64,000 nucleotides of DNA. Source: Segetibacter koreensis DSM 18137. Lineage in GTDB: Bacteria; Bacteroidota; Bacteroidia; Chitinophagales; Chitinophagaceae. Position 1 is the first letter of the stretch, and each line of letters starts with the position of its first letter. Below the pieces are notes generated by a model, which was not told the origin of the DNA, did not search any database, and saw only the letters and a program-made list of their open reading frames with translations. The translations under genes were made by a program, and so were the position numbers. Positions 1 to 64,000 of the stretch are shown piece after piece. The stretch covers positions 62,001-126,000 of the forward strand of contig NZ_KB893359.1 in the NCBI RefSeq assembly GCF_000374045.1. The letters are read 5' to 3'.

Positions 1-233
1 GTTCTGTTTTCTGTCTTTGCAGTGGTATTATTAGACTTTGTCTGCTCATTACCCGAAGTGGAGCCGGCATCGCCTGATTTGGCCCTGCCTTCACTGTCCG
101 CAGCAGGTGCAGTTGTTGTTGTAACCGAAGAATCCTGGTTTGTATTTTGAGGCAGATAACGTTTAAAAAGAAAAAAGGCTAATATGCCTAATATCAGAAA
201 AATAGCAATCTTTCCACCTGGCTTTAGTTTCAT
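1..233 (-). CDS. Membrane-anchored protein, N-terminal fragment (runs off the left edge)
   Basis: Only the first 77 codons are visible; the gene continues beyond position 1. The start ATG is at 233 on the minus strand. The product opens with a short basic stretch (MKLKPGGK), one hydrophobic helix at about residues 8-23 (IAIFLILGILAFFLF), then a Gln/Ser/Thr/Ala-rich low-complexity linker. This is the layout of an inner-membrane anchored or exported protein whose functional domain lies outside the window. It follows the 339-residue gene by 44 bp on the same strand and is probably the third gene of that operon. I do not assign a function. Confidence 0.7.
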   Translation of the reverse strand, partial: MKLKPGGKIAIFLILGILAFFLFKRYLPQNTNQDSSVTTTTAPAADSEGRAKSGDAGSTSGNEQTKSNNTTAKTENR

Positions 234-277
234 TTTGTTTTGTTTATTATTAATAGTTAATAGTTGGGAACTGTTTA

Positions 278-1297
278 TTATTTTTTATTGAAAATGTCAA
301 GATATTTATTGCGGCTGTCCATATTAGAAGTGTTTTCAATGTTAGCTGCCGAAGATTGAATTGAATCAGAATAATTGAAGGTTCTATCAACATCTAACCG
401 GGTTGCGGTTTGTGCCGCAATCGAAACTTTGGCAGCATCTTTCAAATCCTGCGCATTCATTGCCTGTGAAGTAATCTGAATGGCAGATCTTATGCCGCCA
501 ATTTTGTTAGCAACATCCTGCCTTATCTTTTGTATGGCTGTATCGGCATCGGTATTTAAATCTGTATTTCCTGTAAATGCTTTCATCGCTTTTGCCATCG
601 TTGCTGAGGCAGTTGTAACCGCATCATATTTTGCCTTTTGTATTTTAATCGTATTTTTTGAATTTAAAAGGGCCACACCTGATTTACGGTAAGCTTTATC
701 TGCAAATACTACCAGGTTTTTTACATCATTTGCCACCGGCTTTACAGAGTCTATGAAATCTTTTGAATTATTAAAATTGGTTGAAGAAGTTTCGAGCGCA
801 AGCTGCGTGTCAAAATCGTCGGGATTTTTCTGAAGCCGCGACTGGCATAGTCTCACTTCCTCCTGCGCCTGCCTGAGGTTTTTTTCATTTTCTTCCAACT
901 GTAGTTGCAGAGATGACTCCTGCGCTTTCAGTTTTTCTCCATGAATCCGTAACTGTTCTCTATCTTTTTCTGCTTCCTCTACCTGCAGGTTTAAAATGTT
1001 CCAGGGGTTCATTTCTATCGCCCAACCCAACGTACCCTGTGCAATAGCTTCTGAAAAGTACCTGATTCCTCTCCAGAATTTTGGGTTCGTTAAAATCATT
1101 AATAACACAATTGCCACTGCAATACCTATTATCAATTGCACAGTTCCCCAAACCACTGATAAGAGAAAAGGAAGCACGTACATATAGAATAGCAGAGCAA
1201 GACCTCCAAGTATAATAACCGTCATTATTGTTCCCCAGGTTTTTTTCGGGTCACCTTTAGGAAGCTCGAAATTCGATGGTATTAGTTCGTTTGCCAT
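278..1297 (-). CDS. Two-helix membrane protein with long coiled coil, function unknown
   Basis: A 339-residue protein with no signal peptide. Two hydrophobic segments at about residues 22-44 and 47-70 form a membrane hairpin. They are followed by a charged amphipathic region at about 103-155, rich in E, Q, K and L with heptad-like spacing, that should form a coiled coil. The rest is helical and Ala/Thr/Ser rich. It is 43 bp downstream of the 234-residue coiled-coil gene and 44 bp upstream of the fragment at the left edge, so the three probably form one operon. A role in envelope stress or membrane scaffolding would fit the shape but is inference only; I do not recognise the family. Confidence 0.75.
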   Translation of the reverse strand: MANELIPSNFELPKGDPKKTWGTIMTVIILGGLALLFYMYVLPFLLSVVWGTVQLIIGIAVAIVLLMILTNPKFWRGIRYFSEAIAQGTLGWAIEMNPWNILNLQVEEAEKDREQLRIHGEKLKAQESSLQLQLEENEKNLRQAQEEVRLCQSRLQKNPDDFDTQLALETSSTNFNNSKDFIDSVKPVANDVKNLVVFADKAYRKSGVALLNSKNTIKIQKAKYDAVTTASATMAKAMKAFTGNTDLNTDADTAIQKIRQDVANKIGGIRSAIQITSQAMNAQDLKDAAKVSIAAQTATRLDVDRTFNYSDSIQSSAANIENTSNMDSRNKYLDIFNKK

Positions 1298-1340
1298 TAG
1301 TTTTGTTTTTTTAAAATAATTTGTAATGCCTGATTTTTCA

Positions 1341-2045
1341 TTAAAAGTATTGGTCGATCTTTTGCAATTCTAATTGAATTTCTTCCTTTTTTTCCTCGCC
1401 GGCATTAATAAATGCATTTTTATTGGTATCAAGCTTCTCCTTGTTTTGTACAATTTGCTGCGACAATTGCTTCATCTCCTGGTTCAAAGCAGATATTTTG
1501 TCATTTAACAGTTGTAATTCCTCAGCCTTCTTTTGCAAAAGCTGTTCCTTCAGTTCCACATCCGCCGTGTATTGCTGCTTATACGCATCGGCAAAACCTT
1601 TGAGGTCCTGGTCAATTAGTTTAATATATTCCTGCCCTGTTGTTACAAGCCGCTCTTTTGTAAACCCGGTTCTTCTCAGTACGTTAAAAGCTGTTTTGTA
1701 TCTTGTGCCTTCATCGGCTATGGCTTCAACGTCTACTTTGCTGTCTATAAATTCTTTAAAATCCGTTCCTTTGAAAATAGGGTTATTGTTATTGGCTTCT
1801 TCAAGGAGGTTTTCAAAATACCTGTGATAATCGTTTAAAGCGCCGGATTTTTTAGTGGCTGTTGTTTGCGAAGTCTTAAAAGATGCTGTATCAACTGCGT
1901 TATCAGCAGACACTACATTATCATTTGTGACCTTTTCTTTTCCCAAATTCTTTTGCTGTAGTTCACTTTCTTTTAAAGTATCCTCATTTTCTTCCTCCTG
2001 GTTAAACTCAACAAAGGGTTTTAGAATATTTTTGAGTAGGCTCAT
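1341..2045 (-). CDS. Cytoplasmic coiled-coil protein, function unknown
   Basis: A 234-residue soluble protein with no signal or membrane segment. Residues about 10-75 are acidic, low in complexity and probably disordered. Residues about 150-225 are a strongly predicted coiled coil (repeated L, K, E, Q with heptads such as LKEQLLQKKAEELQLL). It is the first gene of the leftmost operon. With a soluble coiled coil next to a membrane coiled-coil protein, the two products may pair through their helices. No known family was recognised. The 5' side is a 434-bp gene-free stretch, so a promoter is expected just upstream. Confidence 0.7.
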   Translation of the reverse strand: MSLLKNILKPFVEFNQEEENEDTLKESELQQKNLGKEKVTNDNVVSADNAVDTASFKTSQTTATKKSGALNDYHRYFENLLEEANNNNPIFKGTDFKEFIDSKVDVEAIADEGTRYKTAFNVLRRTGFTKERLVTTGQEYIKLIDQDLKGFADAYKQQYTADVELKEQLLQKKAEELQLLNDKISALNQEMKQLSQQIVQNKEKLDTNKNAFINAGEEKKEEIQLELQKIDQYF

Positions 2046-2479
2046 ATTTTTTCTCTAAAATTAAATAATAATAACTATTAAAAACAATAAAGTCAAATAT
2101 GTTCTACCCGTTTCGTATGGTTTGTTTTACAGCGTTAAAACATTAGTTATTAAGTATAAATAATGAAGAGATTTTAGATACTTAAACGCCAGTACCAGGA
2201 GAAAAGATAATAGCGCGAAGCCTTTTGAGACTTATATACTTCGACTCAGTTTCCGCGTTTCAACAAGTTGGCGATAATAGAGAAATAAAAGCAGGTTGCT
2301 TCTGTTGTGGTCTTACGTGAATAAACAAATCTGGTTGCTTTAACAGGCGAAGGTTAAGAAATGAAACTTTTCAGAAGTGCTGATTGGTAAGTAAGAACTC
2401 TCATAAAATGAAGCCGCGAAAAAGTGCAAGAAATTCTTAAGATTTACTCCTAGTAATCAAAATCCTACAACAGCTATTC
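2046..2479. other. Gene-free stretch
   Basis: 434 bp between the first gene of the left operon (start 2045, minus) and the end of guaD. It is AT-rich with no convincing reading frame, RNA gene or strong hairpin. It must hold the promoter of the coiled-coil operon near 2046-2110, where the minus strand has a weak -7-like CATATTTG. I see nothing else. Confidence 0.5.
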
Positions 2480-2953
2480 CTAATAAATTGTCCTGTCTTC
2501 TTTACTTTTCCAATCTTTAAACACTTCCAAAGCTTTTTGGCGACCTATTGCAACAATGGGAATTTTGCGTGCGCTATGATCGCAAATCATTTCATTATAA
2601 ATCATTGCGTCATCAAAGCCAATAGCAGCTGCGTCGTAGCGGGTATTGGCAAAATATATCTTTTTTATACGGGTCCAATAAATGGCAGCAAGGCACATGG
2701 GACAAGGCTCGCAGGATGTATAGATTTCACAATCGGCCAGCTGATAAGTCTGCAGATTTTGACATGCATCTCTTATAGCGACTACTTCTGCATGAGCTGT
2801 AGGGTCGTTAGACGCTGTAACCTTATTATTTCCCCGACCGACAATCACATCTCCCTTTACTATTACGCACCCAAAAGGTCCGCCCTCGTTTTGTGTTATT
2901 CCCTTCTCCGATAGCTTTATTGCTTCGCTCATAAAAAACTCTTCCCTGCTCAT
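2480..2953 (-). CDS. guaD: Guanine deaminase (cytidine-deaminase fold)
   Basis: A 157-residue zinc enzyme that hydrolyses guanine to xanthine in purine salvage, in the cytoplasm. Zinc and catalytic motifs are intact: HAE at residues 54-56 (His54 ligand, Glu56 proton shuttle) and PCxxC with Cys84 and Cys87. Length and pattern (GGPFG near residue 25, the NDPTAHAE block, YTSCEPCPMCL, GFDD near 120) match the Bacillus subtilis GuaD type rather than tRNA adenosine deaminase TadA. The start is placed at the first Met because the family begins about 25 residues before the GGPFG motif. It stands alone, with gene-free flanks on both sides. Confidence 0.9.
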   Translation of the reverse strand: MSREEFFMSEAIKLSEKGITQNEGGPFGCVIVKGDVIVGRGNNKVTASNDPTAHAEVVAIRDACQNLQTYQLADCEIYTSCEPCPMCLAAIYWTRIKKIYFANTRYDAAAIGFDDAMIYNEMICDHSARKIPIVAIGRQKALEVFKDWKSKEDRTIY

Positions 2954-3257
2954 GAACCTTTATATTGTATAATAAATATAATTAAATAGGTACAGTGATT
3001 CTAAAGAATTTGTTCTTCTTTTCAGGTTTTTATAAGGTAAAAAACTAGTTATAAAAGGAGACAACACTTTAGCAAAATAGAATTACCGGCTGAAAATATT
3101 CCATTAAATGCTCAAATAAGTTGAATTGGAAAAAAAGGAAGAAGAATAGTATTAAAGCTTTGAAGATGTAATTTACATAACTCTTTCTAGTTCTTTTTCC
3201 TGCAGGTTTCTTTTGAAATAATCTCTGGAAACCAGCAGGTGTAGAAGTTTTATAGAA
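2954..3257. other. Gene-free stretch
   Basis: 304 bp between the start of guaD and the end of the DUF5686 gene. It is AT-rich and should contain the guaD promoter. No RNA gene, repeat or clear terminator was recognised. Confidence 0.45.
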
Positions 3258-5828
3258 CTAAAAATCGAATTTGAACCTTGTTCTTATACCCCATTGTGAA
3301 ATATTAGGATGATTGGTGTAAGTGAGCCTTTTTACAAGGTCAACCCTGGCTATTTTGAATATATTAGCAATTGCAGCGCTTACTTCGACATACGGAGTAT
3401 TTCCTAAACTGTAGGTAGCAGGCAACCCTGTTTTTGCATCAACAGGAAATTTAAATAAATCGTTATTATTATTGTTATTAACAGCAGGATTGTTTTCATC
3501 TCTCACGCCTCCCCACAAAACTTTAGCTGAAATTACTTCGCGCAACTTAAGCTGTTTAAGTAAAGGAATTTTATTAAAGAAGAAACCGTTGAAATAATGA
3601 TCAACATTTATCCCGGCATACCTGTCGCTAACAAACTCCATAAAGTTCATAAGGTTATAGGAGTTAACCTGGTATGAATAGGTTTGGTTAGCCCTGTGAA
3701 TAGTTAACAAAGGAAACGGAACTTTTCCAAAAATATAACCACCTTCTGCTGTCATATCGGTATAACCAAGCTGTGAAAGATAAAATCTCTTTTGGATATT
3801 AAGATTAATATTATGGTAATTATATTGTCCTTTCATCAAACCTTTGATACCGGCAATGTATTTCAAATCAAAAATGGGGTATTTATTTATAATTGGAATA
3901 CGATATACTTTACCCTGGTAAAACTGTTCGTGTGGAGCCCATCTTAGTTCAGCAGATAATTCTGTTGTAGTTACATCCGGTATATTTGTTGGTTCAGCGA
4001 TTTTCTGTTTTGTATATACAATAGAACCTGCGGGCGTTTGCTTCCAGTTTTTGAAACCTATCGTAGTGGAAAAGTTTTTAGCAAATTCTCTCACGTATTC
4101 TGCTTTGTAAATATTATTGTACAACCATTTGTCATTCGTGCCTCTTTTGAACGAAAGTAAAAAGTTATCTTCCTGCACAAACTGTAACTCCTGTCCAGGT
4201 ATTTTCGTATCCTGCTGGTAGCTTAATTTCAAATAATTAAGCGGGTAAGAGTAAATAGATTTATGGTTAAATGAATAAGCTCCGGAAAGAAAGTACTTCC
4301 ATTTTTCGTCTTTAAATCCATACGCAACATAATTTTCAAAATAGATACTTTTACTAAATTTTGGTGTACTTCTCCCACCAAGTCTTAATCTAAAACCTTC
4401 TACCGGGTTGAAGCTGTAGAATGCGCTTACGGGCCCCACCTCATAAGGACCAGCAGATTTATAGCCTGCCAAAAGAAATGTTGCTACATCCATAAATCTC
4501 TTATAAGAGCGCATGTTTTGAAGGCTGTCGATGTTGCTATATACCTTTGATTCTGTTTCTGTCAATTGAGGAGAACGGTGCTGAACCCAGAAAGAGTCTG
4601 CGGCATTAGCTGAATTATTTACCTGTACCACCGCATCTCCCTTATAAATACTGTCATTAACAGGCTGATTTATAGCAAAGTTTTTGTATGACACTGTCCG
4701 TTCGCCCATAACACCTCCGCTTGCGGCCCTTGTCAAAGCAAATTCTGCCATTGTATTGCTCATAACAACATGAAAACGTCCGTCAGGTCCTTTTTCAAAA
4801 TCCTGGCTGATAGCAAGTTGACGAACAAAATTAAGATTCGCGTGTTTGCTTATGCTCATGTTTATCTTCTGCACCGAATAATTGCCGTCGAGTGTGACAA
4901 AGATGGTTCCCTTAAAAAGCAAATCGTTTAGGTTTTTTGGAGAAAAGGTGAGCCGTATCAACTTTACGCCTTCTTTCTCCACCGTATCTCTTATATAAAA
5001 GCGGTAAAATGTAGGAGCCATGTCAGAAATTGGACTTAAAAACTGGTTGGTGAGCAGCGAAATGTTATTTTGATAAATATCAACATTTTCGTACAGCCGG
5101 TTCAGGTAATTGCTGATACCTTTGTTATCAACATAATCTCCAAAATTAACTCTCTTATTTCCCAAGACATATGTCTTGGTCTTTTCAGGATTTTTTCTAA
5201 AATATTTTTGAGAAGAAGTTTCTTCAAGAAAAACAGGTAACAATGCTTTTCCTTCCAATTTTGTCGTGTCCTGGTTTTCCAAAATAAACCGGTAATTTTT
5301 GAACAACTTATTGTTCATCAGTTTTTCAGGCTTATTGGTCAGAGACAATTCCATTTTCTCATACTGCTCATACTGAACAAAATCGTAAGAAGTAAGTTTA
5401 TTTTTGTCTTTATTATTTATAACCCTTCTTATCAACTCTACAGCAGGATTGTTTTTGTTAGAATATTTACCTCTTTTCTTTGATTTTACGGTGACACTAT
5501 TTCCATCGGCTACTTCAAGTGCCACTTCAATTGTTTGTTCGGTATTGGGTACAATTGTTTTTGAGATAGTTTTATATCCTACATAAGAAAAGTTTACAAT
5601 GTTTGATTTGTTACTATAATCAATTAAGCGGTAACTGCCATCTGTAGTGCTGGTAACACCTTTACCTCCTTTAAAATAAATGCTGACTGATTGCAGCGGC
5701 TGTTGGGTAGCTGCATCTCTTACAATACCTTTTATAGTAGTTTGAGAAAAAGAAGTAATAAATGATAAAACGAAAAGAAATGATATTATTAGTCTTTTCA
5801 ATTTTTTTGAGTAATTATTATTTTCCAT
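3258..5828 (-). CDS. DUF5686 outer-membrane protein with carboxypeptidase-regulatory-like domain
   Basis: About 856 residues from the chosen ATG at 5828. That start gives a good signal peptide (KKLKRLIISFLFVLSFITSFSQ, basic then hydrophobic, cleavage after SFS). An upstream in-frame start at 5894 would add 22 residues in front of the signal and is unlikely. After the signal comes a CarboxypepD_reg-like beta-sandwich (about residues 30-115: IKGIVRDAATQQPLQSVSI, then a GSYRL turn). A long DUF5686 region follows and ends in beta strands with a terminal Phe (FKFDF), the usual C-terminal signal for outer-membrane barrel insertion. Such proteins are common in Bacteroidota and their function is not settled. 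A run of six Asn near the C terminus (about 3462-3481) is encoded by an AAT/AAC microsatellite. Confidence 0.85.
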   Translation of the reverse strand: MENNNYSKKLKRLIISFLFVLSFITSFSQTTIKGIVRDAATQQPLQSVSIYFKGGKGVTSTTDGSYRLIDYSNKSNIVNFSYVGYKTISKTIVPNTEQTIEVALEVADGNSVTVKSKKRGKYSNKNNPAVELIRRVINNKDKNKLTSYDFVQYEQYEKMELSLTNKPEKLMNNKLFKNYRFILENQDTTKLEGKALLPVFLEETSSQKYFRKNPEKTKTYVLGNKRVNFGDYVDNKGISNYLNRLYENVDIYQNNISLLTNQFLSPISDMAPTFYRFYIRDTVEKEGVKLIRLTFSPKNLNDLLFKGTIFVTLDGNYSVQKINMSISKHANLNFVRQLAISQDFEKGPDGRFHVVMSNTMAEFALTRAASGGVMGERTVSYKNFAINQPVNDSIYKGDAVVQVNNSANAADSFWVQHRSPQLTETESKVYSNIDSLQNMRSYKRFMDVATFLLAGYKSAGPYEVGPVSAFYSFNPVEGFRLRLGGRSTPKFSKSIYFENYVAYGFKDEKWKYFLSGAYSFNHKSIYSYPLNYLKLSYQQDTKIPGQELQFVQEDNFLLSFKRGTNDKWLYNNIYKAEYVREFAKNFSTTIGFKNWKQTPAGSIVYTKQKIAEPTNIPDVTTTELSAELRWAPHEQFYQGKVYRIPIINKYPIFDLKYIAGIKGLMKGQYNYHNINLNIQKRFYLSQLGYTDMTAEGGYIFGKVPFPLLTIHRANQTYSYQVNSYNLMNFMEFVSDRYAGINVDHYFNGFFFNKIPLLKQLKLREVISAKVLWGGVRDENNPAVNNNNNNDLFKFPVDAKTGLPATYSLGNTPYVEVSAAIANIFKIARVDLVKRLTYTNHPNISQWGIRTRFKFDF

Positions 5829-6000
5829 AAATTTTTTATTAAATCCACCTAAATAGTATAAATAGCGCTTTTCTAATGGTGGCAATCGTTGCAAGTATAA
5901 AAACGAAACAATCCAAAAAAGGATAAAGAATGTCTGAAAGGCTTTTTATATAATATCCTTATTCGTTACGTCACATATAAACGGTAAAGCAAAGTCTTTG

Positions 6001-7092
6001 TTATCCTACTTTTTCCCACCAGCTAGTAAAGGTTCCAGTTGCTTTCAAGTCTACTTCTTCACCAATCATCGGGTTAATCAAAGGCATATTTCTCTTTTCA
6101 CTTTCCCGGATAACTCTTTTAATAGAGTCATCCCAATCATGCAGGGCAAGCGAAAATTTTGACCAATGGACAGGTATCAGCACTTTCGCTTTTAAATCAA
6201 GGGCGGCCTGCACCGCTTCTTCAGGCATCATGTGAATGTATTTCCAGTATTCATTATACTGTCCACACTCTAAAATAGCCAGGTCAAAAGGACCAAAAGT
6301 TTCACCAATGTTTTTAAAATGGGTATCATAACCGCTATCGCCACCCAGGAAGACTTTCATTGTAGGAGTTGTAAGGACGAAAGACATCCACAACGCACCA
6401 TTTCTCTTAAATCCTCTTCCTGAAAAATGCCTTGCTGAAGTTGTATTTACGATAAATCCCTGATCCAGGATTACTTCTTCATTCCAGTCTTTTTCTATAA
6501 TGATATTTTCATCAAGGCCCCAGCGTTCCAGGTGCGCTCCTACTCCTAAACCAGTAATAACCTTCTTAACTTTTGGTTTAAGTTTTATAATTGTTTCATA
6601 GTCAAGATGATCCCAATGATCGTGCGTGATAAACAAATAATCTATTACAGGAATATCGTCTGTCGTGTACACGTCGCTGCCTTTAAAGCTTTTGGTAGTA
6701 AATTTTACGGGCGACGCATTTCCGCTAAAAACGGGATCAACTAATATTTTTTTGCCATCTATTTGTAAGAAATAGGAAGAATGGCCAAACCATACCATTA
6801 CATTTTTATCGGGCGACAGTGAAAGCAAATCTGTTTTTACAGAAGGTAAAATGCCAGCAGGAATGCTTCTTTTACTTTTACTGAAAAAGAAATCCTTCAT
6901 AACAGTATAATAGCTCACACCTTCTTTTAAATCAGGAGTATAGTTAAGATTTTGAAATTTACCATTCCGGAAATTTGGGGAGATCCTAATCCTTTCCAAA
7001 CGCTCACCTACGGGCGCTTTTCCAAATTGTTGCCCCTGCATAAACAGTAGCACACCAACGATCAATACAAATATTACAATTACAATTAGCAT
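6001..7092 (-). CDS. MBL-fold metal-dependent hydrolase (UlaG/NAPE-PLD-like), membrane-anchored
   Basis: 363 residues with an N-terminal hydrophobic anchor (residues 1-18) and a metallo-beta-lactamase fold. The metal-binding HxHxDH motif is intact at about 157-162 (THDHWDHLD). A further ligand-type motif is GGDSGYD, and the late His is in PVHWSKF. WFGHSS near 101-106 is typical of the branch containing L-ascorbate-6-phosphate lactonase and N-acylphosphatidylethanolamine phospholipase D-like proteins. The substrate is unknown; a lipid or lactone is inference. It lies directly downstream of a TetR regulator on the same strand. A second copy of the sequence at the tetR start lies about 85-100 bp upstream of this start, so TetR control is likely. 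Confidence 0.85.
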   Translation of the reverse strand: MLIVIVIFVLIVGVLLFMQGQQFGKAPVGERLERIRISPNFRNGKFQNLNYTPDLKEGVSYYTVMKDFFFSKSKRSIPAGILPSVKTDLLSLSPDKNVMVWFGHSSYFLQIDGKKILVDPVFSGNASPVKFTTKSFKGSDVYTTDDIPVIDYLFITHDHWDHLDYETIIKLKPKVKKVITGLGVGAHLERWGLDENIIIEKDWNEEVILDQGFIVNTTSARHFSGRGFKRNGALWMSFVLTTPTMKVFLGGDSGYDTHFKNIGETFGPFDLAILECGQYNEYWKYIHMMPEEAVQAALDLKAKVLIPVHWSKFSLALHDWDDSIKRVIRESEKRNMPLINPMIGEEVDLKATGTFTSWWEKVG

Positions 7093-7174
7093 CCGTAGTT
7101 TTTAAAACAATTGTTACTAAACCTCAATCCTTTATACTTATCTCTGCTTTTATTTTTGCTATTTCCCGTGGCTT

Positions 7175-7192
7175 GTGATTGACTAATCACTC
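7175..7192 (-). promoter_or_regulatory. Candidate TetR operator, copy in front of the MBL hydrolase gene
   Basis: GTGATT-GACT-AATCAC at 7175-7190 is a perfect 6-bp inverted repeat with a 4-bp spacer. The 16 bases at 7177-7192 (GATTGACTAATCACTC) recur identically at 7785-7800 over the tetR start. The site lies between the tetR stop and the hydrolase start. Twin copies flanking the regulator and heading its neighbour suggest autoregulation plus control of the hydrolase. Confidence 0.65.
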
Positions 7193-7213
7193 TATCGTTT
7201 GTTGCAAAAAAAA

Positions 7214-7798
7214 TTATGGTGCTATCATATCCCACAACATTCCAAACGCATCATTGATCACTTTTTTCTGCTGGCTCTCAGAAAAATCTTCGCTGGTGAG
7301 GTACTGATAGACGCCAAAAACGTGACTGCTAACAATAGTTAGCAAAAACTCAATTGGCAAGGGCTTCAAAAGCTCTGCTTTAATACCTTCTTCAATTAGT
7401 CGGATATGGCAAGTGGACTGCTGGTGAATTGTTTCAGGTGATATTTTAGCAAAATGTGGCGAGAAGTGAAACTGGTGAATGTAATAAAACTTCTCCCTGT
7501 TATCCAGTGCCCAGTAAAGGGAATTGATAAACATGATTTTTACCTTTGTTTCAAGTGACTCATTGCAACTGACCTTAGAGGTTATGTAGCTGTTTAACTC
7601 ATTTTTAATATCATTATACAAAACAATAACTAAGTCTTCTTTCGTTTTGTAATAATGAAAAAGCGTTCCGTTAGCAACCCCTGCTTCGGCTGCTATTTTA
7701 CTCGTTGGTGTTCCATGAAAACCATATTCCACAAATAGTTTGAGTGCCGCATCCCATATCTCTTTCCGCTTATCCTGTATTTTAGATTGACTAATCAC
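7214..7798 (-). CDS. TetR/AcrR family transcriptional regulator
   Basis: 194 residues starting with GTG at 7798. The N-terminal helix-turn-helix (about residues 12-58: KEIWDAALKLFVEYGF, then TSKIAAEAGVANGTLFHYYKTKEDL) is a textbook TetR domain; the remainder is the helical ligand-binding domain. There is no ATG upstream of the HTH, so the GTG is the only reasonable start. It coincides with the start point predicted from the promoter at 7803-7833, so the mRNA would be almost leaderless. A 16-bp candidate operator overlaps the start and is repeated in front of the downstream hydrolase. The ligand is unknown. Confidence 0.88.
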   Translation of the reverse strand: MISQSKIQDKRKEIWDAALKLFVEYGFHGTPTSKIAAEAGVANGTLFHYYKTKEDLVIVLYNDIKNELNSYITSKVSCNESLETKVKIMFINSLYWALDNREKFYYIHQFHFSPHFAKISPETIHQQSTCHIRLIEEGIKAELLKPLPIEFLLTIVSSHVFGVYQYLTSEDFSESQQKKVINDAFGMLWDMIAP

Positions 7799-7800
7799 TC
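7785..7800 (-). promoter_or_regulatory. Candidate TetR operator over the tetR start codon
   Basis: GATTGACTAATCACTC, identical over 16 bp to 7177-7192. It covers the GTG start and the predicted transcription start, just downstream of the -7 box. Binding here would block initiation. Confidence 0.65.
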
Positions 7801-7802
7801 CA

Positions 7803-7833
7803 CAAAGGTAAATGCTATTTTTTTCCTGCCAAA
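7803..7833 (-). promoter_or_regulatory. Bacteroidota-type promoter of tetR
   Basis: On the minus strand TTTG (7833-7830), 19 nt, then TACCTTTG (7810-7803). This matches the TTTG / TAnnTTTG consensus of the primary sigma factor in this phylum exactly. The predicted start point is about 7798-7799. Confidence 0.75.
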
Positions 7834-7957
7834 TCTTTTTTTAAATTGTTTAAAAAAATTAAATGGCAAGCTTTTCATCTAATATTTATTAGCCATTAAA
7901 AACCTCTTTAAATTTTACAAAAAATACTTATTTCGTAAAAGGCAAAGACATTATTAA

Positions 7958-8240
<283 letters not shown>

Positions 8241-8242
8241 CG

Positions 8243-9142
8243 CTACTTTTTCCTGATAACATAAATAACAGAACTGCATCTTTTAGCATTAAAAAGAGCT
8301 TTAATGTTTGAAATTAAACCCACCCAGGCGGCCTGTATAAACCTGTCTTTGCCATGCCTGTATTTCTCGCTGAGCATACTTACATAAAAACTATCAAACC
8401 ACATCGTTTTAACAGCTTCCACTGCAAAACCTTTTTCCTTTAGCAATATCTCCATGCTTTTTGGTGAAAAATGGTAGAGGTGCCTTGGTACATCATAAGC
8501 TGCCCAATATTGCTTATAATACCCGGCATCGTAACTGGTATAATTCGGAACGGCAATTATCAATCTTCCGACTGGTTTTAATATTTTAAAGAACTTTTCC
8601 AAATATCCGTGCAGATCATGCACGTGCTCTAATACATGCCAAAGAGTGATAGCATCAAAAGTTTCGTTATGCATACTTGCAAGGCTGCTTAACTCTTCCA
8701 GATGCAGTTTATAATTGTTCACTGCATTAATTCTTGCTGTCTCATCCGGTTCCAACCCGGTTACATTCCAACCCGCCTGTTGCATAGTAAAGGCAAATGC
8801 ACCTGTGCCTGCACCAACATCTAACAAGACCCCATGCTTCAGTCCTGTTACTTCCTTTAAAAGGTTTAGCTTCGATGTAAGGGTAAAAGTTCTTACCTGG
8901 TGGTAGAGACGATTTACTAATCCTTTTTTTGTATCACTGTGTGAAATATAGTCTGCCGATTGGTAATATATGCCTACAGAAGCTTCGTCAGGAGCATTTT
9001 GGGTAAACCGAAAGGTACAGCTATTGCACTGCCAGATTTCAAAATTTTCGTTTGAAACCGTATAATCTTTACAGTCAAATACTTTGCTTATAGCAGCACT
9101 GCCACAACATAAACAATGGTCATAATTAATTTTAGAAGCCAT
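8243..9142 (-). CDS. Class I SAM-dependent methyltransferase with N-terminal zinc-ribbon
   Basis: 299 residues. The N-terminal knuckle has Cys10/Cys13 and Cys39/Cys42, a likely zinc site. The methyltransferase domain begins near residue 100, with motif I VLLDVGAGTG (105-114), then an acidic loop (GLEPDE) and WHVLEHVHD typical of the Methyltransf_23 type. Proteins of this shape often act on sugars, lipids or small metabolites; the substrate cannot be read here. It is convergent with the broken GIY-YIG gene and divergent from the DUF58 gene, and it appears to be a single-gene unit. Confidence 0.82.
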   Translation of the reverse strand: MASKINYDHCLCCGSAAISKVFDCKDYTVSNENFEIWQCNSCTFRFTQNAPDEASVGIYYQSADYISHSDTKKGLVNRLYHQVRTFTLTSKLNLLKEVTGLKHGVLLDVGAGTGAFAFTMQQAGWNVTGLEPDETARINAVNNYKLHLEELSSLASMHNETFDAITLWHVLEHVHDLHGYLEKFFKILKPVGRLIIAVPNYTSYDAGYYKQYWAAYDVPRHLYHFSPKSMEILLKEKGFAVEAVKTMWFDSFYVSMLSEKYRHGKDRFIQAAWVGLISNIKALFNAKRCSSVIYVIRKK

Positions 9143-9239
9143 GATAGGGCCACAAAGAAAGTGAAAAGCCGGTTAAAAATGCTCTACTACCCATATCCTT
9201 TTTTTTATCATTCTATCTTTAATTATCTTAACCGCTGAA

Positions 9240-10625
9240 ATGACTATGAATTTTTCGAGAACTACTAATAAATTAAAGCACGCAGCATTTTACATTCCCT
9301 TTACAATTTATTTTGTGGTTTTTGCTATTGCGGCATTTATCGGCTTCAAGATGCTTGGTAATAATGAAATAAATGCAGATTCTTCATTTACCGATATTTT
9401 TCAATTATTGCTTAAAGTAGCTTTAGCGTTTACCATTGCTATCATTTCTGTTGCCTTTATTCCCGTTCTTATTTCGTTTTTATATTTTATGTATAAAAAG
9501 AGAAAAACTGGAATTCGTTTCGGCATTTCTACTGACGTGAAAGAAAGTCGACTGAACGAAAAACAAACTGTAAGACTTGCGATCAGCCCTGTTTTAAAAC
9601 CGTTCTTTGGATTTATAAGACTTCGCTTACTGTACGATCAAAAACATTATTCAAAGAAGTTTTCACTTTTAGAAAATAGCAAAAGAAAGTTTTTCAGTAC
9701 GAGTATTGAAGGGACTTATCACTGGACATTGCCGCAAATAAAGGAATATCACGTCGAAAAAGCTGTTTTATATTTCGAAGATGTTTTCCAGTTTTTTTCG
9801 ATAGCTGTAAATCTGCCTGCAAGCAGTCATTTCTTTACACAACCGACTACAAAAGGCATTAAAGATTTAAATGTATTGCCAAGAAAAACTGAAGAAACAA
9901 ATACGCGTATAGAGCAGTTAAGAAAAGTCGAAGGAGAATATCTTAACTATAAAAACTTTGAAAACAACGATGACGTGCGACGTATTGTCTGGAAGATCTA
10001 TGCTAAAAACAAGGAACTTGTTGTTAGAATTCCTGAAATAATGGATCCTTACGCTTCTCATGTTTATCTCTACGCCTCTTTTTTCAGCCATTTCGATATA
10101 GAAGGAAACGGTGCAGTGGAAGTTCCTTTTTTAAATTATTTTAAAGTAATTACCTGGTCTGTTTACCAAAATTTGGTAAAACGCGGATTTGAGGTAAGAT
10201 ATGTTCCTGACCAGGAAGTAGCGAAAAACAATACAGCAGATGAACAACAATCTGTTAAATACAGTATCAGCACCAGTAAGTGGCACAACGTTAAAGATTT
10301 AAAGACTTACGTAAAGACAAATGATGCTTCTATCGTATTAATTTCCTCTTTAAGTGATGCCGACGAAGTGCAGGATTTAATGGAGAATGCGGGAGGTGAC
10401 ATTACTTTTATCTTTATAAAATTAACCGATAGTTTTAAAAATCAGAACGTGATCGATTGGGTTCAGTGGCTGTTTATTGAAAATCAGAAAGATGATGTTG
10501 ATGTATATAAAAGAGGGTGGGCTCTATCTCCGTTGCGGGTAAGAATAAAGGAAAATGAAAGAAAGCTTGCAGAAATATTACAAAAATACCAGGGCGCGGA
10601 AACAGCAATAATTGGTACCAAATAG
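9240..10625 (+). CDS. DUF58 domain membrane protein
   Basis: 461 residues. Two transmembrane helices (about 15-38 and 52-80) come before a cytoplasmic region containing the DUF58 signature at about 220-265 (RKVEGEYLNYKNFENNDDVRRIVWKIYAKN, here split: E-x-Y then DD-x-R-x-I-x-W, then the LVVRI strand). DUF58 proteins are usually encoded with a MoxR ATPase and a transglutaminase-like membrane protein, exactly as here. Such sets are thought to act on chaperone-like assembly or envelope processes. An ATG two codons later (9246) is an equally possible start. It is the first gene of a four-gene plus-strand run. Confidence 0.8.
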   Translation: MTMNFSRTTNKLKHAAFYIPFTIYFVVFAIAAFIGFKMLGNNEINADSSFTDIFQLLLKVALAFTIAIISVAFIPVLISFLYFMYKKRKTGIRFGISTDVKESRLNEKQTVRLAISPVLKPFFGFIRLRLLYDQKHYSKKFSLLENSKRKFFSTSIEGTYHWTLPQIKEYHVEKAVLYFEDVFQFFSIAVNLPASSHFFTQPTTKGIKDLNVLPRKTEETNTRIEQLRKVEGEYLNYKNFENNDDVRRIVWKIYAKNKELVVRIPEIMDPYASHVYLYASFFSHFDIEGNGAVEVPFLNYFKVITWSVYQNLVKRGFEVRYVPDQEVAKNNTADEQQSVKYSISTSKWHNVKDLKTYVKTNDASIVLISSLSDADEVQDLMENAGGDITFIFIKLTDSFKNQNVIDWVQWLFIENQKDDVDVYKRGWALSPLRVRIKENERKLAEILQKYQGAETAIIGTK

Positions 10626-10668
10626 AGATTGTAAAGTTTGAGGCTTGGCTATTAAAAAGATTATAAAA

Positions 10669-13287
10669 ATGCAAATCGGAAGAATACATAGCTGGAAAAA
10701 GGTTACCGCTCAATTGCTATTATTAGCGATTCCGACGGTAGCGTTGGTTTTATACCTCTTGTACAATGCAAACGAGTATTTCGCGTTACTGCAAAATAAC
10801 TCATCAGAGCAGGTAATATATTTTGCAACGGGAATCGTAATATCGCTTGCTTTTTATGCATACCGGTTTAGGTTTATAACAACTGCCTTATTATTATTTG
10901 GCGCCTATTTTATTGCTTACAAATTTCTAGGAAAATTAACCATTGGCGAGTTTGATGCTTTCTTTATTTCTGTCAAATTTCTAATTTTTGCCCTGCTGTT
11001 TTCCGCAGGCTGGCTTGCCGGATATGGATTCTCACGATCGAGGTATTTCACCATTTTCTGGTCTGTTTTTCTACTTGTCTTGCAAATAATTGTGGTGAGT
11101 AAAACTGCAGATATAACGGCCAGGGCTTTAATATCAGCATTTGCACCGGTATTAGTGTATGCTTTTTACATCATTTATACTGCTGAGCTTATCAGGAATA
11201 TGAATGAAGACGAGACTAAATTTGGTTGGTTTATCACCAAACGTCTTGTTGGTTTTATCAGCTTAGCTCTTATTGTTTTATTTGGGCTGTTGCTGATTTT
11301 TCAAAAAGAATTTAATAGTATAGAACAGGATTGGGGGGGCGGACAAGGAGGAAAAAATAACGGCGGCAAAGAGAGCATGACCAAACAAAATAAAGATGGC
11401 AGCCTCAGCAATAAGGACCAGATGAAAATGACAGGGTCTTTAAGTAAAGATAAACGATTGGTCTTTGTTGCCAAACTCGATAATTTTTTTCCCGATGGCA
11501 AAACTCCAAACCCGCTTTATTTTACATCAACCTATTACACAAAATTTGATACGCTGACCCAAACATTTGAGGAAGACAAGAAGCTTCCATACAATGATCT
11601 TTTCAGTCCCGATCCATCAAAAATACCTTTGTATTTTGCCAAAACCGATACGGCTGTTATCAGGAATACTATGGCAACTTTAAACCGGAAGGTTGTCTCA
11701 ACAGACGTGTATAGAGTTATTCTTTCACCAAAGGAATACATTGCTCCTTCTACCGCTTTTTTTTGCCAGCCGCTACCTGTTGAGAATGAATACAAATCAC
11801 AATTTAAAAGCGCATACAGGGCTAAGATGTGGGTAAGTGATCTGAACAGCGCTTATTTCATTTACAATCCTGCGGGCAATAAGCAGCTGGAGGCCTTTCA
11901 GAAACAGCGTTTTGATCGGCTACGTGAGGCAAGTTCGTATGCCGGTCTCGATAAGAAGTTTATGGATTACTACACTTTTATGCCTCGCAACCCTGAGTAT
12001 AATCGCATAAGTGAACTTGCCCAACAAATAACTAAAAATGCAAAAACTCCTGCGGATAAAATGATTGCGATAAGGAATTATTTTACGCAGAAAGATGAAT
12101 TTGGCCAACCTCTTTTCAGGTACAGTGATAACCCGGGCATTCCAGGGTTACCGAGTGCAAGCAAATTAAATTACTTTTTGTTCGAAAACCGCAAGGGATA
12201 CTGTGCGTACTTTGCCGGCGCTACTCTTTTTCTGCTTCGTTCGTTAGGCATTCCAAGTCGTATTGCTGCTGGTTTTTTAACCGTAGACAGAAGCAGCAAA
12301 AACCCAGGATGGTATTGGTTTTATGCAGACCAGGCGCATGCGTGGGTGCAGCTTTATTTTCCAGGTTACGGCTGGATAGATTTTGACACAACCGTACCCG
12401 ACCAGAATACACAACAGTCACCCCAACCTGATGGTACACCCCCGATGAATACTCAGCAGGCATTGTTAGTGGCAGATGGACAAGCAGTAAGTATTGACAC
12501 TGCCGCAAAAAGAGTGACAATGAAAGTGAAAAAAATGCTTTTTCACGATGAGAATATTCCTGCACCTGAGGCTAAAGATCTTTTTATGGATGTATCTATG
12601 GCCTCAGTTACCCGAGACACAGGTGAAGGGAAACTAAGCGATATAAAAACAGGAACCAATATTGTAGTAGTCTCATACGCCGAAGCCATGAAAAATGTAA
12701 TGGCTAACGAAACTGATAATCTTGCATCATTGATAGTAAAGCTTCCAAAGCCGGCGCCTATTGATGAAATTAAGATAATGGAAACAGAAGAACAGAAAAA
12801 AGAGCGACAAAAAATACAGGCAAAAGTATCGCAACCTTTTGATTGGGTAAAAGCACTGTGGATTGGTTTAGCCATTATCGGCGGTTTTATACTCTTATTA
12901 TTCTTGCTGCCATGGTTGATCTGGCAATATCTAAATAGTAAAGCAAAAAGCAACACTGCTGCAAGACTAAAGGCATACAATATTTATACAGCCAGTATGT
13001 ACTATTTGAATCAAATGGGAATAGCAAGAGAGAACCAAAGCCCTCAGCAGTTTGCAGAAGAGACAGACAAAAGATTTGGATCAAGCTTTAATCGTTTTAC
13101 AAATGTTTACCAAAAGATTAAATACAGCAGTGTTCCATTGACCTCGAATGAAGAAATGCTGGTTCAAAATTTTTATAGTCCATTTATTGAAAAAGTAAAA
13201 AATAACATTCCAATAAAGAAAAGAATAAGCGGCTTTGCCAATATCTACAATACCGTTCATTTCTTTACTAAATCTAAAATAAGCTAA
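10669..13287 (+). CDS. Transglutaminase-like membrane protein
   Basis: About 872 residues from ATG 10669; an in-frame TTG at 10645 would add 8 residues. The N-terminal part has several membrane helices (to about residue 215). A periplasmic segment follows with the transglutaminase/protease-like core: Cys512 in GYCAYFAG, His557 in QAHAWVQLYF and Asp571 in WIDFDTT form the expected triad. Near residue 735 comes one more membrane helix (LWIGLAIIGGFILLLFLLPW) and a DUF4129-like cytoplasmic tail. It ends 2 bp before the MoxR gene, so translation is probably coupled. The substrate is unknown; the fold may crosslink or hydrolyse peptides. Confidence 0.85.
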   Translation: MQIGRIHSWKKVTAQLLLLAIPTVALVLYLLYNANEYFALLQNNSSEQVIYFATGIVISLAFYAYRFRFITTALLLFGAYFIAYKFLGKLTIGEFDAFFISVKFLIFALLFSAGWLAGYGFSRSRYFTIFWSVFLLVLQIIVVSKTADITARALISAFAPVLVYAFYIIYTAELIRNMNEDETKFGWFITKRLVGFISLALIVLFGLLLIFQKEFNSIEQDWGGGQGGKNNGGKESMTKQNKDGSLSNKDQMKMTGSLSKDKRLVFVAKLDNFFPDGKTPNPLYFTSTYYTKFDTLTQTFEEDKKLPYNDLFSPDPSKIPLYFAKTDTAVIRNTMATLNRKVVSTDVYRVILSPKEYIAPSTAFFCQPLPVENEYKSQFKSAYRAKMWVSDLNSAYFIYNPAGNKQLEAFQKQRFDRLREASSYAGLDKKFMDYYTFMPRNPEYNRISELAQQITKNAKTPADKMIAIRNYFTQKDEFGQPLFRYSDNPGIPGLPSASKLNYFLFENRKGYCAYFAGATLFLLRSLGIPSRIAAGFLTVDRSSKNPGWYWFYADQAHAWVQLYFPGYGWIDFDTTVPDQNTQQSPQPDGTPPMNTQQALLVADGQAVSIDTAAKRVTMKVKKMLFHDENIPAPEAKDLFMDVSMASVTRDTGEGKLSDIKTGTNIVVVSYAEAMKNVMANETDNLASLIVKLPKPAPIDEIKIMETEEQKKERQKIQAKVSQPFDWVKALWIGLAIIGGFILLLFLLPWLIWQYLNSKAKSNTAARLKAYNIYTASMYYLNQMGIARENQSPQQFAEETDKRFGSSFNRFTNVYQKIKYSSVPLTSNEEMLVQNFYSPFIEKVKNNIPIKKRISGFANIYNTVHFFTKSKIS

Positions 13288-13289
13288 AC

Positions 13290-14294
13290 ATGCAGCAGGA
13301 AATTATAGAGCAAAACATACAGATAGAAGAAGCCCTTGAAAATATTCAGAAACTGGTAGATAATATAGAAACGGTCATCCGTGGAAAGCGCATGCAGATT
13401 CAGTTTATCCTTACTGCGTTATTGGCTAAAGGACATATTCTAATGGAAGATAACCCCGGTACCGGTAAAACGGTGATGGCAAAGACCCTGGCGCAAAGCA
13501 TTTCCGGAAGAAGCAACGAGGGAGGTGTTATTTTTAAACGTATACAATTTACTCCTGATTTGCTCCCGATGGATTTGATTGGTTCTCACATTTTTGATGA
13601 TGTAAGGAAAGAATTTATTTTTAAAAAAGGTCCGTTGTTTTGTAATGTATTACTGGCAGACGAAATAAACCGGGCATCTCCCAAAGTGCAGTCTGCCCTG
13701 CTGGAATGTATGGCAGAACACCAGATAACCATCGGAGAAACCACTTATCCGCTAGAGAAAATGTTTTTCACTATAGCAACACAAAACCCGGTTGAAATGG
13801 AAGGTACATATCCTCTGCCTGCCGCCCAGTTAGATCGTTTTTTTATTAAAATTATTTTCGGTTATGTAGACGAAGAAACCGAATTGGATATTTACAATAA
13901 TTACCTTGGCATTGCCAATAATCTTGCTCATATTCACCAGGTATTGAGCATGGAAGAAATACTGTTTTTGCAGGATGAGGCAGAAAAAGTATTTGTGCAC
14001 GAAGAAATCGTAAAATCTGTCAGAAATATTGTTTGGGACACTCGTCGTCATACAGATATTGTGCTTGGCGCATCTACCCGAAGTGGTATCACTTTCTTAA
14101 AATGCTTAAAGGCCTTTGCACTTGTAAACGGAAGAACTTTCGTAACAGAAGATGATCTGCAAAAGATAACTCCAGCCGTTTTAGACCATCGTTTGATTTA
14201 TCGCAACAGAGATGCTAAAGCGAAATCTCTTGCTTCTATTTTAAATAAAGAAATGGACAGGTTAAGCCGGTTAAAAATTGCGGAGCGCGCGTAA
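13290..14294 (+). CDS. MoxR family AAA+ ATPase
   Basis: 334 residues. Walker A is NPGTGKT at about 55-61, Walker B is VLLADEINRASP, sensor-type TQNP is in FTIATQNPVEMEGTYPLPAAQLDRF, and an AAA lid follows. MoxR ATPases are chaperone-like and pair with DUF58 or von Willebrand A-type partners. It follows the transglutaminase gene by 2 bp and belongs to the DUF58-transglutaminase-MoxR operon. The usual gene order in Bacteroidota often starts with MoxR; here it comes third. Confidence 0.92.
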   Translation: MQQEIIEQNIQIEEALENIQKLVDNIETVIRGKRMQIQFILTALLAKGHILMEDNPGTGKTVMAKTLAQSISGRSNEGGVIFKRIQFTPDLLPMDLIGSHIFDDVRKEFIFKKGPLFCNVLLADEINRASPKVQSALLECMAEHQITIGETTYPLEKMFFTIATQNPVEMEGTYPLPAAQLDRFFIKIIFGYVDEETELDIYNNYLGIANNLAHIHQVLSMEEILFLQDEAEKVFVHEEIVKSVRNIVWDTRRHTDIVLGASTRSGITFLKCLKAFALVNGRTFVTEDDLQKITPAVLDHRLIYRNRDAKAKSLASILNKEMDRLSRLKIAERA

Positions 14295-14371
14295 AAGCTG
14301 TAAACTATTTGATAAATGTTATTACAGAAACGAAGAACTGTACTAAATAAGCTTCGCTATATATCCAATAG

Positions 14372-16378
14372 ATGAAAATGAAATTTGCTCTCTTTATAGT
14401 TTATTTGTTACTGGGGTTTAATAAAATAACTTTTTCACAGGGCAATCCAACTGCCAGGTATGAGATTGATGCAAAACGCATTGGGGTAAATCCTACAGAT
14501 AAAGATGCATTGCCCAGAAGCCGTGAATTTATTCGTTTAGACAGTACGTATTATGTTGGGTATATGTTTGAAGGAATCTACAAATCTGACAGAAGCAGCG
14601 ATTTTATCGGTTTTAAATATGCCATTCCATCTTTAAAAAAAGCCTTTGTATTACTGCAAAGAGATTATGGAAAAAGTTTAAAAAACTTATTTCGTTCTCC
14701 CCAGGAGTATATGGCTTCTATGAATCGTTATATCGATTTTTTGCAGATTGCCGGCACACTCAGAGAGTGCTACGATAATATAGAAATGCCCGATAGTGTA
14801 ATGTGGGTTTTAAATAATGTTTCCAGCTACAATTTTCCTAAAGATCATCTTGGAGTGAACACCATAAAGGCCTGGACTTATCATCGCAACAGGTTCTTTA
14901 CTTCTGAAAAATATGCTTTCTTAAAAAATTCTGTGGAAGAAAATGAAAAAGAAGCTTTTAACTATTGCTATTACGCACTAAACAGAATACAAAAAAATCG
15001 AGCGACGAATGATATTTGGTTTGGCCCCAACCAGGCTGAGGCGGATAAGATGAATGTGTACCATTACCTTGCCTTGCTGCATTGCTACAACAAAAACTAT
15101 GATAGCAGCGAGTACTACTACCAGCGTCTTGCAGAAAGCGGTACAGTCTCGTGGAACAACTATGGGAACATGAAGATGGAAATAGGTGAGTTCGCTGTTT
15201 CAAACGAATATTTAAACAGGGACAAATACAAGTACACGCAAAAAATGCTGCGTGAGCCTTTCTACTACATCCCCATGTTGGATGTATATGCAGGACGAAC
15301 CAAAGATGCGATGGCTCTGTGTAAGGAGGCTATTCAGAATGCCGGTTCTACACCCGGGTTCGGCTGGTATAATATTGCTCTTTGCAGAAGTTATATGTAT
15401 GATGGCCAGCTGGACAGTGCTGAGTATGTTCTTCAAAAAGCTGCGGATTTTAAAGAGGTACATATTGGCACAACTCTTACTCAAAACCAGTACGATTTTA
15501 CCATTAATCTTTTGAAACTGCAATTAGATGAACGAAAAGTTGCGTTGGTAAAATTTGAAAATGCAGGATGGTGGTACTCTCCTTCCTCGTTGTACAAAAT
15601 AGCAGCTTTAAAAATTCAAAAGATGTTGTTACAGTATATACTCATTAATCAACTTTCGGCAAATCCTGAAAGAGACCGAACTGTGTATGATCTCTTTTGC
15701 GGAGAAAGCACAACTTCTTTCGATGAAGATTATTATCTCATAAAAGATTTCAGCCCTTCTTATTTTGAAAAAAAATACGAAAATTATCAGAAGACCGATA
15801 ACCGCCAAAACGTTAAGAAATATTTTCGGCTGATGACTCACCAGATGCAATGGATGAACGGAGACGAAGACAAAGCAACGGAAGGTTATCAGCAAATGAT
15901 TAAAGAAGTCAGATTGGATACCTCCAATGAAAAACTTTTTTTAGGCAGGCTATACGAAGGCTTGTCAAAAGGGAGTGATGAGAATGGTAGTGAAAAAGAT
16001 TATGATTTTTATTCAAATGCATTATATGAAGAGTATCCTCAATTACTGCCATTTACAGGGATCACTTTGAAGATGAAATTAGTTACAAGTGGCGTAGATG
16101 ACGAAGAGACAAAAAAAGTGGTAAAAGAATTAAAGCATTGCGAGATAAAATGGGCAGATGCAGCAGATGAAACTACACCGATTGCTACGATATCCTTCTT
16201 AAAGAAGGGTGACAGGTATGAGGCCACAGTAAATGTAAAAAACGGTTTAAATAAAAATATTGTAACTAACGAGAAAATGGTTTTTAAAAACACAGAAGGC
16301 GCTGGTAAAGAACTGGCTCTGAGATTATTTGGCAAAAGCGGAGCAATGATTTTTGAAAAAACAGATGCAGGAAATTAA
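14372..16378 (+). CDS. Exported helical-repeat protein, function unknown
   Basis: 668 residues with a signal peptide (MKMKFALFIVYLLLGFNKITFSQ, cleavage after FSQ). The rest is rich in aromatic residues with TPR-like helical pairs (for example YHYLALLHCYNKNYDSSEYYY, then further segments such as YNIALCRSYMYDGQLDSAEYVL), so a TPR-type scaffold in the periplasm is likely. It lies 77 bp after moxR on the same strand and may be co-transcribed with the DUF58-transglutaminase-MoxR set, perhaps as a periplasmic partner. No named family was recognised. Confidence 0.7.
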   Translation: MKMKFALFIVYLLLGFNKITFSQGNPTARYEIDAKRIGVNPTDKDALPRSREFIRLDSTYYVGYMFEGIYKSDRSSDFIGFKYAIPSLKKAFVLLQRDYGKSLKNLFRSPQEYMASMNRYIDFLQIAGTLRECYDNIEMPDSVMWVLNNVSSYNFPKDHLGVNTIKAWTYHRNRFFTSEKYAFLKNSVEENEKEAFNYCYYALNRIQKNRATNDIWFGPNQAEADKMNVYHYLALLHCYNKNYDSSEYYYQRLAESGTVSWNNYGNMKMEIGEFAVSNEYLNRDKYKYTQKMLREPFYYIPMLDVYAGRTKDAMALCKEAIQNAGSTPGFGWYNIALCRSYMYDGQLDSAEYVLQKAADFKEVHIGTTLTQNQYDFTINLLKLQLDERKVALVKFENAGWWYSPSSLYKIAALKIQKMLLQYILINQLSANPERDRTVYDLFCGESTTSFDEDYYLIKDFSPSYFEKKYENYQKTDNRQNVKKYFRLMTHQMQWMNGDEDKATEGYQQMIKEVRLDTSNEKLFLGRLYEGLSKGSDENGSEKDYDFYSNALYEEYPQLLPFTGITLKMKLVTSGVDDEETKKVVKELKHCEIKWADAADETTPIATISFLKKGDRYEATVNVKNGLNKNIVTNEKMVFKNTEGAGKELALRLFGKSGAMIFEKTDAGN

Positions 16379-16684
16379 TTATAGGCTTAAAAAAAAACTG
16401 AAGAAGTCAAGCAGCATAAAATTAAATTGCTGAGGTAAAAGAACAAGTAAGGGATTAGTACTAATATGAAGAACACCCTTATGAGTTATTGCAATTAGCA
16501 ACTACCAGTTTCCTTAAACAACATTAGTAGAGAATAAATCGATCTTGATATTTGCTGGCTTACAGTTGAACAAAATCTTAATTTCTCATTAAACTTAAAG
16601 AGACTTATCTAAAGAATATTAAAACTATTAAAAGCAATTTTAATTATAAAAATTTCAAGCCTTACAGCATAATCAGCTCTTCAA
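16379..16684. other. Gene-free stretch between convergent genes
   Basis: 306 bp between the repeat-protein gene (plus) and lgt (minus). It is AT-rich, with no reading frame, RNA or strong hairpin that I can support. Confidence 0.45.
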
Positions 16685-17845
16685 TTAACTGACTACTTGT
16701 TCAGTTTTATTCTGAGTTATAAAAAAGATTAATAAACCTACACCGCTAATTACTAAAAAAGCTGCAATTAATTCTGCCTGGGTAGGGTTAATTCCAAAAA
16801 TGTGATACTTTGTATTTACCCGTATCAATTCAATAAAAAATCTTTCTACTCCATTTACAATTAAATAAATAGCCGTCAACACTCCTGGTGTTGTAATCTT
16901 TTTCCTGATACTCCACAAAAAGGCAAACAACAACAGGCAGGCTACAATTTCGTATAAAGGAGTTGGAAAAACAGCGCTAGGCAGCTGAGAGCAATATTGC
17001 CCAAGGCAGTTTGGAATTTGAACTCCTTCGCCTATTACGTTATGAGGATAGTTATAAGCCCATGCCCAGTCAGGTAACCAGCTAAAAGGTTTTGGATGAG
17101 TATTTACAATACCCCAATCTCCATCGCCGGCAATCTGGCAACCCATACGTCCTATTCCGTAAGCAAGCATCATTGCCGGTGCGAAAGAATCAGCAACATG
17201 AATCGGATTCATATTGTTTCTTTTGCAATAATACCATATAGCAATGGTAGCGCATATAAGCCCACCGTAAAAAGTTAAACCGCTGAACGATATAAGAGAG
17301 CCAATAGGATCTTTTATCAGATCATCTATATTTTCAAGATTGTGAAAAATTTTTGCTCCTATAAAACCAAAGATAAAAGCATAAATAACCATATCTCCTA
17401 CTCTATCCTGCGGCCATATTCTTATTATTCTCTCTTCAGGCTTAGCCAGTTTTACCTTATTCTTTTCCTGCCATTTCAAAAATGCGAATAAAAGTCCGCC
17501 AATTATACCTGCAACCCAGCTTCCTTTTGATGATAAAATGTAAGACTGCGTATCTATGAGTTCATGCCTGTCTAAATACGCCCCTATCAACTTATAGCCT
17601 AAAATAAATCCGAGAAAGAAATTTAAAAGCAGTTCGCCAATTGACGCTGGCTGGCCAACAACTATTTTTTCTTCTTTATAGGTAAGCAGGCCTTCTTTAC
17701 TTTTTCGTTTTAGCTCTGAGGTCAATACAACCGCAGCGGCAATAAATGATAAGGCCACAAAAAATCCAAAAGAATTTATAAGTTTCAGTCCAGACCATTC
17801 AACTCCAAATAAATCTTTGAAGGCGTAATATAGATTGGGATACAT
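16685..17845 (-). CDS. lgt: Prolipoprotein diacylglyceryl transferase
   Basis: 386 residues, polytopic, with about eight membrane helices. Lgt moves a diacylglyceryl group from phosphatidylglycerol to the lipobox cysteine of prolipoproteins in the inner membrane. The Lgt signature is present as GRMGCQIAGDGDWG, a Bacteroidota variant of GRxGNFxNxE. The N-terminal FGFFVALSFIAAA and the family's C-terminal PTPLYEIVACLLLF segment are also seen. It is longer than the Escherichia coli enzyme (about 290) because of an insert in the first third, as is usual in this phylum. It supplies the lipidation needed by SusD and the other lipoproteins of this window. Confidence 0.92.
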   Translation of the reverse strand: MYPNLYYAFKDLFGVEWSGLKLINSFGFFVALSFIAAAVVLTSELKRKSKEGLLTYKEEKIVVGQPASIGELLLNFFLGFILGYKLIGAYLDRHELIDTQSYILSSKGSWVAGIIGGLLFAFLKWQEKNKVKLAKPEERIIRIWPQDRVGDMVIYAFIFGFIGAKIFHNLENIDDLIKDPIGSLISFSGLTFYGGLICATIAIWYYCKRNNMNPIHVADSFAPAMMLAYGIGRMGCQIAGDGDWGIVNTHPKPFSWLPDWAWAYNYPHNVIGEGVQIPNCLGQYCSQLPSAVFPTPLYEIVACLLLFAFLWSIRKKITTPGVLTAIYLIVNGVERFFIELIRVNTKYHIFGINPTQAELIAAFLVISGVGLLIFFITQNKTEQVVS

Positions 17846-17868
17846 TAATTAGAATTCGGTTCAATAAG

Positions 17869-17899
17869 GAAATGTACGAATTGCAATGATAAATACAAT
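17869..17899 (-). promoter_or_regulatory. Probable promoter of lgt
   Basis: On the minus strand ATTG (17899-17896), 19 nt, TACATTTC (17876-17869). It has one mismatch to TAnnTTTG and one to TTTG, with correct spacing, about 20 nt upstream of the start. Confidence 0.5.
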
Positions 17900-17944
17900 T
17901 CTTGATTAAAATAATTACAAGAAGAAAAACTAAGTATATTATAA

Positions 17945-17978
17945 CTAAAAAACCTCCTCCATAGAAATAGAGGAGGTT
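17945..17978 (-). terminator. Intrinsic terminator downstream of the bacilliredoxin gene
   Basis: On the minus strand a 9-bp perfect stem (AACCTCCTC / GAGGAGGTT, 17978-17970 with 17959-17951) is followed at once by a run of T. It separates the bacilliredoxin gene from lgt. Confidence 0.8.
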
Positions 17979-18050
17979 ATATTTACTAACCCATCCATGG
18001 CAACAAGCTGTAAAACCACACGGATGAAAACTTACATATTATTAATTGCA

Positions 18051-18464
18051 CTAGCAATATTCTTCAAAAGCTGCGATAAGGTTACGAGCGATCATTTGCG
18101 CCGGTCGACCTTCTATCTGGTGTCTTTCTATAAAATGTACAAGCTCTCCATTTTTAAACAACGCAATTGCAGGTGATGATGGAGGATAAGGCAACAAATA
18201 CTCACGTACCTTTTTAATAGCCTCTGTATCAAAACCGGCAAAACTGGTGGTTAAGTTCTCAGGTTTTTTATTTGCATTAGCCACAGCCATTAGTACACCT
18301 GGTCGGGCAGAACCTGCACTGCAACCACACACACTGTTAACCATTACCAAAGTTGTTCCTTCTTTGTTTATATACTCCTCTACAAGTTCGGGAGTATCTA
18401 GATCTTCAAAGCCGTTTTCTGTAAGCTCGGCCTTCATTGGTAATACTATTTCTTCTGGATACAT
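18051..18464 (-). CDS. BrxA/BrxB family bacilliredoxin
   Basis: 137 residues, thioredoxin-like fold. The active site CGC lies in NSVCGCSAGSARP (about residues 45-55), typical of the YphP/YqiW family, which removes bacillithiol or similar low-molecular-weight thiols from proteins. Length and the PPSSPAIALFKNGELVHFIERHQIEGR block match the family closely. It is a single-gene unit: a -7-like TATTTTTG lies at 18511-18504 (minus) and an intrinsic terminator follows at 17945-17978. Confidence 0.92.
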   Translation of the reverse strand: MYPEEIVLPMKAELTENGFEDLDTPELVEEYINKEGTTLVMVNSVCGCSAGSARPGVLMAVANANKKPENLTTSFAGFDTEAIKKVREYLLPYPPSSPAIALFKNGELVHFIERHQIEGRPAQMIARNLIAAFEEYC

Positions 18465-18686
18465 TATTTTTTATTTAAATGAAAATCTACCGTTTTTATG
18501 TAGCAAAAATACGAATAAATGTAATTGGGAAGAAAAAAAGGAATGTTAATGGTAATAATGGCAGTCAAAAAACCAAAATGAGGACATTGTGTCACTTAAC
18601 GAATAAAAAAGCTGTCTCTTTATCTCATTTACCCAAAAGGTATGTTGTTTGATTTATACTCGGCAAACAATTAAAAATTTAAAATT

Positions 18687-19115
18687 ATGATAGTTGCAAA
18701 ATCTTTTCCCGTAAACAAAACTTTGACTAGCGTGTTTGATGAATTATTTAATTCTCTTCCTTCTACCTCTGGCAATGAGGTAAGAAGCACAAAAGCTCCT
18801 GTAAATATCAGTGAGAATGAGAATGGATACAATATTGAATTTAATGTACCCGGCAGGAACAAAGAAGATTTTAAAATTAACGTTGACAAAGGATTGTTAA
18901 CAGTCAGTCACGAAAAGAAAGAAGAAACTGAGACTAAAGATATTAAGGTGTTAAGAAAAGAATTTTCTTTCCAGAGTTTCACCCGTTCTTTTTCTTTGGA
19001 TGAAAAAATAAACGCAGAAGGCATTGAAGCAAAATATGAAAATGGAATTTTGAAAGTCGTTCTTCCTAAAAAAGAAGAAGTTAAAATAGCACCTAAACAA
19101 ATTTCAATACAATAA
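18687..19115 (+). CDS. Hsp20/alpha-crystallin small heat-shock protein
   Basis: 142 residues. The alpha-crystallin domain spans about 36-125, with the family pattern: a core strand (APVNISENENGYNIEFNVPG), then a KEDFKINVD-GLLTVSHEK block and the closing A-x-Y-x-NG-V/I-L-x-x-x-LPK motif (AKYENGILKVVLPK). The C-terminal IxI anchor is ISI in PKQISIQ. It is an ATP-independent holdase. It is transcribed alone, with a strong terminator at 19199-19232. Confidence 0.93.
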   Translation: MIVAKSFPVNKTLTSVFDELFNSLPSTSGNEVRSTKAPVNISENENGYNIEFNVPGRNKEDFKINVDKGLLTVSHEKKEETETKDIKVLRKEFSFQSFTRSFSLDEKINAEGIEAKYENGILKVVLPKKEEVKIAPKQISIQ

Positions 19116-19198
19116 TACGATTAAACGTAGCGTATAATAAGTAGTCAAATTAAAATAGTAGTTAAGATTGTTTCATAGCAGTTGGTTTTGGTTTTGAA

Positions 19199-19232
19199 AA
19201 ACCCGATGTATTCACATCGGGTTTATTTTTTT
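19199..19232 (+). terminator. Intrinsic terminator of the Hsp20 gene
   Basis: An 11-bp perfect stem (AAACCCGATGT at 19199-19209, ACATCGGGTTT at 19214-19224) with a 4-nt loop is followed by ATTTTTTTC. Confidence 0.9.
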
Positions 19233-19306
19233 CTTAAAATCCCCCAAATGATACTTTTAGATAGTATTGAATTGTAGTTTCACGCGCAAATATTACCATT
19301 ATCGCC

Positions 19307-20170
19307 ATGCATAAAAGCTTCGTCGTTGTAATGACATTTATCGGATTGATAGCAGGAGCAAAAGCACAGGCTCCAAAAGAGAAAACATTGTTGTGGGAAA
19401 TATCAGGCAAAGGCATTACAAAACCATCCTGGCTGTTTGGCACAATACATTTAATGTGTACCGATGAATTAAAAATGCCTAAAGTTGTAGAAGCGAAATT
19501 TAATACGGCCAGTAAGTTATTTTTAGAAATAGATATGGACGACCCCAACATGATGAAAGATATGCTGTCGGGCATGCAAATGAAAGACTCCTCGACGTTG
19601 GAGAACTTAATGGGGAAGAAGTTTGACTCTGTCAGCACCATTTTTCAAAATACAACAGGTATGCCTCTCAGAATGCTAAATACTGCCAAACCATTTCTTC
19701 TCATATCCATGTTATACCCCTCTATTTTGCAGTGCACGCCGGTAAGTTGGGAAAGTGTTTTTCAAAAAATGGCAAAAGAAAAAGGTATGGAGATTGAGGG
19801 GCTGGAGAAGCTGGAGGACCAGATGAAAATCTTTGATAAAATCCCTTATAAACTTCAATCGGACATTTTAGTAAAAATGCTTTTAAATATCGACAGTTCG
19901 AAAAAAGAGTTTGACACTATGCTTGACGTATATAAACACAAAGACATTAATCAGCTAAACGTTCTAACAAATAAAGAAGAAGATTTTGGAGAATATACTG
20001 ACATTCTTCTTGATGATCGAAATCATAATTGGATACCGGTAATAGGTGAGCAAGCTAAAAAAATGCCTACTTTTTTTGCTTTTGGCGCCGGGCATCTTGG
20101 AGGTGAGAAAGGAGTTATCAATCTATTAAGAAAAGCAGGGTTTACTGTAAAACCCGTATTTTATCAATAA
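19307..20170 (+). CDS. TraB/GumN family protein, exported
   Basis: 287 residues with a signal peptide (MHKSFVVVMTFIGLIAGAKAQ). The TraB/GumN domain starts near residue 28: LLWEISGKGITKPSWLFGTIH carries the conserved GTxH, followed by LFLEIDM. The conserved C-terminal FAFGAGHLGGEKGVINLL is also present. The family resembles Tiki-type metalloproteases, with GTxH and GxxH as likely metal ligands, but its role in bacteria is not settled. Single gene between the Hsp20 terminator and the kinase promoter. Confidence 0.85.
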   Translation: MHKSFVVVMTFIGLIAGAKAQAPKEKTLLWEISGKGITKPSWLFGTIHLMCTDELKMPKVVEAKFNTASKLFLEIDMDDPNMMKDMLSGMQMKDSSTLENLMGKKFDSVSTIFQNTTGMPLRMLNTAKPFLLISMLYPSILQCTPVSWESVFQKMAKEKGMEIEGLEKLEDQMKIFDKIPYKLQSDILVKMLLNIDSSKKEFDTMLDVYKHKDINQLNVLTNKEEDFGEYTDILLDDRNHNWIPVIGEQAKKMPTFFAFGAGHLGGEKGVINLLRKAGFTVKPVFYQ

Positions 20171-20275
20171 TTTTTAAAGAACTTTAATCTTATTTCACTT
20201 ACCAATACCATTTTATATACCTCAGTTAATTCTTAAACCTTTAAGACATTTAAAAACTGTTCTAACATTTTTACG

Positions 20276-20283
20276 TAGGTTTG
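20276..20283 (+). promoter_or_regulatory. -7 box of the deoxynucleoside kinase gene
   Basis: TAGGTTTG matches TAnnTTTG and sits 24 nt before ATG 20308. It overlaps a possible TTG start at 20281, which argues that translation begins at the ATG. No clear TTTG is seen at the expected upstream distance. Confidence 0.5.
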
Positions 20284-20307
20284 GCGCTTAGTTTTTCAGC
20301 GTTTTCT

Positions 20308-20940
20308 ATGCAGTATAATTATATTACAATTGAAGGAAATATCGGCGCCGGAAAAACTACCCTTGCCCGTATGCTTTCTCAAGAACTGAACGCAAGATTG
20401 ATTTTAGAAGAATTTGATGAGAACCCTTTTCTGGCAAATTTTTATGAAAATCCTGAGAAATACGCTTTCCCGCTCGAATTATTTTTTATGGCGGAGCGCT
20501 ATAAACAATTGAAGGATTTGCTGCAAATGCAAGGTTTATTTAAGGAAATAGTTGTCAGCGACTATATGTTTACCAAATGCCTGCTCTTTGCCCAGGTAAA
20601 CTTACCTCCTGAAGAATTTAAATTATACCAAAAACTCTTCGACATCATTCAACAGCAATTGTTGCAACCTGATATTCTCATATATCTTCATGCCCCTGTC
20701 AGCAAACTGCAGGAAAACATAAAAAAAAGAAACCGGGAGTATGAACAGTTAATACCCGACCAATACTTATCGAATATACAGGAAACGTATACAAGCTATA
20801 TTAGGCAGAATAATCAAAAAACAATTTTTATAGATGCTTCCAATGCAGATTTTGAAAACAATAAAAATCAGCTTGCAATAGTATTAACTGCTTTGGAAAG
20901 CGATATTGCCGAAGGGCAACATTATTATACTTTACCTTAA
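20308..20940 (+). CDS. Deoxynucleoside kinase
   Basis: 210 residues from ATG 20308. It phosphorylates deoxynucleosides in salvage. The P-loop GNIGAGKT is at residues 10-17; the family's LEEFDENPFLANFY block (substrate-binding Glu) and the ERYKQL segment follow. The LID-type RNREYEQ segment supplies arginines for phosphate transfer. It is similar to dGK/dAK-type bacterial enzymes; specificity cannot be read from the sequence. The MFS gene begins only 10 bp after its stop, so the two form an operon. Confidence 0.88.
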   Translation: MQYNYITIEGNIGAGKTTLARMLSQELNARLILEEFDENPFLANFYENPEKYAFPLELFFMAERYKQLKDLLQMQGLFKEIVVSDYMFTKCLLFAQVNLPPEEFKLYQKLFDIIQQQLLQPDILIYLHAPVSKLQENIKKRNREYEQLIPDQYLSNIQETYTSYIRQNNQKTIFIDASNADFENNKNQLAIVLTALESDIAEGQHYYTLP

Positions 20941-20950
20941 TCTGATACTT

Positions 20951-22201
20951 TTGACTCAAACTATAACTTATCAACACAATCCATTAGCTGCAGTACAAAT
21001 TCCCGAATATAGGAATATGCTTATAGGTCGTTTTTGTTTTGTAATGGCTTTAAGAATGCTCAGCACACTGGTAGGCTGGTGGATGTATGAACTAACAAAC
21101 GCTCCTTTTGCCATTGGGTTAATTGGTTTGGCGGAAGTTGTCCCCGCTCTGTCGCTAGCCTTATATGCAGGGCATGTTATAGATATTAGCGAAAAAAGAA
21201 AACTTTTACTAAAAGGAATTTCGGGATATGTAGTGTGTGGTGGCATTTTATTGTTTCTTTCCACAAAGTATTTCAGTAACCACAGCAGCAAGTCAATTAT
21301 TGTCGGAGGAATATATACGGTAATTTTTATTTCGGGGATAATCAGGGCTTTTTCGGGGCCCGTTTTTGGCGCTATTCTCGGCCAAATGGTTCCGCGTGAA
21401 ATTTTGCCTAATGCCATTACCTGGAACCAAGGCACGTATCTTTCAGCTTCGGTAACAGGTCATGCTACGGCCGGCTTTTGTATAGCTTTTTTTAAAAATA
21501 CAGGCACCCTTGTAGTCATAGTTTCCCTGCTGGTAATAGCATTGTTTATGCTTACAAAATTATCAGCAAAACCTGCAGCTGCAACTAACGGAGACAAACG
21601 CACCTGGGAAAGTGTACGCGAAGGATTGCATTTTGTTTTTAGTACAAAAGAAGTTTTGGGTGCTTTATCTCTTGACCTTTTTGCAGTTCTATTTGGCGGT
21701 GCTGTTGCTATGGTTCCGGTATATGCCAGGGATATTTTACATGTAGGTCCTATCGGTTTCGGGTGGCTAAATGGCGCCACCGACATGGGAAGCATCATTA
21801 TGGTGATTGCTCTTACCATTTTCCCTTTAAAGGGTCAGCAGGGCCGAAAGTTGCTGTTTGTTGTTGCCGGGTTTGGAATGTGTATTATTGTATTTGGACT
21901 ATCGAAAACCTTTTGGGTATCTTTTGTTGCTTTATTGGTTAGTGGACTTCTTGATGCTATTAGTGTAGTTGTGAGAGGAACTATTGTGCAAATGAAAACC
22001 CCTGATGAAATGCGCGGACGTGTAATGAGCGTAAACTCTATGTTTATAAACAGCAGCAACGAGCTGGGGCAGTTTGAAAGCGGGCTGTCAGCAAAACTGC
22101 TGGGAGTTGTTCCATCAGTTGTATTTGGAGGTGCAATGACAATAATGGTCGTTCTTGTTACATGGTTTAAAGCTCCATCATTACGTAAAATGGAATATTG
22201 A
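20951..22201 (+). CDS. MFS transporter
   Basis: About 416 residues, with 10-12 membrane helices. The best start is TTG at 20951 (MTQTITYQHNPLAAVQ), 10 bp after the kinase stop. An earlier in-frame TTG at 20906 would overlap the kinase gene, and the first ATG (21020) would cut the first cytoplasmic segment. The family motif after helix 2 is YAGHVIDISEKRKLLL, the usual MFS loop with basic residues. It resembles the MFS_3/enterobactin-exporter-like branch. Substrate is unknown; export is more likely than uptake in that branch. Confidence 0.8.
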   Translation: MTQTITYQHNPLAAVQIPEYRNMLIGRFCFVMALRMLSTLVGWWMYELTNAPFAIGLIGLAEVVPALSLALYAGHVIDISEKRKLLLKGISGYVVCGGILLFLSTKYFSNHSSKSIIVGGIYTVIFISGIIRAFSGPVFGAILGQMVPREILPNAITWNQGTYLSASVTGHATAGFCIAFFKNTGTLVVIVSLLVIALFMLTKLSAKPAAATNGDKRTWESVREGLHFVFSTKEVLGALSLDLFAVLFGGAVAMVPVYARDILHVGPIGFGWLNGATDMGSIIMVIALTIFPLKGQQGRKLLFVVAGFGMCIIVFGLSKTFWVSFVALLVSGLLDAISVVVRGTIVQMKTPDEMRGRVMSVNSMFINSSNELGQFESGLSAKLLGVVPSVVFGGAMTIMVVLVTWFKAPSLRKMEY

Positions 22202-22226
22202 TACTAAGATCTCAATATTATTAAAT

Positions 22227-22268
22227 TAAAAAAGTCAGTAAAAAGGTTTTAAAACATATTTACTGACT
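22227..22268 (-). terminator. Intrinsic terminator of the ABC-F gene
   Basis: A 10-bp perfect stem (AGTCAGTAAA at 22233-22242, TTTACTGACT at 22259-22268). On the minus strand the stem is followed by TTTTTTAATTT, so it serves the ABC-F gene; on the plus strand there is no U tract. Confidence 0.75.
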
Positions 22269-22311
22269 AATGGATATATTGGTGTTACGCTTACCACTTT
22301 CTGCAATAACT

Positions 22312-23940
<1,629 letters not shown>

Positions 23941-24243
23941 TTATTATAATTTGAGGCGCAAAAGTAAGGAATGTAATTTATCGGAATGTACAAGTTCTTA
24001 GTTTAGTGCCTTTGGAGCAGAAATAATAACCATTTTTTTTAATTATATTAAAGAAATAATGTATATTGTATGAAAACAATAGAGAGTTTTTTTTGAATCA
24101 TTTAATTATTACTCTTAATAATTACTCTATGATTTTTACGTGAGAAGAAATAACTGTGAAAATATCCAGTTCCCGTTGCAGCTGTCACCTTTTTTTAGAT
24201 AGAATTTCAAAAACACATGAAAAATTTTTAAAATTTTTCCGTT

Positions 24244-25119
24244 ATGCCTATTACCAGCCAGGCAGATATTCTTCCCTTAATTCGTCACTTATGCCTTGCA
24301 TTGCAACCTTATGCGTCTTCCCAGAACATCTCTATAAATTTTACCAACAGTATAAAAAATCTCTATGTTTATTATAATCCCTTTAAGGTTATAAAAGACG
24401 TTTCAGGAATCTTATTTGCTATTATTTCTTATCTGCCTAAAGAACATATCATTGATTTGAAAGCATCCGTTGATATAATAAATGATGTCGGTGTCTTTAA
24501 ACTGCATTTTCACAATTCCCAAATAAATTTACCGGCAATCTCGGATATAACGAATAACATTAACTTTCCCGTTTCCGTCATTCAGGAAAAAGCTAATGAA
24601 AGTGAGATTATTATGGCCTTTCAGGAAGATGCAGATGTAGGAAGGTATAATGAGTCTGACGCTTTAAGAAAAACAAATGTAAAAATCCCTGTATTTTTCG
24701 AAGAAGTTCAACGAAGGCTAAAATTGTACTTTACAAAAACAGATCCGCAAGCGATTTTTATGCCGGAACAAAATGCAAAAGATTCGGGATTTCTTAGAAA
24801 GTTAAATGAAGTAATACAACATAATATCAATAATGAAAAATTTGACGCCAATGCTCTTAGTAAAGAAATGGCTTTGAGCAGGGCACAACTGCTAAGAAAG
24901 ATGAAACCGCTTATAAGGCAATCCCCTGGCTGTTACATTAAAAGCCTTCGATTGCAGAAAGCAAAAGAACTACTGGAAAGCAACGATCTTTCTGTAAGCG
25001 AAGTAGCTTATAAAACCGGGTTTCAAACGCCAAGCCATTTTACAAAAGTTTTCATCGAAAAATTTGGGATAAGACCTTCTGTTTTCCGGAGGCCAAAAAC
25101 TAATGTAACAAATGAATAA
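24244..25119 (+). CDS. AraC-family transcriptional regulator
   Basis: 291 residues. The C-terminal 100 residues (about 190-285) form the AraC/XylS double helix-turn-helix: FDANALSKEMALSRAQLLRK, then the second unit SVSEVAYKTGFQTPSHFTKVF with the family's FxKxFxxxFGxxPSxFR ending. The N-terminal half lacks a recognisable cupin, receiver or signal region and may be a novel sensor or a dimerisation domain. It lies just upstream of two small NTF2-fold genes on the same strand, which are plausible targets. Confidence 0.82.
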   Translation: MPITSQADILPLIRHLCLALQPYASSQNISINFTNSIKNLYVYYNPFKVIKDVSGILFAIISYLPKEHIIDLKASVDIINDVGVFKLHFHNSQINLPAISDITNNINFPVSVIQEKANESEIIMAFQEDADVGRYNESDALRKTNVKIPVFFEEVQRRLKLYFTKTDPQAIFMPEQNAKDSGFLRKLNEVIQHNINNEKFDANALSKEMALSRAQLLRKMKPLIRQSPGCYIKSLRLQKAKELLESNDLSVSEVAYKTGFQTPSHFTKVFIEKFGIRPSVFRRPKTNVTNE

Positions 25120-25185
25120 GTAATTGCAACAAATGAGATAACACCTTACTTCAGCCGCTGGCTACCTTTATTAAAAAATAAATAT

Positions 25186-25572
25186 ATGGAACAGCTAAAA
25201 CAAAATAAAGAATTCATTGTCCGTTATTTTAATGCAATAAGTGGCGTTCCTAAAACACGGGCATTAATGGACAAATTTGCCACGGACGAAAGTTTAATCC
25301 ATCACATTGAATTCTTCGAAGCAGCTTTTCCTAAGTATGAATTGTTTGCCGATGAAATTACGGCAGAAGGCAATCGTGTTGTTTTACGAGCACGGTTTAA
25401 AGGAACACACATGGGAGAACTTAGTGGCATACCGCCGACCCACAAAACAGTTGAGTTTCAATTTGCGATAGGATACGAAATTGAAAACAATAAAATAATC
25501 TCTCATTGGCTGATAGCCGACCAGATGGGATTGATGGAACAATTGGGTGTGCTGCAAGGAGAAGCAGTTTGA
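25186..25572 (+). CDS. SnoaL-like / ester-cyclase family protein
   Basis: 128 residues with the NTF2-like cone fold of SnoaL: an N-terminal helix (KEFIVRYFNAISGVPKTRALMDKF), an acidic/His-containing core, and the GTHMGELSGIPPTHKTVEF block that is the family hallmark. It is compact and soluble, with no signal peptide. It sits between the AraC gene and a second NTF2-fold gene (36 bp apart) and is probably co-transcribed with it. Such proteins can be small hydrolases or cyclases; the substrate is unknown. Confidence 0.78.
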   Translation: MEQLKQNKEFIVRYFNAISGVPKTRALMDKFATDESLIHHIEFFEAAFPKYELFADEITAEGNRVVLRARFKGTHMGELSGIPPTHKTVEFQFAIGYEIENNKIISHWLIADQMGLMEQLGVLQGEAV

Positions 25573-25608
25573 GGAACGATAAATTTTATCATTTAAAACC
25601 TACATATT

Positions 25609-26046
25609 ATGAACACTACTAACAGTTCTCGCACAAATTATGCTGACACGCTCGAGGCTCCTGACAATTATCTGGCTGATTACGACGCAATCATTAATAC
25701 AATGCAGTATTACATTGAAGGCTCAAAGGCCGGTAAAAGTGAATTGATGCGTCCCGGTTTTCATTCAGAAGCCAGCCTCGTGGGTTATGCCATGGGAAAC
25801 TTTCTCTTTGGACCAGTACAGATATTGTTTGATTGGATTGACGGCAACGGTCCTGCCCCTGACATTGAGCCCAATTTTGCCAGTATCGAAATTCTTGAAA
25901 CCATTGCAGTAGTGCGTCTCGAAGTCAAGAACTGGTCGGGGAAAATAGCAGGTTCCGGAGTTAACATGTCGGATATTTTCAACCTGGTTAAAACAGAAGA
26001 AGGGTGGAAGATTTCACAGAAGATGTTTCATTGGCACGCCAAATAA
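25609..26046 (+). CDS. NTF2-fold putative lumazine-binding-like protein
   Basis: 145 residues. The pattern (helix DAIINTMQYYIEGSKAGKSELMRPGFHSEASLVGY, then LFGPVQILFDWID, then IAVVRLEVKNWSG and SDIFNLVKTEEGWKISQKMFHWH) matches the Lumazine_bd_2/SnoaL_2 group (PF12893-like). No signal is visible. Second gene of the small-protein pair after the AraC regulator; a strong hairpin follows at 26067-26102. Confidence 0.78.
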   Translation: MNTTNSSRTNYADTLEAPDNYLADYDAIINTMQYYIEGSKAGKSELMRPGFHSEASLVGYAMGNFLFGPVQILFDWIDGNGPAPDIEPNFASIEILETIAVVRLEVKNWSGKIAGSGVNMSDIFNLVKTEEGWKISQKMFHWHAK

Positions 26047-26066
26047 ATAACAAATACTTCCAATTC

Positions 26067-26102
26067 AATTTAAGAGGTGACTTTATTGGCACCTCTTAAA
26101 TT
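26067..26102. terminator. Strong hairpin between convergent genes
   Basis: A perfect 13-bp stem (26067-26079 with 26090-26102, core AAGAGGTG / CACCTCTT) and a 10-nt loop. It lies 20 bp after the NTF2-fold gene and 45 bp before the end of the convergent membrane-protein gene. There is no long U tract, so terminator function is probable but not certain. Confidence 0.6.
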
Positions 26103-26124
26103 AGAAAACAGTCTTACATTCTGC

Positions 26125-26190
26125 TTTTTTACTTCAAACTTCCGACTTACTTGCCTCCTACTTCCAGCTTCTGATTTCTAACATCCCTCT
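26125..26190 (-). repeat. Degenerate GGAAGT/CAGAAG intergenic repeat
   Basis: On the minus strand the stretch reads as short near-repeats of (C/G)(A/G)GAAGT-type 7- to 8-mers (AATCAGAAGCTGGAAGTAGG, then AAGTAAGTCGGAAGTTTGAAG). From general experience, similar low-complexity intergenic repeats recur in Bacteroidota genomes. It runs across the 3' end of the neighbouring membrane-protein gene and encodes its last residues (RNQKLEVGGK). Confidence 0.45.
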
Positions 26191-26599
26191 TCTCGTCAAC
26201 TTCCTCTGTAGTTTTTTTCAGTTCTTCCTCTTTTAAGTTGGCATCGAGCCGTTCTTTTTTGATGTCAATTCTCAACCGCCCAAATGCACTCATATATAGG
26301 TTGGCAATCCAGACGAGTGAAAAACCGCCAATTAAATATCCTCTCCAATCATCAAAAACCAAATGATACCTGGTAATGATTAAAAAGAAAATAGTTACGT
26401 AATGACTAAAACAATATTCGCAGGTAAAAAGGTAAAAAAACTTTCTTTGCAACAAGGAATTGCAATTTTTACTTTTGTCAACGCAAAAATCTCTCGGCTC
26501 ACGAAAAACTTCTTCATGAGTTACTGTCCAGGCAATACATGCAATTGGTGTTGCAAGCAAAAAAAGATAGATAATTTGTAGGTTTAAGGGCAAATTCAT
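26147..26599 (-). CDS. Small membrane protein with a CxxC motif, function unknown
   Basis: 150 residues with three hydrophobic segments (about 6-24, 55-77, 85-105) and a cytoplasmic charged tail. FTCEYCFSHY gives a CxxC at the start of the second membrane segment, recalling DUF1360-type small membrane proteins, but I would not name the family. The last 10-12 residues derive from a degenerate intergenic repeat, so the C terminus may be non-functional. It is a single gene between convergent and divergent neighbours. Confidence 0.6.
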   Translation of the reverse strand: MNLPLNLQIIYLFLLATPIACIAWTVTHEEVFREPRDFCVDKSKNCNSLLQRKFFYLFTCEYCFSHYVTIFFLIITRYHLVFDDWRGYLIGGFSLVWIANLYMSAFGRLRIDIKKERLDANLKEEELKKTTEEVDEKRDVRNQKLEVGGK

Positions 26600-26829
26600 T
26601 ACTTTTATTTTAGCTCTACTGCTAAATAAAATATTTTGCCAGCTAGCAAAGGGGGAAGTCTATGCACAAAATAAGAGCCTGTTGCAAAAAGAGAATACAA
26701 TAAGCTCCCCTTTCACAAACTTTTCTCATTCTTTTGACAGCCTTTTTAAAATTTTTAATAACATTTGTCGCCTTTGCTCACAACGCCTTTAAATAAGAGA
26801 AGATTAAAATCTTTAGAAATAAATATTGA

Positions 26830-27750
26830 TTGAAAGACAAGCATACGATATGGATCAAAGAAAAAAGTAAGCAACTTGGCTTTGACTATTGTGGTATTGC
26901 CCGAGCGAAAAAACTGGATGATGACGCCCGACGTTTAGAAAACTGGCTAATGAAAGGAATGCATGGAAAAATGCAATACATGGAAAATTATTTCGACTTA
27001 CGTACTGACCCAACCAGGCTTGTTCCCGGCGCTAAAAGTGTTATCACAGTTATGATGAATTATTTTCCTGAAGAAATGCAAAAACCCGAAGCTCCTAAAA
27101 TTGCCAAATATGCTTACGGGAAAGATTATCATGAAGTAATTCGCGAAAAGTTGAAGCAATTGTTGGCGAGGATGAAAGAAGAAATTGGAGAACTAAACGG
27201 TCGTGGCTTTGTTGACAGTGCGCCTGTACTGGAAAGATCGTGGGCCACTAAAAGTGGACTTGGGTGGGTAGGAAAAAACGGGAATCTTATAAATAAACAG
27301 GCAGGGTCATTTTTTTTTATCGCTACACTCATTGTAGATATTGAACTATTGTATGATGATCCTTTTGCTAAAGATTACTGCGGCAGTTGCCGTAAATGTA
27401 TAGAAGCGTGCCCAACTGATGCCATATTAGAAAACAAGGTAGTCGATGGCAGTAAATGTATAAGCTATTTTACTATAGAATTGAAAGATGCTCTTTTACC
27501 TGAAGACATAAAAAACAAATTTTCTAACTGGATGTTTGGTTGCGATGTTTGCCAGGATGTTTGTCCTTGGAACAGGTTTAGCAAACCAAACAAACAAATA
27601 AGCTTTACACCTCTCCCACAGATTTTAAATTTTACAACCCAGGATTGGGAAGATTTAACTGAAGAAAGTTTTAAACACATTTTTAAAAATTCTCCGCTTA
27701 AAAGAAGCAAGTTTGAGGGAATAAAAAGGAATTTAAAGTTTATTTCCTAA
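26830..27750 (+). CDS. queG: Epoxyqueuosine reductase (short form)
   Basis: 306 residues starting with TTG at 26830; no ATG is available before the conserved N-terminal region. It reduces epoxyqueuosine to queuosine at tRNA position 34, the last step of queuosine synthesis, with cobalamin and two 4Fe-4S clusters. Cluster cysteines are visible in CGSCRKCIEACP and CDVCQDVCP, with another in DGSKCISY. The catalytic Asp is in FVDSAPVLERSWA. It lacks the C-terminal HEAT-like extension of the E. coli protein (379 residues), as is common outside proteobacteria. Single gene. Confidence 0.92.
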   Translation: MKDKHTIWIKEKSKQLGFDYCGIARAKKLDDDARRLENWLMKGMHGKMQYMENYFDLRTDPTRLVPGAKSVITVMMNYFPEEMQKPEAPKIAKYAYGKDYHEVIREKLKQLLARMKEEIGELNGRGFVDSAPVLERSWATKSGLGWVGKNGNLINKQAGSFFFIATLIVDIELLYDDPFAKDYCGSCRKCIEACPTDAILENKVVDGSKCISYFTIELKDALLPEDIKNKFSNWMFGCDVCQDVCPWNRFSKPNKQISFTPLPQILNFTTQDWEDLTEESFKHIFKNSPLKRSKFEGIKRNLKFIS

Positions 27751-27844
27751 ATCTTATAAACTGGAATTTGAGGAATGAATAAAAATGTTTTTTAACCTTT
27801 CCCTTATTTATCTTCGACCTTTCTATAACAGAAAGCAAATTTTA

Positions 27845-28360
27845 TTACAATTCTTCCTGGCTCTCCACTTTCTTTTTTAGATTTTCCAGGCTTTTTTCCA
27901 TAAAGGGGCCAATGGTTTTATTAGAAAGTATAGAAGCTAATTTTTGCCACGGATACCATTTTACCTTCTGAATGAAGTTCCACTGCAAAGTCATTGATGA
28001 TGATGAATCCTTGCGTATAAAATTAAATTCTCCCATTATGGGATTGTTTGAACCTGTTTGCCATACCGCTTTTATTTTGCCAGGTAAAGCTTCCTGAATG
28101 GTAATGGTTGTCTTATCCATTGTAAGTGAAGAGCCTTTACCAACAGTTGTTAAAGAGTAAGAAGTGTTGGAAGAATCATAATTTGCATACCAATTTTGCC
28201 ATTTGGTTATATTGTTTATATAAGCATAAACAGAGTCTGCAGGTGCATTTATATCTATAGCCCTTGATATATTTGTTTGCGAAGGCAGCAACAGAGAAAA
28301 TGCCGTCAGCAGCAAAGCAAATAATACTATACTTATTAATCCAAATTTTATAAATCGCAT
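27845..28360 (-). CDS. SRPBCC-fold membrane-anchored protein
   Basis: 171 residues. An N-terminal hydrophobic helix (FGLISIVLFALLLTAFSLLL) anchors or exports the protein. The rest is the START/SRPBCC lipid-binding fold: INAPADSVYAYINNITKWQNWY at the front and a C-terminal amphipathic helix (GPFMEKSLENLKKKVE). It starts 1 bp after the stop of the ABC-2 permease gene, so the two are translationally coupled. Such proteins bind hydrophobic ligands; the pairing with a permease suggests a membrane-linked role. Confidence 0.82.
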   Translation of the reverse strand: MRFIKFGLISIVLFALLLTAFSLLLPSQTNISRAIDINAPADSVYAYINNITKWQNWYANYDSSNTSYSLTTVGKGSSLTMDKTTITIQEALPGKIKAVWQTGSNNPIMGEFNFIRKDSSSSMTLQWNFIQKVKWYPWQKLASILSNKTIGPFMEKSLENLKKKVESQEEL

Positions 28361-28361
28361 A

Positions 28362-29468
28362 TTATTCCCACTTAAAAACTTTTACAGCCACTGCATATAC
28401 TACAACTGTCCATAACGCAAGTATGCCTAACTCAGTGAGACAATCACTTAAATGAGCGCCTTCAAAAGCAATTTTTCGCATAGCATTATTGAAATGAGTG
28501 AGTGGAAGCAGTTTACAAAAAAATTGAAGCCATGATGGAAAAACGTCTATTGGAAAAAATGTTCCTGCCAGCAGGAATTGGGGCAATGTAACCATATTAG
28601 CTAATGGCGGAATTGTATTTTCGGTTTTTGCGATGCCGCTTACAATGAAACCAAAACCCATAAATAATATTAAGGATAAAAAGCTTAAAACCATTATTTC
28701 AAAAAACGTTGTTGCGCCGTGCACTAAAGTGTAATGAAAAGCAAATCTGCCTATTAAAATAATGATGACAGCGGTTGACAATTGAAAGATAACCCTGCTA
28801 AGGGCTTCTCCCAATATAATATAAGGCCGTTGAATAGGAGTAGCATAAAACCTTTTAAGAACAAGCTGCTGGCGAAGATTAAAAAACAAAAAAGCAACTC
28901 CAAAAACTCCTGCACTCAGTAAGGAAAAACCTAACTGACCTGGTAAAATAAAATCGATGGTCCGATATGTTCTTCCTGGTATTTTTTCGACGTTCTCATT
29001 AATAGCTGCAAAAGTTGGAGTGTTAGGATATTGCCGTACATTAATATTTGCTATTATTGAGTTTATAATTGATTTTAGAACCTGCAGGTTTTGAGGACTT
29101 ACGGACTCAGCGCTCTTTACATCAATTATATATGGAGGAGATGCGGCCTTGTTCTTTTGTATGTTTATTACTGCCGTAATTCTTCCTTTTTCAATATCTT
29201 CCTGTAATTGTGCGTCAGCTTCACGAACAATCTTTATTCCCGGTACACTTTTTAAAGCGGTGTAGACCTGGTTGGTTGTGTCTGCAGATTTATCAATAGC
29301 AATACTAAATGAAATCTTGTTGGTTCCCCCAATAAAGCCAAAAACCAAAATAAAAACGAGTGGAAAAGCGAGACTGAACAACACACTGGAAGGGCTTTTT
29401 AACAGGGCTCTTAAACTTGCCTTTGTAATAGACCATAAAGCAGTGAACTGGTTATATTTTACATTCAT
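28362..29468 (-). CDS. ABC-2 type transporter permease
   Basis: 368 residues from ATG 29468; a TTG six codons earlier is possible. It has six membrane helices with a large extracytoplasmic loop after the first (about 50-195), the layout of ABC-2 permeases related to YhgE/YbhR-type drug or polysaccharide exporters. LGFSLLSAGVFGVAFLFFNLRQQLVLKRFYATPI is the typical core, and ITKASLRALLKSP the N-terminal amphipathic part. No ATP-binding subunit is encoded next to it: the gene upstream is sppA and the gene downstream is the SRPBCC gene. The ATPase must lie elsewhere. Confidence 0.85.
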   Translation of the reverse strand: MNVKYNQFTALWSITKASLRALLKSPSSVLFSLAFPLVFILVFGFIGGTNKISFSIAIDKSADTTNQVYTALKSVPGIKIVREADAQLQEDIEKGRITAVINIQKNKAASPPYIIDVKSAESVSPQNLQVLKSIINSIIANINVRQYPNTPTFAAINENVEKIPGRTYRTIDFILPGQLGFSLLSAGVFGVAFLFFNLRQQLVLKRFYATPIQRPYIILGEALSRVIFQLSTAVIIILIGRFAFHYTLVHGATTFFEIMVLSFLSLILFMGFGFIVSGIAKTENTIPPLANMVTLPQFLLAGTFFPIDVFPSWLQFFCKLLPLTHFNNAMRKIAFEGAHLSDCLTELGILALWTVVVYAVAVKVFKWE

Positions 29469-29547
29469 AAAAACGCAAAGAGACAAAATCTATCTTAATA
29501 ATATAATAAACAATTTAGTATTAACGTTTTGAAAAAATATTTATTGG

Positions 29548-31302
29548 TTACCTGATACTTAATTCAAAAGGTAAACGGGCCTGCGGAACAGCAATCATAC
29601 TTTTGATGTTTTTCATCTGCTGTAAAATGTTATACTGCTCTTCGCCTATTTCTTCTTTAATTGTTTCAGCTTTCACATCTTCTTTATAGTTTTTAAGAAG
29701 ATCTTCAATAAAATTCCTTTTTTCAGGGTACTCTCTTAAAGTGTATTCTTTTTGATTACTCATTCTAGCAGCGCAGGCAACTGCATCATTTATATTTCCT
29801 AACTTATCTACAAGACCAATTTGTACTGCTCTCTGTCCTGTCCACACACGTCCCTGTGCTATACTGTCCACTACCGACAGCGATAACTTTCTGCCTTCTG
29901 CTACCCGGCTTTTAAAAGTGGTATAAATGGTATCGATACTATTTTGAATAAATTGTTTTTCAGCAGTATTTAATGGTCGGCTTGCCGAGGGCATGTCAGC
30001 AAAGGGACCGGTTTTAACGCCGTCAAAAGTAATCCCCAATTTATTGTTGAAAAACTTTTTCATATTAGGAATGATTCCAAAAACTCCAATGGAACCGGTG
30101 ATAGTATTGGGTTCCGCAAAAATACTATCGGCATTACACGAAATATAATACCCACCTGAAGCTGCTACATCACCAAAACTTACAACAACAGGTTTTTCCT
30201 TTTTAGCAATTGATATTTCACGCCAGATCTCTTCGCTTGCCAATGCACTGCCACCAGGTGAATTGACCCTGAAAACAATTGCTTTTATATTTTTGTCTAA
30301 CCTTACTTTTCTTATAAGATTTCTGTATTCATCAGAACCAATTACACCATCTTTTCCTTTTCCATCTGTTATTTCTCCTTCTGCATATATTATCGCAATC
30401 CTGCCTCCTCCGTTTGGTGTAAAATCTACTGCTTTTGCATATTTGCCCAGGCTTATAAAATTGATTTTATCATCCCGGCCAATTTTAATATTCTTTATGA
30501 TTTCACTTTTTACTTCATCATCATACCTCAACCCATCTATCAGGTGAAACCTTACTGCTTCTGACGCAGTTTGCACAAGTCCTGTATTAGCCAACTTGTG
30601 TAATCGCCCTGTATCTAACTCACTTTTTTCTGCAGCCGATAACAAAATGCGGCTGTACAGATCATTGAGGTAAACAGATGTTTGCAGCCGGTTCGGCTCT
30701 GTCATTTGGTATGCGCGTAGAGGTTCTGTTGCACTTTTAAATTTTCCGGCATAAAAAATCTGTGGTTCTATTTCCAGTTTCTCTAAGGTTCCTTTTAAGA
30801 AAAACAATGTACTTTCCAATCCCCGCCAGTCTACTGTTCCCTTTGGGTTGCAGTACAGTCTGTCAGCAACACTAGCTACATAATAAGCTTTCTGACTTAT
30901 GACATCTCCAAAAGCAATTATAAACTTTTTGCTTTTTTTAAAATCTGCTAGTGCATTTCGCAGTTCTTCGCTTGCAGCAAATCCATTAGCATTATCGTCA
31001 CTTTTTATATAGATACCTTTAATAGAACTGTCACTTTTGGCAAAAGCTATCATCCTCACTACATCATATAATCCGGGTACATTTTCGTCAGGATTTCCAC
31101 GTAAGGTATTAAGAGGACTTTCACTTTTTTGTTCTTTGTATTCTTTGGTAAGGTCAACAACCAAAATACCCTTGCTTCCAATGTAGGGTTTATTATCAGA
31201 TGTTACACTGGCAACGATTGCAAATATGATAAGAATACCAACCAGCGCAAAAACAAGCAGTGCAAGAAATGAAGCAAGAAATATTTTAAAAAAACTTCTC
31301 AT
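29548..31302 (-). CDS. sppA: Signal peptide peptidase SppA, 67K type
   Basis: 584 residues, one N-terminal membrane helix (about 8-32) and two tandem SppA domains. This is the long form, which supplies Lys from the N-terminal half and Ser from the C-terminal half. The likely catalytic Lys189 is in YAGKFKSATEP; Ser382 is in DVAASGGYYIS. The substrate loop VNSPGGSALASEEIW precedes the Ser. It degrades signal peptides left in the inner membrane. It is divergent from folK with 61 bp between them, which must hold both promoters. Confidence 0.92.
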   Translation of the reverse strand: MRSFFKIFLASFLALLVFALVGILIIFAIVASVTSDNKPYIGSKGILVVDLTKEYKEQKSESPLNTLRGNPDENVPGLYDVVRMIAFAKSDSSIKGIYIKSDDNANGFAASEELRNALADFKKSKKFIIAFGDVISQKAYYVASVADRLYCNPKGTVDWRGLESTLFFLKGTLEKLEIEPQIFYAGKFKSATEPLRAYQMTEPNRLQTSVYLNDLYSRILLSAAEKSELDTGRLHKLANTGLVQTASEAVRFHLIDGLRYDDEVKSEIIKNIKIGRDDKINFISLGKYAKAVDFTPNGGGRIAIIYAEGEITDGKGKDGVIGSDEYRNLIRKVRLDKNIKAIVFRVNSPGGSALASEEIWREISIAKKEKPVVVSFGDVAASGGYYISCNADSIFAEPNTITGSIGVFGIIPNMKKFFNNKLGITFDGVKTGPFADMPSASRPLNTAEKQFIQNSIDTIYTTFKSRVAEGRKLSLSVVDSIAQGRVWTGQRAVQIGLVDKLGNINDAVACAARMSNQKEYTLREYPEKRNFIEDLLKNYKEDVKAETIKEEIGEEQYNILQQMKNIKSMIAVPQARLPFELSIR

Positions 31303-31363
31303 TAGAATTTATAATTAAGAGTGCAAATTAAAGATATTTGAACGGCGGAAATAATCATAATTT

Positions 31364-31864
31364 ATGAACGATGTATATTTACTGACTGGCGGCAATATCG
31401 GTGACCGGTTATTGAACCTGCAACTGGCAATTGAACAAATCGAAAAACATATTGGTACAGTTTTAAAAAAATCAGTTGTTTACGAAACCGCAGCCTGGGG
31501 AGTAACAAATCAAAGCTCTTTTTTAAACCAGGTATTGCTGGTATCAACCAATTTACCTGCCCAAAAATTATTGCAAACATTATTAGATATAGAACAACAA
31601 TTGGGAAGAAAACGAATCGAAAAAATGGGACCAAGAACCGTTGATATTGATATCCTGTTTTATAACAACGAAATAATTTCATCTCCTCGCCTGACTGTTC
31701 CCCATCCGCAAATTGCTAACCGTCGTTTTGTCCTAACTCCTTTAAACGAAATAGCTTCCGGCTTTGTTCATCCTGTTTTACAAAAAACAATTACCGAACT
31801 TCTCGAAGCATGCCCTGACCCGCTCGAAGTAAAAAAACATATTTCTGTAAATAAACCGATATAA
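31364..31864 (+). CDS. folK: 2-amino-4-hydroxy-6-hydroxymethyldihydropteridine diphosphokinase
   Basis: 166 residues. HPPK transfers pyrophosphate from ATP to 6-hydroxymethyldihydropterin in folate synthesis. The N-terminal LLTGGNIGDR (GSNxGDR motif, here GGN) and the metal/ATP-binding GPRTVDIDILFYN with D-x-D are intact, as are LTVPHPQIANRRFVLTPLNEI. Length fits the single-domain enzyme. It is divergent from sppA and stands alone; a weak -7-like GATATTTG is at 31333-31340. Confidence 0.93.
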   Translation: MNDVYLLTGGNIGDRLLNLQLAIEQIEKHIGTVLKKSVVYETAAWGVTNQSSFLNQVLLVSTNLPAQKLLQTLLDIEQQLGRKRIEKMGPRTVDIDILFYNNEIISSPRLTVPHPQIANRRFVLTPLNEIASGFVHPVLQKTITELLEACPDPLEVKKHISVNKPI

Positions 31865-32125
31865 GTTACAAACAAAAAAAAAGAAGGAAAGTTAATTTTT
31901 GTTACAAACAAAGAACCACAGATGAAGCTTTGGTTGCGACGCTCCTTTCATCTGTATCGATTCTATTGATCATTTTTTAATTTTTATTTTCGAACTGAGC
32001 ATCTCATATACAACTAGTATTAACTATTTCCTGTTCATGCAACTTTCCTTCCAATTTATCCAATTCTTCAAAATCCAAGTTCTGACAAAACGCAAATGCA
32101 ATTCAGACAATTGTATCTTGCATAT
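31865..32125. other. Intergenic stretch with paired repeats
   Basis: 261 bp between folK and the NYN gene. It holds two copies of GTTACAAACAAA (about 31865-31876 and 31900-31912) and an 8-bp hairpin (CAGATGAA at 31919-31926, TTCATCTG at 31947-31954) whose loop contains GTTGCGACGC. It may include the folK terminator. No reading frame is supported. A similar GTTGCGTCGC occurs near 38967. Confidence 0.45.
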
Positions 32126-32929
32126 ATGGAAATGATCAAAGACTTAAGACTTGCAGTATTAATAGATGCTGATAATGTTCCATACAGTAACATTAAAGAA
32201 ATGCTGGAAGAAATTGCCAAATATGGCACGCCTACTTTTAAAAGAATTTATGCGGATTGGACCAAACCAACTGTATCAGGATGGAAAGGGGTTCTGTTAG
32301 AAAGTGCCATAACGCCGGTGCAGCAATACAGTTATACATCGGGCAAAAATGCCACTGACTCTGCTATGATTATAGATGCGATGGATATTCTCTATTCTGG
32401 TCGAGTTGACGGGTTTTGCATTGTTTCAAGCGACAGCGATTTTACAAGACTCGCCATAAGATTGCGGGAAGCCGGAATGAAAGTTTTTGGTATTGGACAG
32501 AAGAAAACACCGGTTCCATTTATTTCGGCGTGCGACAAATTTATTTACATAGAGATTTTAAAAGCGGAAGAACAATCTTCACAACCATCAAAAAAGACAA
32601 GGACAAGAAAAGCAGCCAAATCAAAATCGGCAGAAATTACCGAAGTCGTTGAACCATTAGAAAGTACTACTCCACCTATTGAAAAAATAGATAAGGAATT
32701 AATAAAACTAATTGCTGACAGTGTCAACGACCTTGCAGACGAAGAAGGATGGGCTTTTTTGGGCGACCTTGGAAATTTAATATTAAAAAAACAGCCAGAC
32801 TTCGATTCGCGTAACTATGGTTTTAAAAAGTTGCTTCCATTAATTAAAAGCCTGAACAGGTTTGAAATTAACGAAAGAGGAACCGGTAAAAACAATATCG
32901 TCCTGGTTTACGTGAGAACTAAAAGGTAA
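32126..32929 (+). CDS. NYN-domain / LOTUS (OST-HTH) protein
   Basis: About 267 residues from ATG 32126; ATG 32132 is equally possible, and an ATG at 32096 would lie inside the probable promoter (TATCTTGC at 32114-32121). The N-terminal NYN (PIN-like) nuclease domain has the acidic site residues: DADN near residue 13, the TDSAMIIDAMDILY block and SSDSDF. A Lys/Ser-rich linker leads to a C-terminal OST-HTH/LOTUS domain (LIKLIADSVNDLADEEGWAFLGDLGN). It is probably an RNA-directed nuclease or RNA-binding factor (LabA/DUF88 type). Single gene. Confidence 0.85.
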   Translation: MEMIKDLRLAVLIDADNVPYSNIKEMLEEIAKYGTPTFKRIYADWTKPTVSGWKGVLLESAITPVQQYSYTSGKNATDSAMIIDAMDILYSGRVDGFCIVSSDSDFTRLAIRLREAGMKVFGIGQKKTPVPFISACDKFIYIEILKAEEQSSQPSKKTRTRKAAKSKSAEITEVVEPLESTTPPIEKIDKELIKLIADSVNDLADEEGWAFLGDLGNLILKKQPDFDSRNYGFKKLLPLIKSLNRFEINERGTGKNNIVLVYVRTKR

Positions 32930-32960
32930 GGCGTCAATAGTTTGTTGTTGTAGAAAAGTC

Positions 32961-34100
32961 TTATTTACTTTCAGGCAAAGGGTCTGTAGCTGCAGGATGA
33001 GCAGGATCATAGATGGCAACTGAAACACGAGAATCTGCACACCCATAGTACAAGAACCACTTTTGTTTAAAAAAAACGAGTCCTTCCATAAATACAGTTC
33101 CATTTACATATTGGCCGCTTTTTTCAAACGGTTCCATTGGCCGGAAAAACGGCGCATCTAATCTTGCAATCGGCTTAGTAGGGTCTTTAAGATCAAAAAG
33201 TACCTGTCCGCCGCAATAACTGTTTCCCTGGAACCGCTTATCGCCCTTTGTAGGATTATTCTTCCCGTTGTATAATAATAAAATTCCTTTATCAGTCATA
33301 ATAGCGGGAGGGCCGCATTCTGTAAGGTCGCTGTCAAAGAATCCTTGTCTTGGAGATATTAATGCTCTCAATTCACCCTTATTGTTTACAAGAGGTTTCC
33401 AATTTACCAAATCTGTGGATGTAGCTGCAAAAACTCCTGCCTCTCCCCAATACATCCAGTATTTTCCATTGATCTTTGCTATCACCTGTTTACCATTTAC
33501 AAGCTTAGTTACAATAGATGCAGATTTATGGGCTACGTTAAAAAACTTTCCATTGTACGCTTTTCTAAATATAGGTCCGTGCTTCTTCCAATGTACCAAG
33601 TCTCTTGAAGTAGCTACTCCCAATCTTGGAAGTTTTCGATTCCACTGCGTATAAAATACAGCATAGGTTCCATCTTCTGTTACCGCAACGCGGGGATCTT
33701 CACATCCGCCAGGCCATTCAAACTCTTTCTGACTATCATTGGCAGGGTAAAATACAGGCTTAGAACGTCTTTTCATATGTATTCCATCCTCACTTTCCGC
33801 ATAACCTAACCGTGACGTTCTCTCACCAATACCGATTCCTGATTTATCTTCTGCGCGATACAATACCACGACCTTTCCATCTTTTATAGTTGCTGCCGGA
33901 TTAAACGCATCGTTTCCTTCCCACCTTACTGTATCCTTAGTGATAGGATCTACAAAAATAGATGCCGGATTAGGCGATATAACAGGATTCACACCTTCGG
34001 GACGCTTAAACCCTCCAAAAGCCCAATCAGGCAGAGGATTATTATTTTCCTGAGCAAATGCACTATTAAAAAGAATTAAAACAAAAAGTAATTTTTTCAT
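32961..34100 (-). CDS. GH130-type glycoside phosphorylase/hydrolase, exported
   Basis: 379 residues with a signal peptide (MKKLLFVLILFNSAFAQ). The five-bladed propeller fold of GH130 is suggested by NPAATIKDGKVVVLYRAED, GCEDPRVAVTEDGTYAVFYT (the Asp-Pro-Arg of this family) and YGCADSRVSVA. GH130 contains mannoside phosphorylases and some exported hydrolases; an exported protein has no phosphate-rich cytosol, so hydrolysis is more likely here. No GntR-type operator is found upstream. It is separated from the rhamnose locus by the sigma and glycosylase genes. Confidence 0.82.
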   Translation of the reverse strand: MKKLLFVLILFNSAFAQENNNPLPDWAFGGFKRPEGVNPVISPNPASIFVDPITKDTVRWEGNDAFNPAATIKDGKVVVLYRAEDKSGIGIGERTSRLGYAESEDGIHMKRRSKPVFYPANDSQKEFEWPGGCEDPRVAVTEDGTYAVFYTQWNRKLPRLGVATSRDLVHWKKHGPIFRKAYNGKFFNVAHKSASIVTKLVNGKQVIAKINGKYWMYWGEAGVFAATSTDLVNWKPLVNNKGELRALISPRQGFFDSDLTECGPPAIMTDKGILLLYNGKNNPTKGDKRFQGNSYCGGQVLFDLKDPTKPIARLDAPFFRPMEPFEKSGQYVNGTVFMEGLVFFKQKWFLYYGCADSRVSVAIYDPAHPAATDPLPESK

Positions 34101-34309
34101 ATGCTTATTTTAACTACAACCGGTTTTCGCCACCGATATAACACAAAGATTACAGTAAATAACACATTTTAAATAACTATTTCCAATACTGATTAATGTT
34201 TTCCCATTAAGGGAAAAAACCTTAAGAAAAATAGAAAAAAAGAACTGATTATCAATTGGTTAAGATTTGGCATTAATGTAGAGAAAAGAAGAGAATAACA
34301 AAATAAATT

Positions 34310-34873
34310 ATGAATAACACCTCTATCCTAACTGAAAAATCTCTTATTGAAAATTGCATTAACGGAAACAGAAAAAGTCAAAAAGCGCTTTATGATATGT
34401 TTTCACCTAAAATGTTTGCTATCTGTCTTCGTTACGCTAAAAACCAAACTGACGCAGAAGACATATTGCAGGATGGTTTTGTAAAATTATTTAACAACCT
34501 CTACAAATTTAGGGGAGAAGGCTCATTTGAAGGATGGGTAAGAAGAATTTTTGTAAATACAGCTATTGAACACCTAAGACGAAATAATATAAAATTTGCC
34601 GAAAGTGATGGTTTTGAAAATGCAATAGCAGATAAGCAAAAAAGTGCACTAGACTGTCTTTACGAAAAAGACCTGCTTAAAATATCTATGAACCTCAGCG
34701 AAGGTTATCGCACTGTTTTTCATTTATATGCAGTAGAAGGATATTCACACAAAGAAATTGCAATTAAATTAGGCATAACAGAAAGCACCAGCAAATCACA
34801 GTTTTCAAGAGCTAAGGCTATACTCAGAGATGTTTTGCAAAACAGAAGTTCAAAGAAAACAGCTACGGTATAA
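34310..34873 (+). CDS. ECF-type RNA polymerase sigma factor
   Basis: 187 residues. Region 2 (about 25-90) contains YDMFSPKMFAICLRYAKNQTDAEDILQDGFVKLF, and region 4 near the C terminus has EGYSHKEIAIKLGITESTSKSQFSRAKAIL, an HTH for -35 recognition. No anti-sigma gene or FecR-like partner follows: the next gene is a DNA glycosylase with its own frame 100 bp away. It is a stand-alone ECF factor of the type common in Bacteroidota. The target promoters are unknown. Confidence 0.9.
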   Translation: MNNTSILTEKSLIENCINGNRKSQKALYDMFSPKMFAICLRYAKNQTDAEDILQDGFVKLFNNLYKFRGEGSFEGWVRRIFVNTAIEHLRRNNIKFAESDGFENAIADKQKSALDCLYEKDLLKISMNLSEGYRTVFHLYAVEGYSHKEIAIKLGITESTSKSQFSRAKAILRDVLQNRSSKKTATV

Positions 34874-34976
34874 CTTTTTAAAAGAAGCACATAAAAAACT
34901 TTGATCTTACTTATTTACTCTTCCATGTTTAGTTTGCAAAAAAGTGTATTTTTATTTTACGACATATAACTAAGCT

Positions 34977-35750
34977 ATGCCCGAATTACCCGATCTGCAA
35001 GTGTTTTCTAAAAATCTTAATTCCATTTTTGCGGGCAAAAAATTATTGAAAATTAAGATTCTAAATACTAAAAAAATCAAAGACAAACCAGAAGACTTAA
35101 GTAAAAACTTAGAAGGAAACATTCTTACATCTGTTTCCCGAACAGGAAAAGAATTAAGGTTTTTGTTTGCAAACGGCGCTCTCCTCGGCATGCATCTTAT
35201 GCTGCACGGAAATCTTTACCTTTTTGAAAAAGACAATGAGAATAAGTTTACTGTTGCTGAATTATATTTTGAGAATAAAGGATTGGCACTAACAGATTGG
35301 CAGGGCCTGGCAAACATAACGCTACATCCAGAAGAGAAGAAAGGAATAGATGCTTTATCAAACCAGCTCAATTACGATTACCTGAAGAGAGCATTACAAT
35401 GCAAGGCAAAGGTGAAGAATGTAATAACCAACCAGGATGTTATAAGAGGTATTGGCAATGCTTATGCAGATGAAATATTATGGGAGGCAAGAATTTCTCC
35501 TTTTTCTATCTGCAGCGCAATCTCAGAAAACAAAATTCATGCTTTGGAAAAAGCTATAAAAACTGTGCTTAAAAACGCGGAGAAACAAATACTAAAAAAA
35601 CACCCTGATATTATAACAGGTGAAATAAGAGATTTTCTTAAAATACATACCAAAGAGAAAGATGTAAGCCCAGACGGTGCTGTGATAAAAGCAGATAAAA
35701 AAGGAGGCCGCATTACGTATTACACAGATGAACAGGAGTTGTTTTTGTAA
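34977..35750 (+). CDS. Fpg/Nei-family DNA glycosylase with a zinc-free finger
   Basis: 257 residues. The N-terminal catalytic Pro2-Glu3 is kept (MPELPDLQ) and the helix-two-turn-helix is intact (VIRGIGNAYADEILWEARISP). Lys in RTGKELRF is the conserved phosphate contact. The C-terminal finger keeps the GGRITYY arginine loop, but all four zinc-binding cysteines are missing (KADKKGGRITYYTDEQ), as in eukaryotic NEIL1 and some bacterial Nei2-like enzymes. It should excise oxidised bases; the exact substrate cannot be told. It lies between the sigma gene and the rhamnose operon. Confidence 0.88.
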   Translation: MPELPDLQVFSKNLNSIFAGKKLLKIKILNTKKIKDKPEDLSKNLEGNILTSVSRTGKELRFLFANGALLGMHLMLHGNLYLFEKDNENKFTVAELYFENKGLALTDWQGLANITLHPEEKKGIDALSNQLNYDYLKRALQCKAKVKNVITNQDVIRGIGNAYADEILWEARISPFSICSAISENKIHALEKAIKTVLKNAEKQILKKHPDIITGEIRDFLKIHTKEKDVSPDGAVIKADKKGGRITYYTDEQELFL

Positions 35751-35871
35751 TTAATATTACCACCATTTCCTCTTAAAATAGCTTAAAACCTTTTAAAGTC
35801 TGCTACTAATACTTCCGCTACTATTACAAATAACGAACAATCTGATGTACTTTCTGGAAACCCAATAAGGA

Positions 35872-37263
35872 TTAAAAAACGGGAGAAATAGCCGAGAAGT
35901 ATTTTAATTCAATAATATCATTGGGTAAAGGCTTTTTATTCCAGCAATGGTGAATTGAAAGTGCTGTACCAACGGCAGTAGCCTGTGCCATAGAAGCAGC
36001 AAACACTTCTATTTCTGGAAATAAAGAAGCTAATAAATTCATATAGATAGAATTTTTGCTAAATCCCCCATCTACAAAAATTCTTTTAACTTCCGTTCCT
36101 TTCAGCACTAATTGCGTTGAGGCAAACTGTTGAGTTGCAATATCTGCCATTAACTGGTGATATGCTTCTTCTTCAGAAGAAAATGCGCTTACGTCTCTTT
36201 GTGCAAAAAGAGATTCCTTAAGAAGAATTTTTGTGTCTTTATTCTTAAAACCTGCATCTTCTTTCTTTTGTAAAGCTGCAATTGTCTCAGGATTGTATTC
36301 AATTGTTTTATAAAAAGCGTGGCTTATGTTAAAAAACTCCGCTATTCTCTTCACCTGTTGTTCGTGCTCATTACCGGCAAATAGCCTCGATGCTTTTACA
36401 GTTTTACCCTTGAAAGTCATGTAAGACAGGCAATCACATTCAAGTTCTTCCGCTGTAAGAGGTTGGTTATTGAAAGGATTTAAACTTATACACCATGTGC
36501 CGGTTGATATTAAAATAAAAGGCTCGTGAAAATTAACCAGGTAGGGAATTAATGCAGCAGAGCTGTCATGAAGGCCAACTCCGGCAAAGAACGATTTGGA
36601 ATTAAATTCCGCGGCAACTACCTGGTCAGCAGGAACAATAGGGGCTAATTTGTCTATGATCCCTTCCTTATATACCCACTCGTGATAATCGTTTAATTTG
36701 AAGTTCCACAAATTGGTATGACAACCGACACTTGTAATATCAGAATAGAATTTACCCGAAATCAAATAGCTGAGATATTGGGGAAGGTGAAGAGAAAACT
36801 TAATTCTTTTGAATAATTCGGGCTTTTTATACTTCAACCAATACAATTGCATTCCAGAATTAAGATGACCTAAAACCGGGGAAGCTGTCACGTAAGAAAA
36901 CTCTTTTTCACCTCCGTAAGTATCATAAAATTGTTTTTTAAGATCTTCGGGGTAAGGCTTTAGATAATTGTATAATGGAGTAACAGCTTTCCCGCTCTCA
37001 TCTACATTAACGAAACTGGCCCCATATCCGGAGGCATTAATTGCTTTAATTTCAAAAGCTGCATTATTAAACACTTCATGTAACGAATCAAAAACAGACG
37101 ATCTGAGACTTTCAACATTTTCACAGGGAAAACCATCTTCATCTTCCATTTCATTAAAACGCGCAGACCTTTCAAAAACTATTTTATAATTTTCATCAAA
37201 AAGAAATAGTTTTTTGTTTGTTTTACCTACATCAAATATGGCGATAACCGGGGTAGCTGACAT
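35872..37263 (-). CDS. rhaB: FGGY-family kinase, probable L-rhamnulokinase
   Basis: 463 residues, actin-like fold. Phosphate loops are visible: IAIFDVGKTNKKL (N-terminal, phosphate 1), SVGCHTNLWNF, VGLHDSSAALIPYL with the catalytic Asp, and FVDGGFSKNSIYMNLLA (adenosine loop). By context it phosphorylates L-rhamnulose to L-rhamnulose 1-phosphate; 3 bp separate it from rhaI, and rhaM is next. FGGY kinases cannot be assigned to one sugar by sequence alone, so rhamnulose is inferred from the operon. A fucose or xylulose role is less likely here. Confidence 0.8.
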   Translation of the reverse strand: MSATPVIAIFDVGKTNKKLFLFDENYKIVFERSARFNEMEDEDGFPCENVESLRSSVFDSLHEVFNNAAFEIKAINASGYGASFVNVDESGKAVTPLYNYLKPYPEDLKKQFYDTYGGEKEFSYVTASPVLGHLNSGMQLYWLKYKKPELFKRIKFSLHLPQYLSYLISGKFYSDITSVGCHTNLWNFKLNDYHEWVYKEGIIDKLAPIVPADQVVAAEFNSKSFFAGVGLHDSSAALIPYLVNFHEPFILISTGTWCISLNPFNNQPLTAEELECDCLSYMTFKGKTVKASRLFAGNEHEQQVKRIAEFFNISHAFYKTIEYNPETIAALQKKEDAGFKNKDTKILLKESLFAQRDVSAFSSEEEAYHQLMADIATQQFASTQLVLKGTEVKRIFVDGGFSKNSIYMNLLASLFPEIEVFAASMAQATAVGTALSIHHCWNKKPLPNDIIELKYFSAISPVF

Positions 37264-37266
37264 ATT

Positions 37267-38541
37267 TTATAAACCGGTAGCAACCGTTTTTAAACCTCTT
37301 TCTTTAATAAGATTTTCCCTCACCTTTAATTTGCGAAACAATTGCAGGGGCTCTAACGCTGCTCCGCTTCTAAGTCGTGCCTCTGCAACCAACGGACGGA
37401 CATCTGTTCTATATGCGCCCTGTAAAACCTCCTGTGCCAATACAACATCATTTGTCATCTGTGCAGTTTCGAGTGCCTTGCCATCTACCAGCAGAGCCTG
37501 GGCGTAGGCTATCATAATTGCTTCAATTGATTGCAGCAAATCTTCTAACGGATCTTTTACATTATGTGATGCATCGATCATCCAGGCAAGGTCTGCGGCA
37601 TGATTCATCCCTCTTGCATCCATACCTTCTACCAGCTCTTTAAATATTAAAAACAACTGGTAAGGATTGATGCTTCCTACCGTCAAATCGTCATCACTGT
37701 ATTTGGAGTCATTGAAATGAAAACCTCCTAACTTCTCTTCCATTAATAACAAAGACACTATTTGCTCAATATTCGCATTGGGAAGATGATGACCAAGGTC
37801 AACAAGCGTGTAAGCTTTTGGACCAAGTTTGCTGGCGTATAAAAAAGATTGTCCCCAATCACCAACTGTTGTTGAATAAAAGTTGGGTTCAAATGCCTTG
37901 TATTCTACAAACATTTTCCAGTCATCTGGCAGAGCAGCATACACTTCCTGCAAACTTTCTAAAGTATTTTGAAATGCTTTTCTAAGATTCAGCTGACCTG
38001 GAAAATTTGATCCATCGGCCAACCATATACTTAAACAATCAGAACCTAATTCAACCCCATACTTTATTACTTCTATATTATGTTCTATTGCCTGCTGGCG
38101 AACTGCTTTATCAACATGTTGCATTGAGCCAAATTTATAACTCAGCTTTTGACCAGGTTGATCCTGAAATGTATTTGAGTTCATAGCATCGAAACGCAAG
38201 CCATGCTGTGCAGCCAACGCTTTTACATTAGCAGCATTAGATGGAATATCCCAAGGAATGTGCAACGAGATTGCCCCGCTTGAATTGTTTAGTTTATGAA
38301 GAAGCCCGATATCTTCAATTTTTTCTTCCAGGCTTCCAGGTTCTCCGCCTCCGGGAAAACGGCCAAACCGTGTTCCTCCTGTGCCCAGCGCCCAGCTTGG
38401 AATGGCAATTTGAAAATTTATTAGTTTTTGAAGAATGTCTTCAACATTAGCAATGTCTGCAGCAATACATTCAAACCTCTGTTTATGCACCTGCAGGTTA
38501 TCCTCATTAAATTCCTGTATTTTATATTTTTCTATTTGCAT
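37267..38541 (-). CDS. rhaI: L-rhamnose isomerase, RhaI type
   Basis: 424 residues, TIM-barrel metal isomerase that converts L-rhamnose to L-rhamnulose. It is the RhaI (Pseudomonas stutzeri-like) type rather than RhaA. Likely ligands are Glu in VEYKAFEP, Asp/His in LVDLGHHLPNANIEQIV, His-Asp in GGFHFNDSKYSDDDL and Asp in WMIDASHNVKDPLEDL. The N-terminal substrate-loop residues WALGTGGTRFGRFPGGGEP are characteristic. It is the first step after mutarotation. It follows rhaM by 17 bp and precedes rhaB by 3 bp, so the three share a transcript. Confidence 0.88.
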   Translation of the reverse strand: MQIEKYKIQEFNEDNLQVHKQRFECIAADIANVEDILQKLINFQIAIPSWALGTGGTRFGRFPGGGEPGSLEEKIEDIGLLHKLNNSSGAISLHIPWDIPSNAANVKALAAQHGLRFDAMNSNTFQDQPGQKLSYKFGSMQHVDKAVRQQAIEHNIEVIKYGVELGSDCLSIWLADGSNFPGQLNLRKAFQNTLESLQEVYAALPDDWKMFVEYKAFEPNFYSTTVGDWGQSFLYASKLGPKAYTLVDLGHHLPNANIEQIVSLLLMEEKLGGFHFNDSKYSDDDLTVGSINPYQLFLIFKELVEGMDARGMNHAADLAWMIDASHNVKDPLEDLLQSIEAIMIAYAQALLVDGKALETAQMTNDVVLAQEVLQGAYRTDVRPLVAEARLRSGAALEPLQLFRKLKVRENLIKERGLKTVATGL

Positions 38542-38558
38542 AGTAATCGTTTTGGAGA

Positions 38559-38873
38559 TTAAGGTAAATAAAAAACTTCTTGCAATGGAATCTGTACAGG
38601 AGAATTATCAGGGTTAGTTTCCATAATATCTGTCATATGCTTCCACCACTTTTGCATTACCGGATTTGATGGCAAAGTGTCTAACTTACCTTTATCTTCT
38701 GCTTTCATAACTCCAAAGAGACTATTGGTTGTCGCATCAAGAAATATTGAGTAATCAGTAATGGTGGCTTCTTTCAATAGTTGTTGCAGTTCTGGCCAAA
38801 GCTCTTGGTGTCGTTTTTTGTATTCCTCTTCAAAGCCAGGAAATAACTGCATCTTAAAAGCAATACGGTGCAT
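38559..38873 (-). CDS. rhaM: L-rhamnose mutarotase
   Basis: 104 residues, the ferredoxin-like RhaM. It interconverts alpha and beta anomers of L-rhamnose so that both reach the isomerase. The catalytic His22 is at its usual place in KKRHQELWPELQ, and the aromatic WWKHM segment near 75 matches the E. coli enzyme (also 104 residues). It is the first gene of the rhaM-rhaI-rhaB set. A 313-bp gap separates it from rhaEW upstream; no operator of the rhamnose type is seen in that gap, so it may depend on read-through from rhaT-rhaEW. Confidence 0.93.
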   Translation of the reverse strand: MHRIAFKMQLFPGFEEEYKKRHQELWPELQQLLKEATITDYSIFLDATTNSLFGVMKAEDKGKLDTLPSNPVMQKWWKHMTDIMETNPDNSPVQIPLQEVFYLP

Positions 38874-39185
38874 AACACACTTTGAAATTTAATTTATAAA
38901 ATAATCAACAAAAGATGCCCGGAACATTTTTTGAGCTTTTTTATGAACCAAACCTTTTTAACGCCATTCATCATTGTTGCGTCGCACACTTGTACAATAC
39001 CGCTACCGGCAGCATTTCTCAGAAGTCAAAAACAGGAACACAGCGAGTAACACAGCAAACAAAGCTGCATTTAAACAGAGAACGAAAAGATGCAGTGAGA
39101 ACAACGATTCTGATTGACCATAATGTTTGTCCTAAAAAATCGGGTAAGACTTGCTATCAAACAATCTCTACATCATTGCATCAAG
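38874..39185. other. Gap inside the rhamnose operon
   Basis: 312 bp between rhaEW and rhaM. No reading frame is supported. It contains a GTTGCGTCGC motif (about 38967-38976), similar to one in the 31.9 kb intergenic region, and CAGCGAGTAACACAGCAAAC-like text that looks like intergenic repeat DNA. No CAKGAYAG operator pair. Either a local promoter of another type or read-through must serve rhaM-rhaI-rhaB. Confidence 0.4.
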
Positions 39186-41306
39186 CTATCTCAAAAACGC
39201 TGCGGCCACTCCCCCATCAACATTCAGAACATTTCCTGTCGATTTATTCAGTAATCCGCTAACAAATACAAAACACGCATTAGCAATATCCTCAGGCAAA
39301 ATGGTTTCGTTCATTAAAGTCCGTTTTGCATAATACGCAGGTAATTCTTCAACAGTAACGCCATATGCCTTTGCACGGCCTTCGGCCCAACCGCCTGCCC
39401 AAATATTAGAATCGGCAATTACAGCATCGGGGTTTACGGTATTCACACGCACTTTATCAGGACCCAGCTCAGCTGCAAGTAAGCGACTAAGGTGAGCCTG
39501 GGCTGCTTTTGCAGAACCATAACCAACATTGTTTGGCCCAGCCACTACAGAATTTTTTGAGACAATGTTTATGATGTCGCCTCCAAACCCTTGTTTACGC
39601 AAAATCCTTACACCTGCTTTTGATACAAGAAACTGGCCCTTAACAAGAATGTTGTATAGCTTATCCCAATCTTCAATAGAATGATCCAGTAAACTTTTGG
39701 ATATACTAATACCTGCATTATTAATGATAATATCGACACCGCCAAAAGCTAACGCAGCGGCATCGAAGGCTTTTTCTATAGTTTCTTCATTTGTTACATC
39801 TAGCAAAGTAGAAGCAGCATTGTCCTTACCAAAAAGCTTGTGAAACTCTGCCATAGCTCCATTCATTCTTTCTGCATTAATATCGTTGATGATAACACAT
39901 GCACCTTCTTCAGCAAACTTTTTAGCAATGGCTTTACCGATGCCACCCGCGCTTCCTGTAATTAGTGCAATACGGCCGCTTAACGGTTTTGGCTTTGGCA
40001 TGCGTTGCAGCTTGGCCTCTTCAAGCAACCAATATTCTATATTAAAAGCTTCTTGGCGAGGCAAAGAGGTATATTCCGATATAGCTTCGGCACCACGCAT
40101 TACATTGATGGCGTTAGTATAAAATTCTGCTGCTACTCTTGCTGTTTGTTTGTCTTTTGCAAATGTGAACATACCTACTCCCGGATAAAGAATGACTACC
40201 GGGTTGTCATCACGCATTGCCGGACTGTTAGAATGCTTGCAATTATTATAGTAATCGGCATACATTGTACGATATGCTTCAAATGCGGGTTGTAATCTTT
40301 CTTTTATAGAAGGTATATCTGTAAGAAATTCAGAAGGCTCAAGGTCTAAAACCAGCGGGCTTATTTTTGTTCTGAGAAAGTGATCGGGACAACTGGTACC
40401 TAGAGGTGCTAATCTGTCAAGGTCATTTGAATTAATAAATTGTAAAACTCTTTCGTCATCGCTAAAATGACCGATCATCTTCGTATTGCTTGAGCAAAAG
40501 CCACGGAGAATCGGAGCTAATGTAGCTGCCTTTTCAAGCCGCTCTTCTTTTGATAAAGACTGTACTTTAGTTCCCCCGAAAACTGCAGGTTGCCTGCTTA
40601 TTGCCTCTTCAATATATTCGGCACAACGCTCTATTACTTCAAGTGTATTTATATAAGATTCGTAAGCAGTATCGCCCCAAGTAAACAAACCATGAGAACC
40701 TAACATAATGCCGCGGATATTAGGGCTTTGGTCTAAGCATTGCTTCAATTGCAGCCCCAAATCAAAACCGGGTCTTTGCCATTCTACCCAGCCTATAGTA
40801 CCGCCAAAAAGTTGTTCCGTTATTTTTTTACCATCTTTTGCTGCCGCGATAGCAATAGCAGCATCAGGATGTAGATGATCTATATGTTTAAAAGGTAAAA
40901 AACCATGTAAAGGAGTATCTATCGACGGCGCTTTTGAAGAAAGATCATAAATACTATGATTAAATAACTCAACCATTTCATCTTCGTGTTCAATACCTCT
41001 GTATACTTTTACAAGGCTGCGCAGCCTGTCTACGTAAAGAGCAGCAAGGCCACTTCTCTTTAAAGTTCCCAAATCACCGCCAGACCCTTTTACCCACATT
41101 ATTTCTTTTTCTTCACCCGTCAGGGGATCTTTTGCCATTGCCTTGCAAGATGTATTTCCTCCACCATAATTAGTCAGGCGTAAATCTGCACCTAATAAGT
41201 TTGAACGGTAAATCAATAGCGCTACTTCATCACCTGCAAGTTCTGCAGCTTTAGATTCATCCCACAGGTAACTTACGTGTTTGAATTGAGTTGTTGCGGT
41301 GGTCAT
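39186..41306 (-). CDS. rhaEW: Bifunctional rhamnulose-1-phosphate aldolase / lactaldehyde dehydrogenase
   Basis: 706 residues, a fusion. Residues about 1-410 are a class II aldolase/adducin domain (TNYGGGNTSCKA, then MWVKGSGGDLG, and a His-rich metal site in IDTPLHGFLPFKHIDHLHPDAAIA). They split rhamnulose 1-phosphate into DHAP and L-lactaldehyde. Residues about 430-700 are a short-chain dehydrogenase (ALITGSAGGIGKAIA Rossmann loop, catalytic Tyr-x3-Lys in VGYGSAKAA) that oxidises lactaldehyde to lactate with NAD. RhaEW fusions are known in Bacteroidota and some other phyla; here it follows rhaT. Confidence 0.93.
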   Translation of the reverse strand: MTTATTQFKHVSYLWDESKAAELAGDEVALLIYRSNLLGADLRLTNYGGGNTSCKAMAKDPLTGEEKEIMWVKGSGGDLGTLKRSGLAALYVDRLRSLVKVYRGIEHEDEMVELFNHSIYDLSSKAPSIDTPLHGFLPFKHIDHLHPDAAIAIAAAKDGKKITEQLFGGTIGWVEWQRPGFDLGLQLKQCLDQSPNIRGIMLGSHGLFTWGDTAYESYINTLEVIERCAEYIEEAISRQPAVFGGTKVQSLSKEERLEKAATLAPILRGFCSSNTKMIGHFSDDERVLQFINSNDLDRLAPLGTSCPDHFLRTKISPLVLDLEPSEFLTDIPSIKERLQPAFEAYRTMYADYYNNCKHSNSPAMRDDNPVVILYPGVGMFTFAKDKQTARVAAEFYTNAINVMRGAEAISEYTSLPRQEAFNIEYWLLEEAKLQRMPKPKPLSGRIALITGSAGGIGKAIAKKFAEEGACVIINDINAERMNGAMAEFHKLFGKDNAASTLLDVTNEETIEKAFDAAALAFGGVDIIINNAGISISKSLLDHSIEDWDKLYNILVKGQFLVSKAGVRILRKQGFGGDIINIVSKNSVVAGPNNVGYGSAKAAQAHLSRLLAAELGPDKVRVNTVNPDAVIADSNIWAGGWAEGRAKAYGVTVEELPAYYAKRTLMNETILPEDIANACFVFVSGLLNKSTGNVLNVDGGVAAAFLR

Positions 41307-41336
41307 AATTTTTTTAATAATTGAGGTTAAGATTTA

Positions 41337-41354
41337 GCTTGTCCCCGGACAAGC
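41337..41354. other. Perfect 8-bp hairpin between rhaT and rhaEW
   Basis: GCTTGTCC-CC-GGACAAGC. No U tract follows on either strand. It may stabilise or process the rhaT-rhaEW transcript or attenuate it; it is too tight to be a typical operator. Confidence 0.4.
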
Positions 41355-41394
41355 ACATTTTATTTTGATACCTATTTGTTTTGTTAATCGGCTG

Positions 41395-42474
41395 CTATTT
41401 CAAAGCGTTTCCATAGCCTACCAATACAACTGATAGAAATATAGCCATGATACCTATAGTAATTGTTGTTTTTGTTTTTTTACTTACACCATTCCACTCT
41501 CTTAAAGCAATGCCCCAAAGATTGGCAACAAGAATTATAAAGGCCATGTGTAAAATCCATGAACTGGCGCCATTACCCAGCTTACTTTCTCCCATGCCGT
41601 AGAAGAAGAATTGCAAAAACCATACAGTGCCTGCAAGAGCAGCAAAAAAGTAGTTTCGGGCAAGCGGTGTTTTTGTGTTAATATAGTCTCCAAACGTTTT
41701 GTTACGTATATTCAGTACCATGCACCAAATGAAATTTGTTGTTAATCCTCCCCATAACAATATCACATAGATAACGTTATTCTGGTATAAAAATTCTGTT
41801 GTCGCGTCAGCATGAGAAGCCTTCCACAAATTATTTGCGACCTCCGCCATTGGAGTGCCTGCCTCTATTCCATAATTGAAACAAGCACTGAGAATACCGG
41901 AAACCGTACATACAATTAAACCTTTAACAAGATTAAATTCCTTAATGCTTTCTTTCTTTTTGGCTTCAGGTAGTTCTTTTTCTTTCAGCACTCCTGCCTT
42001 TCCGCAGATATAAATACCTACCAGGCAAATAACGATCCCCACTAGAACAATTCGTCCCCAGGAAGTGGTAACGAGTTCTGTAAATGTTGTTTTACCAGGT
42101 GTAGGAACAATGTCGTAGTATATAGACGGAACAAGTGAACCGAAAACAGATGTAAAACCGAGCAACACCGAGTTTCCCAATGACATGCCTAAATAACGCA
42201 TTCCTAAACCATAAGTTAAACCACCAATACCCCACAGAAGGCCCCAAAAGAACGTCCAGCCGATAGTAGAGGATGATGTTTGTGCAATAATTTCAGTAAA
42301 GTTTGGTATCGTTAACCAGGCTGCTAATGGTGGGATGATAAGCCATGAAAAAAGTCCGCCGATAATCCAGTAACTTTCCCATGCCCAGCCTTTTATCTTT
42401 TTAAAGGGAACATAAAAGCTACCTGAAGCAAAACCTCCTATAAAATGAAAGATAACTCCAAGAATAACCTGCAT
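41395..42474 (-). CDS. rhaT: L-rhamnose/proton symporter RhaT
   Basis: 359 residues with ten membrane helices, RhaT family. It imports L-rhamnose with a proton across the inner membrane. The start VILGVIFHFIGGFASGSFYVPFKKIKGWAWESYW is diagnostic, with the family's WFLQFFFYGMGESKLG near the end. It is the first gene of the transcript rhaT-rhaEW (and probably rhaM-rhaI-rhaB). Its promoter carries one of the four shared operator sites at 42538-42557, and the divergent GntR-type regulator starts 148 bp away. Confidence 0.93.
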   Translation of the reverse strand: MQVILGVIFHFIGGFASGSFYVPFKKIKGWAWESYWIIGGLFSWLIIPPLAAWLTIPNFTEIIAQTSSSTIGWTFFWGLLWGIGGLTYGLGMRYLGMSLGNSVLLGFTSVFGSLVPSIYYDIVPTPGKTTFTELVTTSWGRIVLVGIVICLVGIYICGKAGVLKEKELPEAKKKESIKEFNLVKGLIVCTVSGILSACFNYGIEAGTPMAEVANNLWKASHADATTEFLYQNNVIYVILLWGGLTTNFIWCMVLNIRNKTFGDYINTKTPLARNYFFAALAGTVWFLQFFFYGMGESKLGNGASSWILHMAFIILVANLWGIALREWNGVSKKTKTTITIGIMAIFLSVVLVGYGNALK

Positions 42475-42511
42475 AATTGTATTTTCTTATGGCTGAGCAA
42501 TGAATTGTATG

Positions 42512-42557
42512 CTAAAGTAGAAGTATATAAACGCTTCACTATCATGTACTATCATGG
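42512..42557 (-). promoter_or_regulatory. Operator-promoter A, in front of rhaT
   Basis: On the minus strand, half-sites CATGATAG and CATGATAG (within 42538-42557, 10-bp period) are followed after exactly 18 nt by TACTTTAG (42519-42512), a -7-like box with one mismatch to TAnnTTTA. The predicted start point is about 42508, giving a 34-nt leader. It shares operator consensus, orientation and spacing with the sites before susC, the heme-protein gene and the GH78 gene. Confidence 0.75.
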
Positions 42558-42582
42558 TTGTATATGAGGCACAAAAAAAATT

Positions 42583-42614
42583 TTTGAAATAGCATTTTGA
42601 AATATGTACGTTTG
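42583..42614 (+). promoter_or_regulatory. Promoter of the GntR-type regulator gene
   Basis: TTTG (42583-42586), 20 nt, TACGTTTG (42607-42614): a consensus Bacteroidota promoter. The predicted start point, about 42618, leaves only 4 nt to ATG 42623 or 13 nt to ATG 42632. Operator A lies 25 bp upstream of its -33 box. Confidence 0.7.
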
Positions 42615-42622
42615 GTAACTGT

Positions 42623-43663
42623 ATGAATATTATGAATACTTCTCCATTTCGTAAACTTATTTATTTTGATGAGTTTTCCGTTACCGCAAAATATCAGCAA
42701 CTGGCAAACTCAATTATTAAAGCAATTGAAAACAGGAAGCTTCAGGCAGATGATGTGCTTCCCTCTATCAATGAATTAAGTATTGAATTTGAAATATCAA
42801 GAGACACGGCAGAAAAGGGTTATAAGTATTTAAAAAAACTGGGAATAATAGGATCCGTCCCCGGAAAAGGGTATTTTATTAAAACGAGTAATGTAGAACG
42901 AAAGATTAAGATTTTTTTATTGTTTAACAAATTGAGTGCCCATAAGAAGATTATTTATGATGCCCTAGTAAGCGCCCTTGGTGATGCTGCTGCTATAGAT
43001 TTCTATGTTTATAATAATAACTTTACTTTCTTTAAAAAGTTGCTGCAAAACTGTAAGGAAGATTATGATTACTATGTCATCATTCCTCATTTTTTAGACG
43101 GAGAAGAGAACGCCCATATTGTTATTAATACTTTACCCAAAGAAAAACTCATTTTACTTGACAAATTAATTCCGGGAGTAACAGGTGACTACGGAGCTAT
43201 TTATGAAAATTTTGAAAAAGATATTTATACTGCACTTGAAGAAGCCTTGCCTCAGCTAAGCAAGTACCATACTATAAACATTATTTTACCTCACAACACT
43301 TACTACCCTGTCGAAATTATCACCGGCTTAAATAACTTCTGCCAACAATATGCATTTAACTCAAAAGTAGTTCCTAACATAAAAAAAGAAGAAATAAAAA
43401 AAGGCGAAGTTTATATAAATGTAATGGAAGATGATTTAGTGACTTTGGTAGAAAAAATCCTCAGTGAAAATTTAAAAATAGGAGAAGATGTTGGTGTTAT
43501 TTCTTATAATGAAACTGCTTTAAAAAAGATCATTTTAAATGGAATTACAACGATATCAACAGATTTTCAAATGATGGGAGAAAAAACAGCAGAACTTATT
43601 CTTACTAACTCTATTGAACATATCGAAACAAAGTTTTACCTGACGCTGAGAAACTCTTTATAA
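42623..43663 (+). CDS. GntR-family transcriptional regulator with a sugar-binding-like domain, probable rhamnose regulator
   Basis: 346 residues (343 if ATG 42632 is used). The N-terminal winged HTH (about 20-85) is GntR type: YQQLANSIIKAIENRKLQADDVLPSINELSIEFEISRDTAEKGYKYLKKLGII, with the wing GSVPGKGYFI. The rest resembles a periplasmic-binding-protein-like effector domain (IKIFLLFNKLSAHKKIIYDAL, then VGVISYNETALKKIILNGITTIS), as in LacI-type sensors. Divergent position next to rhaT suggests it senses rhamnose and controls the locus. Whether it binds the tandem CAKGAYAG sites is unproven, since GntR dimers usually bind palindromes. Confidence 0.85.
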   Translation: MNIMNTSPFRKLIYFDEFSVTAKYQQLANSIIKAIENRKLQADDVLPSINELSIEFEISRDTAEKGYKYLKKLGIIGSVPGKGYFIKTSNVERKIKIFLLFNKLSAHKKIIYDALVSALGDAAAIDFYVYNNNFTFFKKLLQNCKEDYDYYVIIPHFLDGEENAHIVINTLPKEKLILLDKLIPGVTGDYGAIYENFEKDIYTALEEALPQLSKYHTINIILPHNTYYPVEIITGLNNFCQQYAFNSKVVPNIKKEEIKKGEVYINVMEDDLVTLVEKILSENLKIGEDVGVISYNETALKKIILNGITTISTDFQMMGEKTAELILTNSIEHIETKFYLTLRNSL

Positions 43664-43884
43664 TAATTATTGACCAATAACCTAAAAATTCTATTATAAA
43701 AAATTGCACCTCATTTTTTAAAATTAGGTTCTGTTTGCTCTTACTGTCCACCTATTGAGAAATCTCACTGCTTCAACGATTTTTAAATAAGATCATCAAA
43801 AAATGCTATTTTCTTTATAATAAGCATCCCAACGATTTTTAAAATTACCCCCTTTCGTTGGGATGCTTTGTGGTACTTAAACTT
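43664..43884. terminator. Convergent intergenic region with a 13-bp hairpin
   Basis: Between the GntR gene (plus) and susD (minus). AAGCATCCCAACG (43822-43834) pairs with CGTTGGGATGCTT (43856-43868), a perfect 13-bp stem with a 21-nt loop. CAACGATTTTTAAA occurs twice (about 43774 and within the loop side at 43831). There is no clear U tract; it probably ends both transcripts. Confidence 0.6.
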
Positions 43885-45660
43885 TTAATACCCCGGCAGT
43901 TCTATCAATTTGTCATTCTTGTTCATTTCGCTCCTGGTGATGGGTAAGAAATATGCTTTATTATCCCATTTTCCAGTCCGAATTACATTTGGGGTGACAG
44001 TAGGAATAGTAGCGGTCGAATGATCTGGATTTAGCTTATAAACAATTTGAACTCCATGAACATCATGATAAGCATCAGGACCTATCATCCACCTTCTAAC
44101 GTCGAAAAATCTTTGATCTTCATATGCCATTTCGATTCGTCTCTCATTACGGTAACGATCCCTTAGTGCTGCGCCTGATTCTGTTACGTCCGGCATAAAT
44201 GCTCTTTTCCTGATCATATTTATATAAGTTCTCGCTTCAGCATCCTGCCCTAACTCAATAGATGCCTCAGCATAATTCAATAGCACTTCACCATACCTGA
44301 TCCAACGAAGGGTTAAATCCTGATAGGACTTTTGAATATCGGTCGTCTTACTTAAGTATTTAAGCATAGTGGCACCACATTCATTACCATTCCATGAATT
44401 AGCTATGCTATTTCGGGTATCAAGACCATACACAGGGTACATTTGATTTTTAGCATTATCCCATTTTTGCCAAGTACCAAATTGTCCTACTCCTATGGGA
44501 TCATAAATAGTTAAATCAGCGGGACGAGGCCTGTATTTGTTACCTTCAAAGAGTACGGTTGCATAAAATCGCGAATCCCGATTACTATACGGCTGAGCCG
44601 CTTCTGCAGGATTATTCCTGCTAAATTTGCTACCATCAGCCATCTCATAAGCATCGACTAATTCATTAATAGCCCCTACTCCCGCATTACCATACCAGCC
44701 ATTGGGGGCCAAAACCCAGCCATTATAACCACCCCCTGTTGAAGCTGAGCTATATTTAACGAAAATATCTTCTACACTTCGTGTTGATGTAAACAGATCT
44801 CCATAATTCTGGGTAGCTTCCGCTGCAGAAGCAGGGTTCGGCTTGTATAAACTATACACTCCCAAATCAATTACAGCTTTAGCAGCATCTTTAGCAGCTT
44901 GCCATCGAGCCATAGGATCACCATCGGTATAACCTAATAATTCCGGATGAGCAAAGCCGTGGACTACGCTAGCGTTTTTATTTGGATTATGTAGATCGCT
45001 GGCAGCATAAAGCAAAACTCTTGATTTTAGAGCTAGCGCAGCCCCTTTAGTAGCACGCCCGTCGTTATCTCCACTCTGAGTTATTGGTAATAAGTTGGCA
45101 GCTGAATCTAAATCACTTACAACAAATTTTATGCAATCAGCATAAGAACTTTGGGCTATCTTAAAATTATCTTCCAATCCATAGACATTGGTAATAATAG
45201 GCACGCCTCCGTGGTAGCAAGTTAAACGAAAATACAAGTAAGCTCTGAGAAAATGAACTTCTCCAATCATTCTATCTTTTAAAGCTACACCATCAATTTT
45301 GCTAGTGTCAAACGAAGATTTTGATATGTTTTCGAGCGCAACATTGCAGTGCCTGATAGCCCTATACGATGCACTCCAATTACCATATTCCCCGTCATCC
45401 TGAGTAATAACCATGTTATTAAAATTCAGGCCGTCTGCATCCCTGCTTCTGGATTCGTCGACATTTCCTGCATTCATAGCTACACCTGCGGGAAGTTCAT
45501 TATAAATTCCATTAATAAATGTTGCAGTCAACGCAGGATCTCCCCACTCGTCTGAACTTGAAAATTCGGTGAGCGATTTTTTGTTAAGGAAATCTTTACT
45601 GCACGAAGTAATGACGGAAGCCAATAAAAATATCCGACATATAATTACTAAATTTTTCAT
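43885..45660 (-). CDS. susD: SusD/RagB-family outer-membrane lipoprotein
   Basis: 591 residues with a lipoprotein signal: the lipobox VITSC has the lipidated Cys20, followed by SKDF. SusD proteins are TPR-based surface lids that capture glycans for the SusC channel. Family elements are visible: WSASYRAIRHCNVALENI, LRAYLYFRLTCYHGGVP (typical RAY/LYF), GRATKGAALALKSRVLLYAASD, and YAEASIELGQ late in the sequence. It follows susC by 13 bp. Together with promoter B it forms the outer-membrane uptake part of the rhamnoside locus. Confidence 0.93.
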   Translation of the reverse strand: MKNLVIICRIFLLASVITSCSKDFLNKKSLTEFSSSDEWGDPALTATFINGIYNELPAGVAMNAGNVDESRSRDADGLNFNNMVITQDDGEYGNWSASYRAIRHCNVALENISKSSFDTSKIDGVALKDRMIGEVHFLRAYLYFRLTCYHGGVPIITNVYGLEDNFKIAQSSYADCIKFVVSDLDSAANLLPITQSGDNDGRATKGAALALKSRVLLYAASDLHNPNKNASVVHGFAHPELLGYTDGDPMARWQAAKDAAKAVIDLGVYSLYKPNPASAAEATQNYGDLFTSTRSVEDIFVKYSSASTGGGYNGWVLAPNGWYGNAGVGAINELVDAYEMADGSKFSRNNPAEAAQPYSNRDSRFYATVLFEGNKYRPRPADLTIYDPIGVGQFGTWQKWDNAKNQMYPVYGLDTRNSIANSWNGNECGATMLKYLSKTTDIQKSYQDLTLRWIRYGEVLLNYAEASIELGQDAEARTYINMIRKRAFMPDVTESGAALRDRYRNERRIEMAYEDQRFFDVRRWMIGPDAYHDVHGVQIVYKLNPDHSTATIPTVTPNVIRTGKWDNKAYFLPITRSEMNKNDKLIELPGY

Positions 45661-45673
45661 TCAATTAAATTTT

Positions 45674-48600
45674 TTAAAAGGTTACGGTTAAACCAAAAGA
45701 AAGTGTTTTATTAAGTGGATAAACCTGGCTATTAACCCAGATAGAACCAGGGGCGGTATTAGGCGACTCCGGATCGAAATCTTTCAAACCAGTCAACGTA
45801 AAAATATTTAATCCACTCGCGTATAATCTGAAAGCATCTATTCCAAACCTTTTTATAAACTTTTGTGGAAGATCATATCCCAATTCAATGTTTTTAACCC
45901 TCAAATAATTGCTGTTTCTCACCCAGTAGGTATTATTTGGCCATCCATCTGCCATCCAATATTGCGACGTACGGTTCCAAGCCCTCGGTTTTGTTGCATC
46001 AATATTAGTGGGAGTCCAACGTCCTATTACATTATCCATTCTGAAGTTACCGGCTTCGCCTGAAAACTCTGTATAAGCTCTTTCAGCACCTGCAGCACCT
46101 TGTACCAGCACTGACAAATCAAAGTTTTTATACCCTACATTCAAGTTCAAACCACCTGTAAAAGTTGGTATATCTGTCTTATCGTCTCTAACCAAATCTA
46201 AACCATTAATTGCCCCATCATTATTAACATCTTTAAATATAATGTCTCCGGGCTGCGCACCATCCCAATGAGGATATTTATTAACTGCTGCCTGGTCTCT
46301 GAATATGCCAATTGCCTGATAATACAAATGAGCACTCATTGGATGACCTGTCGTTTTTTGGTATTCCGGAATACCTGGTGTTTCATCCCAGTCCAATATC
46401 TTGTTTTTAGCATATGAACCGTTTACAGAAACCGAATAAGTAAGACTACCAGCTTTGTTATGATACCCTACTTCATATTCGAAACCCTTGTTTGAAACCT
46501 TCGCAAAATTTTGCTGAGGCAAACTTAAACCGGCTGAACCCGGAACCGAAGCATTTTTCCACCATAAGATATTAGAACGAACGTTATAAAAATAATCAGC
46601 TGAAACGCTAACTTTTCCGTGTAATAATTGCGCATCAAAACCAATGTTGGATTGATTTGCTACTTCCCATGTAATATTTGGATTGGGTGTACGCACCTGG
46701 CTGGTGGTATTGGCAACCACGTTTTGATTAAAAGTATAAGAACCGTTATAGCCAAAATTAGCAGCAAACTGGTAGGGAGCAATACGATCATTACCTGTTT
46801 GTCCCCAGGATCCTCTTATTTTCATCTCGCTAATAAAAGGAATGCTCCTTTTCCAGAAATTCTCTTCAGATATTCTCCAGCCTAATGAAATACCGGGAAA
46901 GAAACCATACTGAGATCCGGGAGGAAAAACATAGGAGCCGTCCTCCCTAAAAACAAATTCGGCAAGATATTTATTTTCAAAATCGTAGTTCAAACGTCCG
47001 AAATAACTTAAACGGGCATTGTTTAAATACGGGTCTGGTGCCCCTCCATTATCTTTTAACAAATTACCACCTGCAAACATCTCATCTATTGCTGTGGTCG
47101 TAAAATATCTACGGAAAGCGTTAAAGTTCATTGAAGCACCGGAAATCCGTTCAGTACCAAGTAATACCTTAATATCATGCTTGTTGGCTATACTCGTTTG
47201 ATAATTGATTAATCCCCTAAGCGTTGCACTATTACCATCCGTTAAGCCCTGAGTTAATCTTGCGTCACTTACTCCTCTCTGTCCCTTTACCAGAACAGGA
47301 GTATTATTTGCATCACGGGTTACACCATCCCATGTATAAACATACCAGGGTTTTTCAAACTGTTTATGATTGAGAATGTTTTTATCATAACTTACTGTTC
47401 CACTCACAGACAGACCCCTTATCCAGGGAATCGTAACATCTAGCTTGACATTGCTCTGAACGGAATAAGTTTTATCTAAATAGTAGCCGGTAGCATTGGT
47501 AGTAGTAAGAACAGGATTTTGCCCGTACTCGACATCAGGTCCTGGCAGACCATTAGGCCAGTAAGCAGGTAAATATGGGTATTGCCGGTTAAGAGCCCAC
47601 CAAGTATTTAATGCATCTCCGCCAATTCCAGTGCCGGGATAATGTGCATTTTGCTGACCTCCAGATACATCTACATTTAAATGAATATCTTTAGAAATGG
47701 CTGCATCAAGGTTACTTCTGAAATTAACCTGCGAATAGTAATTAGCACTATTATAAAAGATGCCATCCTGGTAAGTAGTTCCGCCAGAAACAAAATATTT
47801 TACACGGTCGGAGCCACCACTTAGTGAAACATTAGCATAACGTTGTACAGACCAGGGTTTAATTACAGCTTTAAACCAATCGGTATTTGGATGTCCCCAA
47901 GGATCAGAGCCATCGGCGTATTTTTTAATATCTTCTGCAGAATACTTTTCCGGCTGACCCTGGTACAACTTTATTTCGTTGATCATTTGAGCATAACTTG
48001 CCGCATCCGCCATTTTGGGAAGTACCGTAGGTTTATTCCATCCTTGGCGAACATTAACTTCAATTTTTGGCGCACCAGATTTCCCTCGTTTTGTTGTAAC
48101 TAATATAACACCATTTGCTGCTTCAGACCCATAGATGGCTGCCGACGCATCTTTTAAAACAGTAATAGACTCAATAGTAGCTGGATCTATACGATCTAAA
48201 CCACGATTTTGAATACCGTCAACTATAACAAGTGGTGAGTTATCACCTAAAGTGTTTACACCTCTGATCCTAAGGAGGGAACCGTCGTTACCCGGTTCGC
48301 CAGTCCTCGAAACAACTACCAGTCCTGGTAAACGACCCCCAAGGGAATTTGAAATATTTGGAGCCGGCGATTTTCTTATATCATTTCCACTTACTGTAGC
48401 AACAGAGCCGGTGAGTGTAGCTTTCTTTTGAGTACCATATCCTACTACTACAACCTCTCCCAAAGCTGTATTAGCTGGCGTAAGAGTGACATTAATATGC
48501 GATTTGTTATTAACAGGTATTTCCTGGGTAAGGTAACCGACAAAAGATGTTACTAACGTACTGGAGCCACTTGGTACACTCAGTGAAAAATTACCTTTTG

Positions 48601-48784
48601 CATCGGTGCTGGTACCACCCGTTCCACCTTTCACCTGTACAGTTACGCCTCCTAATCCAGCTCCGGTCTCATCGGTAACTTTTCCCGAAACTCGCATAGT
48701 TTGCGACCAGGTGGAGGAGGCGGAAAATAATAGAAAAAGGAGTATCAAGATGTACTGCATCTTTTTAAGAATGATCTCTTTCAT
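45674..48784 (-). CDS. susC: SusC/RagA-family TonB-dependent outer-membrane transporter
   Basis: 1036 residues from ATG 48784; a TTG two codons earlier is less likely. Signal peptide with LILLFLLFSASSTWSQ. Next come a CarboxypepD_reg-like domain (about 30-105), the TonB-box/linker LGEVVVVGYGTQKK with the SusC signature, the plug (SGNDIRKSPAPNISNSLGGRLPGL; LRIRGVNTLGDNSPLVIVDGI) and a 22-strand barrel ending in SFGLTVTF. It moves oligosaccharides across the outer membrane with TonB energy. Its promoter (48899-48944) carries operator B, which links it to the rhamnose genes. Confidence 0.95.
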   Translation of the reverse strand: MKEIILKKMQYILILLFLLFSASSTWSQTMRVSGKVTDETGAGLGGVTVQVKGGTGGTSTDAKGNFSLSVPSGSSTLVTSFVGYLTQEIPVNNKSHINVTLTPANTALGEVVVVGYGTQKKATLTGSVATVSGNDIRKSPAPNISNSLGGRLPGLVVVSRTGEPGNDGSLLRIRGVNTLGDNSPLVIVDGIQNRGLDRIDPATIESITVLKDASAAIYGSEAANGVILVTTKRGKSGAPKIEVNVRQGWNKPTVLPKMADAASYAQMINEIKLYQGQPEKYSAEDIKKYADGSDPWGHPNTDWFKAVIKPWSVQRYANVSLSGGSDRVKYFVSGGTTYQDGIFYNSANYYSQVNFRSNLDAAISKDIHLNVDVSGGQQNAHYPGTGIGGDALNTWWALNRQYPYLPAYWPNGLPGPDVEYGQNPVLTTTNATGYYLDKTYSVQSNVKLDVTIPWIRGLSVSGTVSYDKNILNHKQFEKPWYVYTWDGVTRDANNTPVLVKGQRGVSDARLTQGLTDGNSATLRGLINYQTSIANKHDIKVLLGTERISGASMNFNAFRRYFTTTAIDEMFAGGNLLKDNGGAPDPYLNNARLSYFGRLNYDFENKYLAEFVFREDGSYVFPPGSQYGFFPGISLGWRISEENFWKRSIPFISEMKIRGSWGQTGNDRIAPYQFAANFGYNGSYTFNQNVVANTTSQVRTPNPNITWEVANQSNIGFDAQLLHGKVSVSADYFYNVRSNILWWKNASVPGSAGLSLPQQNFAKVSNKGFEYEVGYHNKAGSLTYSVSVNGSYAKNKILDWDETPGIPEYQKTTGHPMSAHLYYQAIGIFRDQAAVNKYPHWDGAQPGDIIFKDVNNDGAINGLDLVRDDKTDIPTFTGGLNLNVGYKNFDLSVLVQGAAGAERAYTEFSGEAGNFRMDNVIGRWTPTNIDATKPRAWNRTSQYWMADGWPNNTYWVRNSNYLRVKNIELGYDLPQKFIKRFGIDAFRLYASGLNIFTLTGLKDFDPESPNTAPGSIWVNSQVYPLNKTLSFGLTVTF

Positions 48785-49202
48785 AAGCAATCGTTATTTT
48801 TTAAAATTTAGAAATTGAAAAGGGGTAAAAAATGTATTAGAATTCTACCTTCAGAGTGGTTGGAAATTCGACGGAAAAAGCACTTGTTAATTGTTCTATA
48901 AAATTAGAACTGATAATTTTGATCACTGTCCTGTTCTGTCATGCTCTCATCTTTTTATATAAAGAAAATTTAAATCAGTATTTTGTCTAAAGGAAACTAT
49001 TTTACATAGAAATAACCGTAGGTAAAAAAATACCAATTTTTATATATCACACTTTGTCCAAAACAATTAAAGGCAAAGGCGGAATGTAGATCTCCTTATG
49101 CTTGATTAAGACAAGATCATTTTGTGATCAATTCTTACTTGAAACGTAAGAGTAAAAACTTTAATCGAAGGAACAAGTTTATTCAACTTATTCGAAACAT
49201 AG
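48785..49202. other. Leader and promoter region of susC
   Basis: 418 bp between DUF1080 and susC, both minus. It holds operator-promoter B and then a leader of about 111 nt. The remaining 5' part (48960-49202) has no coding signal and no strong terminator for the DUF1080 gene, so some read-through from the upstream operon is possible. Confidence 0.5.
48899..48944 (-). promoter_or_regulatory. Operator-promoter B, in front of susC
   Basis: On the minus strand, half-sites CATGACAG and CAGGACAG (within 48925-48944, 10-bp period) are followed after exactly 18 nt by TAATTTTA (48906-48899). The predicted start point is about 48895. Same layout as sites A, C and D. Confidence 0.8.
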
Positions 49203-49976
49203 TTATAATTGCTTCAACCGAATGTTTCGATATTCAACTTTCATCGGTGGGCCAACATGTACTTGCACACCTAACAGTCCCTCTGATTTTCCATTTACTG
49301 TATCATTGTCCGTTACATCACTCATTAAAATGCCATTAATATAATGCTGTAAGTGATTGCCTTTTATAACGAGGTGACAAGTATTCCAATTCTCAGCGTG
49401 TATTTTAGTCTGTAATTCATCGGAACTACCTAATGAGCCGGTCACAGTTCTTTCTGTCCAGGCGTTGTTCTTAACATGATCCTTTAAAAAATCAGGAGAA
49501 TCTCCAGGAGGATTTACTGTTACTTTTTCTCCTCTGTACGCTAATGTGGTCCTTTGGCGTTCTTCGTAGTTTTGCCCTGTGTAGTGATTTGCGCCGTCAA
49601 TATCGGCCTGGTATCCCTTTAAAGCATGAGGCACATCCGTTAACTGAACACTCCGATAATTAATACCGCTATTTCCAGCTTTTGTTATTTTAAATTCAAG
49701 AGTCAGTTCAAAGTCAGCCGGCTTGCCGCCCTGCCATATGATAAATGAATTAGTTTTTAAAAGTGTAGAAGGTGTAATCTCTCCAACTAAATTTCCATTT
49801 TCTACCCGCCAATATGTTGGATCGCCTTCCCAGCCCTTAAGAGTTTTACCGTCAAAAATTTGTACAAAACCATTCTTATCTGCCTGATTTTGCGCTGAAG
49901 TTCTGCAGCTGCTGACCACTAACACCATCAGCATTATTCCCATTTGAACGAATTTAGAACTCACTTTTTTTAGCAT
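49203..49976 (-). CDS. DUF1080 (3-keto-disaccharide hydrolase-type) lipoprotein
   Basis: About 257 residues from ATG 49976; an upstream start at 50033 would put 19 residues before the signal. The signal is of lipoprotein type (lipobox LVVSSC, residues about 19-24), so it is exported and probably periplasmic or on a membrane. The concanavalin-like DUF1080 fold is seen in FVQIFDGKTLKGWEGDPTYWRVENGNLVGE, then ADFELTLEFKI and NSGINYRSV. PF06439 proteins are now known to act on 3-keto glycosides. It is the last gene of the six-gene oxidative operon that starts at 57473. Confidence 0.85.
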   Translation of the reverse strand: MLKKVSSKFVQMGIMLMVLVVSSCRTSAQNQADKNGFVQIFDGKTLKGWEGDPTYWRVENGNLVGEITPSTLLKTNSFIIWQGGKPADFELTLEFKITKAGNSGINYRSVQLTDVPHALKGYQADIDGANHYTGQNYEERQRTTLAYRGEKVTVNPPGDSPDFLKDHVKNNAWTERTVTGSLGSSDELQTKIHAENWNTCHLVIKGNHLQHYINGILMSDVTDNDTVNGKSEGLLGVQVHVGPPMKVEYRNIRLKQL

Positions 49977-50035
49977 TATTATTTGTTTTAGCAATATTAA
50001 TTTTATACCTGTAAATGATCCTGTTCCAGACATTT

Positions 50036-51199
50036 TCAGCTTGCAAAATCCTCAACACCTGTTTCTTTCCAACTTTTTGAAGACGCAGAGGTTAAAACTG
50101 CTTCACAAACTTTCTGAGTTTCAAGAGCGTCTTTAAATGTAGGAGCGCATGGCATTCCGGTTTCAAGGCTTTTTAAAAAATCAGCTACCTGGTGAACAAA
50201 AGAATGTTCATAACCAATAGACAATCCCGGTACCCACCATTTGTCCATATATGGTTGATCGCCGTCAGTAACATGAATGGTACGCCAGCCGCGAACGATA
50301 GAATCATCAGCGTGATCAAAATATTCAAGACGGTTAAGATCGTGTAAATCCCACCGTAGCGAAGCATGTTCGCCATTAATTTCAAATGTATATAAAGCTT
50401 TATGTCCCCGTGCATAACGGGTAGATTCGAAAAGGCCGAGAGAACCATTTTCAAAATGACAGTGAAAAATACAGGCATCATCTATACCTACTTTTTGTAC
50501 TTTGCCACTTGCCTGGTGTATCCGTTCTTTTACGAAAGTCTCTGTTACCGCAGAAACATCCACAATTCCCCCATTTAACCACATAGCAGTATCTATACAG
50601 TGAGCAAGCAAATCACCTGTTACACCTGAGCCCGCAGCATCTACATCAAGCCTCCATAAAGCCTCACCACCCTGGGGCAACTCCGGGTTAATTGTCCAGT
50701 CCTGCAAAAAGTTAGCACGGTAATGAAAAACGCGTCCCAATTTGCCTGAGTCGATAATTTGCTTAGCCAAAGTAACTGCGGGAATGCGGCGGTAATTGTA
50801 CCATACGGTATTCTTTACACCTGCCTTTTTTATAGCACCCACCATCTCTTCCGCCTCAGCTAATGTTCTTGCGAGAGGTTTCTCACAGAGAATCATTTTA
50901 CCCGCTTCTGCGGCAGCAATAGCAATTTCTGCATGCATATTATTAGGGGCGCAAATATCAACGGCGTCAATATCATCACGGGCGATAACTTTTTTCCAAT
51001 CTGTTTCGATAGACTCATAACCCCATTGATCAGCAAATGATCTGACTTTGTCTTCACTACGCGAACAAACAGCTTTTAATACCGGACGATACTCCAGTTC
51101 CGGAAAAAAATCACCAACGCGTTTATAACCGTTGGTATGAGTGCGACCCATAAAACCGCATCCGATTAAACCAATTCTTAATTCTTTCTTATTTCTCAT
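50036..51199 (-). CDS. Gfo/Idh/MocA-family sugar oxidoreductase
   Basis: 387 residues, NAD(P)-dependent. Rossmann loop [12 protein letters not shown] at about residues 9-20; the EKP motif is in [19 protein letters not shown]; a catalytic-type His/Lys region follows, and [21 protein letters not shown] carries the conserved D-x-x-x-W/H part. No Tat or Sec signal, so it is cytoplasmic. Such enzymes oxidise sugar hydroxyls, often at C3. It lies 59 bp upstream of the DUF1080 gene and 26 bp downstream of the TIM-barrel gene in one operon; a role in 3-keto-sugar formation or reduction is inferred. Confidence 0.9.
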
Positions 51200-51225
51200 A
51201 TTATTTAAGATCTTAACAGTAAGTA

Positions 51226-52287
51226 TTAAAAAGTAGCCATAGCAGCTTGTTTTTCGGGTTCATACCAGCCGTGTTGCTGGCGAACTTTTATCATAATAGC
51301 GAGGATATCATTCCAGGTTTGTTGTCGCATCATCACTTCGTTTGCAAACATGCACCCGTCCCAACATATGTGTTTAAACTTTTTAGTAAGTTGACCATTT
51401 TCATCTCGTAACCAGTAACCAGCATCATGAGCAATATCAAGTTTTCCATTTGGATCGGTCGCCTGGCAATGTCTGCCTGTTTTATCGTGCGATCCTGAAC
51501 CAAATACTGTTCCGTCGTTTTGCGCCACGTGGAAATCTATTGTCCAAGGCCGAAGGGCTTTCGTAATAGTTTTAAGGCCGTCCTCCAATGTTTTACGATC
51601 ACTCCACTCAAAATTTTCAGGAAGAATACGGTCTTGAGGCCTGTTATAACCCAGCAGATAAAGTAAGGTATGCGCCATGTCGGCCTGAAAGCCCATGTTG
51701 GGACGATCAACAGCCTCTAAAGTCTCAACCATTGTTTTCCAACTATGCATACCACCCCAGCAAATTTCTCCTTCGGCAGCCAGCTTTTCGCCATAATCTG
51801 CGGCGACATCGCAGGCTTCCTGAAAAGTCTGAACTATGAGCTTTGAATTGTTAACCGGGTCAACCTCCCAGGTTTGAGGAGAACTGGCAGAGTCAATACG
51901 AATAACTCCGTAATGCCGTACCCCATATTCGCGGAGCTTCTGACCAAAATGGCAAGATTTACGAACCATTTCAACAAATTGAGCACGTTCTTCTTTACTT
52001 CCCATAGCCGGTCCGCCCCATATTGGAGCCACAAGACTTCCTATATTTAGATTAAAACCAGCAACTTTTTCTGCTAGCTTTTTTATTTCGTCATCTGAAC
52101 AGTCAATATTAATATGAGGCTCGAGCAGGCCTATATCGATTCCATCAAATTTAACCCCATCTACCTCAGCAGCAGCAGTCATTTGAAGCATTGTATCGAA
52201 AGAAATAGGTGGTTCGGAACCAGCCCCTTTTCCTACAATGCCAGGCCAGGTAGCATTGTGTAGTTTAGGATAATTATTGTCTTGCAT
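51226..52287 (-). CDS. TIM-barrel sugar isomerase/epimerase (AP endonuclease 2 family)
   Basis: 353 residues, xylose-isomerase-like barrel. Metal-binding acid/His residues are suggested by [42 protein letters not shown] and [18 protein letters not shown]. In 3-keto-sugar clusters a barrel of this type isomerises or epimerises keto sugars. It lies between the Gfo/Idh/MocA gene (26 bp) and the cupin gene (63 bp). Reaction unknown; an epimerase/isomerase on an oxidised sugar is the best inference. Confidence 0.85.
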
Positions 52288-52350
52288 TTCGTTAGATTAT
52301 TTTCAGTGTTTAAAGTATTAGATAACTTTTTTTGAAAAAATACTGATTCA

Positions 52351-53574
52351 TTATAAAACAAGATCGGGATTTCCCGGACCGAAATGTTTGAGCATAACAA
52401 TGGGATCAGTGGAGGAAAGGTTAGCTATTTTAACTCCCTCGATAGCAGCTTTCTCACTTACAAAAAATTCATCGTTAGTAAGTTGTCCATAACGAATCAA
52501 TGCCGGAGTTTCAATATCCCACACTCCCATTTTTCCATGCCCCTGCATCATAATCAAGCCGTAAGCGGCACTGTCTTTAATAATAACCGTTGCACCAGGT
52601 TGAATGGTAAGTTCCTTCGCACTAAACGCATCTGATTTATAACAAACCCAATTTTCTGTGTATCCTTCTGCCTGCATTTCATTTTCCGGTTTTACTGGTA
52701 TCGGCTTCATAAATCTTGTTGCCAAAATATCCGGATTCGTATTAAGGTCCCAATCAATTACCTCCATCAATTGATCGTAATCACCCACTCTTTCCGGTGG
52801 CGTACCGTTCCATAACAATTCCTCAGGAATGATTGCTTCATTTACTAATGATTGGTACATTGCAAAAACATCAGAAGCTTTCTGCGGTTCGTAAGTACAC
52901 ATACTTCCGGGAGCATGCAACATTCCGGGTGGAACATCCCAACCCGTCCCGGGTTCCAGACGGAAAGCCTGGGAATAGTTCGTAATTTTATTATCTCCTT
53001 TCGTAAAGTTTACCAGGCACTCACGAATTTCTTCTTTTGTAGTACCCGGGGCAATCCCAAAAAAGGTATATGGAAAATCTCCACCATGATTATTTAATTG
53101 CGGTGGAAAATAATATGCTTCCGGTTTACCCATTTGGCCTATCAGTGCAGCATGCTCGTCATTGTGATGGATATGGTGTGGAAGAGGTCCCATATTGTCA
53201 AAAAACTTAGAGTACATTGGCCAGCCCTGGTGTTCATCCCACAATCTTTCTCCAATCAATTCACCCTTCAGCTCGTCTATTGCATCCTTCAATAATATTT
53301 TTACTTCTTTATCTCCGTCATTAAATACCACCTGGCTTAACCCTTCATTTTCACCTGTAAGAGGACCGTTTTTGGCCGGTGTTGTAGAAGACAGCCAACG
53401 CTCGTCAATACCACCCCTTTGCCCGCCTAACACATAATAGTCATCGGGGTGCAACTTGATTCTTCGGCCGGGAACACAAAATGAACGTGGTACCCAGGTT
53501 GGAGCCAAACGTAAAATTCCTTGCCCCTGTTCCAATGCTTTTTCAGCTAAACTTATTTTTTCGGCAGTTTCCAT
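52351..53574 (-). CDS. Cupin protein, phosphomannose-isomerase-like
   Basis: 407 residues with two cupin-like halves. The N-terminal half carries a dense metal motif HHIHHNDEHAAL (about 136-147), and later PPGMLHAPGSMCTYEP supplies a Pro-x-x-x-His typical of type I mannose-6-phosphate isomerase-like cupins. No signal peptide. It is not a canonical ManA. As part of the operon with an epimerase and an oxidoreductase it is probably a sugar isomerase; I cannot name the substrate. Confidence 0.75.
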   Translation of the reverse strand: METAEKISLAEKALEQGQGILRLAPTWVPRSFCVPGRRIKLHPDDYYVLGGQRGGIDERWLSSTTPAKNGPLTGENEGLSQVVFNDGDKEVKILLKDAIDELKGELIGERLWDEHQGWPMYSKFFDNMGPLPHHIHHNDEHAALIGQMGKPEAYYFPPQLNNHGGDFPYTFFGIAPGTTKEEIRECLVNFTKGDNKITNYSQAFRLEPGTGWDVPPGMLHAPGSMCTYEPQKASDVFAMYQSLVNEAIIPEELLWNGTPPERVGDYDQLMEVIDWDLNTNPDILATRFMKPIPVKPENEMQAEGYTENWVCYKSDAFSAKELTIQPGATVIIKDSAAYGLIMMQGHGKMGVWDIETPALIRYGQLTNDEFFVSEKAAIEGVKIANLSSTDPIVMLKHFGPGNPDLVL

Positions 53575-53593
53575 TTGAAACGATTTTTAACAG

Positions 53594-54661
53594 TTAACCT
53601 AAATTGTTTTTTTTAAGAAATTCCTTGATTTTCTCTTTACTTTCCAGCACTTCAATTTCAATGTCGTACGACCTTGTTTCAGCTGGTTGCAAAATAATAA
53701 GTTCCTTTTGCTCCCTTGCCTTTGCTTGCCCTATTGGGGGGTGCGTTCCCGGCTCAAGACCAGTTACATATTCACCTTTGCCCCAGTGTTGCCAGTTCGT
53801 CATCCAAGGCAATTGCGTTTTCTGATATTTCAATTCTAATGCAAGACCAATGTTGGAGTTGTAAAGCCCACATGTGCATTGACCAGAACTATCAGGTACG
53901 GAATTGATAAAAGCAACTGCTTCTCCATGGCCATTATGATCTTCAAGAGGCGAAGGACACTTATGAAACTCGTATCCGTCCCTAAATATTTTGTTGTTTA
54001 TACCGCCTTCTCTCGGTTGCCATTCGCCTTGCCATATTATTTCTGTTCCTTCATCTACCAACGGCCAGCCAAAATTGAAATGGTATAGCAACATGTGGGG
54101 TGCTGGCATATTTCCTCTATTAATAACTTCATCATGAATTCGCAGAGTTGCCTCTCCAAGCGTTGCGGATATTGTCCTTTTTATTTCAAGGTTAGGTCCG
54201 AGTACCTGTGTTTGCTTTATTCTGCCCGTTATACTCATGTCCATTTTACCTGCTACAGGATCAGGCTGGATAATTGATTCAAGGTCTGCAGGAATATTGC
54301 TGACCTGATCATGAAGGCCGCGTGAACCAAATTCGTCACTCTCAGGCCCTCCAACATGCGTCAATCCGCAAGTGGTTAACAACCCGCCTCCAAATGTTTT
54401 AAGCCAATCTATGCCCTGGTTTGAAAACCGCTCTGGAGCCGTTATTCCTGAATGGCTTAACCACGCAATGCTGTGCTGATTGTAAAAAGCATCCGCAATA
54501 TCCATCCCCCGATCGAGTACAACTTTAAAACGTAAACCTGTTCCGGTATTGATCCAGGCGATGCGGGTTCCGCGGCCTGCACCATTATCAAGTACAGAAG
54601 TTTCTATACCTCCAAGTTGCGCAGTGTTGGATATTTTATTGCGCCAGTTTTCAGAAATCAA
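53594..54661 (-). CDS. DUF4432-family aldose 1-epimerase-like protein
   Basis: 355 residues, galactose-mutarotase-like beta-sandwich. LRFKVVLDRGMDIADAFYNQHSIAWLSHSG at the front and FGGGLLTTCGLTHVGGP are hallmarks of DUF4432; His in MLLYHFNFGWPLVD and Glu in TGLEPGTHPP fit the general acid/base pair of mutarotases. No signal, so cytoplasmic. It lies 64 bp downstream of the heme-protein gene and 19 bp upstream of the cupin gene, second in the operon. It may equilibrate anomers of the sugar processed there. Confidence 0.82.
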   Translation of the reverse strand: MISENWRNKISNTAQLGGIETSVLDNGAGRGTRIAWINTGTGLRFKVVLDRGMDIADAFYNQHSIAWLSHSGITAPERFSNQGIDWLKTFGGGLLTTCGLTHVGGPESDEFGSRGLHDQVSNIPADLESIIQPDPVAGKMDMSITGRIKQTQVLGPNLEIKRTISATLGEATLRIHDEVINRGNMPAPHMLLYHFNFGWPLVDEGTEIIWQGEWQPREGGINNKIFRDGYEFHKCPSPLEDHNGHGEAVAFINSVPDSSGQCTCGLYNSNIGLALELKYQKTQLPWMTNWQHWGKGEYVTGLEPGTHPPIGQAKAREQKELIILQPAETRSYDIEIEVLESKEKIKEFLKKNNLG

Positions 54662-54725
54662 ACTTTATCTCCTTCTTCCTTTAATTAATGATAAAATCCA
54701 TCAAAAGATATTAAAACGCTAACAC

Positions 54726-57473
54726 TTATTTCTTATTTACTGCTAAGGTTTTTTTACCTGAAAAAATAGTATCCTGCGCATTACCTCCGGATTTCAAATA
54801 AGCCAATAAGTCTCTTAACTCTTCAGGATTTAACCTGTTTATCAACCCGGGAAGCATTGGAGATACATCAGATAGTTTTGTCCGCGCTACATCTTTCTTC
54901 AGCACTTCTCTTGTCGTTTGGGGTGAGAAAGGGTTTTGAGAAATAACGTATTTATCATTGTCCTGGCTGATCATTCTACCTACAACCGATCCACCCTCTT
55001 TAAGGTAAAATACGGTAGCTCCATATTGATCTGAAATGGTCTTATTTGGATGGATGATTGCTTCGAGCATATCATTATAAGAAAAACGAGTACCTAACTG
55101 GGTAAGATCAGGACCTGCAACGCCGCCTTCACCTTTCATAGTGTGACATGAAATACACAGTGAAGATGCAAACATTGCTTTTCCGCTTTCGAAATTTCTA
55201 TTTGTAATACCGCTATCAACAACCTTCATAGCTTCCTCTACAGTCCAATTTCTTCCCGGTCCTTTTGGCTGAATGGTTGAGTTAGCAAGGTAGGTACCGT
55301 TTTGACCCACTAAAGAATCACCTGAAACAGTGTTATAGTGAGCAAACTGATCTTTAGGAACATTAGCAAGGGCATTTTTACGAGCCAAATTAACAAAGCC
55401 GATAAAACTGTGGCCTCCCTTATACTCAAATGCGGTGTAGAACCATTTAAAATATTTATCCTGAAGCTCAGGTGTCCATCCTGTTTTAGCCTGGCTTAAT
55501 ACTGTTGCATAGTAAGTCTGCTGTGCAGGAGGAACTTTTGAAAGCATTCCGGCAATATCAAGTCCATATTGAGGATTTCTAAGTATGAGGTCTGAAGATT
55601 GAGTAAGCGTACTTTGATTTGTATTATCGTCTTTTGCTGTGGCAAGTAAATTCATTGTTTTTTCTACAGCCTGAGGTGCGCCAATATAAACGAGAACTTT
55701 ACTTAATTCGCGATTCAGTTCATTTGTTTTTGCAGGGTACTGCGGATTAAGGTATGCAGATACAGCAGCAAGTTCTGCCGCATCAGGCTTACCCATGCGG
55801 GCAAAAATCAGCTCAAAGGCCCTGGCAAGATCAACCTGCTGTGCATCTGAAAGCTTAGAAAAATCAATACTCGTAAGAGCCTTTGTCAACTGGCTTTTTA
55901 CAGCAGGATTCCCGGTGCGTGCAAGGGCAATCGCAGCCTGAGTTAAAATGACGGGATCTTTTTCATTTAAAGCCCTATCCTGCCATTGGTTTACCGGCTG
56001 ATTTTCGATAGCAACACGTGCAGCAAAACGGATAAATCTATCGCTATTATTTAAATAGGGCCATGCAAAATCAACTGCTCCGGCTTTCGCTCCGCCATGG
56101 TATGATTCAAGTTTTCTACGGATATTTACCTGGTCATTAGGTTCTGTAGCTGCCAAAGCTTGAGTATTATCAGCATTGTCTTTATAATAAACACGGTAAA
56201 GATCAGATTCGAGTTTGCGGCCGCCAGTTAAAAAATACATAGCGCCATCAGGACCTATTACGCCATCGGTAAGAGGCAAAGGTGAACCAGAAACAAACTC
56301 TTCTCCTTTTGCTTTATATGAAGCTCCTTCACGGTCAAGGTTTATTGCATAAATAATTCCAAAGCTCCAGTCAAAAGCAAACAAAGAGTTTTTGTATTTG
56401 TCAGGAAAATGAGCAGTTTCTCCATTGAAAAAACTGGTAGGAGACCCCTGGCCAACATTTACAACAGGCGGCAGGTTGTCCGGGTAAGCCGGTGACCATT
56501 TTTCTGTACCCGGGCGCCATCCAAATTCACTTCCACTTGTTACATGACATATTCTTGTAGGGCGATACCAAGGAAGTCCGAAATCCCATTCCATATCTGA
56601 GTCATAAGCAAACATTTCGCCTTCGCGGTTAAAAGTCAGATCGAAAGGATTACGGAAACCTGAACTGATCAGTTCCCAATTATTTCCTGTTGAGTCCATA
56701 TGAGCTATCCAGCCTCCATGATTTCCCACCGTGTTATCATGACCGTTAGGGTCCCTGATTAATGGCATTAGGTTATCGATCTGGCCATAAGACGCACTTC
56801 TGTAAGAATCCATTTTAGGGATATCAGTAAAGTTTCCCGCTATTATATAGATGGATTTTTTATCAGGAGACAAAACAGGGTTATGTGGTCCATGCTCGCC
56901 CTCTCCTTTTAAGGCTTTGATCAAAGTGATCTTATCATATTGGTCATCATGGTTCATATCCTGCAGACGGTAAAGGCCACTTCTTCTTTCGAGCGTAGTA
57001 TCGCCTTCGTCGTTTACCATTACATAAAGGCTGTTAAAAGCATACAGTAAACCATGTGCAAAACCGATTTTCATTTTGGCGGTATCACCTGCTACCTGTA
57101 TATCGAGTTTTTGAACCTGCACTTTAGCTGTGTTGGTATCTGAGCCTACAGGAGGTATGGTAATACGATACAAACCGCCGTACTGATCACACGTTATCAT
57201 TCTCCCCTTGTCGTCAAAAGTCATAGCTACCCAAGAGCCCTGGTCATGCTCGCCAGGACTATATAAATGATCGGCATGAAAACCTGATGGCAGTTTTAAC
57301 TTAGCAATTTTAGGATCCTTTGAAACTTCTGTATCAGTATTTTCATTTTTAGCATTGTTGCATGAAAAGGAAATAAGGACAGAAATTGTCACGGCTAACA
57401 TCACCGCTTGTTTTTTCCCCATAAAAAAACTTTGTAAAGATCTTGTTCCCATAGCAATTCGTTTTCTACTCAT
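54726..57473 (-). CDS. Membrane-bound heme-binding beta-propeller lipoprotein (PVC-type CxxCH protein)
   Basis: 915 residues. The signal is a lipoprotein type: MLAVTISVLISFSC with a lipobox Cys near residue 38. A start at ATG 57422 (residue 18) is also possible. Domains in order: a glucose/sorbosone-dehydrogenase-like six-bladed propeller (about 50-430), a helical HEAT-type middle (about 450-720), and a C-terminal c-type cytochrome with CISCH at about 773-777 and its distal Met in VSPMLPGL. Such fusions occur in Planctomycetota/Verrucomicrobiota and in some Bacteroidota. It probably carries electrons from a sugar oxidation at the periplasmic face. First gene of the operon of promoter C. Confidence 0.85.
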   Translation of the reverse strand: MSRKRIAMGTRSLQSFFMGKKQAVMLAVTISVLISFSCNNAKNENTDTEVSKDPKIAKLKLPSGFHADHLYSPGEHDQGSWVAMTFDDKGRMITCDQYGGLYRITIPPVGSDTNTAKVQVQKLDIQVAGDTAKMKIGFAHGLLYAFNSLYVMVNDEGDTTLERRSGLYRLQDMNHDDQYDKITLIKALKGEGEHGPHNPVLSPDKKSIYIIAGNFTDIPKMDSYRSASYGQIDNLMPLIRDPNGHDNTVGNHGGWIAHMDSTGNNWELISSGFRNPFDLTFNREGEMFAYDSDMEWDFGLPWYRPTRICHVTSGSEFGWRPGTEKWSPAYPDNLPPVVNVGQGSPTSFFNGETAHFPDKYKNSLFAFDWSFGIIYAINLDREGASYKAKGEEFVSGSPLPLTDGVIGPDGAMYFLTGGRKLESDLYRVYYKDNADNTQALAATEPNDQVNIRRKLESYHGGAKAGAVDFAWPYLNNSDRFIRFAARVAIENQPVNQWQDRALNEKDPVILTQAAIALARTGNPAVKSQLTKALTSIDFSKLSDAQQVDLARAFELIFARMGKPDAAELAAVSAYLNPQYPAKTNELNRELSKVLVYIGAPQAVEKTMNLLATAKDDNTNQSTLTQSSDLILRNPQYGLDIAGMLSKVPPAQQTYYATVLSQAKTGWTPELQDKYFKWFYTAFEYKGGHSFIGFVNLARKNALANVPKDQFAHYNTVSGDSLVGQNGTYLANSTIQPKGPGRNWTVEEAMKVVDSGITNRNFESGKAMFASSLCISCHTMKGEGGVAGPDLTQLGTRFSYNDMLEAIIHPNKTISDQYGATVFYLKEGGSVVGRMISQDNDKYVISQNPFSPQTTREVLKKDVARTKLSDVSPMLPGLINRLNPEELRDLLAYLKSGGNAQDTIFSGKKTLAVNKK

Positions 57474-58293
57474 AGTATTCTTTTTAGTTGATTTTCTTCA
57501 AATCTCTGTAAAATCCAACCCTTCAATGCTGTTGTTATGCAAGCAGTGAAATGGGGATGTAAATTGAAAGTTGCGCAGGTAATAATGTCATAGGATAATT
57601 ATAATCCCATTGTTTTCTTAATAGCAGTTGCCCTATTGAGAATCATATTATTTCCAAAGTAATTTTAACTATACAGAAATTTGAAATATTTGCTGTTTTT
57701 TAAGTTCCATTTATTCAATAAACAATTAAAAGTATAGCGTTTTAGCTAAAGGTTTTTGTAGGTGACTATTAACAAGTTGCCAGGCATATATAAATTTAAA
57801 TCTTGCCTGTTTTAAGCAATTACAGTAACCTATTATTCATTATCGTTCCAGAAGATGTGCACAAAAAATGCGAAAGCAAATTAAATACGGAACTCTTTTC
57901 AAATGAGATCGCAACATATTTAATTGAGGACGTCAATTTTTTCATACAGCAATCGTTTTAAATTTTTATAAACTTATATACTCCGTTTTGTTCAGCTGTC
58001 CTGAACTATCCTGCTATAGCTGCTCAACATCTCACGAATATAAAGGTTGAAATAACATAAGTATGCATACAACTATTACTAACATGTATAATTCCTTTAT
58101 ACTTCTTATCCAATTTATTACGAATTTAAACCTTGTTTTAATTAAGTAATTTTTGATTACGATTTTAAGCAGGTTAGCAGCGGTCTTTCAAACTCGCCAT
58201 CTACACACAGCAACACCCTTTCCGTTGCTAATTTAAAAAGATCAATTGATTTAATAATCAAACAATTTCAATCATAGAAAGATTCTTCTAAGA
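57474..58293. other. Long leader and promoter region before the heme-protein operon
   Basis: 820 bp without a supported gene. Promoter C lies at 57969-58014, and from its start point (about 57965) the transcript would have a leader of about 490 nt before ATG 57473. The upstream part (58030-58293) holds a weak 6-bp hairpin (about 58205-58225) that may help end the FG-GAP transcript. No small reading frame stands out. Confidence 0.5.
57969..58014 (-). promoter_or_regulatory. Operator-promoter C, in front of the heme-protein operon
   Basis: On the minus strand, half-sites CAGGATAG and CAGGACAG (within 57995-58014, 10-bp period) are followed after exactly 18 nt by TAAGTTTA (57976-57969). Both half-sites share CAGG, which supports a direct rather than an inverted repeat. 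Same layout as A, B and D. Confidence 0.8.
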
Positions 58294-59478
58294 TTATTCA
58301 TACCCCTTATTATAAAATATATACAGGCCGTCTTTACCTGCTACAACAATATCCTTTCTTCCAGATCCTGTTAAGTCACTCACGCCAAAATATATACCTA
58401 ATCCCTTGCCTTCTCCAAGTACCCCGTAGCTAACAACCTGCTTTGTAAAGGAGTCGCCGTTCCACTTATAATAATAAATGCCAACCGGATCATTTCCGCC
58501 CGGATCGTTTCCATTATGAGCACGATAGCGCTTTCCTGTAACCAATTCTTCCTTTCCATCTCCGTCAAGGTCAAGCCATTGCATGGCATGAAATTGAGAA
58601 TTATAAGGATCGATCATATGTTTTACCCACGATGTCGTTTTCGTCTTTTTATCCTTTTTTTGTTCATACCAGTCTAACCCATAGTCATGCGCCTGTCCTA
58701 CAATGATATCGGAGATACCATCTTTATTTATATCAGCAACAATTATTGGAACACTGGATGTACCAAGAGTGAAGTCGGGGTGAAAAGTCCAGGTATCTGT
58801 GAAAACGTTTTTAGGTGCTTCAAGCCAACCTGTATTAAGAATAAAATCGCCCCGGCCATCGCCATTTATATCACCAAAGCCTAAACCATGACCTTGTTTC
58901 TCATTCCTGATTTTATAATGTTCAAAAGCATCGGCTCCTCTTCTCCCGCTATCCTTTTTAAGTCGGTAAATAACTAAAGGATCATTTGGCGTGTTAGGTA
59001 TTATTTCTGGTATACCATCTCCGTCAACATCCCATGCACGGGTAGTTTCAACATTACCTGGCTCTGCTATTACATGTTCCTTCCATTCATTATCATTACC
59101 CGGGTTTTCTTTCCAGATCAGCGTTTTGCCAAACCAACCGCCTGTTATAAAATCAAGACGGCCGTCGCCATTAATATCAAGAGGTATAGTAGAAAAATCA
59201 TCCCAGTATTCACCGTATTGTTTTCCGGCGCCGATGTAATGTCTCTTTACATACCCTGGGCCCTCGTACCAGAACGATCCTGAAACTATGTCAGGAATTT
59301 TATCATTGTTCACATCAAACACTTCAGCCGATTCGAAACTTTCAGAAGCAATTTGTCTTTTAATAAACTTTAAAGGCTTAATTACATTTTTATGAACAGC
59401 ATTTTCAGGCTGTGCAAAACCGCTAATAACTATAAACGAAAAAACAAAAAAAATCATTAAAAATCTATATCTACTCAT
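58294..59478 (-). CDS. FG-GAP/VCBS repeat protein, exported
   Basis: 394 residues with a signal peptide (FLMIFFVFSFIVISGFAQ). At least six blades carry FG-GAP calcium loops of DxNxDGxxD type (DVNNDKIPD, DINGDGRLD, DVDGDGIPE, DINGDGRGD, DINKDGISD, DLDGDGKEE), so a seven-bladed calcium-binding propeller in the periplasm or at the cell surface is likely. It may bind a sugar or act as a lyase-type propeller. It follows the GH78 gene by 133 bp on the same strand and probably shares promoter D. Confidence 0.82.
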   Translation of the reverse strand: MSRYRFLMIFFVFSFIVISGFAQPENAVHKNVIKPLKFIKRQIASESFESAEVFDVNNDKIPDIVSGSFWYEGPGYVKRHYIGAGKQYGEYWDDFSTIPLDINGDGRLDFITGGWFGKTLIWKENPGNDNEWKEHVIAEPGNVETTRAWDVDGDGIPEIIPNTPNDPLVIYRLKKDSGRRGADAFEHYKIRNEKQGHGLGFGDINGDGRGDFILNTGWLEAPKNVFTDTWTFHPDFTLGTSSVPIIVADINKDGISDIIVGQAHDYGLDWYEQKKDKKTKTTSWVKHMIDPYNSQFHAMQWLDLDGDGKEELVTGKRYRAHNGNDPGGNDPVGIYYYKWNGDSFTKQVVSYGVLGEGKGLGIYFGVSDLTGSGRKDIVVAGKDGLYIFYNKGYE

Positions 59479-59611
59479 GAATAAAGAATTTTATACTTAA
59501 TATAATACCAAGGAAATCCACTCTGTTTCACGGTTATCCTGCGTGTTCTGGTATCGTAAGTTTAATACCTCAATACATTTGTATTGATGAGCATAAACAT
59601 TACGTCAACGC

Positions 59612-62590
59612 CTACTGCTTCTCGCCTTCGAAAGTCATTCCTAAGGCTCCCATTTTTACTTTTGTTACCTTCCCCTGAGCATCACGCATAAATGTAGTTA
59701 TTGAACCATCCGGACTGGTAAATTGATCTTTTGCATCTTTCACAGGTTCCAATTCGCCATTGTTGTTAAAGACAACTAACATCAATTTTCCATTTTGCAT
59801 TTTCACTTCAATCATTTTCACCATGCCGCCTTCCACTTTATATTTACCAACATATTCACCCAGGTTTATCGCTGCATTTGTATCTGCAGATTTTGTTGCG
59901 CTGAAATGATAATCCCCCGAACCCAATTCTAGTACTACGTACCCATCTTCAGCACCTGACATTCGTATACCTTTAAAAGAAAGTGCTCCACCGCTTTCAG
60001 TTATTGCGTTAGCATCCTTAGCAGGCACGTAGACTGTTGCTACAGTGTTCACAGGTATCTCAACATCCATTAGTATTCGATCATTCTCCACCTTCCATCC
60101 GCTACTTAGCTGGCCATAATAGGTTTGCAGTGTGGCTGACGCATTAGTAAAACCTCCTCCCAGATGCGGTTTTACTTTGATGTGTTTATAGCCGACTCCA
60201 TCTTCATACGTATCTAACCCGACCATTGTGCGGTACATCCAATCGCCAATAGCGCCATAAGAATAGTGATTATAAGAATTCATAGAAGGTGTTTCAAATG
60301 TACTGTCCGGCTTAATGCCGTCCCATCTTTCCCAAATAGTCGTTGCCCCCATCTTTACAGGATATAGCCAGGAAGGATATGTTTGCTGCAGAAGTAATTT
60401 ATATGCAACATCATTATAACCAAAACGTGTTAATACATGACAGAGATAGGGTGTGCCAAGAAAGCCGGTAGTTAAATGATTGCCGTAACTTTTTACATTA
60501 TCGGCCAACCTTTTTGCAGCTTGTTGCCTTAATGTTTCCGGCAGCATATCAAAATTTAATGCAAGTACATAAGCTGTTTGGGTGCCCGAAACGAGCCTGC
60601 CATTGGGGGTCAGGTATTCCTTTAAATACGCGTCTTTAATTTTTTTTAGTAAATCCGAATAACTGTCCTCATCTTCTTTTTTACCCAATACTTTAGCAGC
60701 ATTAATTAATAATTGTGTCGAATGTGCATAAAAGCATTGAGCAATTAAATATTTATCTGTAACAGCTGCTCTTCCATCATTATCATCTTCCGGACGGTAA
60801 AATAGCCAATCACCAAAATGAAACCCGGTGTTCCACAGATTGTTATTTGTATTTTTTCTGATGCTTTCTACATAAGCTTTCATGCTGCTGTACTGGTCTT
60901 CAAGTATCTTTTTATCTCCGTAAGCGAGATACATGTTCCAGGGAACTATGGTTGCTACATCTGCCCATCCCGCACTGTTAATTGCGGGGCCTAAAACATT
61001 TGGAACAACAAAAGGAACAACTCCGTTCTGTTGTTCTGCCGCCACATCTTTCATCCATTTAGCAAAAAAGTCATTTACATTCATATTGAAAGAGGCAGTG
61101 CGCGAAAAAACCTGGGCATCGCCTGTCCAGCCAAGCCTTTCATCACGTTGAGGGCAATCGGTAGGTACGTCTAAGAAGTTGCCCTTCTGACCCCATTGAA
61201 TATTATGCTGTAATTGATTAACGAGTGCATTAGAAGAAGTAAAAGTTCCTGTAGGCTTCATATCTGAGTATAAGGCAACAGCAGTAAAGTTCTCGGGTTT
61301 CAATTCACCCGGGTAGCCTTCAACTTTTACAAACTGGAACCCATGCCAGGTAAAATGAGGTTCAAATGTTTCTTCTGTACCACCTTTTAAAATATATTGA
61401 TCCTGAGATTTTGCTGCACGTAAATTAGCGGTATAAAAATTTCCTTGCTTGTCTAAAACTTCAGCATGTGAAATTGTGATTTTATCGCCGGCCTTTCCTT
61501 TTACTTTTAAAACTACCCAGCCCACAAGATTTTGTCCGAAGTCAATTACTTTTTCTCCTCGCGGTGTAGTAAATATTCTTACAGGTTTAAATGTTTCATG
61601 CTTTCTAACCGGTTCGTTATAAGTTGCCAATAAAACATTCATAGGATGTTTAACGACTTTAACTCCGCTCCATTTTGTATCGTTATAACCTGGCAATGAC
61701 CAGCCCGTTTTATTCATGCCTGCGTTAATGGTTTCACCGTTGTAAATTTCGGAGTAACGAATAGCGCCGGTTGATGATTTCCATGTATCATCTGAAGCAA
61801 TAGTTCCTGTCGAGCCATCGCTGTAAGTAATGTTAAGCTGAAAAAGTAAGGCGATATCTTTTCCATATACATTTATGTTGTTGGTAAAACCTATAACGCC
61901 CCTGTACCAGCCGCTGCCAAGTGTAACTGCAATAGCGTTTGACCCATTTTTCACAAGGTCGGTCACGTCGTAAGTCTGGTATTGTAAACGCTTTTTGTAA
62001 GCTGTCCAACCGGGTGTCAGGTAAGCATCTCCGATACGTTTTCCATTGATCTGCGCTTCATATAAACCGTGTGAAGTAATATAAGCAACTGCTGATATAA
62101 TTTTTTTATTGGCGGCAAATTCTTTTCTAAACATTGGGCTGGGACGCATTATAGTATCTTCAGCATAGCCAGGCTCTATCCATTGGGCTTTCCAGTCTGT
62201 AGTATCAAATAACGCCGTTTGCCAAAACGCGGCATCACTCCATTCAGAAGACTTCTTATTATTATCCCACACCCTTACCTGCCAGTAATATCTGCTCCCA
62301 CTTTTAAGAGCATTACCTTTATAAGCTACTTGCACCGATTGGTCTGATTCGACTTTACCTGAACTCCAGTCCTCACCCTTCATATTTGGCGAGGATGATA
62401 CTTTTATTTCGTAAGCTGTTTGTTTTACATTTCTGTCATTTGATAAAAGCTGCCAGCTAAGCCGCGGTTCTCGCACATCAAGACCAACAGGGTTTGTGCG
62501 GTTTTCAGTAAGCAGATTTTGAACCTTGACCTGTGAAAAAGAAATAACTATTGATAAATTAGTTAGTAAGAAAAACAGCGTTTTTTTCAA
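59612..62590 (-). CDS. GH78 alpha-L-rhamnosidase with a C-terminal extension
   Basis: 992 residues starting with TTG at 62590 (an in-frame stop lies 5 codons upstream, and no ATG is closer). Signal peptide (FFLLTNLSIVISFSQ), then the GH78 beta-sandwich domains, an (alpha/alpha)6 catalytic barrel and a C-terminal sandwich. The general acid is probably Glu484 in CPQRDERLGWTGDAQ, and the base Glu754 in TTIWERWDG. It releases terminal alpha-L-rhamnose from glycosides or polysaccharides in the periplasm. The last 90 residues (LGEYVGKYKVEGG and following) resemble a DUF3471-like small domain, an unusual addition. Promoter D lies 280 nt upstream. Confidence 0.93.
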   Translation of the reverse strand: MKKTLFFLLTNLSIVISFSQVKVQNLLTENRTNPVGLDVREPRLSWQLLSNDRNVKQTAYEIKVSSSPNMKGEDWSSGKVESDQSVQVAYKGNALKSGSRYYWQVRVWDNNKKSSEWSDAAFWQTALFDTTDWKAQWIEPGYAEDTIMRPSPMFRKEFAANKKIISAVAYITSHGLYEAQINGKRIGDAYLTPGWTAYKKRLQYQTYDVTDLVKNGSNAIAVTLGSGWYRGVIGFTNNINVYGKDIALLFQLNITYSDGSTGTIASDDTWKSSTGAIRYSEIYNGETINAGMNKTGWSLPGYNDTKWSGVKVVKHPMNVLLATYNEPVRKHETFKPVRIFTTPRGEKVIDFGQNLVGWVVLKVKGKAGDKITISHAEVLDKQGNFYTANLRAAKSQDQYILKGGTEETFEPHFTWHGFQFVKVEGYPGELKPENFTAVALYSDMKPTGTFTSSNALVNQLQHNIQWGQKGNFLDVPTDCPQRDERLGWTGDAQVFSRTASFNMNVNDFFAKWMKDVAAEQQNGVVPFVVPNVLGPAINSAGWADVATIVPWNMYLAYGDKKILEDQYSSMKAYVESIRKNTNNNLWNTGFHFGDWLFYRPEDDNDGRAAVTDKYLIAQCFYAHSTQLLINAAKVLGKKEDEDSYSDLLKKIKDAYLKEYLTPNGRLVSGTQTAYVLALNFDMLPETLRQQAAKRLADNVKSYGNHLTTGFLGTPYLCHVLTRFGYNDVAYKLLLQQTYPSWLYPVKMGATTIWERWDGIKPDSTFETPSMNSYNHYSYGAIGDWMYRTMVGLDTYEDGVGYKHIKVKPHLGGGFTNASATLQTYYGQLSSGWKVENDRILMDVEIPVNTVATVYVPAKDANAITESGGALSFKGIRMSGAEDGYVVLELGSGDYHFSATKSADTNAAINLGEYVGKYKVEGGMVKMIEVKMQNGKLMLVVFNNNGELEPVKDAKDQFTSPDGSITTFMRDAQGKVTKVKMGALGMTFEGEKQ

Positions 62591-62876
62591 TGTTGCAAAT
62601 TTTTAAAGAATACAAGTTCAGTTTCTTTAATTAGCCTTTTATAAATAAATAATTTCAAGTACAAACCCGGTTAAACCCTTAATACCTAATTATACGTGAA
62701 ACAAAAAAAGTGCATTGTATAACAATAAACGACGACGTAGTGTGTGAGGAATAATTATAAATATTCATAAGCAGGCATTTATTAATCGTTAGTGGTAAAG
62801 GGTACAATTTAAATGTTTCCGTTTGTCTAAAAAAATTACCGTGACTAATCATAGTCAGTAAATTTTCTTAAGAAGA

Positions 62877-62922
62877 TAAAGCTAGCAGACATCTGTATAA
62901 CAACTGTTATGAACTGTCATGG
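62877..62922 (-). promoter_or_regulatory. Operator-promoter D, in front of the GH78 gene
   Basis: On the minus strand, half-sites CATGACAG and CATAACAG (within 62903-62922, 10-bp period) are followed after exactly 18 nt by TAGCTTTA (62884-62877). The predicted start is about 62873, leaving a leader of about 283 nt. Same layout as A, B and C. Confidence 0.8.
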
Positions 62923-62991
62923 TTTCATTTAAAGTAATCATAGCAATTTTGTTTTAACCTCACCTAAGCAATCTCTTTATATCAAATGACG

Positions 62992-62999
62992 TAATTTTG
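62992..62999 (+). promoter_or_regulatory. -7 box of the amidotransferase-like gene
   Basis: TAATTTTG matches TAnnTTTG. It overlaps a possible TTG start at 62997 and ends 6 nt before ATG 63006, so the mRNA would be nearly leaderless. No TTTG at the usual spacing upstream. Confidence 0.45.
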
Positions 63000-63005
63000 C
63001 AACGT

Positions 63006-63845
63006 ATGAATTGGAATGAAAAAAATAAATATAAAATCGCTATCCTTGATTTGAATGACGGGTTTGAGAACCAGGGCATGCGTTGTCTGCGCGATATTAC
63101 AAAGAAATGGAGCGAGGAAAATGATTATAGTATAACAGTAGAGGAATTTAATGTAAGGGAAAAACATGAAGTTCCGGGAACGGATTTCGATATATATATT
63201 TCTTCCGGCGGACCTGGCTCACCTTTAGATAGCAAAGAAACCGAATGGGAAAAGCATTACTTTAAGTGGTTGCAAAAAATAGAAAAATGGAATAACGACG
63301 AAAGTAATTTTCAGAAAAAACATGTTTTTTTTATTTGCCACAGTTTTCAGTTAGTATGCCGGCATTACAATGTTGCAAATGTCAACAAACGAAAGTCAAC
63401 TTCTTTTGGTGTTTTCCCAATACATCTGATGCAGGATGGAAGTGAGGAAACTGTTTTCGAGGGATTGCAAAATCCTTTTTATGCTGTAGACAGCAGAGAT
63501 TACCAGGTAACTGCACCTGACCATGAAAAGATTCGTGAGATGGGAGGAAAAATTCTGGCGCTTGAAAAAGAACGGCCACATGTGCCATTTGAAAGAGCAA
63601 TTATGGCTATGCGCTTCAACAATTACTTTATTGGTACACAATTTCATCCCGAAGCTGATGCCTGTGGAATGACTTTACATTTACTAAAAGAAGACAAAAA
63701 GAAAATTGTGATAGAAAATCATGGAGAGGAAAAATGGAAAAGCATGATAGAACACCTGAACGACCCTGATAAAATTGTACTTACCTATAATCATGTTTTA
63801 CCTAACTTTCTTAATCATGCAGTTAGTAATTTAGTAGCCGCATAA
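63006..63845 (+). CDS. Class I glutamine amidotransferase-like protein
   Basis: About 279 residues from ATG 63006. The GATase1 fold is indicated by YISSGGPGSPLD (oxyanion region), the nucleophile Cys in FFICHSFQLVCRHY (C-H-S-F-Q, where the usual motif is C-x-G-x-Q) and IGTQFHPEAD, with the catalytic His and Glu kept. The Gly after Cys is replaced by Ser/Phe context, so activity may be altered. It is alone, without a synthetase domain; a partner ligase may be the gene that begins at 63927. Role unknown. Confidence 0.8.
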   Translation: MNWNEKNKYKIAILDLNDGFENQGMRCLRDITKKWSEENDYSITVEEFNVREKHEVPGTDFDIYISSGGPGSPLDSKETEWEKHYFKWLQKIEKWNNDESNFQKKHVFFICHSFQLVCRHYNVANVNKRKSTSFGVFPIHLMQDGSEETVFEGLQNPFYAVDSRDYQVTAPDHEKIREMGGKILALEKERPHVPFERAIMAMRFNNYFIGTQFHPEADACGMTLHLLKEDKKKIVIENHGEEKWKSMIEHLNDPDKIVLTYNHVLPNFLNHAVSNLVAA

Positions 63846-63867
63846 AAAGTTTTAAGCTATTTATACA

Positions 63868-63900
63868 AATCCCTCTCATTCTATGAAAGGGATTTTTTAC
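63868..63900 (+). terminator. Intrinsic terminator after the amidotransferase-like gene
   Basis: AATCCCTCTCAT (63868-63879) pairs with ATGAAAGGGATT (63883-63894) with one mismatch and a 3-nt loop, followed by TTTT and an A/C/T-rich tail. Confidence 0.8.
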
Positions 63901-63926
63901 TTTACATAAGTATCAAAACTGCTGAC

Positions 63927-64000
63927 ATGGTTGAGACAATAAGAAATACCTTTAATAGTTCTTTCACTGACGAAAAGTACCGGGAATATTTACATGAATT
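63927..64000 (+). CDS. N-terminal fragment of an unidentified gene (runs off the right edge)
   Basis: ATG 63927 opens a frame of 24 codons to the window end (MVETIRNTFNSSFTDEKYRE...). It lies 81 bp after the amidotransferase-like gene, on the same strand but beyond a terminator. The segment is too short to name a family. The composition is that of an ordinary soluble protein. Confidence 0.5.
   Translation, partial: MVETIRNTFNSSFTDEKYREYLHE

What the first reader, a model, noticed from the sequence alone, without database searches (positions are those of the whole stretch)
42512..62922. One operator-promoter design drives four units of a 27-kb rhamnoside locus
Direct observation: four minus-strand promoters (before rhaT, susC, the heme-protein operon and GH78) share two tandem 8-bp half-sites, consensus CAKGAYAG, 10 bp apart, and in every case exactly 18 nt lie between the site and a TAnnTTTA-like -7 box. 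Orientation to the gene is the same in all four. The half-site overlaps the place where the -33 TTTG should be, and TTTG is absent, so the site may replace the -33 contact. Constant phasing is the hallmark of an activator touching RNA polymerase. It connects genes that would otherwise look like separate clusters.
Basis: seen in the sequence. Interest (0 to 1): 0.9.

Follow-up and report, generated by a model that had tools for sequence, protein, structure and literature searches.

The report
Rhamnose regulon with fixed promoter geometry
Four gene sets for eating rhamnose-containing plant sugars carry the same twin DNA tag at one fixed distance from the promoter, and the same tag sits before the rhamnose transporter gene in many related bacteria, so one sugar-sensing protein probably switches them all on.

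Summary
Four minus-strand promoters carry two head-to-tail CAKGAYAG half-sites with 10-bp periodicity, then a constant spacer and a TAnnTTTA-like -7 box. One correction: the spacer to the TA is 19 nt, not 18. The GH78 site has one mismatch. In the 6.1-Mb genome no other site has one mismatch or fewer; the 14 two-mismatch sites all lack a -7 box at N18/19. The likely regulator is the single-copy GntR-type wHTH plus LacI-type sensor protein at 42623-43663, divergent from rhaT. Related genomes give the strongest evidence. Of 96 distinct rhaT upstream regions fetched by regulator homology, 87 have the site in sense direction; 69 of these 87 have N19 and 16 have N18 to TAnnTT, while spacer and flanks are not conserved. 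Exact sites occur in 57 of 294 family genomes (89 sites; reversed-pattern control 4), and 55 of the 57 have the regulator. Elsewhere the site precedes GH106, GH78, rhamnogalacturonan lyase, pectate lyase and SusC genes. Best reading: a RhaR activator sitting where the -33 element would be (class II-like). Activation is inferred, not shown; a repressor is not excluded. New variant: AraR-like domains, MocR-like direct repeats, one-turn spacing.

The parts
42539..42556 (-). Twin half-site CATGATAG-TA-CATGATAG before rhaT
   Evidence: found before rhaT in 87 of 96 related upstream regions
42512..42519 (-). -7 box TACTTTAG, N19 after the site
   Evidence: alignment position
48926..48943 (-). Twin half-site CATGACAG-AA-CAGGACAG before susC/susD
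48899..48906 (-). -7 box TAATTTTA, N19 after the site
57996..58013 (-). Twin half-site CAGGATAG-TT-CAGGACAG before the heme-protein operon
   Evidence: site (0 and 1 mismatch) with N19 before hemeC homologues in congeners G098 and G267
57969..57976 (-). -7 box TAAGTTTA, N19 after the site
62904..62921 (-). Twin half-site CATGACAG-TT-CATAACAG (one mismatch) before GH78
62877..62884 (-). -7 box TAGCTTTA, N19 after the site
42623..43663 (+). Candidate regulator RhaR: GntR-type wHTH (about residues 23-86) plus LacI-type sugar-binding domain; single copy in the genome
   Evidence: Pfam GntR 3.2e-9, Peripla_BP_3 5.7e-5 (below its cut-off); one match in the genome; AlphaFold pLDDT 88.6 and Foldseek LacI/AraR effector-domain folds
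35872..42474 (-). Unit A: rhaT, RhaEW-like fused aldolase/dehydrogenase, rhaM, isomerase, FGGY kinase (41395-42474, 39186-41306, 38559-38873, 37267-38541, 35872-37263)
   Evidence: Pfam; operon membership inferred from order and strand
43885..48790 (-). Unit B: susC (45674-48790) and susD (43885-45660)
   Evidence: Pfam
49203..57473 (-). Unit C: heme-binding protein, DUF4432, a protein without Pfam match, sugar isomerase-like, Gfo/Idh/MocA oxidoreductase, 3-keto-disaccharide hydrolase
   Evidence: Pfam and NCBIfam; operon inferred
58294..62590 (-). Unit D: GH78 alpha-L-rhamnosidase (59612-62590) and FG-GAP protein (58294-59478)
   Evidence: Pfam
42583..42614 (+). Likely promoter of the regulator itself, TTTG-N20-TACGTTTG; does not overlap the rhaT site
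   Evidence: read; TTTG-N19-TACGTTTG in congeners L080 and L081, but a TT(T)G-N18-22 form in only 7 of 79 regulator loci

Best explanation
The GntR/LacI-type protein at 42623-43663 (RhaR) binds two head-to-tail half-sites, CATGAYRG-TR-CATGAYRG, one helical turn apart. With the -7 box at -12 to -5, the 18-bp site covers about -49 to -32, centred near -40.5: the class II position, exactly where the -33 element would be. When the sugar signal (rhamnose or a close product; inferred) is bound by the LacI-type domain, RhaR recruits or positions the housekeeping RNA polymerase on these promoters, which have a -7 box often ending in A rather than G and no -33 TTTG. One regulator thereby co-controls uptake (susCD, rhaT), rhamnoside cleavage (GH78), a probable 3-keto-glycoside pathway (heme-protein operon) and rhamnose catabolism (rhaT operon). 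Shown: sites, fixed spacing, orientation, conservation, co-occurrence with the regulator, domain architecture. Inferred: which protein binds, sugar ligand, activation, RNA polymerase contact.
For: Own genome: 4 of 4 sites with 0-1 mismatch have TAnnTT at N19, 0 of 14 two-mismatch sites at N18/19. Among 96 distinct rhaT upstream regions in loci fetched by regulator homology, 87 have the site (up to 2 mismatches, within 200 bases) in sense orientation; 69 of the 87 at N19, 16 at N18, 2 other; antisense: 0 of 96 with 0-1 mismatch, 5 with 2. Background for TAnnTT is 1.2% per position. Only the site and the -7 box are conserved; spacer and flanks are not (rows chosen for TAnnTT at 18/19). Family scan: 89 exact sites in 57 of 294 genomes, reversed control 4; 55 of 57 have the regulator, Fisher p 1e-19, not corrected for kinship. 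In 39 further rhaT regions of about 400 bases upstream: regulator over 50% identical present, site with N18/19 in 13 of 17 (12 of the 15 in which rhaT is 6 kb or more away or on another contig; one of the 15 is cut to 144 bases); weaker homologue only, 4 of 7; no regulator hit, 4 of 15, 3 of those 4 genomes being under 90% complete. Without the cut region, 13 of 16 against 4 of 15 gives p 0.004, against the 1 of 12 genomes at least 90% complete p 0.0003. Four of five near relatives (not G223) have the site with N19 before rhaT. The geometry is kept before rhaT in Pedobacter, Mucilaginibacter, Hufsiella and Adhaeribacter.
Against: No expression, binding or start-site data. GntR-family proteins, and AraR with the same domain pair, are best known as repressors on palindromes. 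9 of 96 rhaT regions have no site within 2 mismatches in 200 bases; of these one (L135) has a perfect site with N19 at 442 bases, two more have 3-4-mismatch sites with N19, and six have nothing convincing in up to 700 bases, among them congener G223 (L088), which has a 69% identical regulator. G016 (98% complete) has a perfect site but no regulator hit at E 1e-20. Of 87 distinct exact CAKGAYAG sites in loci held, 25 have no TAnnTT at N18/19, and 48 precede ORFs without a match to this window's genes. Of 37 occurrences with 0-1 mismatch in the loci of five near relatives (some counted twice), 14 lack the box. Genomes are related, so counts are not independent.
Confidence: 0.7

Rival explanations
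1. The same protein binds the same sites but is a repressor, as AraR of Bacillus subtilis is: without sugar it covers the -33 region and excludes RNA polymerase; rhamnose releases it.
For: AraR shares the GntR-HTH plus LacI-sensor architecture and is an arabinose-released repressor (passages of PMC4218819 and PMC4666351). The site would physically block the -33 region.
Against: A repressor may sit anywhere over a promoter, yet 85 of 87 sites lie at N19 or N18 and none of 96 regions has a 0-1 mismatch site in the other orientation. B. subtilis AraR operators are palindromes; these are direct repeats.
Confidence: 0.18
2. The sites are bound by another regulator, and the GntR/LacI protein only travels with the locus.
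For: Binding was not tested. Site without regulator hit in 4 of 15 rhaT genomes, and in 4 of 7 regions from genomes with only a weaker homologue.
Against: 55 of 57 genomes with exact sites carry the regulator; the site is also kept where rhaT lies away from the regulator gene (12 of 15); the recognition-helix stretch (SRDTAEKGY and variants) is conserved in most of the listed homologues.
Confidence: 0.08
3. The twin site is the upstream element of an alternative sigma factor (for instance the ECF-type gene at 34310-34873), not an operator.
For: A sigma-factor gene lies next to the locus and the site sits at a promoter-like distance.
Against: The downstream box is the housekeeping TAnnTTT type; a tandem repeat one turn apart, and an array of seven half-sites in one relative (L231), suit a dimeric or oligomeric binder.
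Confidence: 0.02
4. Chance similarity or plain descent without function.
For: Relatives share ancestry.
Against: Spacers and flanks have diverged to near-background information while site and -7 box are kept; 89 against 4 control hits.
Confidence: 0.01

Closest known systems
AraR subfamily of the GntR family (Bacillus subtilis AraR; passages of PMC4494728, PMC4218819)
   Same: GntR-type wHTH fused to a LacI-type effector domain; controls sugar and plant-polysaccharide genes; AraR effector domain 3tb6 is among the Foldseek matches (rank 10)
   Different: AraR is a repressor on palindromic operators, one or two per promoter; here direct repeats at one fixed distance from the -7 box, probably activation
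MocR subfamily activators (GabR, TauR, PdxR; passages of PMC5320631)
   Same: GntR-type wHTH on direct repeats, gene often divergent from its target, positive control; the best NCBIfam match of the HTH is the MocR-like PdxR model (far below its cut-off)
   Different: MocR has an aminotransferase-like domain and repeats two or three turns apart; here a LacI-type domain and one turn
Bacteroides RhaR (BT3768; passages of PMC3870299, PMC3878776)
   Same: Controls rhamnose catabolism; described as a positive regulator
   Different: AraC family, 21-bp direct-repeat periodicity, single target operon; here GntR/LacI type, 10-bp periodicity, multi-unit regulon with SusCD and glycosidases
DeoR-family RhaR of Rhizobiales, Chloroflexales and others (passages of PMC3870299)
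   Same: Operators are imperfect direct repeats with 10-11 bp periodicity
   Different: DeoR family; described as a repressor in Rhizobium; no DeoR domain here
Bacteroides FucR and ManR (GntR family, table in PMC3878776)
   Same: GntR-family sugar regulators in Bacteroidota
   Different: Other sugars; their operators and promoter geometry were not compared here

Membership tests
AraR subfamily (GntR HTH + LacI effector domain) | N-terminal GntR wHTH | tested here: met
   PF00392 3.2e-9, above cut-off; AlphaFold helices and wing at 23-86
AraR subfamily (GntR HTH + LacI effector domain) | C-terminal LacI-type effector domain | tested here: met
   Foldseek top ranks are LacI-family repressors, AraR effector domain 3tb6 rank 10; Pfam Peripla_BP_3 only 23.7 bits against a cut-off of 26.5
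AraR subfamily (GntR HTH + LacI effector domain) | Palindromic operator | tested here: not met
   Direct repeat CAKGAYRG-NN-CAKGAYRG; CATG-containing versions are partly self-complementary, CAGG versions are not
AraR subfamily (GntR HTH + LacI effector domain) | Acts as repressor | not testable with these tools
   no expression data; geometry argues against
MocR subfamily | Aminotransferase-like C-terminal domain | tested here: not met
   LacI-type fold; PdxR model matched by the HTH only, 48.6 bits against a cut-off of 320
MocR subfamily | Direct-repeat operators | tested here: met
   spacing differs (one turn)
AraC-type Bacteroides RhaR | AraC HTH (HTH_18) | tested here: not met
   no such domain in the regulator at E 0.001
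DeoR-type RhaR | DeoR HTH and sensor domain | tested here: not met
   no DeoR match at E 0.001
Class II-type activator-dependent promoter | Operator at fixed distance over the -33/-35 place, one orientation | tested here: met
   85 of 87 at N19 or N18; antisense 0 of 96 at 0-1 mismatch
Class II-type activator-dependent promoter | Direct contact of activator with RNA polymerase | not testable with these tools
   needs in vitro transcription and contact mutants

The most novel reading that the evidence does not exclude
An AraR-type (GntR/LacI hybrid) protein has become an obligatory activator across at least three orders of Bacteroidota. It binds head to tail on repeats one helical turn apart and takes the place of the -33 element, so the same module can be planted before any pectin- or rhamnoside-degradation gene. 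The seven-copy array in one relative hints that it can line up as more than a dimer.
Probability: 0.35. Interest if true: 0.75.

Novelty: new variant of a known kind. Interest (0 to 1): 0.55.

Why it matters
It gives an experimentally testable activator-promoter geometry for Bacteroidota, whose promoters differ from those of E. coli, and a simple search rule (twin site, N18/19, TAnnTT) that assigns rhamnose and rhamnogalacturonan genes to one regulon in many plant-matter degraders. It also joins a heme-protein / 3-keto-glycoside type operon of unknown role to rhamnoside use. In the searches no listed paper was seen to describe this motif or a GntR/LacI-type rhamnose regulator in Bacteroidota; several listings were capped (for instance 15 of 190 papers, 8 of 40), only listings and the passages named in the report were seen, supplements were not, and the library lacks most subscription journals.

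Tried and rejected
Absence of TTTG as evidence for activation: rejected as weak, because TTTG at N19-20 is seen before only 6 of 143 TAnnTTTG boxes in this and related loci.

Conserved promoter of the regulator: TTTG-N20-TACGTTTG is near-perfect in this genome (read), but a TT(T)G-N18-22 form was found in only 7 of 79 regulator loci, so nothing was built on it.

A third half-site as a general feature: not found. At 10, 11, 20 or 21 bp upstream the half-site scores resemble the control offset; longer arrays were seen only in L231/L057 and L122/L047.

Other GntR/LacI paralogues as users of the same one-turn repeats: a scan of 30 loci gave rhamnose-linked repeats (L245, L254, L255) plus scattered chance-like hits; inconclusive.

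Long leaders: no Rfam match in 34000-64000 and only short ORFs (41 aa at most on the minus strand) in 57474-57995. The E. coli-type promoter and terminator scan gave counts near or below shuffled ones and was ignored.
Full report
What is there. The window lies in a 6.1-Mb genome (G000). Its relative G172, listed as the same genus, has a 1,235,065-base contig bearing the regulator gene, the same length as contig NZ_SMSK01000001.1 of Segetibacter sp. 3557_3 with the corresponding match, so the window is most likely Segetibacter or close to it. From 35872 to 62590 lies a rhamnose/rhamnoside locus: rhaT, a fused class II aldolase/short-chain dehydrogenase like RhaEW, rhaM, a rhamnose isomerase-like protein and an FGGY kinase; susC/susD; an operon with a heme-binding protein (TIGR02603 above cut-off, the PVC-type model TIGR02604 below it), DUF4432, Gfo/Idh oxidoreductase and a 3-keto-disaccharide hydrolase; a GH78 rhamnosidase with an FG-GAP protein. 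Divergent from rhaT is a 346-aa regulator, the only match of its kind in the genome at E 0.001.

The sites. Reading the four promoters confirms two 8-bp half-sites with 10-bp periodicity, all in the direction of the gene, and a TAnnTTTA-like box. Whole-genome search with up to two mismatches gives 18 places (reversed control 13); the four with none or one mismatch are these four, and none of the other 14 has TAnnTT at 18 or 19.

Comparative test. The exact pattern was sought in 294 genomes of the family: 89 places in 57 genomes (counted from the listed rows), while the pattern read backwards gave 4. The regulator (E up to 1e-60) is in 135 of 294 and in 55 of the 57; Fisher p 1e-19, not corrected for kinship. 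To avoid selecting by the site, I counted only loci fetched by regulator homology: 96 distinct upstream regions of rhaT (at least 50% identity, start of the gene matched, 200 bases upstream available, duplicates by the last 120 bases dropped). 87 have the site within two mismatches in sense orientation. TAnnTT stands at offset 19 in 69, at 18 in 16, and at neither in 2; the next most frequent offset is 12 with 12. Antisense sites: none of 96 with 0-1 mismatch, 5 with 2. Of the 9 without a site in 200 bases, one has a perfect site with N19 at 442 bases, two have 3-4-mismatch sites with N19, six nothing convincing in up to 700 bases. The regions fetched are many, not all, of the regulator hits (mainly those at 57% identity or more), and related strains are counted apart. 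In a set aligned on the site (72 promoters with N19, selected for having TAnnTT there) spacer and flanks are near background while site and box are conserved; the eighth base of the box is A in 72% and G in 23%.

Regulator and site go together. I fetched 39 more rhaT regions of about 400 upstream bases and grouped them by the listing. With a regulator over 50% identical: site (up to 2 mismatches) with N18/19 in 13 of 17; in 15 of these 17 rhaT is on another contig or 6 kb or more from the regulator, and 12 of the 15 have it (one of the 15 was cut to 144 bases); the other two, G065 and G247, are adjacent (one with, one without). With only a weaker homologue (38-45% identity where listed): 4 of 7. 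With no hit at E 1e-60: 4 of 15; three of the four genomes are 60-89% complete, the fourth (G016, 98%) is a true exception so far, with no hit at E 1e-20 either. Leaving out the cut region, 13 of 16 against 4 of 15 gives p 0.004, and against 1 of the 12 genomes at least 90% complete p 0.0003. In a few of these regions (L397, L416, L419, L420) the site lies some 200-270 bases from the gene instead of the usual 60-90.

Near relatives and breadth. Of five near relatives, four (G098, G172, G267, G126) have the site with N19 before rhaT; G223 has not. Of 37 occurrences with 0-1 mismatch in the loci of those relatives (some counted twice) 23 have the box at 18/19 and 14 do not. At class level the regulator (E up to 1e-50) is in 23 of 295 genomes. 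In 80 named loci the same geometry precedes rhaT in Chitinophagaceae and also in Pedobacter, Mucilaginibacter, Hufsiella and Adhaeribacter; in Cesiribacter an exact and a one-mismatch site with N19 lie in the locus, but not before rhaT (orders recalled: Sphingobacteriales and Cytophagales). Two relatives (L254, L255) have one-mismatch sites with the box at 20.

What else carries the site. 20 downstream ORFs (each cut to at most 420 codons) were sent to Pfam at E 1e-6; 5 had no match. Behind sites with TAnnTT at 18/19: GH106 rhamnosidase, two rhamnogalacturonan lyases (family 11 type), pectic acid lyase, GH28, GH115, GH2, a GDSL esterase, a two-component-propeller protein and, more than 800 bases away, a FecR protein; behind sites without that box: another GH106, Gfo/Idh proteins, a cytochrome-type protein and a GDSL protein. 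GH78 and SusC homologues follow other sites. The heme-protein operon site recurs in congeners G098 and G267 with N19. Of 87 distinct exact CAKGAYAG sites in loci held at that point, 62 had TAnnTT at N18/19 and 25 had not; the latter include members of a seven-copy array and probably chance hits.

The protein. Pfam gives GntR at 23-86 and a sub-threshold LacI-type sensor match. AlphaFold with 38 sequences gives pLDDT 88.6; Foldseek ranks LacI-family repressors first and the AraR effector domain 3tb6 tenth. NCBIfam's best match for the HTH is the MocR-like PdxR model, far below its cut-off. So the architecture is AraR-like, with an HTH whose nearest curated model belongs to a subfamily known for direct repeats.

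How it probably works. In Flavobacterium psychrophilum the TAnnTTTG box lies at -12 to -5 (passage of PMC9723704). On that ruler the twin site covers -49 to -32, centre -40.5, the position of class II activators (recalled textbook knowledge). Fixed distance, single orientation and lack of any other conserved upstream element fit an activator that takes the place of the -33 contact. A repressor in the AraR manner would also fit the location, but not the near-constancy over some 85 promoters. I put activation at about 0.7 and repression at about 0.18. The rhamnose signal is inferred from gene content only.

Against what is known. AraR (GntR HTH plus LacI-type domain) is a repressor on palindromes (passages of PMC4494728, PMC4218819, PMC4666351). 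MocR-type GntR proteins are often activators on direct repeats two or three turns apart (passages of PMC5320631). Rhamnose regulators described in the passages seen of PMC3870299 and PMC3878776 are AraC, DeoR or LacI types; the Bacteroides one is AraC type with 21-bp periodicity. The present combination was not met in the literature searches made, which cover only part of the literature, with capped listings and no supplements.

Limits. No experiment; kinship of genomes not corrected; absence of the regulator judged in draft genomes; 9 of 96 rhaT regions without a site in 200 bases, including congener G223.

Noticed in passing
L231:63-130 (G177:C6, about 180262-180329): Seven half-sites in perfect 10-bp register (CAKGAYRG-NN repeated) upstream of a 590-aa ORF whose first 420 residues have no Pfam or NCBIfam match; no TAnnTT at N18/19 after the last copy. 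Possibly cooperative multi-copy binding.
   Followed up: partly
window 57474-57995: About 520 nt between the twin site and the start codon of the heme-protein gene, without an ORF over 41 aa on that strand and without an Rfam match; in congener G098 the distance to the ORF start is 386 nt.
   Followed up: partly
window 49203-57473: A six-gene operon with heme-binding protein, a Gfo/Idh protein nearest to (but below the cut-off of) the levoglucosan dehydrogenase model, and a 3-keto-disaccharide hydrolase is under the rhamnose site here; hemeC homologues have it in two congeners too. Candidate oxidative (3-keto) route for rhamnosides.
   Followed up: partly
G223:C3:261705-333471: A 72-kb region of a congener with 10 places matching the twin site at 0-1 mismatch, yet its rhaT (324233-325324) has none within two mismatches.
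   Followed up: no
L384 (G016): Perfect twin site before rhaT with N19 in a 98% complete genome without a regulator hit at E 1e-20.
   Followed up: partly
window 34310-34873: ECF-type sigma factor gene beside the locus; no link to the sites was looked for beyond its domains.
   Followed up: no
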